Part shown: piece by piece, positions 1 through 31,759 of the stretch
Position numbering within the stretch: position 1 is the first letter of the stretch
Layout: every line of letters begins with the position of its first letter
IMG/VR virus record: IMGVR_UViG_3300025697_000092
Coordinates: 1-31,759 of that record
Origin: a virus
Strand: one strand, 5' to 3'
Length of the DNA: 31,759 nt
Program-made: the position numbers and the translations under genes
Notes under the pieces: model-generated
Told to the model about the DNA's origin: nothing
The model's input: only the letters and a program-made list of their open reading frames with translations
The model's database searches: none

Positions 1-96
1 GACTTTGAGAAAAGAGTAAGGGAAACACACAAAGAAAATAAACAATATCTTAAAGAGTATCTAGGTGCTATAAAGTATTTTAAGTCGTTAAAATAA
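1..96 (+). CDS. 3' end of a truncated gene, function unknown
   Basis: An open frame enters from the left edge and ends at TAA (94-96), giving the last 31 residues of a protein. The fragment is Lys/Glu-rich and looks helical, with no recognisable motif. It has the same strand and codon style as the genes that follow, and the next gene starts 18 nt downstream behind its own ribosome binding site, so it is probably the tail of an upstream member of the same operon. The start lies outside the window. Confidence 0.55.
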   Translation, partial: DFEKRVRETHKENKQYLKEYLGAIKYFKSLK

Positions 97-114
97 ACCC
101 ATTGAGGGGGATAA

Positions 115-402
115 ATGCCTATAAGCAAGGAAAAACGAAAACTATATCCAAAAAACTGGAAAGATATATCGTATAAAGTAAGATACGAAGCGGGATTTAA
201 GTGCGAATTATGTGATGCTGAAAATAATCAACCGCACCCAAAGACAAAAAGTAAGGTGGTGTTGACAGTACATCACTTAGACTACAATCCTCAGAATAGT
301 GACAGGAAAAATTTGATTGCTCTGTGTCAAAGATGCCATAACAGGATTGACAAGCATTTCAGAAAAGAGAATAGGAAAAATAACAAAACCATAAAGAGGT
401 AA
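115..402 (+). CDS. HNH homing-type endonuclease, small
   Basis: A 95-aa protein with the single-domain HNH nuclease pattern. A CELC pair lies near residue 30, then HHLDYNP (the catalytic His-His pair), then NLIALCQRCHNRID, which supplies the Asn, the second CxxC zinc pair and the last His. HNH enzymes nick or cut DNA with one divalent metal. In phages they are either homing endonucleases or partners of the packaging terminase. The terminase here is 5 kb away, so a free-standing nuclease or a replication-region role is more likely. The basic C-terminal tail fits DNA binding. The start is supported by GAGGGGG about 6 nt upstream. Confidence 0.85.
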   Translation: MPISKEKRKLYPKNWKDISYKVRYEAGFKCELCDAENNQPHPKTKSKVVLTVHHLDYNPQNSDRKNLIALCQRCHNRIDKHFRKENRKNNKTIKR

Positions 403-428
403 TGCTCGGATTGGTTAAAGGAGTGGTC

Positions 429-779
429 ATGAACAAAACTAAGCAAGTACTTGACCTTATCAAGATTAGGGCAGGGGTGGATGATGCGTTTATATTAGAT
501 TACCTAGCAATGAACTTTGGTTTTACAACATATTCTAAAGCACACGTTGCTAAGATAGCTTTTATGATATATTTTATAGATTACTACACCGAAGTCCTAT
601 GGCAGTTAGTGGTTGATTTAGCTCCAAGATTGTGGAAGTGTGAGAATACTGGAGAGAAATGCTATAAGCCAAATTGTACTAGTTTTTGTGGGTACAAAGA
701 TATTTTATGTGATTTCCTACAAACAAAAGAATCAGACCGCCTCGATTGGCTCATTGAGAATCTAAAGGAGAAAGAGTAA
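429..779 (+). CDS. Hypothetical protein with a cysteine cluster
   Basis: A 116-aa protein starting at ATG 429, where AAAGGAG lies at good spacing. An in-frame ATG at 402 has only a badly spaced site, so the shorter form is preferred. Residues 1-75 look helical and partly hydrophobic (AFMIYFIDYYTEVLWQLVVD). Residues ~78-105 hold five cysteines in a CENTGEKC...NC...C...C arrangement that could bind a metal. I do not recognise the family. It sits between the HNH nuclease and a DNA methyltransferase, and the latter starts 2 nt after its stop, so the genes are almost certainly co-transcribed. Confidence 0.65.
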   Translation: MNKTKQVLDLIKIRAGVDDAFILDYLAMNFGFTTYSKAHVAKIAFMIYFIDYYTEVLWQLVVDLAPRLWKCENTGEKCYKPNCTSFCGYKDILCDFLQTKESDRLDWLIENLKEKE

Positions 780-780
780 A

Positions 781-1536
781 ATGGATTATAATGAAATAAA
801 AGATAAGATAGGGATTAAACCGTATTTTGAAACCGAATTGGGAGTGCTATACAATGCCGATTGCCTCGACGTAATGGCTAAGATGCCAGATAAGTGCGTT
901 GATCTGGTGCTTACGGATCCTCCCTACGGTATTAATATGGATATAAATCTGGCTAAAAAAAATGGGAAATATGGATATAAGCATTATGGATATACAAACT
1001 GGGACAATAAAACACCAAAAAACTTTAATGAAATATTAAGAATCTCTAAAAATCAAATAATATGGGGTGGAAATTATTTTACAGACAAATTACCTGCATC
1101 TATGGGCTGGATAATATGGGACAAAGGTCAAAGGGACTTCAGTCTTGCTGATGGAGAAATGGCGTGGACTTCTTATAAACGTGCAATGCGTATTTTCTCA
1201 ATATCAAGGGCAAAGGCAATGACTGATGGAAAGGTGCATCCAACACAGAAAAGTCTTGATATAATAGTTAAATGTATAAATTGGAGTAAAACGGAAGATC
1301 TAATATTCGACCCATTTCTCGGTTCTGGAACAACCGCAGTAGCTTGTGAGCAGTTAGGTAGAAAGTGGATAGGGGTTGAGATAAGCGAGAAGTACTGCGA
1401 GATAGCAAAAAAGAGGATAAAATATGAATCAAGTCAAGGGAAGTTTGAGTTTACGAAAGATCGAGAAGCTACTAATAAAGAAGTTCAAGACGAAACGCTT
1501 TTATCGGGTAGCATGGGAAAGCCGAGGTGCTATTAG
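781..1536 (+). CDS. DNA adenine/cytosine-N4 methyltransferase (DPPY type)
   Basis: A 251-aa amino-methyltransferase that would transfer a methyl group from S-adenosylmethionine to adenine N6 or cytosine N4. Motif IV DPPY is at residues 46-49, HPTQKS at 153-158, and the SAM-binding FDPFLGSGTT at 176-185, followed by GVEIS. The catalytic motif preceding the SAM motif is the beta-class order seen in the N4/N6 methylase family. It is short, with little room for a target-recognition domain, and no restriction enzyme is adjacent. It is probably an orphan methylase protecting phage DNA or marking it for regulation. The last ~35 residues lie beyond the usual end of the fold and overlap the next small gene in another frame. 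Confidence 0.92.
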   Translation: MDYNEIKDKIGIKPYFETELGVLYNADCLDVMAKMPDKCVDLVLTDPPYGINMDINLAKKNGKYGYKHYGYTNWDNKTPKNFNEILRISKNQIIWGGNYFTDKLPASMGWIIWDKGQRDFSLADGEMAWTSYKRAMRIFSISRAKAMTDGKVHPTQKSLDIIVKCINWSKTEDLIFDPFLGSGTTAVACEQLGRKWIGVEISEKYCEIAKKRIKYESSQGKFEFTKDREATNKEVQDETLLSGSMGKPRCY

Positions 1537-1594
1537 GGTTGAGGTGATCGAGATGGCGGAGTTTATAAAAGAGATTATGGAAAGGGAGATATGA
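1424..1594 (+). CDS. Small protein overlapping the methyltransferase 3' end
   Basis: A 56-aa ORF in the +1 frame relative to the methyltransferase, overlapping its last 113 nt. It starts at ATG 1424 with AAGAGG 7 nt upstream and ends at TGA 1592-1594, which overlaps the start of the replication gene. The N-terminal half is very basic (RKIEKLLIKKFKTKRFYR). The C-terminal half looks like an amphipathic helix (VEVIEMAEFIKEIMERE). It tiles exactly between two genes, has a ribosome site and has protein-like composition, which argue it is real. The extended methylase tail may then be the frame under weaker selection. Function unknown. Confidence 0.6.
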   Translation: MNQVKGSLSLRKIEKLLIKKFKTKRFYRVAWESRGAIRVEVIEMAEFIKEIMEREI

Positions 1595-2319
1595 TGAAAC
1601 AGTTTTTGCACATTAAGAATTTGGACAAGTACCACCCCGGATATAAGGACAGGAAGGACTTGAAGTGGGGAAAGCTTTATTTTACCATACTTCACGGCGA
1701 CCCTGAATTTGAAATGATAACCGAAGAAACGGACAAATGGAGATACATAGCTTTTATCATTTTAGAACTCCAAATTAAGAAACCCGTACCACTTGACGAT
1801 GATTATTTGACAAGAAAGGGGTTTAATCTTAAAAAACGCAAAATCGCATTGACTTTACAACTGTTACAGAACTTCGTTGAGGTTGTTACAGAAGATTTAA
1901 TACCCTGTATCCTAGATAAAGATAAAGATAAAGATAAAGAAGAAGAAGAAGATAAAGATAAGAGAGCTTCCTTCCGGAAGCCGACCATTCAAGATATTTT
2001 TTCTTTCTGCAAAGAGAAGGGTATAAGGAACTTCGATCCCGATAAGTTCTGGAACTATTACGAAAGCAAGGGTTGGCTAATAGGCAAGACTCCTATGAAG
2101 TCGTGGCAATCGGCAATAGCAACATGGATGAAAAATAGCTTTGGCAATGACGGTTTCATTAAAGAGAAGAAAGAAGCTGAAAAGCTAATAACCCACAACG
2201 TAATCTGCACCGTAGACAAATGCAAGTGGGAAGGAAAGGTAAGTCTAAAAGTAGGCGACACTATTGAAAAGACTAAATGCCCTATATGTGGGTTGTTTAG
2301 CTTGAAGGAGAGTAAATGA
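1594..2319 (+). CDS. Phage replication protein (replisome organizer / DnaD-like helicase loader)
   Basis: About 241 aa; ATG 1594 is preferred over ATG 1591 because the GGGAG site is only 2 nt from 1591. An N-terminal winged-helix-like region (LDKYHPGYKDRKDLKWGKLY) is followed by a low-complexity Asp/Lys/Glu linker. A C-terminal module then carries the pattern FDPDKFWNYYESKGW...KTPMKSWQSAIATWMKN, which is common at the C-terminus of phage replication initiators that recruit the host helicase. A terminal zinc ribbon (CTVDKC...CPICG) is added. The role, opening the phage origin and loading helicase, is inferred from the family. The linker-encoding DNA is a simple repeat and may vary in length. 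Confidence 0.7.
   Translation: MKQFLHIKNLDKYHPGYKDRKDLKWGKLYFTILHGDPEFEMITEETDKWRYIAFIILELQIKKPVPLDDDYLTRKGFNLKKRKIALTLQLLQNFVEVVTEDLIPCILDKDKDKDKEEEEDKDKRASFRKPTIQDIFSFCKEKGIRNFDPDKFWNYYESKGWLIGKTPMKSWQSAIATWMKNSFGNDGFIKEKKEAEKLITHNVICTVDKCKWEGKVSLKVGDTIEKTKCPICGLFSLKESK
1912..1965 (+). repeat. GATAAA/GAAGAA microsatellite inside the replication gene
   Basis: Tandem GATAAA units followed by GAAGAA units and GATAAAGATAAG encode the Asp-Lys-Glu linker between the N-terminal and C-terminal domains of the replication protein. Because the unit is 6 nt, slippage would change the linker by whole dipeptides without a frameshift. Confidence 0.8.
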
Positions 2320-2582
2320 GCCGATGCAAGTATTGTTCAACAGGAATAGCACCGTGGAATAAAGACCTAGGATATGTGCCTTTAGACGAGCATATTAAAA
2401 GAGATAACGGTCAATGGGAGAAGACGGGGTACACATTTTCACTACTCTGCACTTGTGAGGAAGGTAGCAGACAGGCAATTAGCAGACCCGAAATGAGGAG
2501 ATGGAACGGAAGGTCAGAGCAGATCGTAAGCGGCCACAAGATGTTCACTCTAAACGACACTTTAAAGGATAGGTTGAAATGA
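2316..2582 (+). CDS. Small cysteine-containing hypothetical protein
   Basis: An 88-aa protein beginning CKYCSTG at residue 4, with a second CTC pair near residue 47, so a zinc-ribbon-like fold is possible. It starts with a 4-nt ATGA overlap with the replication gene and ends with another ATGA overlap with the next small gene, so it is translationally coupled on both sides. The central IAPWNKDLGYVPLDEH stretch has no match I can name. Its position suggests an accessory replication or early host-takeover role, which is only inferred. Confidence 0.7.
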   Translation: MSRCKYCSTGIAPWNKDLGYVPLDEHIKRDNGQWEKTGYTFSLLCTCEEGSRQAISRPEMRRWNGRSEQIVSGHKMFTLNDTLKDRLK

Positions 2583-2752
2583 GCAAACTAGACAGATTCA
2601 AGGTCAAGTACACAAACAGGGTGTGTCCTGTATGCGGTTTATCAATGGGGGTTCCTGATTGGTACAAATACCCGCCGAAATGTAAAGGAAGCGACATTAA
2701 ACCTCATGTGCCAACCACAATGGTGGAAGAAAAAGACTTACCCAAGCCGTAG
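2579..2752 (+). CDS. 57-aa zinc-ribbon-like small protein
   Basis: ATG 2579 overlaps the preceding TGA by 4 nt, and the frame runs to TAG 2750-2752. The product has CPVCG near residue 16 and a third Cys in the PPKCKGSD segment, a typical small half-zinc-ribbon layout. It continues the run of tiny cysteine-containing genes behind the replication gene. No specific function is recognised. Confidence 0.6.
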   Translation: MSKLDRFKVKYTNRVCPVCGLSMGVPDWYKYPPKCKGSDIKPHVPTTMVEEKDLPKP

Positions 2753-2861
2753 TGTCGGAATTTGGAAGGCACGATAAGGCACAGGAATGGATTATTATTG
2801 AATTTAGGTAGATTGGTGTGTAAGCGGTCAAAATGGAGTTAAAACTAAAATAGGGGGTTGT

Positions 2862-3272
2862 ATGGTAACTAGAAAAGAATTGGAAGATGCGTTAAAGTCT
2901 TATGGTAAGTTGGAGTCAGGTATTAAAGATTTAGTACACGCACTTAGAAATATGGGTTTAAATACGGTTGTTTCTTGTGAAGGTCACAATGTAAATAAGT
3001 TCCCAAGTTCGCATAGTTCTCTATATCCATTTGTGGGTATTGAATTGCAAAAACCAACCGATTTTCAATCTATACTAAAGTCTGTTTTTGAGTTTAATAA
3101 AAATAGGAATTGGAACGCCAAAATAATGTTTAACTTTAAGTCGTTTGTAAGGGTTGATATGGTTTTCGTAAGTACGTTTTTACCAGCATCTCAATTTGTT
3201 GCCGATATGTTTGCTAAATTTTTAGAAAGAAAACGTAAAAAAGCTATAAAAATAAAAAAGGGGTCAAAATGA
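2862..3272 (+). CDS. Hypothetical early phage protein
   Basis: A 136-aa protein with AGGGGG just upstream of ATG 2862. The segment GIKDLVHALRNMGLNTVVSCEGH resembles small phage and bacterial proteins in which a helix precedes a conserved Ser-Cys-x-Gly-His. A catalytic or metal role for the Cys/His pair is possible but unproven. A basic C-terminus (KRKKAIKIKKGSK) suggests nucleic-acid binding. It overlaps the next gene by ATGA. The 109 nt before it (2753-2861) contain no convincing gene. Confidence 0.7.
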   Translation: MVTRKELEDALKSYGKLESGIKDLVHALRNMGLNTVVSCEGHNVNKFPSSHSSLYPFVGIELQKPTDFQSILKSVFEFNKNRNWNAKIMFNFKSFVRVDMVFVSTFLPASQFVADMFAKFLERKRKKAIKIKKGSK

Positions 3273-3592
3273 ATTATCCAAAGTGCTTTACAAATGAAGG
3301 TCAGTATAAGAAGTGGGCGGAGATGCTAAATAGCAATAAGCACGATTACAAGTTAGCCGGAGTTCCTGACTATTGTTACGATTGCACAAAGGAGTACAGG
3401 GAAGAAATGCTTGAAGCTGGGCGTTGCAAGTGTTCTGACAAAGATTTTAGGTGGGCTATGACTTCGGGAAAGGTCGACAGGAACTATAAGACACCGAAAT
3501 GCGTTGTAGACATGATGAAGAAGCACGGTGGCAAAAGCTATAAGATCAGCGACAACGTGGTTAATGCAGGAAAGGTAAGGGAGGTAAGGTGA
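3269..3592 (+). CDS. Small phage protein with CxDCT...GRCxC motif
   Basis: A 107-aa protein. The centre, PDYCYDCTKEYREEMLEAGRCKC, matches a pattern I have seen in many phage early proteins (DCTPEYQ-like followed by AGRC), where four cysteines probably bind zinc. Biochemical function is unknown. It starts at an ATGA overlap with the previous gene and is followed by a GTG-started gene overlapping its stop, so it lies in a tightly coupled operon. Confidence 0.7.
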   Translation: MNYPKCFTNEGQYKKWAEMLNSNKHDYKLAGVPDYCYDCTKEYREEMLEAGRCKCSDKDFRWAMTSGKVDRNYKTPKCVVDMMKKHGGKSYKISDNVVNAGKVREVR

Positions 3593-3795
3593 GAGGCAAA
3601 GATTGGATACATAAAAGCTATTCAGTAAGCATAAACATAGATGAACCGTTGCTTCAAACTTTCTGGCATAGATATGGCAAGAACAGACGAACAAGAATCA
3701 CGGTATTATGGAGTGAGTATATTCAACAGATGCAATATTCAATAAACTACACAAAGGAAATGTTGTGTATAGGATTTTTGAAGGAGGGATATTGA
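3589..3795 (+). CDS. 68-aa hypothetical protein (GTG start)
   Basis: Begins with GTG at 3589, overlapping the previous TGA, behind a strong GGGAGG site. The product starts MRGKDWIHKSYSVSINIDEP. It is basic in the middle (RYGKNRRTRITVLWSEYIQQM) and might be a small DNA-binding protein of ribbon-helix-helix size, but no motif is decisive. Its end overlaps the next gene by TTGA. Confidence 0.6.
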   Translation: MRGKDWIHKSYSVSINIDEPLLQTFWHRYGKNRRTRITVLWSEYIQQMQYSINYTKEMLCIGFLKEGY

Positions 3796-4070
3796 AACCA
3801 ATAATAGTTGAGGCGTGGGGTGATGATGAGTTCGGAAAGGATATTATAGATAACTTTGACCGGATAGTAAGCATAAGGGAAAAGGCAGAACGATCGCTAT
3901 TCGTATCTATGTACATACCAAACCAAAAGAGAAACGAGCTTATATGTAAATTCCACAAAGTAGCGGTAAACAAGTACAATTTGTCTACCTATTACGTTGC
4001 AAAGATGATGAGTTTATTCTTTCCAATAACACTTGATGGGGTGATAAGAATAATAAAAAGAAACAATTAA
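3792..4070 (+). CDS. 92-aa hypothetical protein (TTG start)
   Basis: The best start is TTG 3792. It lies 5 nt after a near-perfect AAGGAGGG and overlaps the previous stop as TTGA. An upstream in-frame GTG at 3765 has no ribosome site. The product is MKPIIVEAWGDDEFGKDIIDNF..., with a C-terminal part (STYYVAKMMSLFFPITLDGVIRI) that could form a helix-turn-helix. A regulatory role is only a guess. It is the last gene before the 4071-4532 island. Confidence 0.6.
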   Translation: MKPIIVEAWGDDEFGKDIIDNFDRIVSIREKAERSLFVSMYIPNQKRNELICKFHKVAVNKYNLSTYYVAKMMSLFFPITLDGVIRIIKRNN

Positions 4071-4201
4071 TCTATTATTTGTCTATTACTTTAAACGTAT
4101 GATAGAGTATGGGCTATATATATTCCATTAAATTTAACAGCACACTTCCCACGCCTCTGCAGATGCCAAGCAACTGTAAGCGTAATTTGGGGAGTTTTTT
4201 A

Positions 4202-4246
4202 AGCGGGCAGATTTCAACCAATTATAGGTTGGCACTCGCTTTTTTT
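4202..4246 (+). terminator. Terminator-like hairpin with T-run
   Basis: CAACC (4215-4219) pairs with GGTTG (4227-4231) across a 7-nt loop, and an outer AGCG (4202-4205) pairs with CGCT (4237-4240). Seven T residues follow directly (4240-4246). The placement after the early operon fits a rho-independent terminator, though the stem is interrupted by an internal loop. Confidence 0.5.
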
Positions 4247-4253
4247 CATTCGC

Positions 4254-4432
4254 TATACCTCGGAGTGTTCGCTATGGCAATTCTACCGATGCCGGGTATC
4301 ATGCGGTGAAAATATATCTTAATGGCACGTTTGTACGTCATGTATAGTGAGCCGAAGTTATACACTACCATATTGAATGGCGAACCTGTTTCGGTGAAAA
4401 AATTGCCTATGGGATTTGACGGAGTGCCTTAA
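4254..4432 (+). pseudogene. Possible decayed ORF in two frames
   Basis: One frame reads AGYHAVKIYLNGTFVRHV and stops at TAG around 4342. The adjacent frame (ATG 4340 to TAA 4432, 30 codons) continues with EPKLYTTILNGEPVSVKKLP. Joined, they read like one beta-rich protein with two xLNGxxV strands and a single-base frameshift. Neither piece has a ribosome binding site. This may be a gene remnant or chance. Confidence 0.25.
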
Positions 4433-4438
4433 TTAACG

Positions 4439-4520
4439 TAGTTTGGTAGCGGAGTTAGACTTATTTCTCTAGTTGATTGGGATTTAGGATTAAGCTTACT
4501 ACTCTTTAATCAGCAAACTA
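4439..4520 (+). ncRNA. Possible structured RNA / leader of the small-gene cluster
   Basis: TAGTTTG (4439-4445) is perfectly complementary to CAAACTA (4514-4520), and inside it GATTAA (4488-4493) pairs with TTAATC (4506-4511). The closing stem ends directly before the TTAGGAG ribosome site of the next gene. It has the span of a tRNA but no T-loop or anticodon arm. A structured leader controlling the downstream genes is possible, but compensatory changes would be needed to support it. Confidence 0.25.
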
Positions 4521-4532
4521 TTAGGAGTAACA

Positions 4533-4619
4533 ATGAAAGACAGTAAGGGTTGGCCATCAGCTATAAAAGACAAGGGTTACGATCCGAAGCGAAAAGAAAA
4601 AGGTCAAGATGCAAGGTAA
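4533..4619 (+). CDS. 28-aa small protein
   Basis: A short ORF from ATG 4533 to TAA 4619, with TTAGGAG spaced about 5 nt upstream. The product is very hydrophilic and basic (MKDSKGWPSAIKDKGYDPKR). It overlaps the next ORF by 11 nt. Real translation is suggested mainly by the good ribosome site and the operon-like tiling of three tiny genes here. Function unknown. Confidence 0.45.
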   Translation: MKDSKGWPSAIKDKGYDPKRKEKGQDAR

Positions 4620-4722
4620 ATGTCCTCTCACCAAGAGGCAGAAGGTAAAAATGCGTAAAAGCATTGATAAGTTATGTAGTTTGATGTGTTGCTTTAACCT
4701 TGTAAGGAAGGTGTGTGGATAA
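4609..4722 (+). CDS. 37-aa small cysteine-containing protein
   Basis: Starts at ATG 4609 inside the end of the preceding ORF and ends at TAA 4720-4722, sharing one base with the next ATG. Five cysteines occur in 37 residues, four of them in the C-terminal half (LCSLMCCFNLVRKVC), with a strongly basic N-terminal half. It could be metal-binding. Weaker than its neighbours because the ribosome site is only AAGG. Confidence 0.4.
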   Translation: MQGKCPLTKRQKVKMRKSIDKLCSLMCCFNLVRKVCG

Positions 4723-4823
4723 TGAACAAATTAAGTAAGAAAGATATAAAACTAGTTCGTGAAGCCATTAAAAGAATAGTTAAGGAATATGGTGGGATAT
4801 TAATTAGACTTGGAAGGGAATAA
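4722..4823 (+). CDS. 33-aa helical small protein
   Basis: ATG 4722 shares its A with the preceding TAA, and AAGGAAGG lies about 10 nt upstream. The product is a single predicted amphipathic helix containing LVREAIKRIVKEYGGILIRL. Tiny proteins with an AIKRIxxEYG core are common in phages, and I read this as one of them. The function is not known. Confidence 0.5.
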   Translation: MNKLSKKDIKLVREAIKRIVKEYGGILIRLGRE

Positions 4824-4847
4824 TGCGTAAAATAGGAATAGAATCAA

Positions 4848-5225
4848 ATGGAAATTAAAAGAACGGTTATTTTACCCAACCCATCATGGTGTAACGGTTG
4901 TAAGTTTTTAGACAACTACCCAAAGAACCAGAGACCCGTAAATGCTCGGTGTGTATTAGGGTATTGGAATCAGCTCGGTAACGTAGTGCCTCAAATGCAG
5001 AAGCTAATGGACTGGAAGATCTCAAGACCTTCAAAATGTTGGGAAGAGAACGGGCAGTCTCCTTTTGAGAATAAGGTTAAAAACAAGGTTGAGATGTCAG
5101 AGGAATACCACCCGCCCGAAGGGTCTTTAATGGCAACACTCCCACACAAGACATACACCCGTGAAGACTACAAGAAGTCAAAGAAGAAAAAGGTTGTAAA
5201 ATCAAAGAGAAAGAAGAAAAAATAG
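4848..5225 (+). CDS. Four-cysteine phage protein with Lys-rich tail
   Basis: A 125-aa protein with C15-x2-C18, C35 and C64 in the order CNGC ... ARCVLGYW ... RPSKCWE. This resembles small phage proteins that end their metal site with RPxxC. The last ~20 residues are almost all Lys/Arg (SKKKKVVKSKRKKKK), which would bind nucleic acid. It lies 14 nt before the small-terminase candidate, so a DNA-linked role in packaging or late gene control is possible but unproven. The ribosome site is weak (TAGGA). Confidence 0.65.
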   Translation: MEIKRTVILPNPSWCNGCKFLDNYPKNQRPVNARCVLGYWNQLGNVVPQMQKLMDWKISRPSKCWEENGQSPFENKVKNKVEMSEEYHPPEGSLMATLPHKTYTREDYKKSKKKKVVKSKRKKKK

Positions 5226-5239
5226 GAGTTTGTAAAACA

Positions 5240-5521
5240 ATGGTAAACAAAGGTGGGTGCAGACCAGGACATACCAATAACCCAAATGGCAGACCAAGGG
5301 CAGGCAGTGCTTTTTTAGACCAGCTAAAGGAAGCCCTTAAAAAGGTAGAAAAAGAAAAGGGGAAAACCTTAATGCGACACATGGTAGAAAGAGCTTTCCT
5401 TGAAGATACTGTAATGGTTGCTCTAGCCAAGAAGCTATTGCCTGACCTTAAAGAGGTTGACAATAAAGGCATGGTAAGGTTTGACCATTTCGCACATCAG
5501 ATAAATGATTACAAAAAGTAA
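5240..5521 (+). CDS. Small terminase subunit candidate
   Basis: A 93-aa protein with the N-terminal motif GHTNNPNGRPRAG, shared by phage proteins encoded next to the large terminase (GxxNPxGRP family). A helical segment (FLDQLKEALKKVEKEKGKTL) and HMVERAFLEDTVMVALAKKLLPD follow. Its position directly upstream of the packaging ATPase, overlapping it by 17 nt, supports a role in recognising phage DNA and loading the packaging motor. It is shorter than most small terminases, so the call rests on motif plus context. Confidence 0.65.
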   Translation: MVNKGGCRPGHTNNPNGRPRAGSAFLDQLKEALKKVEKEKGKTLMRHMVERAFLEDTVMVALAKKLLPDLKEVDNKGMVRFDHFAHQINDYKK

Positions 5522-6392
5522 GGTAGAATTTAACCCTAATACGTTTGACTACTCTAGGTTTATGGGTGACAACTTCGAGATTGTAGATAAGACAGGCGTA
5601 AGCGTACCACTTAAAGCCAATTCAGTACAGGCAGAGTTTGAGAAAGATAAAGGTAACGATGCTATAATCTTAAAGGCAAGACAGCAGGGGTTCTCAAGTT
5701 GGATAGATGGGATATTTACATCAGACTTTATACTTAGGTCAAACAGTTACGGTGCGATCGTAGCAGATATAGAAGACAACGCAGTAGGTCTATTAGACAG
5801 GATTAAGTATTATCTCGGCAGTTACGAAGAGAAGAACAAGACCAAGTTACAGATGAAAGAGACGTATATAAAAGGCAACGTAGTTGATTTGAAGTACGAT
5901 AGTCGGTTTGAATTGTATCATGAGTTCATGAACAGTCGATTGGTTATAGGAACGGCAAAGAATGTAGAGTTTGGTAGGTCAAAGACTATAACGAACCTTC
6001 ATTTATCGGAGATAGCGTTTTATCCTAACATAGAGAAGATTCTAGCCGGTGCGGGTCAAGCAGTAGTGCAAGGTGGCAGAAAGTGGCTAGAGACTACGGC
6101 TAACGGGTTTAACGAGTTCAAAGAGTTGTGGGACGATTCTTCTAACAAGTTCAACAACTACAAGGCCTTGTTTTACGGTGCTTCTAAGTTCTATTCAAAA
6201 GAGTTCTTAGAAATGAAGAAGAGAGAGTTTACAAAGCGTGGCAAGGTAGCGTTGAAATACTATCAAGAGTACCCGGATAACCCAATAGAAGCTTTTATTA
6301 GTTCGGGCGACTGTTACTTCGATCAAGACAGTTTAAGGTTTTACTTAGAGAAGTGGATGTCAAAGCCGATGGTAGCGGGATATATATACTAA
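5505..6392 (+). CDS. terL: Large terminase, ATPase half (split gene)
   Basis: A 295-aa protein corresponding to the N-terminal packaging-motor domain of a large terminase. The Walker A variant KARQQGFSS is at residues 57-65, the Walker B/catalytic Glu segment LHLSEIAF at 165-172 and the coupling motif ETTANG at 196-201. The conserved YPDNPIEAFISSG follows, after which terminases normally run into the nuclease domain. Here the frame stops at TAA 6390-6392, and the nuclease is encoded by a second ORF starting at 6582. The two halves lie in the same frame with a 59-aa gene between them. It drives DNA into the prohead through the portal. No strong ribosome site precedes ATG 5505, so coupling to the upstream gene is likely. 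Confidence 0.9.
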   Translation: MITKSKVEFNPNTFDYSRFMGDNFEIVDKTGVSVPLKANSVQAEFEKDKGNDAIILKARQQGFSSWIDGIFTSDFILRSNSYGAIVADIEDNAVGLLDRIKYYLGSYEEKNKTKLQMKETYIKGNVVDLKYDSRFELYHEFMNSRLVIGTAKNVEFGRSKTITNLHLSEIAFYPNIEKILAGAGQAVVQGGRKWLETTANGFNEFKELWDDSSNKFNNYKALFYGASKFYSKEFLEMKKREFTKRGKVALKYYQEYPDNPIEAFISSGDCYFDQDSLRFYLEKWMSKPMVAGYIY

Positions 6393-6402
6393 GGAGAAAA
6401 GC

Positions 6403-6582
6403 ATGAAAATCACACAGAATGGCAAGGGAATCAGAATCACGAGAAGTAATGGCGCGGAGTTATGCCTTGAAGCAGATGAAGCGAAAGAGCTTAAAGTAGC
6501 GGTTGACAAGTTCTTTGAGGTAGAGAAGAAGAAAGAAGTTGTAATTAAGCCTAAAATAGATGACAAGACTAGTGACAAGTAG
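6403..6582 (+). CDS. 59-aa protein lying between the two terminase halves
   Basis: Starts at ATG 6403 with AAGGAG 6 nt upstream and ends at TAG 6580-6582, whose last base starts the GTG of the nuclease half. The sequence has a short beta-like part (GIRITRSNGAELCLEADEA), a helix (KELKVAVDKFFEVEKKK) and a charged tail. It is not a homing endonuclease. Its layout resembles two other small proteins nearby (7583 and 8055). It may be a separate subunit of a three-piece terminase, or simply an inserted gene. Confidence 0.65.
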   Translation: MKITQNGKGIRITRSNGAELCLEADEAKELKVAVDKFFEVEKKKEVVIKPKIDDKTSDK

Positions 6583-7277
6583 TGAGTTTCTACCAGTTCC
6601 GCACCATCAAGCGCGGTGAGTTCTTTGTAATAGCAGGCGATACAAGCACGGGAGCTGGGGATTGGAGTACAACACAGTTTCTTAGCAAGAACGGGAAAGA
6701 CGTGCCTTTAGTGTATCGCACAAAGTCTACTGCTACGGAGATGACGAACGAGATACACCCGATAATAGAGAAGTTATTTGACGTTACGGGTATTAAACCG
6801 GTAGTAGCGTATGAGCGAAACAACGGTGGAAGCTTTGAGATGGACAGGCTAGGAACATTGAATAGGTTGGGTAAGTACACGCTCTTTGAGATGAACGAGA
6901 ATAGGGGTAACATAGAAGATAAAGAGTCGAGAATGTATGGGTGGGATACGAACACGGCCACAAGGCCTAAGATGCTCGGCGACCTTCAAGAAGTCATTAA
7001 TAAGCGACTTTTAAAGATTTACGATGAAGTTACCATTAATGAAATGTTTAGCTTCATTAAGGTAAGAACAAGCACTCTGTACAAGGCACAAGCGGACAAA
7101 GGCGCACACGATGACCATGTAATGAGCTTGGCGATAGCGTGGCAGTTGTACTTATACACACCGACATTGAATCAGGTACAGGCGTACAGGACAGGCGGAA
7201 GGGGTCAGTTCCCCGGTGTAGATCGGACAAAGAGAGAATCAAAGACAGTTGGAAGGTTTGGACACGTATATAAATAA
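6582..7277 (+). CDS. terL: Large terminase, nuclease half (split gene)
   Basis: A 231-aa RNase H-fold nuclease domain of a large terminase. Likely metal-binding acids are D20 (VIAGDTSTG), E78 (VAYERNNGG) and D177/D178 in GAHDDHVMSLAIA; the conserved TATRPKM is at about 126-131. It cuts the packaged concatemer. The GTG start overlaps the TAG of the 59-aa gene (TAGTG) with no clear ribosome site, so it is probably translated by coupling. An upstream in-frame TGA at 6573 excludes simple read-through from the ATPase half. All nuclease motifs are intact, so this looks like a working split enzyme rather than a decayed one. Confidence 0.88.
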   Translation: MSFYQFRTIKRGEFFVIAGDTSTGAGDWSTTQFLSKNGKDVPLVYRTKSTATEMTNEIHPIIEKLFDVTGIKPVVAYERNNGGSFEMDRLGTLNRLGKYTLFEMNENRGNIEDKESRMYGWDTNTATRPKMLGDLQEVINKRLLKIYDEVTINEMFSFIKVRTSTLYKAQADKGAHDDHVMSLAIAWQLYLYTPTLNQVQAYRTGGRGQFPGVDRTKRESKTVGRFGHVYK

Positions 7278-7288
7278 AGGGAGGTTTC

Positions 7289-7573
7289 ATGGCGAATCAG
7301 GTGGACAGCAAAGTAGCTGAACCAAAAGAAGTTGAAGAAACTAATAAGTATGCAACGATCGTGATTAAGATGAAAGAGAACTTTGCAGTAGAGGTTGGAG
7401 TACAGAACATGGTATCGGTGACACAGAGCGAGATAATGCTTAAAGACGCGGAAAAGCTTATAGGTAAGATGTTCTATGAGAAGGCGATGGAGAAGGAAGT
7501 AACAAGACAAGCGTTGGCAGGTGGCAATGGTTTTATACCCGGCCTTAACAAATTTCTAGGTAAAAAGCATTAA
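7289..7573 (+). CDS. 94-aa hypothetical protein
   Basis: A strong GGGAGG site precedes ATG 7289. The N-terminus is Glu/Lys/Val-rich and probably flexible. Residues 25-75 look mixed alpha/beta (YATIVIKMKENFAVEVGVQN, then SEIMLKDAEKLIGKMFYEK), and the C-terminus is Gly-rich (GGNGFIPGLNKFLGKKH). It lies between the terminase and head genes, where small head-completion or accessory proteins are usual. No family is recognised. Confidence 0.65.
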   Translation: MANQVDSKVAEPKEVEETNKYATIVIKMKENFAVEVGVQNMVSVTQSEIMLKDAEKLIGKMFYEKAMEKEVTRQALAGGNGFIPGLNKFLGKKH

Positions 7574-7582
7574 GGAGCCGAT

Positions 7583-7768
7583 ATGAAACCGATAGTCAAA
7601 GGTAATAAGATATATAACTGGGTACAGATTGAAAGTATTGAGCCGGACATACAAGGAAAACAGTTGATAATCAAGATGAATAGCGGAACACTTAAAAAGA
7701 TGGGGTTTGCAGATAATAAGGAGATGCAGTCTTACATAGACAATCTAATAAAGGAGTTGAGTCAATGA
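7583..7768 (+). CDS. 61-aa hypothetical protein, beta-beta-alpha layout
   Basis: Starts behind AAGGAG. The sequence suggests beta strands (NKIYNWVQIESIEPD, KQLIIKMNSG) followed by a C-terminal helix (EMQSYIDNLIKEL). It overlaps the GroES-like gene by 4 nt (ATGA). The strand-strand-helix layout is shared with the 59-aa gene inside the terminase and the 57-aa gene at 8055. Function unknown. Confidence 0.6.
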   Translation: MKPIVKGNKIYNWVQIESIEPDIQGKQLIIKMNSGTLKKMGFADNKEMQSYIDNLIKELSQ

Positions 7769-8058
7769 GCCAGATAAAACCCGTAAACGGGTATATCTTA
7801 GTAAAGACTTTGGCGTTTAAGGAAGAGAGCAAAAGTGGTATCATACTAAAGAATACGGTCAAGAAGGGTGATTTATACAGAGGCGAGATAATTGGTAGAA
7901 GCGATGGTTCGGACGAAGCGATATACAGCGTAAGAATAGGCGAAGTGGTCTACTTTGACGTATACAATGGCAAGAAATGCCCTAGCAACGATACCGAGAG
8001 CGATTTTATCCTACTTAAAGAAGAGGATATATGCGGGGTTGAAGAAAAGCTGCAATGA
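7765..8058 (+). CDS. GroES-like co-chaperonin (Cpn10 family)
   Basis: A 97-aa protein of normal Cpn10 length. It opens with IKPVNGYILVKT, which matches the GroES start IRPLHDRVIVK in pattern. A mobile loop follows containing SGIIL at residues 24-28, the equivalent of the GGIVL tripeptide region by which GroES caps GroEL. KGDLYRGEIIG, VRIGEVVYFD and DFILLKEEDICGV follow the family order. It would act in the cytoplasm with the host GroEL, probably to fold the capsid protein or another structural protein, as phage-encoded co-chaperonins such as T4 gp31 do. Its place just before the portal and capsid genes supports that. No GroEL is in the window. Confidence 0.85.
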   Translation: MSQIKPVNGYILVKTLAFKEESKSGIILKNTVKKGDLYRGEIIGRSDGSDEAIYSVRIGEVVYFDVYNGKKCPSNDTESDFILLKEEDICGVEEKLQ

Positions 8059-8228
8059 AGATACGCAAGTCCGAGATAGAATTAAGCAAGGTAGTTGACT
8101 ATACCGTAACTAAAAATGCAATACATATATACATGAAAGACTATACTAAGGTCTATATGAAGTACGAAATATCTAACGAATTTGACAGTATAGTTAAAGC
8201 ATTAAAAGGACGAAATGGAAGCGATTGA
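8055..8228 (+). CDS. 57-aa hypothetical protein
   Basis: Starts with an ATGA overlap with the GroES-like gene and ends at TGA 8226-8228, overlapping the next ORF by 14 nt. Predicted beta strands (VVDYTVTKNAIHIYMKD, TKVYMKYEIS) are followed by a helix (EFDSIVKALKG), a layout like the 59- and 61-aa genes upstream. It is tightly coupled and probably real. Function unknown. Confidence 0.55.
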   Translation: MKIRKSEIELSKVVDYTVTKNAIHIYMKDYTKVYMKYEISNEFDSIVKALKGRNGSD

Positions 8229-8382
8229 ACTGTTTAACAAACTCAAGAACAAGTGGATACTCGAAGAGATAGTAAAGTTTGAGGAAGTGGGTAATCCGGG
8301 TATGATAGAGATACACTACGGTTTAGGTGGCAATGCGACTACTATCAAGCCGAAACCCGAAATAAGGCGTAAGAAAGACTAA
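8215..8382 (+). CDS. 55-aa hypothetical protein
   Basis: ATG 8215 has AAAAGGA 5 nt upstream and overlaps the end of the previous gene. The product starts with a helix (MEAIELFNKLKNKWILEEIV), then a short beta-like part (GMIEIHYGLGG) and a basic tail. No family is recognised. About 110 nt without a gene separate it from the portal start. Confidence 0.5.
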   Translation: MEAIELFNKLKNKWILEEIVKFEEVGNPGMIEIHYGLGGNATTIKPKPEIRRKKD

Positions 8383-8492
8383 CAACTTAATAGACGAGCA
8401 ATCTTAACAAAAGAAGCTCATAGCAGAGGAAGCGGGAACGTGAAAGAACACCGCAATATACCTCTATTATGGGCTTTTTATTTGAGGTAAAA

Positions 8493-10625
8493 ATGGCAAA
8501 CAAGAATTTTAATGACACAACGCTTAAACAACCAGAAACTAAAGACGATGAAGACAAGGTACTTAAGCTTGATTTAGGCACTGGTATTGTTGAAAGCAAC
8601 GCAGTAGAGAACATTTACGATCAAGATTATCTTAATGTCATTGATTTAAGCAAGAAAATGGCTTCTGATGGCAAGAGAACCAAAGAGGAAGAGCTTTTAG
8701 ACTTGGTTTATGATGATATAACGAAGTCAATTAGCGCGAGTGCTGGTATGCGTAACAAACTAAGAAAGTATGAGATGATAGCTAACTGTGAACCTGACCC
8801 CAAAAACAATAATATGTACTGGTCGGGGTCAAGTAACGTAAGAAGTCCGTTAGGCGCGAAGATACTAGAAGGAAAGTTTTGTAGATGGATTACATCGATG
8901 TTCGGAGTAAATCCTATATGTTTAATAGATATACTCGATTATGACGGCAAGAAGAAAGACAAAGATGGGAACATTGTTAATAGCAGAGAAGAGAAGAGTA
9001 ATAGAGCTACCGCAGTTGAAGCATACTTCCATTATATATTCACAAGGATAATCAAAGGCGTTGATACATATAGGGACATACTGACCAATACAGGCACACA
9101 TAACACGGGTCTTGCCCTTCTATGGTTTGACTGTGAGTATAAGAAGAAACAGCTACATAATGTATCGTATAAGCAGACAATAGAGTTTAAGTCAGATTTC
9201 AAAGATGCGAAAGAAGCGGGAATACCCGAAGAAGAGTATAACTCATTAATAGCTAAGTTAGATGCAGGAGAAGAAGTCGTTATACCTAAGATTACCAAAC
9301 TTGAGAAGGCGAAGGAAATACCTAAACTTGAGAGTATTAATAGAGACGACTTTATTATTCTACCTGACAATGCTAAGAACCTTGAGATTGCTAGAGGACA
9401 CGGATACAAGTTTGAACTGTCGTGGGATGGCCTAAAGAAAGGTGAAGCTGAAAAGAGATACAAGAATGTTGATAAGTTAAAGAACAATTTTAAGCCAAGT
9501 GATACAGGCGAAGTAAACCAGCAAAAGAACTTAAATGAAGGTAAAGACGGGGAGGATACGGAAGAGTACAGAAAGCGTATGCACAACGTATATAAGCTCA
9601 TTTATAAGTATCAAGTAGACGATGAAGGTATAGCCGACACACTTATATTGACTTTTAGCTATGATTGTAAGCAGTTTATCAGAACAGAGGTATGGGATGA
9701 GAACCTTTATATTATACCACATAGAATAAGGAAGAAACCCGGTAGATTTGACGGTATAGGAACAATTAAGATGGTTGAGCCTATGAACGATCAAACGGAC
9801 ACTATTTATAACCTTAGAAACAATGCGGCCAAGATAGTATGTAGTCCAAGTTTCAAGGCCAAGAATAACACGTCATTCGACCCCTACGAACAGGAGTGGA
9901 TGCCAGGTGCGATATTCTGGCTTGACAATATGGGCGATGTCGACCAATTCCAAGTAACTAACAATTTCCCAGAACTGTTTCAAGAAGAGGTATTACAAGA
10001 TAGATACGCACAAGAGAAGACTGGTATCACCTCGGCTAGTGGTGGCCGTGAGTCTCCTAACGATCCTAACGCACCCGGTAACAAGACTATCGCACTTATC
10101 CAAGAAGGGAACATTATAACCAATGAGGATATAGCGTGTCTTAGAACGAGTGTGGAAGAGGTATTTTACTACATATTACAGATGTGTGCTAAGTATCTTC
10201 CGGACAACGATAAGTACCTTAAAAAGTTCGGATTGACTAAGGAAGACCTTAAAATCAGTCTTGAAGAGGTGTCTTTACATGGTATAGATATAACATTCAA
10301 CAAAGAAGTAAGAAAGCAACAGGAAATGCTATTTTATAACATATACGGACAGGATCCTATCATAAGAGAGAACTTAAACTCTGCTACTGATATGTTAAAG
10401 AGTGGGTTTAGGGCATGGGGTAGAGATAAGCTTGAACTACTACCTACAACTGAAGAAGTAAAGGAAATACAGATACAAATACAAATGGAAGCTATGCGAC
10501 GACTTGAAAGGGAAAACATAGCTAAGATGGAAGAGCAGAACGTGGCGGAATCGCAGAGACAAGTAGATAAAGGTGTGAAACCACCGCCACCACCTCCACC
10601 ACCAGCGGAGTTAATAGAAGAATGA
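8493..10625 (+). CDS. Portal protein (podovirus-type)
   Basis: A 710-aa protein. ATG 8493 is preferred over the in-frame ATG 8469 because TGAGGT lies just before it. It has the size and layout of portals that form the dodecameric DNA channel at the capsid vertex. An early helical region leads to YWSGSSNVRSPLGAKILEGKF. A central region contains the VEPMNDQTDTIYNLRNN helix and the ITSASGGRESPNDPNAPGNK loop, comparable to the conserved TGxxxx...APG segment of podovirus portals. A long helical stem/crown follows (EEVKEIQIQIQMEAMRRLERE). The C-terminus carries an eight-proline run. Adjacency to terminase and scaffold fits. Confidence 0.85.
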   Translation: MANKNFNDTTLKQPETKDDEDKVLKLDLGTGIVESNAVENIYDQDYLNVIDLSKKMASDGKRTKEEELLDLVYDDITKSISASAGMRNKLRKYEMIANCEPDPKNNNMYWSGSSNVRSPLGAKILEGKFCRWITSMFGVNPICLIDILDYDGKKKDKDGNIVNSREEKSNRATAVEAYFHYIFTRIIKGVDTYRDILTNTGTHNTGLALLWFDCEYKKKQLHNVSYKQTIEFKSDFKDAKEAGIPEEEYNSLIAKLDAGEEVVIPKITKLEKAKEIPKLESINRDDFIILPDNAKNLEIARGHGYKFELSWDGLKKGEAEKRYKNVDKLKNNFKPSDTGEVNQQKNLNEGKDGEDTEEYRKRMHNVYKLIYKYQVDDEGIADTLILTFSYDCKQFIRTEVWDENLYIIPHRIRKKPGRFDGIGTIKMVEPMNDQTDTIYNLRNNAAKIVCSPSFKAKNNTSFDPYEQEWMPGAIFWLDNMGDVDQFQVTNNFPELFQEEVLQDRYAQEKTGITSASGGRESPNDPNAPGNKTIALIQEGNIITNEDIACLRTSVEEVFYYILQMCAKYLPDNDKYLKKFGLTKEDLKISLEEVSLHGIDITFNKEVRKQQEMLFYNIYGQDPIIRENLNSATDMLKSGFRAWGRDKLELLPTTEEVKEIQIQIQMEAMRRLERENIAKMEEQNVAESQRQVDKGVKPPPPPPPPAELIEE

Positions 10626-11296
10626 ACTATCTAGTAGCAAAGTACAATAATTTAATAAATAAAAAGAATATGGTTAATGCTAACGCAGACGATTGGTTCA
10701 ATCCACCAAATAGCACACCGCGACAACCAGCGCGTATGCCTACGCCTGACTTTCCGAGTGGAATAAAGAAAAATCAACCTCCACGCGAAAAAAATGCAGA
10801 CGATTGGTTCAATCCACCACAACCACTACCACCAACACAGCAAAAACCTAATTATGAGGAAGAACTTATACGTCAACTAAAAGAGAAGGGACAGGACGTT
10901 ACACAAGAAGAGTACGACAAACTACTAAAAGAATATATAAGTGCAAAAGAAAGTGGTTATGAACCACCACAATCTACGAATCCAATTGACGAGAGACAAT
11001 GGCACTCAAATCCACACCCCATCAACCCTGTTCATCAACCAGTTAAGTTACCAGTTACACAAGAAAAATCAATAGCACTATCGGGCAATAGTAGATTATT
11101 AGAAAATAGAGCTAGTATGCCTAATTATGGCGCAAATCGAGGATATCAAATACCGTTTAACCCATTTTCAGCACAATACTCACAACAGAAACCACAGTCA
11201 ATGACGGTGAATAGTACACGTAATTTACTAGGAAAGAAATATAATAATAAAAATCTAGGAAGTAAGTTTGCCAATAAAAAGAATTATAATTTTTAA
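10622..11296 (+). CDS. Pro/Asn/Gln-rich low-complexity protein with DDWFNPP repeats
   Basis: A 224-aa protein overlapping the portal stop by ATGA. It is poor in hydrophobic residues and rich in Pro, Asn and Gln, so mostly disordered. The motif NADDWFNPP occurs twice (about residues 21-29 and 58-66) and is encoded by an identical 24-nt repeat. A short helical segment (NYEEELIRQLKEKGQDVTQEEYDKLLKEYI) separates it from a Ser/Asn/Lys-rich tail. Composition and base use differ from the portal and scaffold on either side. Possible roles are a flexible head or portal-associated linker, or an inserted gene. No homologous family is recognised. Confidence 0.65.
   Translation: MNYLVAKYNNLINKKNMVNANADDWFNPPNSTPRQPARMPTPDFPSGIKKNQPPREKNADDWFNPPQPLPPTQQKPNYEEELIRQLKEKGQDVTQEEYDKLLKEYISAKESGYEPPQSTNPIDERQWHSNPHPINPVHQPVKLPVTQEKSIALSGNSRLLENRASMPNYGANRGYQIPFNPFSAQYSQQKPQSMTVNSTRNLLGKKYNNKNLGSKFANKKNYNF
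10685..10708 (+). repeat. Direct repeat copy 1 (24 nt) encoding DDWFNPP
   Basis: A 24-nt stretch identical to 10796-10819 and in the same reading frame (distance 111 nt, 37 codons). It encodes the core of the repeated DDWFNPP motif. Perfect identity at the DNA level implies a fairly recent duplication or strong conservation. Confidence 0.85.
10796..10819 (+). repeat. Direct repeat copy 2 (24 nt) encoding DDWFNPP
   Basis: Second copy of the 24-nt repeat at 10685-10708, in frame, inside the Pro/Asn-rich gene. Confidence 0.85.
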
Positions 11297-11320
11297 TCGA
11301 AACAATCGGAAGGAGAATAA

Positions 11321-11638
11321 ATGGATAACAAAGATAAAATTGGAAGTTTGCAGTCTAAAATAGATAAGTCAGCAAGGTTTGATCGGTTGAAAGAAAACCC
11401 GGACTTCAAACTGTTTTTAGATGAGGTTAAGAGTAAAAGAGACGTTTATTACGCGGAGTTGAACGATTTCGGAAAAGGAAAAGAGTTAAGCATGGAGCAG
11501 AACTATATAAGATTGATTGAAGCACAGCTAAGAATGGAGAGCTTTAACATGGTTTTAATATTGTGTGACAGCTTTAAGAACATAGCCAAACACGCAAAAT
11601 CACAGATAGACAAGATAAAAGCACAAGAAGTTGAGTAA
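11321..11638 (+). CDS. 105-aa helical hypothetical protein
   Basis: Starts behind AAGGAG. The product is almost entirely charged helix (IGSLQSKIDKSARFDRLKEN, then LDEVKSKRDVYYAELNDFGK and a longer helix to the end). Proteins of this kind between portal and scaffold are common in podoviruses and often small head components or assembly helpers. No specific family can be named. The 59 nt after it carry no feature beyond the next ribosome site. Confidence 0.65.
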   Translation: MDNKDKIGSLQSKIDKSARFDRLKENPDFKLFLDEVKSKRDVYYAELNDFGKGKELSMEQNYIRLIEAQLRMESFNMVLILCDSFKNIAKHAKSQIDKIKAQEVE

Positions 11639-11697
11639 AACTCACTTTATTAAGCCGAACCTGCGGCGTAAATCAGGGTAGAATAAAGGAGAGTACG

Positions 11698-12603
11698 ATG
11701 GTAGAAGCAAAGGAAGTTAAAGAAGTCAAAGAACCTGAAGTCAAGGAAGTTAAGACTAAGGAAGATGTGATCGAAAACGGGTCAAATCTTATCAAAGAAA
11801 CACTTGGTAAGATTAAAGAATCCGAAGAAGAGGTCGTTAAAGAAGATGACACAAAAGGAAAACCGACCGAAGCCAAGAAGGAAGAAGTAGAAGAGGGTGA
11901 CGATAAGGTAAAAGAGGTTACTAAAAAGGAAACTGAACCTATCCCGTATCACAGATTTGCTGAAGTAAACGAGGAAAAGAAGGCGTTAAAACAGCAAATG
12001 AACGCTATGCAAGGTCAAATGCGTATGATGCAAGAGCTTATTATTCAGAAAGGCGATAAAGTCTCAAAGAGTGATAGGCAAGACACAAACGAAAAATACG
12101 CTAAAGAAATTGCAGAAGAACAGGATATGGACATTGAATCTGCTCGTAAGCTTACAAAAAAGATGTCTGCTATGGTTAGAGAAGGTGCTACCGAGCTTGT
12201 ATCTAAAGAGTTAAGTGCATTGAAGAACCAAACGTCGGGATTGCTTGTAAATCAGGCAATAACCGAAGCTCTTGAAAAGTATCCGCGCGGTAAAACGTAC
12301 AAGAAAGACGTGTACGACGTTGTTATGGGACTTAAAATAGACCTTAGAACGAACCCTGACGTGATTATAGATGCGGCGAAATTAGTGGTAGCTGACAAAG
12401 TAGACGAGATAGAGAAACAAGCAGAGGAAAGAGCCTTAAAAAAACACTCTGAACAGAAGAAAATCGTTATTTCTGGTGTTGAATCTCCCGGTGGTTCCCC
12501 CGCAAAGAGCGTTGAGGAATTAACCGATGCACAGAAGGCTATGGCGAGAAAATATGGCGTATCGGAAGAAAAGTACGCCGCCAATATGAGGAAGGTATCT
12601 TGA
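11698..12603 (+). CDS. Capsid scaffolding protein
   Basis: A 301-aa protein with the usual scaffold profile. Residues 1-80 are a Lys/Glu/Val low-complexity region. Then comes the conserved-looking IPYHRFAEVNEEKKALKQQM, which begins a coiled coil rich in Met and Gln, followed by helical segments and a C-terminal KYGVSEEKYAANMRKVS. Scaffolds line the inside of the growing prohead and leave before or during DNA filling. The gene sits between portal and capsid, as expected. The C-terminal basic helix would be the capsid-binding end. Confidence 0.8.
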   Translation: MVEAKEVKEVKEPEVKEVKTKEDVIENGSNLIKETLGKIKESEEEVVKEDDTKGKPTEAKKEEVEEGDDKVKEVTKKETEPIPYHRFAEVNEEKKALKQQMNAMQGQMRMMQELIIQKGDKVSKSDRQDTNEKYAKEIAEEQDMDIESARKLTKKMSAMVREGATELVSKELSALKNQTSGLLVNQAITEALEKYPRGKTYKKDVYDVVMGLKIDLRTNPDVIIDAAKLVVADKVDEIEKQAEERALKKHSEQKKIVISGVESPGGSPAKSVEELTDAQKAMARKYGVSEEKYAANMRKVS

Positions 12604-12800
12604 AAGATTTAAGCAGAAGTCCCACGTCAAGAGGAGTTGGTGTAAAACTCGAAATAACTGGAGTTGAATCGGTTGAATCTACACGACAATCGGATAAGGT
12701 GTTTGTACGGTGTAAACGGTGCGGAACTCCCGTAAACCAAGCCAAACATTCGAGGTGTCCGTATTGTGAAATAGAGAACTATTGGAAGGTAAACAACTAA
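12600..12800 (+). CDS. 66-aa zinc-ribbon protein (TTG start)
   Basis: TTG 12600 overlaps the scaffold stop (TTGA) behind AGGAAGG. The C-terminal half is a clear four-cysteine zinc ribbon, CKRCG ... CPYCE. The N-terminal half is Ser/Arg-rich. Zinc ribbons embedded in head operons are found in several phages, with unknown roles. It directly precedes a second zinc-ribbon gene. Confidence 0.7.
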   Translation: MKDLSRSPTSRGVGVKLEITGVESVESTRQSDKVFVRCKRCGTPVNQAKHSRCPYCEIENYWKVNN

Positions 12801-13069
12801 TGCTGATAAAAGCACATAACAGCAATTACGATAAACGTAGTGGAAGGGGTTTTAAGTGTAGTCAATGTGGAGCAATAAAAGATGATATACAGTTCATTGA
12901 AAAGGTTTATGGTGGTATGTTCTCAAGGTGGCGATGTGCAAAATGCGGAAACACGTGGAGATATGACGAAACACCACCTATGAGTGCGGAAGAATTGAAG
13001 CACGATAAGAGAGCGAGAGAAATATCAGACCCCATGAAATCTTTTACAAGAGGACTGAAGAAAATATAG
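12800..13069 (+). CDS. 89-aa zinc-ribbon protein
   Basis: ATG 12800 shares a base with the preceding TAA (TAATG). An in-frame TTG at 12782 is possible but less likely. Two CxxC pairs, CSQCG and CAKCGNTWRYDE, form a zinc ribbon of the rubredoxin or TFIIS type. The C-terminus is basic. The two adjacent ribbon genes may be diverged duplicates. Structural or regulatory function unknown. Confidence 0.7.
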   Translation: MLIKAHNSNYDKRSGRGFKCSQCGAIKDDIQFIEKVYGGMFSRWRCAKCGNTWRYDETPPMSAEELKHDKRAREISDPMKSFTRGLKKI

Positions 13070-13078
13070 GAGGAAACA

Positions 13079-13819
13079 ATGAGATTTCATTATGATTTAA
13101 CACAAGCAGAGGAAATATATAGGGATGTACCAGTATATGATGCTGCTTCTATGGAAAATGGTGAGCTGGTAATGTTGGGAACGACTGCTGATGACAGCAA
13201 TGCTGATCAGGGTGTATCTTTTATAACGGCTTACACCGGTGGCGCTGCCGAAGCGGTTGATGCGTTAGGTACAATATGTGAAGATTTTTCAACAGCAGCC
13301 GATATAGACAATACGCCCGTACAGGACTGTAAATATTTAAAATGTATTGTGAATCCATTTGCTGTTTATTTAGCAGAATATTCGCAAGGCACGTCAGATG
13401 ACGTTGCGGTAACAACCGGAAGTACCGGAACCACGCTTACTATTGGTTCTTTAGAAGATAACTGGGATGCTGGTTGGGTATATTTAATAGCATCTTCGGG
13501 TTCTTTACGTCAGAATGTTGCTTGCGCTTCTGGATCTCTAACTATGGATAGTGCCCTAACGGTCACTACTTCAAGTCGGATAATCAAGATACGTCCAGTA
13601 AACTCAAGGTTAACGAACTTGAACACGGCGGCGACAATGCTAACAAGTGCAGCGGCAGTACCCGATGGAATATCTTTGCACGTTGTTAAAAACTGGATGA
13701 CACACGACGGTCAGATACTTTTACCTTTAAGGTATGCGAATAGAGGTACGGACGGGCTAACGAATGTGAAGTTATATTCAGATTTAGCTATGCTTGACCA
13801 TGTTTACAACAATGCGTAA
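13079..13819 (+). CDS. Head decoration-like structural protein
   Basis: A 246-aa protein behind a strong AGGAGG. It is rich in Thr, Ser, Ala and Gly and in predicted beta strands (SGSLTMDSALTVTTSSRIIK), with no signal peptide. Its place immediately before the major capsid gene, and its size, suit a capsid decoration or stabilising protein. The end (GQILLPLRYANRGTDGLTNV) could be a folded cap. The function is inferred from position and composition. Confidence 0.55.
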   Translation: MRFHYDLTQAEEIYRDVPVYDAASMENGELVMLGTTADDSNADQGVSFITAYTGGAAEAVDALGTICEDFSTAADIDNTPVQDCKYLKCIVNPFAVYLAEYSQGTSDDVAVTTGSTGTTLTIGSLEDNWDAGWVYLIASSGSLRQNVACASGSLTMDSALTVTTSSRIIKIRPVNSRLTNLNTAATMLTSAAAVPDGISLHVVKNWMTHDGQILLPLRYANRGTDGLTNVKLYSDLAMLDHVYNNA

Positions 13820-13858
13820 GTTAGTATTTCAAAATTAAAAGATTAATAGGAGGATATA

Positions 13859-14770
13859 ATGCATACTAGTGAGAAATGGCCAGATTTATTGGAGCCAAAT
13901 GTAAAAGTGTTGTCCGATGAGGCAACGAGGTTTGACAGCAAGTCGTCTATGCTTTCAAAAATATTTGACATGAAAAAATCAGGTAAATCGTACGAGAAGT
14001 TTAGTTCTGCTTCAACGGTTGACGATTTTGAGTCATTTACAGGAACAGTTGGATATTCAGACACCTTTCAAGGATTCGATACACGTATTGAGTTCCCTGA
14101 ATTTGTCAAAGGTATAAAGATAGAGCGTAAACTAAAAGACGATGACGAAACTAACATCATAGCAAGTCGTTCGGCTTCTATTGGTCATTCGTATGTTCGG
14201 TCGCGCGAAAAGGTTGGTGCGCAGGTATGGAATGAAGCGTTTACTACTGATTCAAACGATAATGTAACACATTCAGAAGGTGGCGAACTATGCGCCTCTG
14301 ACCATGCGTACACTAACGGTTCAACCGCAACACAGTCAAACGAAGGCACAACTGCTTTTAGTGCGACTTCTGTTGAAGCTACACGCCAGTTAATGTGTGC
14401 TTTTAGAGGAGATAACCAAGAGATTATATCAATCAATCCCGATACACTCCTTGTCCCTATTGGGCTTGAAGAAACTGGGTTTGAGATAATCAATTCTAAA
14501 GGAAAAATCAATACCGACGCTAATAACGTCAACTTCCATGAAGGTAAGTACAAACTTATGGTATGGAAGAACTTTCTAACCGATGCTAATAACTGGTTTA
14601 TGATAGATTATAACCTCATGAAACAGTTTTTAAAATGGTATGATCGTATTCCTTTGGAAGTCAACCAAGACAGCGATTCCGATACACTTGTTGCTAAGTA
14701 TATTGGTTATTGTCGTTTCTGGCGTTGGTGGATCAACTGGAGATTTTGTTTTGGTCATTTAGTAGGCTAA
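13859..14770 (+). CDS. Major capsid protein (HK97-fold, Mu-like family)
   Basis: A 303-aa protein behind AGGAGG. The middle reads CASDHAYTNGSTATQSNEGTT followed by AFSATSVEATRQLMC, matching the (F/C)xxxHxxxxG..N..GTALSATSLEA pattern of capsid proteins related to Mu gpT. The region near DTLLVPIGLE, then WFMIDYNLMKQFLKWYDRIP and a C-terminal WRFCFGH, fits the A-domain and last strand. About 300 aa is a normal length. It is followed by a strong hairpin, as often seen after the most highly expressed phage gene. No cleavage protease gene was seen. Confidence 0.8.
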   Translation: MHTSEKWPDLLEPNVKVLSDEATRFDSKSSMLSKIFDMKKSGKSYEKFSSASTVDDFESFTGTVGYSDTFQGFDTRIEFPEFVKGIKIERKLKDDDETNIIASRSASIGHSYVRSREKVGAQVWNEAFTTDSNDNVTHSEGGELCASDHAYTNGSTATQSNEGTTAFSATSVEATRQLMCAFRGDNQEIISINPDTLLVPIGLEETGFEIINSKGKINTDANNVNFHEGKYKLMVWKNFLTDANNWFMIDYNLMKQFLKWYDRIPLEVNQDSDSDTLVAKYIGYCRFWRWWINWRFCFGHLVG

Positions 14771-14777
14771 TTTAAAA

Positions 14778-14807
14778 GGGGAGGGGTAGGGTATCCTATC
14801 TCTCCCT
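14778..14807 (+). terminator. Strong stem-loop after the major capsid gene
   Basis: GGGAGGGGTAGG (14779-14790) pairs with CCTATCTCTCCC (14795-14806) around a GTAT loop, a 12-bp stem with two G-T pairs. Only a weak U-tract (TATTT) follows, so it may act as a partial terminator or as a stabiliser of the capsid mRNA 3' end rather than a full stop. Confidence 0.65.
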
Positions 14808-14830
14808 ATTTAACCTTAACAGGAGGAAAA

Positions 14831-15334
14831 ATGGGAAGGCAGATGAGTATTCAGGAACAAGTAAGAAAGCATAAAGGTTATTTGACAACGAATGAGGAAC
14901 AGGAAAGGCGACAGCGAATATCTAACAACGAGGGATGGCTTAAAACTCACAAAAGTTCAGAGTATAGGCGTGTTCGGAATATGGACGAGTCTTATGTAAT
15001 TAAGCAGTTATCTACCGACAAAAAGACCTTAAACGAACGAGCTGCGCCAAGAGACTTAAAGGGTACTGAACGAACGAAATTGTATACGAGAGTAAAGTAC
15101 CTTGAGGGTAAAATTCGTGATGGTATGCCTACTAGAGACGAGATGATGGGGAAACGACACAGTAACCCCGGAAACCCTAATAGTAAGTACCAAGAAGCAA
15201 GACCCGGCGATGTCAAAAAACACATGAAATGGCTTTCTGCAACTCAAAAGTATCAAGACGAATGGAAGAAGATAATGAGAATACTTGAGCCTGACGATCC
15301 TGAAGCTGCTAATGTTGAAAGGTTAAGGAAATAA
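14831..15334 (+). CDS. Conserved phage protein of the head/neck region, unknown function
   Basis: A 167-aa charged, helical protein behind AGGAGG. The C-terminal half, IRDGMPTRDEMMGKRHSNPG then KHMKWLSATQKYQDEWKKIM and EPDDPEAANVERLR, resembles a phage family with a GMPTRDEM ... H(K)W ... LNPDDPxxxNVExLR signature, usually encoded near capsid genes. It has no signal peptide, unlike most genes that follow. It may be a head-associated or neck component. The call rests on pattern memory and position. Confidence 0.6.
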   Translation: MGRQMSIQEQVRKHKGYLTTNEEQERRQRISNNEGWLKTHKSSEYRRVRNMDESYVIKQLSTDKKTLNERAAPRDLKGTERTKLYTRVKYLEGKIRDGMPTRDEMMGKRHSNPGNPNSKYQEARPGDVKKHMKWLSATQKYQDEWKKIMRILEPDDPEAANVERLRK

Positions 15335-15349
15335 AATGAGGAGGAAAAA

Positions 15350-16210
15350 ATGAAAAATATATTAATAAGCATAGCGTTAGTAGCTTTTGTACTTGTTCCA
15401 AGCTATGCTGTTGGCGGTCACAATGGAACGTACGCCATAGAAGTAACTGGAACTCCAGACACGATAACGCCCGACGTAACAGTTGGTGCGGGGTGTGCTT
15501 ATGTTGAAAACACACTTGAGGTAGATGGTGCGACTAGATTTGACGGTGCGGTGACGTTTAATGGTGCGATTGTGTCTTCTGATAGTTTCGTAAACATAGT
15601 GTACCCACTAACTGACCTAGCTGCTTCTGATGGAAACATCTACGTATCGTCAACTGGTGCGAGTGTTGGAAGTTTCGGTGTTGATAGATCGATGAATATA
15701 AGTTTACTACAAGCGGGTGGTACTACGTGGACACTAGCAAAGGCAGACTATACCGATGCTATTCATGCACGGAATATATCCGCCGTTATGAGGTCAACGT
15801 CTACTGCGTCAGATGCAATTTTGGAATCTAGTGCTACACTAACCATTTTAGGGTATACGGCACGTGGAGAACTAGAATCTGATACAATCTCGATGATAGA
15901 CCATACGGTAAGGTACAGCAATAAGGCGTTTCTGTCTGTTGTTAGCTTTACTGTAAGCGATGCAACGGCCACGTGGAGTTCCGTAGGTTATGCGGCACGT
16001 AAAGTTGGATTTGAGATAGGTACAAGCAATAAGATAGGACTACCTATTGATATCGACACTACTGCCGATATTTTCAAGGTTATTGTAGCCGGAGCTACTG
16101 AATCGTCTTCTGATTATACGGCAAATCACGTATATAATACGATAGACTTTTCAAGTGACGGCGATGCTTCAAGGGACTACGAGGTATACATAAAAGTAAA
16201 GCAAAGATAA
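15350..16210 (+). CDS. Signal-peptide-bearing structural protein, beta-rich
   Basis: A 286-aa protein behind AGGAGG. It starts with a complete Sec signal peptide: MKN, a hydrophobic core ILISIALVAFVLV and a cleavage site PSYA|VGG after residue 20. The mature part begins with a beta-solenoid-like stretch (LEVDGATRFDGAVTFNGAI) of the kind found in fibre shafts. It continues as Ser/Thr/Ala-rich beta sheet to the end. One cysteine remains in the mature chain. Its position among connector genes suggests a tail or fibre component. It is the first of ten proteins in this window with such a leader. Confidence 0.65.
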   Translation: MKNILISIALVAFVLVPSYAVGGHNGTYAIEVTGTPDTITPDVTVGAGCAYVENTLEVDGATRFDGAVTFNGAIVSSDSFVNIVYPLTDLAASDGNIYVSSTGASVGSFGVDRSMNISLLQAGGTTWTLAKADYTDAIHARNISAVMRSTSTASDAILESSATLTILGYTARGELESDTISMIDHTVRYSNKAFLSVVSFTVSDATATWSSVGYAARKVGFEIGTSNKIGLPIDIDTTADIFKVIVAGATESSSDYTANHVYNTIDFSSDGDASRDYEVYIKVKQR

Positions 16211-16217
16211 ACGAAAC

Positions 16218-16251
16218 GGTGAGGAGTATCTATAAAAGGGTACTCTTCACC
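16218..16251 (+). terminator. Intergenic stem-loop, 13 bp
   Basis: GGTGAGGAGTATC (16218-16230) pairs with GGTACTCTTCACC (16239-16251) around an 8-nt A/T-rich loop, with two G-T pairs. AATTTGTT follows rather than a clean T-run. As with the hairpin after the capsid gene, it may attenuate transcription or protect the upstream mRNA. Confidence 0.6.
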
Positions 16252-16278
16252 AATTTGTTGACAAGGGAGGTGTTTTAA

Positions 16279-16653
16279 GTGAACAGAAATATTATACATT
16301 CAGAATCATTACAAGATACCGACGGTACGAAATGGGAATCAAAGGCAATGACAACCTCTGCCGCAACGTATTATAGTGACAAAATACCGGTTAAGTTTAG
16401 TACAGGAAATTCTTCGTTACTTGTTAAGACTAGCGCAGGTTCTTTAGCTATTACAGTTGAGTTATCGTTAAACGGTGATGATTGGTACACGCCATACGAT
16501 ACAGACGGAAACGACCTCGGTGCTTTAGTTTCGGCATTAACAGCAGATAGATGGATTGTTTATAACCCACAAATAACATTATACAAACGGTTCAAATTCG
16601 TTTTGACAGATGCAAATTCAACCGTATCAGCTAGATATATTCAACAAGAATAA
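16279..16653 (+). CDS. 124-aa structural protein without signal peptide
   Basis: A GTG start behind AAGGGAGG. The mature-looking beta-rich sequence includes LLVKTSAGSLAITVELSLNG then DDWYTPYDTDGNDLG, and ends in KRFKFVLTDANSTVSARY. That resembles small single-domain beta-sandwich proteins used as capsid or tail decorations. It is one of only two genes between the capsid and the collar fibre that lack a signal peptide, which suggests a head-attached rather than exported product. Function inferred. Confidence 0.55.
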   Translation: MNRNIIHSESLQDTDGTKWESKAMTTSAATYYSDKIPVKFSTGNSSLLVKTSAGSLAITVELSLNGDDWYTPYDTDGNDLGALVSALTADRWIVYNPQITLYKRFKFVLTDANSTVSARYIQQE

Positions 16654-16664
16654 AGGAGAGTGAA

Positions 16665-17066
16665 ATGAAGCGGTATTTTTTATTTACAATGTTTATTTTT
16701 TTTGCGGTATCAGCACACGCAGGTATGTTTGGTGTTAAACTTCAAAAGATAAACAAAGGGCCAGATAGGAGAGACTTTAACCTAACAATAACGTCAGGCA
16801 CAGCAATCGGTGGTGTTGATCAAGGTTCTACAATTCTAAGTACAACCGAAGCATCTATTTGTAATGACGTAGACTTCATAGTAAGAACAAGCACGCTCTA
16901 TACCTCATATTTTTCTAGTTTTTCAACTACTGGCTCGGACTGTCGTATGTGGGTTCCCGGTGAGGCATATAGCTTTGGAGGTAGAAACAATAAACCAGTC
17001 TATGGTAAGACCGCAGATGAAACTTCTAACTCGGCAAGAATAGATGGTGCTATATTTAAAGACTAA
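16665..17066 (+). CDS. Secreted 133-aa protein, unknown function
   Basis: Starts behind AAGGAG and carries a Sec signal peptide (MKR, a Phe-rich core, cleavage SAHA|GMFG after residue 19). The mature part of about 114 aa has two cysteines (ASICNDVDF and GSDCRMWVPG) that could form a disulfide if exported. It also has a Thr/Ser-rich strand region (LTITSGTAIGGVDQGSTILS). No family is recognised. Its position between tail genes suggests a virion or periplasmic accessory protein. Confidence 0.6.
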   Translation: MKRYFLFTMFIFFAVSAHAGMFGVKLQKINKGPDRRDFNLTITSGTAIGGVDQGSTILSTTEASICNDVDFIVRTSTLYTSYFSSFSTTGSDCRMWVPGEAYSFGGRNNKPVYGKTADETSNSARIDGAIFKD

Positions 17067-17074
17067 GAGGTTAA

Positions 17075-18145
17075 ATGAAAAAACTATTTTTAGCCATATT
17101 ATTACTTGGTATATCCATTCCTTGTTTTGGTGGAGAATTGACTCAATACATTGATACTGATGTTGTTGGTGGAACTGGTGATGGTTCTTCTTGGGTTAAT
17201 GCCTACTCTGCAACTGGTTTGTGGGAAGCACAGAACTTAAACCTAACCGACAATGGTGGAGATTCTCTAACTGTAAATTGTAGAGGAATATTAGCAGATA
17301 CAACTGGATTTAATCTTGATGGGTGGACTTGCAATGCAACAAACTATCCTACTCTTGTTGGCGATTGGACACCACCTGCTTCTGGTGATATGTATGATAC
17401 AACTAAATTTAGACTTGAATTGGTTGGCGCACACAAACTAAAAGCATACAGGACAGTTAAGCTTGAGAACATACAAATTAAGTTTACTGCTAGTGGTAAT
17501 GGTCAGAATGTGTGTACTCTTTGGAATCTTAATGCAGGTAAAATAGTTTTAGAAAACTGTATTTTAAAAGCCGTCCTTGGTGCGTACACTGAAATGAAGA
17601 GTCTTATGGCAAATAATAGTGGGACAGGAACCCCAACTTATTTTATAAACTGTTTATTCTATGATTGGACTGGTGCGTGGAGCAGACCGATAACAACCGA
17701 CATAGGTGGGAATACCGTAAACATATATAACTGTACATTTTATAATTGTGAAAGAATCGCTGAAAATAGAGGTGGTGGAACAATAATAGCAACAAACAAT
17801 ATTTTCCATACTGTAAACACAGTAGATATTTATCAAGGTGGAGGTATGGGAACTATCACGCTTTTAACAAACGACACATCCAACGGAGATTATTTTGTTG
17901 ATGCGAGTGGTAGTGACTTTCATGTAAATTCAGATACCGCAGTAGTTGTTGGTGCAGGTACAGATTTAGCGACTATATTTACAACCGATATGGCAGGTGT
18001 TACTCGTAGTAGTCCATGGACTATTGGTGCTTTTGAATTCTTTGTTGCTACACCGACTCCGACACCATCTACATCGTCAAGCTCAAGACTAGAACAAAAT
18101 AATCTCGAACTATTTTTTAAGAGAAGGGGTAAGAGGGTTAAATGA
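17075..18145 (+). CDS. Secreted right-handed beta-helix protein
   Basis: A 356-aa protein with a Sec signal peptide (MKK, a Leu/Ile core, cleavage near CFG|GEL after residue 19). The mature chain begins YIDTDVVGGTGDGSSWVNAY, typical of pectate-lyase-like beta-helix proteins. It continues with helix-turn repeats of the type VKLENIQIKF, IVLENCILK, YFINCLFYDW and VNIYNCTFYNC, which stack Asn/Cys ladders. The domain ends in SSPWTIGAFEF, then a Thr-Pro spacer and a basic tail. In phages this fold forms receptor-binding spikes or polysaccharide depolymerases. No catalytic residues can be assigned. An exported host-surface protein captured by the phage is an alternative. Confidence 0.7.
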   Translation: MKKLFLAILLLGISIPCFGGELTQYIDTDVVGGTGDGSSWVNAYSATGLWEAQNLNLTDNGGDSLTVNCRGILADTTGFNLDGWTCNATNYPTLVGDWTPPASGDMYDTTKFRLELVGAHKLKAYRTVKLENIQIKFTASGNGQNVCTLWNLNAGKIVLENCILKAVLGAYTEMKSLMANNSGTGTPTYFINCLFYDWTGAWSRPITTDIGGNTVNIYNCTFYNCERIAENRGGGTIIATNNIFHTVNTVDIYQGGGMGTITLLTNDTSNGDYFVDASGSDFHVNSDTAVVVGAGTDLATIFTTDMAGVTRSSPWTIGAFEFFVATPTPTPSTSSSSRLEQNNLELFFKRRGKRVK

Positions 18146-18882
18146 AAAAACTGATAATAGCAATCTTGTTAGGAGTTAGTTTCTGTTCGGTATCTTATGC
18201 GTGGAATTTAGAACAACTTAGGGATCAGGCACGATTGACATTAAGGGACTCTGATTCAAGTAACCCACGATGGGAAGACTACCAGTACGATATTAGGTTC
18301 GCTATGGCGGAAGAGGAGTTTTGCAGACGCACAAGAGCGGTTAAAACGCAGAACTATATAGTCACTATTGCCAGTCAAACCGAGTATTCGCTTCCTGATG
18401 GGTGGATAGGTACTGACAGGGTTTCAAGAGCAATAATACCGCTTATAACAGCTACTACGAGATACTTAGAGATAGACCGAGTTACTTTAACGTGGCTAGA
18501 CTCCGATAAGGGTAGACCGTTTTTTGAAGACTCATCACCCGACGTTCCTAACAGATTTTACATCAATCTAAACACACAGAAAATAGGCCTAGACCCACCT
18601 CCTAACGTAACCTATACCGGGACAAACCTCATAAAACATGAGTATACAATTATATCCTCTACCATGAGTGCGGATTCTGATGAACCGTTTGATAGTATAG
18701 GATACCTTTCTTCTTACCACAAGGCTTTAATACCTTACGTTATTTCAATGTGTGAGAAAGATCAAGGGAACGATAACGCCTCTGTGGGTTGGATGCAAGT
18801 CTTTGACGCTTATGTCGAAAGGGCTATATCTGAACTAAACGTAATGATTACTAACAAGAAAGCAAGTATGACTGCCAGATAA
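18142..18882 (+). CDS. Head-tail adaptor protein with a signal peptide
   Basis: A 246-aa protein starting at an ATGA overlap. After a Sec signal peptide (MKK, an Ile/Leu core, cleavage VSYA|WNL after residue 20) the chain begins WNLEQLRDQARLTLRDSDSS, then PRWEDYQYDIRFAMAEEEFCRRT. That is where the conserved helical bundle of podovirus adaptors and neck proteins normally starts at residue 1. YSLPDGW, LDPPPN and the C-terminal helix near SSYHKALIPYVISMC complete the family pattern. Adaptors normally bind the portal in the cytoplasm, so a secretion leader placed exactly in front of this domain is odd and informative. Confidence 0.72.
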   Translation: MKKLIIAILLGVSFCSVSYAWNLEQLRDQARLTLRDSDSSNPRWEDYQYDIRFAMAEEEFCRRTRAVKTQNYIVTIASQTEYSLPDGWIGTDRVSRAIIPLITATTRYLEIDRVTLTWLDSDKGRPFFEDSSPDVPNRFYINLNTQKIGLDPPPNVTYTGTNLIKHEYTIISSTMSADSDEPFDSIGYLSSYHKALIPYVISMCEKDQGNDNASVGWMQVFDAYVERAISELNVMITNKKASMTAR

Positions 18883-18890
18883 GGGGATAA

Positions 18891-21263
18891 ATGAGAAAAG
18901 CTATTGTTTTATTGTTGTCAACTATTTGTATTGCTTCGGTAACTTTTAGCGAAGAAACAACTAACGCAAAAGAGTTTCCCCACTATGGCCTACAAGGGTG
19001 GGTTACAGTTGTACGCCCTGATATGCTTTCTGACTTACTTTCCCCTGACGTATTAAATATAGAAACCGCGCGGTATACGGGACTGATTACCCGAAGGTTA
19101 GGAAGTTCGCTGTACCTAACTACTCCCCTTGAAGGTGCTAAATTTATACGAAACTCTTACGTTTATAGGCAAGTAGACAATGACGAGTACATACTTTTAC
19201 AATCTTCTACTTCGATGTTCTACTCAACCGGCGATGGAAACAGTACGAAAATACGAAGCGATCTAAATTCTACCTCGGTTGCGAATATTACAACCGCAAG
19301 AGATACGGCGTACATAGTTGACGGTACTACGTGGGCGTGGAGTTTTAACGGCACGACTACGACGATACTTGACAATAAAGTACATGGTTCGGTTACTATA
19401 TCGACAAACGTACCCTCATACCCCTATTTCGTTAAATGGTGGCACAACAGACTTTGGTATTTTAGGACAGATACATACCCTTCTACGGTGTGGTACAGCA
19501 ACTACAATGACCCCGAAGTTATAGGGGATAACAGTACAAAGAATATCAATGTTTCAGATGGTGACTATATTACAGGCGCATTTTTATACCAAAATAGGTT
19601 GTTCGTAACGAAAAGGAACTCAACGTGGGAAATAACGGAGATAATAGACGATTCTTCCGATCCGTTCTTTATAATTAACAGCATTTCACAAGTTATAGGT
19701 TGTTTGTACCAAAACACTATGCGAGAGCATCAAGGGTTCCCCACGTGGTTAAGCCACAGAGGTGTTGAGATATACAACGGTCAATTTAACCTAGCTAGTG
19801 AGCCAATAGACCCCTACGTTAAAGTATTAAACCAGTTGACCTCTGCTTCGAGATTAAGTCTAATCCAAGACACCGCTTCTGATTGGGGAAAGGGGTCAGG
19901 AATAAACATAGATACTACTACGACTTTAGGTAGTGTGGGTATTAAAGCAAAAGACTCTTCTAGAGACCAATCTCAACGAATGTATATACACCAAGGATCA
20001 TTGGAAAATGGGTATTCAAGAAGACAGTCTTTTAAACCGAGCTACACGGGCTATGTTGATAAGGTTAATATAAACATAAGAACATACACAGGGGGTGATG
20101 GTACATTTAATGTTTATATAGCAAATAATAATATGAATATTATGGAATCATACACCCTTACTGTGTCTTCTGTAATAGGAGATAATACAGATATTAATTT
20201 TAATCATTTAAAATTAACCAAAGATTATACTTATTATATAGTGTTGTCTTCGGTTAGTGGTGCTGGCCAAGTACTTGTAGGTTATTATGAGGAGCGGTAT
20301 AATCGTGGTAATACGGCATCAAAAATATATGATGGTGCATGGACAGAACACCCGGCGTATGACTTAACATTTGCAGTATATATGTCAACTATGAATCCAT
20401 TAAATGGGACATACACCTCACAAACCCTCAACGCAGGTACTTCATGGGGGAGTTGGGGTAACTTTAGCGCAGACGAAACTAAGCCATCGGGTGGGACGAT
20501 TGTATATTACGGTCAAGGTGGCGGGTCAACAACTACCGCATCAGTTGCCGTTAAGACTGTTTTAACTAACGGTAGCCCGATAAACATATCGACTGGCCCG
20601 TACATAGTCGTCACTTCGTCATTAAGTCGTACTAGCTCTACCGTAAATCCTTTGGTAAACTCAATAGGTATTTCATATAACACAAGCTCTGCATTAAAGC
20701 AACCGTTTGCTATTGATTACAACGATAACTACATGATAGCCGTATCAACGAACACAAGTAACAACGATAATAATGTAGTTTTAGTGCTACAAAGTAACGG
20801 CGAGTGGACACGGTTTAACGGTAGTGGTATGAATTGGGGGAGCACGTTTGTTTATAAAAATAACCTCTATTCTTGCGACTCGAAGGACACGGGGAAAGTT
20901 TATCGCCAAGACGTTGAAAATTCGTACAGCGACGACGGAACGGGGTATGAGTCTTATTACTGTTCTAAAATATTCAATTTCGGAAGTATAAGGGAAACCA
21001 CAATACTTGATATAGCACCTCTTTTTAATGATGCAGGGGACTGGAATGTAAATATAGACTATCGTATGCACGGTTCAGGGGGTTCGTGGACGACTAAAAC
21101 ACTCAATTTATCAGACGACACTTTCGGTTTAATAACAAAAGTAATGCCTTTGCAGTTTCCTAAAAGCTACTTTTTCCAGTACAGAATAAGTGAAACCGAT
21201 ATTGACCAATCTTTTGAGTATAGGGGAATGACGATAAGATACTTAATAGAGTCTTTAAAATGA
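18891..21263 (+). CDS. Beta-propeller tail (neck/stabilisation) protein with signal peptide and inserted jelly-roll domain
   Basis: A 790-aa protein. A Sec leader (MRK, a Leu/Ile core, cleavage VTFS|EET after residue 20) precedes a propeller resembling podovirus tail stabilisation proteins. It has LQGWVTVVRPDM, then SPDVLNIETARYTGLITRRLG, repeated blades (YFVKWWHNRLWYFR, GAFLYQNRLFVTKRNSTWEI) and TWLSHRGVEIYNG. Residues about 366-501 (nt ~19990-20395) form a separate jelly-roll-like module (RRQSFKPSYTGYVDKVNINI to YDLTFAVYM) in more AT-rich DNA, apparently inserted. Propeller-like strands resume after it (IAVSTNTSN, VLQSNGEWTRF). Three cysteines lie in the mature chain. Confidence 0.72.
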   Translation: MRKAIVLLLSTICIASVTFSEETTNAKEFPHYGLQGWVTVVRPDMLSDLLSPDVLNIETARYTGLITRRLGSSLYLTTPLEGAKFIRNSYVYRQVDNDEYILLQSSTSMFYSTGDGNSTKIRSDLNSTSVANITTARDTAYIVDGTTWAWSFNGTTTTILDNKVHGSVTISTNVPSYPYFVKWWHNRLWYFRTDTYPSTVWYSNYNDPEVIGDNSTKNINVSDGDYITGAFLYQNRLFVTKRNSTWEITEIIDDSSDPFFIINSISQVIGCLYQNTMREHQGFPTWLSHRGVEIYNGQFNLASEPIDPYVKVLNQLTSASRLSLIQDTASDWGKGSGINIDTTTTLGSVGIKAKDSSRDQSQRMYIHQGSLENGYSRRQSFKPSYTGYVDKVNINIRTYTGGDGTFNVYIANNNMNIMESYTLTVSSVIGDNTDINFNHLKLTKDYTYYIVLSSVSGAGQVLVGYYEERYNRGNTASKIYDGAWTEHPAYDLTFAVYMSTMNPLNGTYTSQTLNAGTSWGSWGNFSADETKPSGGTIVYYGQGGGSTTTASVAVKTVLTNGSPINISTGPYIVVTSSLSRTSSTVNPLVNSIGISYNTSSALKQPFAIDYNDNYMIAVSTNTSNNDNNVVLVLQSNGEWTRFNGSGMNWGSTFVYKNNLYSCDSKDTGKVYRQDVENSYSDDGTGYESYYCSKIFNFGSIRETTILDIAPLFNDAGDWNVNIDYRMHGSGGSWTTKTLNLSDDTFGLITKVMPLQFPKSYFFQYRISETDIDQSFEYRGMTIRYLIESLK

Positions 21264-22150
21264 GGAAACTCTTAATATTAGTTATTATCTCAATGTTTTC
21301 AATACCGTTGTTTGCAGAAACCGCACCTTACACGTTTACTCAAAAGGAGTGGCGGAATATTGATCTAAGTTATTTAAACTCGACAATCTTCTACATTCTA
21401 AACAAGAAACAAAATATAGACTTTAAGCAAGTTTCATCTGTTCCAAGTGCAACGAGATTATACAATAAACAGTTAATTCTTTACAATTCAGGAGCATCTT
21501 ATAGGTTGTACTCAAAGATAAACGACAACTTGAAGTATATAACATTTAATATCGAAGACATAGCAAACACGTGGAGTGGTGAGAACACGTTTAGTAATAC
21601 CGTTACCGTTACGACTATTACAGCTACGACATTAAATGTATCTGGTGTAGTTAATTTTTTACCAGCAGGGACTATAACAATGTATGGTGGTTCTACTGCA
21701 CCGACGGGGTGGTTTGTTTGCGACGGTTCAACTGTTTCAAGAACAACATATGCAACTTTATACGCAATTATAGGTGAAACCTATGGTGCGGGTGATAGTT
21801 CTACGAATTTCAGTCTACCTGATTTTCGTGGAGTATTTGCGGTTGGTTCTGGGACAACAACACGTGTATCAGGCGTAGATGCAAGTGGAAGCCAATATGC
21901 GAGTACGTTAGGTGATTACGAACAAGACCATTTTCAAGGGCATAGGCATTTAATTAGAGATAGTAATGGAAGTCAATATAGTTCCGGGCTTATTCAGTCG
22001 GGAAGTGATGCATCTGTTCTATTATATCCTTCGGGTGTTACTACGGGATATGCAGCCGAACCGGTTGACGATGGAACTCACGGAACACCAAGGACAGGGC
22101 ACGCAACAGAACCGCAGTCTTTAAGCGTTAATTATATTATAAGATATTAA
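21260..22150 (+). CDS. Tail fibre with phage collar domain and signal peptide
   Basis: A 296-aa protein starting at an ATGA overlap. The Sec leader has cleavage site PLFA|ETA after residue 19. After a short shaft-like part (WSGENTFSNTVTVTTITATT), residues about 135-200 match the tail-collar domain: PAGTITMYGGSTAPTGWFVC then DGSTVSRTTYATLYAIIGETYG and FSLPDFRGVFAVG. The C-terminus (DHFQGHRHLI ... HATEPQSLSVNYIIRY) is the usual fibre tip, where His residues bind metal or receptor. It should recognise the host surface. The leader is unusual for a fibre, which normally folds in the cytoplasm. Confidence 0.8.
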   Translation: MRKLLILVIISMFSIPLFAETAPYTFTQKEWRNIDLSYLNSTIFYILNKKQNIDFKQVSSVPSATRLYNKQLILYNSGASYRLYSKINDNLKYITFNIEDIANTWSGENTFSNTVTVTTITATTLNVSGVVNFLPAGTITMYGGSTAPTGWFVCDGSTVSRTTYATLYAIIGETYGAGDSSTNFSLPDFRGVFAVGSGTTTRVSGVDASGSQYASTLGDYEQDHFQGHRHLIRDSNGSQYSSGLIQSGSDASVLLYPSGVTTGYAAEPVDDGTHGTPRTGHATEPQSLSVNYIIRY

Positions 22151-22156
22151 TAGGAG

Positions 22157-22196
22157 GATTTATGAATACAAATATGATAAGATTTATGAATACAAA
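22157..22196 (+). repeat. 16-nt direct repeat duplicating the gene start
   Basis: GATTTATGAATACAAA occurs at 22157-22172 and again at 22181-22196, 24 nt apart and so in frame. It doubles the start codon region and gives the N-terminus MNTNMIRFMNTN. The first copy has AGGAGG at good spacing, so initiation at 22162 is preferred. A start at 22186 is possible. Confidence 0.8.
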
Positions 22197-23706
22197 CATT
22201 AGTTTAATAATAAGGGATGGTAATGCTCTTCTTGATTTGTTGAAAAGTAACCCAACTGAATTTAAGAAGTTGCGTACTGAAACACACAATAGGGCTAACT
22301 CCACAAAAGATGCGGGAGATTGGCAAGATGCGGGATATTTAAGGTACATACAAGAGGCGTACGATAACGACCTTCCAATGGTAACTCGTGCCAAATTCGA
22401 CAGTAATGTAAATATAAAAGAAGAAGGTAGTTACGGTGACTTTTTCTCTGGTGTTGTAGCTAAAAAGGAAAAACTAGAAAGTGATACCAACTCTCAATTA
22501 AACCAAGTAAATGTTTTTATCGCACAGAAAGACTACGCTTCGGCTCAAGCTATATTAGATAATATAAAGGTAGATAACCCCAGTTATGATACTAGTGAGT
22601 ATCAAGGTAGAGTAGACACAGGGAAAGGCGAAGTCGTAACACCTGAAGGAGAATTACAAGGTCAGTTAGATAAGTCTTTAGAACATGGATTAATTACTCA
22701 AGAGGTTTACGATAAGGCGAAAAAGTATCTTGATTCTGGGTTGACCGACCAAGCAAGTGAGTATTTTAATGCCGAGGTAAACATTGACAGAACCGAGGAC
22801 ATACCTACTTATGACTATAGCAAAGACCCGGGAAAGGAAACAATCGACCAGTTAAAAGCTGGGTATCAAGAAACAGCAGCCCAAGAGTTAGGCGATTTTG
22901 TCGAACCCGAAATGACCGATAAGTACGAAGCACCGACTTTGACACCTGAAATGGTTCAGAATTGGGATTTAACCGTTCAAGACTGGGATAAGGTAGCCGA
23001 CACTAAGGAAGAGGAAAGACTACTAAGGACTCTTGACGCTCAAGATCCATACGGTGCGGGTTCAGGAGATAGGGCGACCAAGTTAAGCGCATTGATAGCC
23101 GACAGGGCAGAAGCGCGGAAAGGAAGGTCTTTTACTTTGGCTCAAGACGAGTTATCAGCCAAGACAGATACCGCTCAAGTAGAATACCAACAGAAACTAA
23201 CCGAATGGGAAAAACAGTACGGAACGGCGTGGTCACAGTACAACTACAAACAACAGCAAATTGAAAACTCAAAGTTAAAGTTACAGGAAATAGCTGAATT
23301 TGAGAGTAACGCTTTTAGGTTTACTAACGCACAAGAACGTGAGGCTGCGTGGGCTTCGCTTGAAAGGGCGTGGACACAGAGAGATCAGTCAATGTCAGAT
23401 AAACAAGAACTTGAAATGCAAGGTAGAAATATAGCGGCAGGTACTTCTTCACAGATTTTAGGAAACATACAATCTACAAGGGAAGCAGATACCTCATTTT
23501 ATCAGAACAAGGAATTAATGAGAATACAGAACGCCAACGAAAGAGAGGTCGCTGGTATGTACGCAGACGCTAATAAGAAGAGTGCGTTTGATTATGTCGC
23601 ACCAGTTCTTTCTACGGTAGCGAGTGGCTATTTTCAAGGATTTGGATATGGTAAAGGTAGCCCACTACTTTCAAGTAAATATGGCGCAACAGATAAAACA
23701 AAATAA
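22162..23706 (+). CDS. Internal virion (ejection) protein, helical
   Basis: A 514-aa protein with no signal peptide. It is mostly charged helix and coiled coil with many Gln/Glu/Ala residues (for example KLTEWEKQYGTAWSQYNYKQ, then QQIENSKLKLQEIAEFESN). The C-terminus has a Gly/Ala-rich stretch (DYVAPVLSTVASGYFQGFGY), possibly membrane-active. In podoviruses, proteins of this kind follow the tail genes and precede a very large internal protein, and they are ejected to extend the tail through the envelope. The assignment rests on position and composition, not a specific motif. Confidence 0.65.
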   Translation: MNTNMIRFMNTNISLIIRDGNALLDLLKSNPTEFKKLRTETHNRANSTKDAGDWQDAGYLRYIQEAYDNDLPMVTRAKFDSNVNIKEEGSYGDFFSGVVAKKEKLESDTNSQLNQVNVFIAQKDYASAQAILDNIKVDNPSYDTSEYQGRVDTGKGEVVTPEGELQGQLDKSLEHGLITQEVYDKAKKYLDSGLTDQASEYFNAEVNIDRTEDIPTYDYSKDPGKETIDQLKAGYQETAAQELGDFVEPEMTDKYEAPTLTPEMVQNWDLTVQDWDKVADTKEEERLLRTLDAQDPYGAGSGDRATKLSALIADRAEARKGRSFTLAQDELSAKTDTAQVEYQQKLTEWEKQYGTAWSQYNYKQQQIENSKLKLQEIAEFESNAFRFTNAQEREAAWASLERAWTQRDQSMSDKQELEMQGRNIAAGTSSQILGNIQSTREADTSFYQNKELMRIQNANEREVAGMYADANKKSAFDYVAPVLSTVASGYFQGFGYGKGSPLLSSKYGATDKTK

Positions 23707-23717
23707 GGAGAATTATC

Positions 23718-24296
23718 ATGGGAAGCGGATACATTGAAGCGGCGAAGTATAAAGCTGAACAGGACAATAGAAACCCTTTAGCAGAGGGTTTGAGTAACAT
23801 AGCCGAGAGTGCGGCGAGTGGTTACTTTAAAGGTAAGAATACTGCTATTTCCGAAGATAAAGAATTTAAAAGAGACCTTTTTAAAGAGTACATTAAAAAC
23901 GGTGTTCTAACGAGCAAGTCAAGTGGTCAACCTCTTAATATCGCACAGATTTTACACACATACAAAGAGTTTTACGCTACTGGTAAAATACCCGACAACG
24001 TCGTATACACGTCAAGAAAATCAATACCAGAGACACCAGAGCAAAAGAGTGAACGTGGATTGAAGGATTATAAGGCAAAGAGGGGAGCTGACACTGAACT
24101 TGGTCTTGACCCATACGGTAGATCGAAAGCAACGGCGTTAGGTAAAAAAGATGCGAAAGGTACATATGCAGACCTTTTTGATGAGACCGAAGATACTGCG
24201 GTTACTGGAAAACCCAAAGTAGGAGATATTGTAGATGGCTATAAGTTTTTAGGTGGCGACCCATCTTCTCAAAGTAGTTGGAAGAAAGTTAAATAA
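23718..24296 (+). CDS. Internal virion protein, 192 aa
   Basis: Starts behind AAGGAG. It has a short Ala/Gly segment (AESAASGYFKGKN) like the one at the end of the preceding protein. A helical middle follows, and a C-terminal signature VGDIVDGYKFLGGDPSSQSS then WKKVK, which recurs at the end of phage virion proteins near large ejected proteins. No signal peptide. It is probably packaged in the head with its neighbours. Confidence 0.6.
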   Translation: MGSGYIEAAKYKAEQDNRNPLAEGLSNIAESAASGYFKGKNTAISEDKEFKRDLFKEYIKNGVLTSKSSGQPLNIAQILHTYKEFYATGKIPDNVVYTSRKSIPETPEQKSERGLKDYKAKRGADTELGLDPYGRSKATALGKKDAKGTYADLFDETEDTAVTGKPKVGDIVDGYKFLGGDPSSQSSWKKVK

Positions 24297-24308
24297 AGGA
24301 TATTAATA

Positions 24309-27300
24309 ATGCCTAAACCGTGGGAACTTTATACACCACAAGAAACATCTACACCACCGTGGGAAAAGTTTAGTGAAGAAAAAACTAAACCGTGGGATAG
24401 CTTTAAAGAATCTTTTGGCTCTGCCAAAAAGACTTTAGGCAGTATGATAGGCAAGGTGAGAAAACCTATTGACTTACTTGCTGATACGAGTACAGAACTA
24501 GCCACTACTGGTGGTCTTGATTTTTCCAACCAACAACCCGCAGACTTACAAAACCAACCCTCTTTAATTCCGTTTAAAGAACAAGGGCAAATAACACCAG
24601 AAGAACAAAAAATACAATCCGAAGTGAACCTCGATGTAGACCTTTTCCAATTAGCCGATAATATAGCTACCGTGGGTTTTGATAGTAAAGACGAGGCGAT
24701 GAAGGTAAAGAAACGTCAAGACTTCATTATGTCACGTGCGCCGTTGATAGCTTCGGGAATGGCAAGTCCTATTGCCGTTATGGGGTTTGAAATATTTAAC
24801 CAGTTAAAAGGGTTATCGGTTTCAAGCAATACGGGACAGAAATACGATCCGTTACAGACCAAGCAGTTGACCGATTTACTACCAGACGACACACCTCAAC
24901 CGCTAAGACTTGGCCTTTCAGTAGGCGAAATGGTGGGCGACGTAGCTCTTTTAGGTACTTTACTTAATATGGCAAATAAGGGCATTTTAGACTCTACCTT
25001 AAAAGAAGTAGAAAGTAAGATGACTAATCGGGGATACTCAAAAGAAGACGTTAAATCCGTCTCTGAAGTGCTTAAAAACGTGGTTAAAGGCAGTACGGAG
25101 AAGAACATAAAGGCATCTTTTGGCGTTGAGAAATGGGAACCTATGGTACAAGTCAAGCCTAGCCCTAAGTTACCCGGTGTAAAAGGCGTCGTAAAAGGCG
25201 GTGTAAAAGGTACGGAAATAGTAAAACCTAAATCAATCCCCGAAATAACCCCCAAGATACCCAAAAGCGCGGTGATGTTGCCTAAATCAGGTAAAGAAAT
25301 TTACCAACCAACCCCCACAACCCCACCAGACGCACAGAAATTAGGCGTAGTCAGCGAAGTCCCACCAAAGGTAGAAATACCCCAAGGCGAGGTTAAGCCC
25401 GTAGAAACGCCTAAATCAAGCCCTTTAGTTGAAGAAGCTAGGAAGTATAAGTCTGCTGAGGAGTGGGTTTCAACATATAGAGGTAGTGCTACTCAATATA
25501 GTGGATATAATCCTAATATACGAAAATTTGGAACAACAGAGGGAAGTGAAAGAATTAGCGATTTAGGTGTTGACCCAGAATTAGATGTTACTATTTATCG
25601 TGGTGTATCTGATGGTAATAAAAAACTCATTAATGCTAAGATTGTAGATGGTGATTTTGTAACAACAGATAGTATGTCTGCCGAATCTTATGCGGGTAAA
25701 AATAATGTTGTTAGTATGAAAGTTAAAGCTAAAGATTTAATACACGATTTTCCTGATGAATTTGATTCTAATAAACCTTTTGGGGTAGGTGCAGAATTTA
25801 TTTATTCTGACAACAAAAATAAACTCATAAAATACACAGACAAGCAACTAACCGAGATATGGAACAAAGCCAATAAGGTAGATGAGACTTCTGTAAAGCA
25901 AACCATAGAAAAGTCAGGTGGTCAGTTTATAGGCATACAAGAAGGTTTTGATGATGTAAAGTCAATGGCTATGTTCAATGACCCTAAGACTGGAAGTACC
26001 TTGTCATTGCCTATTGACGGGGTTACTAGTGAGGCGGTGAGTGAAAAACTAGGTAAGACCGAGAAGGTTTTTAAGGAAAAGAAGGTGTTTGGTAAGGCAG
26101 ATAAGAAGTTTACCGAGGAATCAGGTGTGGTTGCTAATCCTTTAGAGGTAACCCAAAAGACAAAAGAGTATGTGAACAAAAACTGGACGACTTTAAGAGA
26201 AAAGATAGAGGACGATTGGATAAGGGTTAAAAAGCTTACCCAAAAAGAAGGTGTTAAGCTAACCGAAGCTAATAATCCTTACGAGGCAGAGACTAGGTAT
26301 TGGGGTCGTGTCGGCACTCGCATGGAAGATACTTTAGACCAAATTAGCGATATTGACAAGGAAATAGCAAAAGTTGAAAAGAAGTATAAATCCCCTGAAA
26401 TAAACAAGGATATTGACAGGTATTTAATAGCTAAACACGCACCCGAACGGAACGTCGTACATGGCGAAGAATCGGCGGGAATAACTAGCGAACAAGCAAG
26501 TAAAAATATTAAAGAGATAGAAGGGAAGTCTTATGGTAAAGAAGTAAAGCAAATAGCTAAAGATATAAAAAAGTTAAACGAAAAAACTCTCGATGTCTTA
26601 CTTGAAGGCGAAGTAATATCTCAGGGCGATTACGATAAATTAAGAAAGTTGTACCCTAATCATATACCATTAAACAGAGTAATGAGTGAATCCGAGGACT
26701 TTGTACAGATATTGACTTCTAGGGGTTTCAATGTCCAAGGTACGGGAATTAAGAGAGCTTTTGGGAGTAAAAAGGAAGTAGCTGATATTTTGGGTAATGT
26801 AACGGCTAATTTACGATCGGCTATTGCAAGGTCAGAAAAGAATATTGTTGATAACCACACTTTAAATTTTGCTAGAGATAACGATTATTTTGACGGACTT
26901 TTTGAAGAAATAAAACCCAAAACGATAGGTAAGACTTTTGAAGGTGGGTTTATACAAGAACACATAAATGACCCCTCTGTTTTACCGGTAAGAGAAAAAG
27001 GCAAACAAGTTTATTTGAAGATAAACGACCCACAGATAGCAGTTGCGTTTCGTGGTGTAAACAGAATTAAGGTAGACGATTTAACGAGAATGGTGGCTGC
27101 GTTTACAAGGTTCTATGCCGGTCTTATGACTAGGTTTAACCCCGAATTTGCCGTACCGAACAAAGTAAGAGATTTACAGGAAACAATGGTGTATATGGCC
27201 AGTAAGAAAGATATAGGTTTTTCGGGTGCGGCGAAGACTGCTATAAAAGACCCCGTAAGTATTAAGGCAGTAGTTGACTATATGGGTGGAAAGGATACGG

Positions 27301-28823
27301 AAGGTGCGAGACTTTACCAGCAAATGAAAGAAGACGGCGGAACGACTGGTGGGCTTGGACTTTCTACTAAAAAACAAACAGAAATAGACATAGATAAAAT
27401 ACGGAGAATTAATAGAAATAAACCCAGAAAAGTCGCTGAAATTGCCTTGCGGGTAGTTGATAACTGGAACGCCATATTTGAGGATTCTACAAGACTTTCG
27501 GTTTATAGGCAGTCGTTATCTCAAGGACTTAGTAGAAAAAAGTCGGCAGTATACGCGAAAGAAGCTTCAATTAATTTTAACAAAATGGGCGCTTTGTCTC
27601 CCATGACTAACGGTATATGGATGTTCTCTAACGCTTCAGTACAGGGTTCGGCTAAGATGTTACGGGCAATGAGAGACCCTAAGGTTGCGGGAATGGTTTT
27701 AGCTACTATCGGTGGTTCGATATACGCTATCAACGAATATAACGATAAGATAGACCCCGAATGGAGAAGTAAAGTAAGCGAGTGGGATAGACTTAACGGA
27801 ATAACTATTATGCTACCTTCTAATAAGGGTGTGCGTTATATTACAATCCCTGTATCGTGGGGACTGAAACCAATTAAAGTTGGTATGGATTATTTCATAG
27901 ACTACACACAAGGACATGAAAAAGATATAAAAACTGCCATGAGTAAGGTTTTGGCGGCAATATGGGAAGGATATAACCCCGTAGGCGGTACGGACATAGT
28001 TTCTGCGGTAACACCCACAATCCTTGACCTACGCATAGACATATCAAGAAACCGATCGTGGACTGGTGGGAAGATTAGACCTAACTGGAACCAATCGGCT
28101 CCCGATTCTATAAAGTATTTCGATAGCTTAAAAGATAAATTAATGGGAAAAAAGTTTATTGGTTGGACGCGCAAACTCGGAGAAAAGGGAATAGAAATAT
28201 CCCCAGCGGATATGAACTACGCATTTCAACAGCTTGTAGGTGGTACGGGCAGATTTACACAAAAAGTGTTTGAAACTATAAGCGGAGTGAAAAAGGGTAA
28301 GATAGAAGCAAAAGAAATACCGTTTATAAGTAGATTTTACCGAGACATACCCGAAGACAGAATACGTGGCGAGTCAAAAGAGTTTGAGAGTTTAAAAGAT
28401 GCGTTAAAGAAACAAGATAAAGAACGGTTTTATTTTAACCAAGAAGCGGAGTTAGTTTACGAAGGAATGAAACAGATACCCGCAAAAGAAATGAATGAAA
28501 ATTACAACAAAATGGAGGAAAACAATCCGCGCCTTGCGAAAAAGATAAAACATTTAAGAGAAAACGAAAAGTATAAATTGACCTATATCGAAAGGTTGAC
28601 TAAGCAGTTAGGTGATACAAATGGAGAGCGGTTTAAATATATATGGTCTAAAGTAAGTGAACTTAAAACAGGGAAAGAGAAAAATACATATTTAAAAGAC
28701 TTGATAAAGAAAAAAATAATATCAGATAACGTATGGGAACAGTTAGTGTCAATGAGCAAGAAGAAAGGTAAAAAGACTCTTGGCTCAAAAATAGGGAAGG
28801 ACTTATTAAATGAAAATAAATAA
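24309..28823 (+). CDS. Large polyvalent internal virion protein (ejected), with ART-like insert
   Basis: 1504 aa, no signal peptide. The N-terminus repeats a PW(E/D)x(F/Y) motif three times (KPWELY, PPWEKF, KPWDSF). Residues ~376-515 form a module, DVTIYRGVSDGNKK ... GDFVTTDSMSAESYAG ... VSMKVKAKDLIHDF ... EFIYS, resembling the ADP-ribosyltransferase-like domains of phage polyvalent proteins. The DNA encoding it is clearly more AT/T-rich. A helical region with LIAKHAPERN and LRKLYPNHIPLNR follows. The C-terminal third (AFTRFYAGLMTRFNPEFAVP, RLSVYRQSLSQGLSRKKSA, INFNKMGALSP, WMFSNASVQGSAKML) matches large-polyvalent-protein domains of the LPD38 type, with a hydrophobic segment near 1124-1141. 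Probably injected ahead of or with the DNA to form a conduit and act on the host. Confidence 0.78.
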   Translation: MPKPWELYTPQETSTPPWEKFSEEKTKPWDSFKESFGSAKKTLGSMIGKVRKPIDLLADTSTELATTGGLDFSNQQPADLQNQPSLIPFKEQGQITPEEQKIQSEVNLDVDLFQLADNIATVGFDSKDEAMKVKKRQDFIMSRAPLIASGMASPIAVMGFEIFNQLKGLSVSSNTGQKYDPLQTKQLTDLLPDDTPQPLRLGLSVGEMVGDVALLGTLLNMANKGILDSTLKEVESKMTNRGYSKEDVKSVSEVLKNVVKGSTEKNIKASFGVEKWEPMVQVKPSPKLPGVKGVVKGGVKGTEIVKPKSIPEITPKIPKSAVMLPKSGKEIYQPTPTTPPDAQKLGVVSEVPPKVEIPQGEVKPVETPKSSPLVEEARKYKSAEEWVSTYRGSATQYSGYNPNIRKFGTTEGSERISDLGVDPELDVTIYRGVSDGNKKLINAKIVDGDFVTTDSMSAESYAGKNNVVSMKVKAKDLIHDFPDEFDSNKPFGVGAEFIYSDNKNKLIKYTDKQLTEIWNKANKVDETSVKQTIEKSGGQFIGIQEGFDDVKSMAMFNDPKTGSTLSLPIDGVTSEAVSEKLGKTEKVFKEKKVFGKADKKFTEESGVVANPLEVTQKTKEYVNKNWTTLREKIEDDWIRVKKLTQKEGVKLTEANNPYEAETRYWGRVGTRMEDTLDQISDIDKEIAKVEKKYKSPEINKDIDRYLIAKHAPERNVVHGEESAGITSEQASKNIKEIEGKSYGKEVKQIAKDIKKLNEKTLDVLLEGEVISQGDYDKLRKLYPNHIPLNRVMSESEDFVQILTSRGFNVQGTGIKRAFGSKKEVADILGNVTANLRSAIARSEKNIVDNHTLNFARDNDYFDGLFEEIKPKTIGKTFEGGFIQEHINDPSVLPVREKGKQVYLKINDPQIAVAFRGVNRIKVDDLTRMVAAFTRFYAGLMTRFNPEFAVPNKVRDLQETMVYMASKKDIGFSGAAKTAIKDPVSIKAVVDYMGGKDTEGARLYQQMKEDGGTTGGLGLSTKKQTEIDIDKIRRINRNKPRKVAEIALRVVDNWNAIFEDSTRLSVYRQSLSQGLSRKKSAVYAKEASINFNKMGALSPMTNGIWMFSNASVQGSAKMLRAMRDPKVAGMVLATIGGSIYAINEYNDKIDPEWRSKVSEWDRLNGITIMLPSNKGVRYITIPVSWGLKPIKVGMDYFIDYTQGHEKDIKTAMSKVLAAIWEGYNPVGGTDIVSAVTPTILDLRIDISRNRSWTGGKIRPNWNQSAPDSIKYFDSLKDKLMGKKFIGWTRKLGEKGIEISPADMNYAFQQLVGGTGRFTQKVFETISGVKKGKIEAKEIPFISRFYRDIPEDRIRGESKEFESLKDALKKQDKERFYFNQEAELVYEGMKQIPAKEMNENYNKMEENNPRLAKKIKHLRENEKYKLTYIERLTKQLGDTNGERFKYIWSKVSELKTGKEKNTYLKDLIKKKIISDNVWEQLVSMSKKKGKKTLGSKIGKDLLNENK

Positions 28824-28959
28824 TATGAGAACAATCTCAGCTTGTATTTTATCGGTTTATTACACTCACTTAAATGCCGACGTTAGCACATTTATTTTAG
28901 TCGTCAACCTTTGGGTTATAGCACTTTTAATTAAAGAAAAACTAGACAGGAGGAGGTAA
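28810..28959 (+). CDS. 49-aa small membrane protein
   Basis: ATG 28810 overlaps the end of the large virion gene by 14 nt, and the frame ends at TAA 28957-28959. A likely transmembrane helix spans residues 24-41 (DVSTFILVVNLWVIALLI), with a weaker hydrophobic stretch before it and a basic C-terminus (KEKLDRRR). The size and topology would suit a small holin or a membrane accessory protein. Its stop lies in the AGGAGG site of the next gene. Function is inferred only from topology. Confidence 0.5.
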   Translation: MKINNMRTISACILSVYYTHLNADVSTFILVVNLWVIALLIKEKLDRRR

Positions 28960-28961
28960 CT

Positions 28962-29129
28962 GTGGGAAACAAGACATTTTGGCAAGACGGCAGACCCCAA
29001 TCATCAAGAATAGATCCCTCAAACTCTAACGCAATATATGAGGGTTGGTGTCAAATTGGCAAGTACGCTGATACCGATAAAGGCGTGTGGAGAATATCAA
29101 AAACCGATTCAAACGGTGATAGAACGTGA
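28962..29129 (+). CDS. Small phage structural-type protein ending at an in-frame TGA
   Basis: A GTG start with a perfect AGGAGGT. 55 codons to TGA 29127, giving MGNKTFWQDGRPQSS ... IYEGWCQIGKYADTDKGVWR ISKTDSNGDRT. The sequence resembles a family of short phage proteins in which VW(R/Q)I(R/K)K-type text is followed by ...WAxGT...WDNRASYTYS. Here the second half follows immediately after the TGA in the same frame (see 29127-29192). The gene is therefore either truncated by a nonsense change, probably Trp TGG to TGA, or read through. Confidence 0.6.
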   Translation: MGNKTFWQDGRPQSSRIDPSNSNAIYEGWCQIGKYADTDKGVWRISKTDSNGDRT

Positions 29130-29192
29130 GCGGAAGGAACTTATAAAGATACAAAAATATGGAACAATAGAGCTACTTATGCTTATTCGTAA
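29127..29192 (+). other. In-frame continuation beyond TGA 29127
   Basis: After the TGA the same frame continues AEGTYKDTKIWNNRATYAYS and ends at TAA 29190-29192. The IWNNRATYAYS ending fits the normal C-terminus of the family, and the following fibre gene starts at ATG 29179 inside it with a 14-nt overlap. That is the operon geometry expected if the full 76-codon frame were translated. Confidence 0.5.
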
Positions 29193-30210
29193 ACTACTTC
29201 TTATATTATTCTTGATCGTACCTTCATATTGTTACGCCGAATTACCGACGGTTGTGTTCGGAAGCACGACATATAGATTTAATCCATTTATGAACCCAGC
29301 TAAAAGACAACAATGGGACGACGTATCTGCGGAGAATCTAGGTGGCTACACTTCGGGTCAATTTCTATTGTTAGGGGGAAGTCAAACCGTTTCAGGTCAA
29401 CCCGTATTTAACAATATAATTCTAGGCACAGCTACCTATGTTCTTGACTCTGCTCTTTTAAATGGTTACACTTCGTCTGAAATAGTAGCAATATCTACAA
29501 ATCTTGTACCTTCTCCTGATTTATCAGCTTATGCAATTAAATTAGATGTATCAAATTCAACAGATGCAATCACCACGCAACTATACCAAGTTGCTATTGA
29601 TACCACTGCAACTATAAATGAATTGAGGGATAACTACGCAAGACTTGATTCTTCCCCGACGTGGACGGGAAGTATAACAACTCCTAGTGTTTATGTATCA
29701 TCATTCGTTACAACTCAAGACTTAAACGTGTTGGGAAAAACTCGAATAAGAATGGATCACGCTACTTTTTATTCAACCACAACTCAGTCAATAGCGGTGG
29801 TAAATGCAACGCAGACTATCACACTTGATGGTACGATTGACTCACATGGGGGAATAACATTTGACGGGGCAACGGGTTGTGTTACTGTTTTAGATGGTGG
29901 TTCGTATCTTATTGGTTTTTCAGCTATACCACAAGGAACAAATGGTAATCGATTATTTATATTTCCCAGAATAAATAATATAGATGTTCCATATTCCAAT
30001 ACGATTTGGCAATTTACTGGCGGTTCTGCACCAAAAGTTGAAACGGTATTTTATAATTTAGATATGAACGCAGGAGATGAGATATGTTTAATTATGTATT
30101 CAAATAACGCCTCTACTGAGTTATTGGCAATACCAGCGACAACGGTTCCAATAGCACCAGCAATGCCATCAATTATCATAACAGTAAATAAAACGGGGGA
30201 ACAGCAATGA
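29179..30210 (+). CDS. Secreted fibre protein with C1q/TNF-like domain
   Basis: A 343-aa protein. ATG 29179 is chosen because a Sec signal peptide starts there (MLIRK, a Leu/Ile core, cleavage SYCYA|ELP after residue 20). The longer open frame upstream to 29038 overlaps another gene. A shaft-like middle (SAENLGGYTSGQFLLLGGSQ) leads to residues ~198-340. These form a C1q-like jelly roll: TVLDGGSYLIGFSAIPQG, RLFIFPRINNIDVPYSN, LDMNAGDEICLIMYSNN, MPSIIITVNKTGEQQ. Such trimeric domains tip phage fibres and bind receptors. The ribosome site is weak, so coupling to the preceding frame is likely. Confidence 0.7.
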   Translation: MLIRKLLLILFLIVPSYCYAELPTVVFGSTTYRFNPFMNPAKRQQWDDVSAENLGGYTSGQFLLLGGSQTVSGQPVFNNIILGTATYVLDSALLNGYTSSEIVAISTNLVPSPDLSAYAIKLDVSNSTDAITTQLYQVAIDTTATINELRDNYARLDSSPTWTGSITTPSVYVSSFVTTQDLNVLGKTRIRMDHATFYSTTTQSIAVVNATQTITLDGTIDSHGGITFDGATGCVTVLDGGSYLIGFSAIPQGTNGNRLFIFPRINNIDVPYSNTIWQFTGGSAPKVETVFYNLDMNAGDEICLIMYSNNASTELLAIPATTVPIAPAMPSIIITVNKTGEQQ

Positions 30211-30494
30211 GAAAACTTTTAATTGCAGTATTTGTACTATTACTCTCAATACCAGTATTTGCCGAAGAAAAGATTGAATCTATTGTTAATAATGATATTA
30301 ATGTATACGATGTTTCAGTAGGAACAAATTCGCAGATGTCGGTTTATTTTGGTTACAAGAACGATAACAACACTTATCAAGATGCACTTGACGACTATTC
30401 AGCAGAAAAGATTGAATCTATTGTTAATAATGATATTAATGTATACGATGTTTCAGTAGGAACAAATTCGCATCAGGTTATAGGAAAAGACTAA
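30207..30494 (+). CDS. Secreted 95-aa protein with a perfect internal duplication
   Basis: Starts at an ATGA overlap. The Sec signal peptide has cleavage PVFA|EEK after residue 19. The mature 76 residues consist of EKIESIVNNDINVYDVSVGT (NS) occurring twice, separated by MSVYFGYKNDNNTYQDALDD. The two copies are identical for 68 nt in the DNA. The unit has a beta-strand-like alternation (INVYDVSVG) suggesting short fibre or adhesin repeats. No family is recognised. No cysteine is present. Confidence 0.65.
   Translation: MRKLLIAVFVLLLSIPVFAEEKIESIVNNDINVYDVSVGTNSQMSVYFGYKNDNNTYQDALDDYSAEKIESIVNNDINVYDVSVGTNSHQVIGKD
30267..30334 (+). repeat. 68-nt perfect direct repeat, copy 1
   Basis: Identical to 30405-30472 over 68 nt and offset by 138 nt, so in frame. 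It encodes EKIESIVNNDINVYDVSVGTNS in the secreted 95-aa protein. Confidence 0.92.
30405..30472 (+). repeat. 68-nt perfect direct repeat, copy 2
   Basis: Second copy of 30267-30334. The sequence diverges immediately after it (His-Gln-Val rather than Gln-Met-Ser), and the gene ends 22 nt later. Confidence 0.92.
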
Positions 30495-30509
30495 AAAGGG
30501 AGAACGATA

Positions 30510-30746
30510 ATGGCACAGGAGAACAGAATGAAGGTAGATTTAGTTGTGAAGGTGGTATCTTCTATAGTCATTGTCGTGTTTCTTTCCGGTGGTGCGTGGG
30601 TTATGATCAACGATAATTCGGCTATTGCTAAAAAGGCACTATCAGGGGTTGAGGGTTTAGACACAAGGGTAACAAGGATTGAGGTTGTACTAGACAACAA
30701 ACTGTCTAACATAGATTCAAAGCTGGAAATATTGTTAAAAAAATAG
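30510..30746 (+). CDS. Single-span membrane protein, possible holin-like
   Basis: A 78-aa protein behind GGGAG. A short cytoplasmic N-terminus is followed by a transmembrane helix at residues ~11-33 (LVVKVVSSIVIVVFLSGGAW), then a coiled-coil-like tail (DTRVTRIEVVLDNKLSNIDS). It has no cleavage site, so it is an anchored protein rather than a secreted one. Its length and position suit a phage lysis-associated membrane protein, but neither a second helix nor a neighbouring endolysin is visible. Confidence 0.6.
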   Translation: MAQENRMKVDLVVKVVSSIVIVVFLSGGAWVMINDNSAIAKKALSGVEGLDTRVTRIEVVLDNKLSNIDSKLEILLKK

Positions 30747-30754
30747 GAGGATTT

Positions 30755-31252
30755 ATGCGGAAAATATTAGTTATACTCTTTTTAATTTCATCAACAAGTA
30801 TCCCTGCTTTTGCGTGGAGTCCGTTTAAGGGTATGATCGAAGCGAAGGTAGCCGACGAGATTAATGGAGTAAAGCAAGAGTTTAATGGTAGGGTTTCGGG
30901 TATTGAAAAGCTATGTGTCGATTTGCAAGTAAAAGTAGATGCAGTTGCTCAAGGAAACGCAAACGCAGTAATGGCATTAAAGAGTGATATAAAGAATACG
31001 AACAATGTAATTAAGGGCAATCAAAGTAACGTAACAAATGACTCTGGTTTAATGTGGAAAATCATATACGGACTGCTTACTATAATTACGGTATTAATAG
31101 GAAACCAGTTTTTCGTACTAAAAAAGCTACTTAAATGCACTCTTGAAAAGAAGTTTTATAAAGAGCAAACAATATTGAAAGTTAAAGACGTAGGAGAACT
31201 AAAAGATATTAGGGAGAAGCACAATAAATTTATAAAGGAAGGTAAGCTATGA
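30755..31252 (+). CDS. Signal peptide, coiled-coil and transmembrane protein
   Basis: A 165-aa protein behind AGGAGG. A cleavable Sec leader (cleavage PAFA|WSP after residue 20) is followed by a coiled coil (EINGVKQEFNGRVSGIEKLC and onward), a transmembrane helix at ~99-121 (MWKIIYGLLTIITVLIG) and a basic tail of about 40 aa. That topology puts the coiled coil outside the inner membrane and the tail in the cytoplasm. It could be an envelope-spanning lysis or superinfection factor. The function is not established. It ends in an ATGA overlap. Confidence 0.6.
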   Translation: MRKILVILFLISSTSIPAFAWSPFKGMIEAKVADEINGVKQEFNGRVSGIEKLCVDLQVKVDAVAQGNANAVMALKSDIKNTNNVIKGNQSNVTNDSGLMWKIIYGLLTIITVLIGNQFFVLKKLLKCTLEKKFYKEQTILKVKDVGELKDIREKHNKFIKEGKL

Positions 31253-31632
31253 AAAAAGTATTGTTAGCAGTATTTGTATTGGCGTTGTTTGTACCAGTTG
31301 TTAAAGCAGATGAGGTTGAGGCGTATTTTAAATGGGGTAAACTTGAGAAGAAAGATGTACGCATTGTGTCTCTTTATGAGTTGTCAAAAGGTAATGGGCT
31401 AATTGGTGGTGAAAAGATGATAGCATCTAAGGGTCTATGGAGTCTTGATTTCGGTGCAGTATCGTCATTTCTAGGACATGGTACTCCTTACCTTTCCATA
31501 GACTATGACTTTGCTAAGATAACCCCATTTATTAAAAATACATTGTTCGGAACATTTGTAGGTAAAGATTTTAACGTAGGTGGCATAGATAAGGGTTGGA
31601 TTTGGGGATTTAAAATAGCTAGAAAGATATAA
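31249..31632 (+). CDS. Secreted 127-aa protein, unknown function
   Basis: Starts at an ATGA overlap with a Sec leader (MKK, a Val/Leu core, cleavage VVKA|DEV after residue 20). The mature part is beta-rich, with alternating aromatic/Gly segments (LWSLDFGAVSSFLGHGTPYL, FVGKDFNVGGIDKGWIWGFK) and an aromatic-containing end. It could be a very small outer-membrane-like barrel or a periplasmic protein. It is shorter than known 8-strand barrels, so that is speculative. Confidence 0.55.
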   Translation: MKKVLLAVFVLALFVPVVKADEVEAYFKWGKLEKKDVRIVSLYELSKGNGLIGGEKMIASKGLWSLDFGAVSSFLGHGTPYLSIDYDFAKITPFIKNTLFGTFVGKDFNVGGIDKGWIWGFKIARKI

Positions 31633-31668
31633 GGCAAGTGTACCTCTTTGGTAATAATAGGATATACA

Positions 31669-31701
31669 TATATAAAGTTCAAGTTTAAAAGAACATATAT
31701 A
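31669..31701 (+). promoter_or_regulatory. AT-rich hairpin before the last gene
   Basis: TATATA-AA-GTTC (31669-31680) pairs with GAAC-A-TATATA (31691-31701) around a 10-nt loop. It lies just before the AAGGCG ribosome site of the gene at 31714. It may be a regulatory stem-loop or a weak terminator without a T-run. Low confidence because the repeat is AT-rich. Confidence 0.3.
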
Positions 31702-31713
31702 TAAGGCGATTCT

Positions 31714-31759
31714 ATGAGTGACAAGTCAAAGCGTTTCATTCGTAAGATAGTTCATTATA
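31714..31759 (+). CDS. 5' end of a truncated gene
   Basis: ATG 31714 follows AAGGCG by a suitable distance, and the frame is open to the window edge, giving MSDKSKRFIRKIVHY. Too short to identify. It has a basic start and no signal peptide. Confidence 0.45.
   Translation, partial: MSDKSKRFIRKIVHY

Follow-up and report, generated by a model that had tools for sequence, protein, structure and literature searches.

Ten genes of the phage studied here, one of a group of uncultured short-tailed phages, encode proteins with predicted Sec leaders, and these proteins include two core parts of the tail, the head-to-tail adaptor and the tail nozzle. Because leaders were found on core tail parts and none on the capsid, portal, or internal proteins, the tail is probably exported from the cell interior and would join the filled heads outside it. 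The window, by which we mean the whole stretch of DNA that was analysed, is a virus record of 31,759 bases. Judged from the sequence, its gene order (capsid, adaptor, nozzle, internal proteins) matches that of short-tailed phages, and both its portal and its adaptor belong to the SU10 type; the portal scored 65.5 bits against the PF23899 profile, for which the curated cut-off is 30. The features are as follows.

8469 to 10625, + strand: portal (PF23899 SU10_portal, E=4.3e-18); no leader.
11698 to 12603, + strand: scaffold-like protein; no leader.
13079 to 13819, + strand: conserved capsid-adjacent protein; no leader.
13859 to 14770, + strand: major capsid protein (PF10124, Mu gpT-like); no leader.
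14831 to 15334, + strand: conserved hydrophilic protein downstream of the capsid gene; no leader.
15350 to 16210, + strand: 286-aa protein, the first leadered gene after the capsid genes; predicted Sec leader MKNILISIALVAFVLVPSYA, cut before VGG.
16279 to 16653, + strand: 124-aa late protein, without a leader though inside the leadered cluster.
16665 to 17066, + strand: 133-aa protein; predicted Sec leader MKRYFLFTMFIFFAVSAHA, cut before GMF.
17075 to 18145, + strand: 356-aa protein with 7 Cys in its mature part; predicted Sec leader MKKLFLAILLLGISIPCFG, cut before GEL.
18142 to 18882, + strand: head-to-tail adaptor (Pfam PF24175 SU10_adaptor, E=7.9e-18, residues 22-228); predicted Sec leader MKKLIIAILLGVSFCSVSYA, cut before WNL.
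18891 to 21263, + strand: tail nozzle, 28% identical to the L047 nozzle; predicted Sec leader MRKAIVLLLSTICIASVTFS, cut before EET.
21260 to 22150, + strand: tail collar/short fibre protein (PF07484, E=1.4e-23); predicted Sec leader MRKLLILVIISMFSIPLFA, cut before ETA.
22162 to 23706, + strand: internal virion protein 1, identified by position; no leader, no Cys.
23718 to 24296, + strand: internal virion protein 2, identified by position; no leader, no Cys.
24309 to 28823, + strand: giant internal/ejection protein (LPD38, 1504 aa); no leader, no Cys.
29179 to 30210, + strand: 343-aa fibre-like protein; predicted Sec leader MLIRKLLLILFLIVPSYCYA, cut before ELP.
30207 to 30494, + strand: 95-aa protein with an internal direct repeat; predicted Sec leader MRKLLIAVFVLLLSIPVFA, cut before EEK.
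30755 to 31252, + strand: 165-aa protein with a coiled coil and then a membrane segment near residue 103; predicted Sec leader MRKILVILFLISSTSIPAFA, cut before WSP.
31249 to 31632, + strand: 127-aa protein; predicted Sec leader MKKVLLAVFVLALFVPVVKA, cut before DEV.

The ten leadered reading frames had been named in a preliminary description, and their coordinates and N-termini all proved correct when checked in the sequence. Each leader has an n-region with 1-3 basic residues, an uncharged hydrophobic core of 9-15 residues (mean Kyte-Doolittle 2.6-3.9), and a small-x-small site at residue 19-20; no lipobox (SPase II) or twin-arginine (Tat) motif was found in any of the ten proteins. By this n/h/c architecture and cut site, they are predicted to be textbook leaders of the Sec/signal-peptidase-I type. 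Nine of the ten mature parts lack a further transmembrane stretch, the exception being the 30755 product. The gene at 29179 has its leader as described, but the listing of reading frames starts it at an upstream ATG, 29038; the 29179 start has a weak Shine-Dalgarno sequence and overlaps the stop of the preceding frame. The portal, capsid, terminase, and internal virion proteins of the window were without leaders, as had been claimed. The count of at least four recognisable tail proteins had to be lowered: three of the ten (adaptor, nozzle, and collar) are recognisable by homology or fold, and the remaining seven only by position or weak fibre-like features. The 17075 protein has weak similarity to a polysaccharide lyase (chondroitinase B), and family searches with the 15350 protein gave no match. 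Recent copying of one leader between genes was considered and rejected, because the similarity of leader DNA did not clearly exceed what is expected from the encoded residues; among 45 pairs, a few reached a nominal p of about 0.01. A frameshift at the 3' end of the capsid gene was likewise rejected, because the capsid end aligns with those of relatives, and reassignment of TGA in the phage is unlikely, since 13 genes use TGA as their stop.

Leaders were detected with a home-made, rule-based detector, whose rule was fixed before the relatives were examined. The ten window leaders scored 16.2-23.1, comparable to true E. coli substrates, since Sec and lipoprotein substrates in a 50-kb test region of E. 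coli scored 14.1-20.0; the errors in that region were the Tat protein hyaA, which was missed, and one weak false call, yccX (11.9). On T7, SU10, and phiEco32, the detector called only small membrane proteins of the holin or spanin type and one weak 78-aa reading frame, and on shuffled core N-termini it made 4 calls in 3600. No calls were made among the window genes before 15350. Beyond the ten, the only call in the window was the 30510 reading frame (78 aa), which has a hydrophobic N-terminal segment and looks like a small holin-type protein.

To place the nozzle, a family model was built from a leaderless homologue, L130 (14 sequences, pLDDT 79); in Foldseek it matched the nozzles of Pa223, P22 (gp10), SU10, Sf6, and T7 (gp12), with E values of 5e-25 to 1e-9. 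The window nozzle is related to that of contig L047 (28% identity, 3e-15), and a profile of the leadered nozzles aligned with the leaderless ones from mature residue 7 (profile match 98.6%). A two-sequence model of the window nozzle reached a pLDDT of 30, and the fold of the window protein is therefore assigned by homology. Linked in this way through L047 and the profile to the L130 model, the 18891 product is predicted to be a podophage tail nozzle. In known phages, the adaptor and nozzle are added to the portal while it is in the cytoplasm; with the nozzle identified, the two most telling leaders thus sit on parts that are elsewhere assembled there. Nozzles of the L047 group contain 9-17 Cys in conserved columns, whereas the internal proteins have practically none, a difference that would be compatible with oxidative folding; the Cys evidence is mixed, as many adaptors have no Cys.

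Scans with the capsid protein gave about 100 contigs, from which an informative set of nine was taken (the window, L044, L047, L115, L117, L119, L120, L123, and L124). Capsid identity in this set extends down to about 40%, with L044 at 57%. Where the relatives were covered, the genes after the capsid were, in order, a leaderless hydrophilic protein, at least one leadered gene, a leadered adaptor, and a leadered nozzle, the nozzle gene following directly after the adaptor in the window and relatives alike; after the nozzle came a leadered collar or small tail gene and then the leaderless internal proteins. By the rule, 32 of 35 tail orthologues in the nine contigs had leaders versus 0 of 72 core orthologues (Fisher p = 3e-24). 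The tail count comprises the adaptor, nozzle, and neighbouring tail genes, with the window's own genes included, and leaves out the L117 nozzle, for which no usable start was found; the core count comprises terminase, portal, scaffold, capsid, two linked head-region proteins, and three internal virion proteins. The three exceptions were the L124 adaptor, with a long n-region ahead of a clear core (KKWLFGFILIFLSGNVHA, cut before TT); a second L124 protein (g11440), with a net charge of zero; and an L123 gene (g15473), with no usable start bearing a leader. Comparison with homologues had been proposed in the preliminary description as a check on its reading, and the relatives kept the leaders; the division between leadered tail proteins and leaderless capsid, portal, and internal proteins held throughout the nine contigs. 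It is not universal among their kin. In the branch formed by L087 and L128, the fibre-like genes are leadered and the neighbouring adaptor and nozzle are leaderless, possibly an incomplete or transitional condition.

The adaptor provided the clearest view of where the leader begins and ends. In the window adaptor, the PF24175 match begins two residues after the predicted cut; scores against this profile were 66 bits for the window, 55.5 for L044, and 83.3 for L047, against a curated cut-off of 27. Mature adaptors of the better-sampled branch share 39-69% identity, against 5-44% for their leaders, which can hardly be aligned, and the predicted cut falls in alignment columns 39-46 in all nine contigs. 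These comparisons show that the leaders are conserved as a property, not as a sequence, and that the predicted cut keeps a constant position ahead of the mature domain. An adaptor-based scan yielded 71 further adaptors (25-32% identity), none with a leader, on contigs that gave one leader call in 647 genes. The start Met of these leaderless adaptors lies within −3 to +2 residues of the predicted mature end of the leadered ones. The leader is thus an add-on placed precisely ahead of the native N-terminus, and its predicted removal would restore the ancestral protein; we take this restoration as the strongest evidence that the leader is meant to be removed. Leader removal in bacteria takes place on the outer side of the inner membrane. 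The adaptors and nozzles checked have, at the mature boundary, no in-frame start preceded by a good ribosome site, so that a leaderless cytoplasmic form is not evident; the L115 adaptor has an ATG exactly at the mature start, without a ribosome site. No adaptor or nozzle sequence match was found in 50,697 phage records.

The preliminary description had proposed that tail parts are exported and mature outside the inner membrane. Export remains the best reading, given that the relatives keep both the leaders and the partition; we strongly infer Sec translocation and cleavage of the tail precursors from their sequences, and the place and time at which heads and tails join are conjecture. The tail module (adaptor, nozzle, collar, and other tail or fibre proteins) would be made as precursors, threaded through the host SecYEG, and trimmed to the ancestral N-terminus by host signal peptidase I, after which the trimmed proteins would fold and oligomerise outside the inner membrane. 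The cytoplasm would be where capsids, together with portal and internal proteins, are built and packed with DNA. Heads and tails would then meet where the inner membrane opens in lysis, or at a membrane-docked portal, and the virion would be finished there. Joining at lysis is the simplest version, because we know of nothing that carries a filled head across an intact membrane. Taken as a whole, Sec export and trimming of the tail parts, assembly outside the inner membrane, and a meeting with DNA-filled heads at lysis seem to us reasonably probable. For a lineage with assembly fully split between compartments, in which heads are cytoplasmic, the whole tail is built outside the inner membrane, and infectious particles arise only upon lysis, we would give even chances. 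Podophage tails assembled in the cytoplasm are marked by tail proteins without export signals, and the tail proteins here carry such signals. A counterpoint is that filled heads without adaptor and nozzle must retain their DNA until joining; the family of the leaderless 14831 protein is a place to look for a plug, which is only a thought.

The alternative that survives best, though we consider it unlikely, is that the leaders engage SecYEG or YidC mainly as anchors for membrane-tethered assembly, with heads docking by the portal and any cleavage freeing the particle. The leaders are strongly hydrophobic, anchoring would raise the local concentration of the parts, and filamentous phages do assemble at the membrane from Sec-inserted coat proteins (PMC4823517). 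However, nearly all orthologues retain a small-x-small site, and cutting there gives back the ancestral N-terminus, which points to removal; the mature parts are otherwise predicted to be soluble; and an anchor with its N-terminus inside would place the tail domain in the periplasm, away from the cytoplasmic portal.

It is less probable still that the exported tail parts are displayed at the surface or act as periplasmic decoys that block receptors or rival phages (superinfection exclusion), virions being built from a minor unexported pool. A secreted phage protein, T4 spackle gp61.3, acts on the tail lysozyme in the periplasm (PMC7650644), and the distal leadered genes from 30207 to 31249 are not obvious virion parts. 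Against this, the adaptor and nozzle are single-copy structural parts for which no second leaderless gene was detected, no internal start with a good ribosome site lies at the mature boundary, and leaders stand on the whole tail module. Because both proteins are buried structural parts, display of adaptor and nozzle to block other phages is the less likely case; the products of the distal fibre-like genes may be displayed. Of similarly low probability is export of only the fibres and some accessory proteins, the adaptor and nozzle staying inside because Sec reads their leaders poorly or because they fold first. Ring-forming proteins may fold fast, and L087 and L128 have leaders on fibre-like genes only; but the adaptor and nozzle leaders equal those of the other tail genes in strength and conservation.

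Retention of the leaders in the virion, where as membrane-active peptides they would ease passage of the tail through the envelope of the next host, is very improbable. Several of the leadered proteins are probably tail-tip or fibre proteins that meet a membrane at entry, but the adaptor sits at the portal, far from any membrane, and is leadered in all nine contigs, and the leaders have full n/h/c architecture and a cut site instead of the amphipathic character of fusion peptides. Least credible of all is a gene-calling artefact or chance hydrophobic N-termini: the detector is home-made, and certain starts are GTG codons or have no ribosome site, but the background (1/647 and 0/72 versus 32/35, with a shuffle rate of 4/3600) and the conservation of leaders across contigs from many samples already contradict it.

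The textbook view is that tailed phages assemble entirely in the cytoplasm. Should core tail parts pass through Sec, the head-tail joint would be a membrane-crossing event, lysis timing would become part of virion assembly, tail folding could draw on the oxidation and chaperones of the periplasm, and a tailed phage would have Sec or signal peptidase among its host factors. The leadered and leaderless adaptors, which are orthologous and share a mature N-terminus, form a clean natural experiment, and where phage tails can be built thereby becomes a directly testable question.

The nearest known systems are the SU10/phiEco32-type podophages (Kuravirus), which share the PF23899 portal and PF24175 adaptor families and the order portal-scaffold-capsid-adaptor with nozzle and internal proteins later; the nozzle fold of the window family matches SU10 tail chains. 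In contrast, the SU10 adaptor and nozzle are leaderless, and the capsid protein of the window is Mu gpT-like. The nozzles of P22, Sf6, T7, and Pa223 (gp10, gp8, gp12) have the same fold by Foldseek; T7 gp12 was leaderless when checked with the detector, and those of P22, Sf6, and Pa223 are not known to carry leaders. Filamentous phages (Inoviridae; M13 pIII and pVIII) have virion proteins with type I Sec signals and use the membrane for assembly (PMC4823517), but they have no heads or tails, are extruded without lysis, and are unrelated by sequence. T4 spackle gp61.3 has a cleaved signal peptide and acts on a tail part in the periplasm (PMC7650644), yet it is a single protein, described as a tail-lysozyme inhibitor and not the tail itself. 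Lambda Lom (PMC12309495) and lysis proteins (SAR endolysins, holins, and spanins) show that late regions can encode export signals, but their functions are in the membrane or lysis and they are not core virion parts. In the literature covered, signal peptides were described on lysis, exclusion, or unknown proteins of phages and on filamentous-phage coats. Full-text literature, with most subscription papers and all preprints outside its scope, held no report of a leadered adaptor or nozzle in a tailed phage; export signals on core tail parts are apparently unreported, in the sense of not found rather than proven absent. Two genome scans aimed at the host found no relative.

On the capsid tree, leadered adaptors fall in two groups, the window with L044 and the rest, and a single clade of leadered adaptors was not rejected (AU p=0.26); the leaders may thus reflect one or two gains, or transfer of the module.

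Predicted Sec leaders (rule-based calls) were also examined in related virus contigs. In contigs L087/L133 (4314-8912) and L128 (9212-10978), only the fibre-like genes carried leaders, and the adjoining adaptor was leaderless. In three other capsid relatives (L057:6505, L071:4616 and L086:11008), the capsid gene was followed, immediately or after a short distance, by a gene for a protein with a strong leader or a membrane anchor. The early region of a sister contig contained an additional small leadered protein (L035:7867-8178), which reads MKCFKALLLVVIISSVSYA up to the predicted cut site and GLIKCPNCGSS after it. Within the window, the leader of the collar protein (gene 21260) was most like that of the 95-aa leadered protein at 30207-30494; the latter protein also holds a direct repeat of approximately 22 residues (EKIESIVNNDINVYDVSVGTNS).

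The gene for the 343-aa fibre-like leadered protein, which starts at 29179, is preceded by a short frame (28961-29190) with a GTG start and the ribosome site GGAGGAGG. This frame is interrupted by an in-frame TGA between SNGDRT and AEGTYKDTKIWNNRATYAYS, and the continuation beyond the TGA closes with a stop codon overlapping the ATG start codon of gene 29179. Two sister contigs (L032 and L031) have this in-frame TGA as well.

The three leaderless internal virion proteins (22162-28823) and their orthologues were nearly devoid of cysteine, with 0 or 1 per protein, whereas the nozzles of the L047 group had 9-17. The giant internal protein is 1504 aa long in the window but 1903 aa in a sister strain (L029:6280-11991), which has an additional repeated stretch around the segment that reads VTIYRGVSDGNKK in the window. 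Judged by eye, the region of this segment is reminiscent of an ADP-ribosyltransferase fold.

Upstream of the portal gene, the phage encodes a protein identified by eye as GroES-like (7765-8058); a similar small protein, also recognized by eye, is likewise upstream in contig G016 (L135). The large terminase (5505-7277) occupies two frames, 5505-6392 and 6582-7277, with a small ORF (approximately 6402-6578; beginning MKITQNGKGIRITRSNG) between them. It is split likewise in sister contig L005, and is a single long frame in relatives such as L047 and L115.
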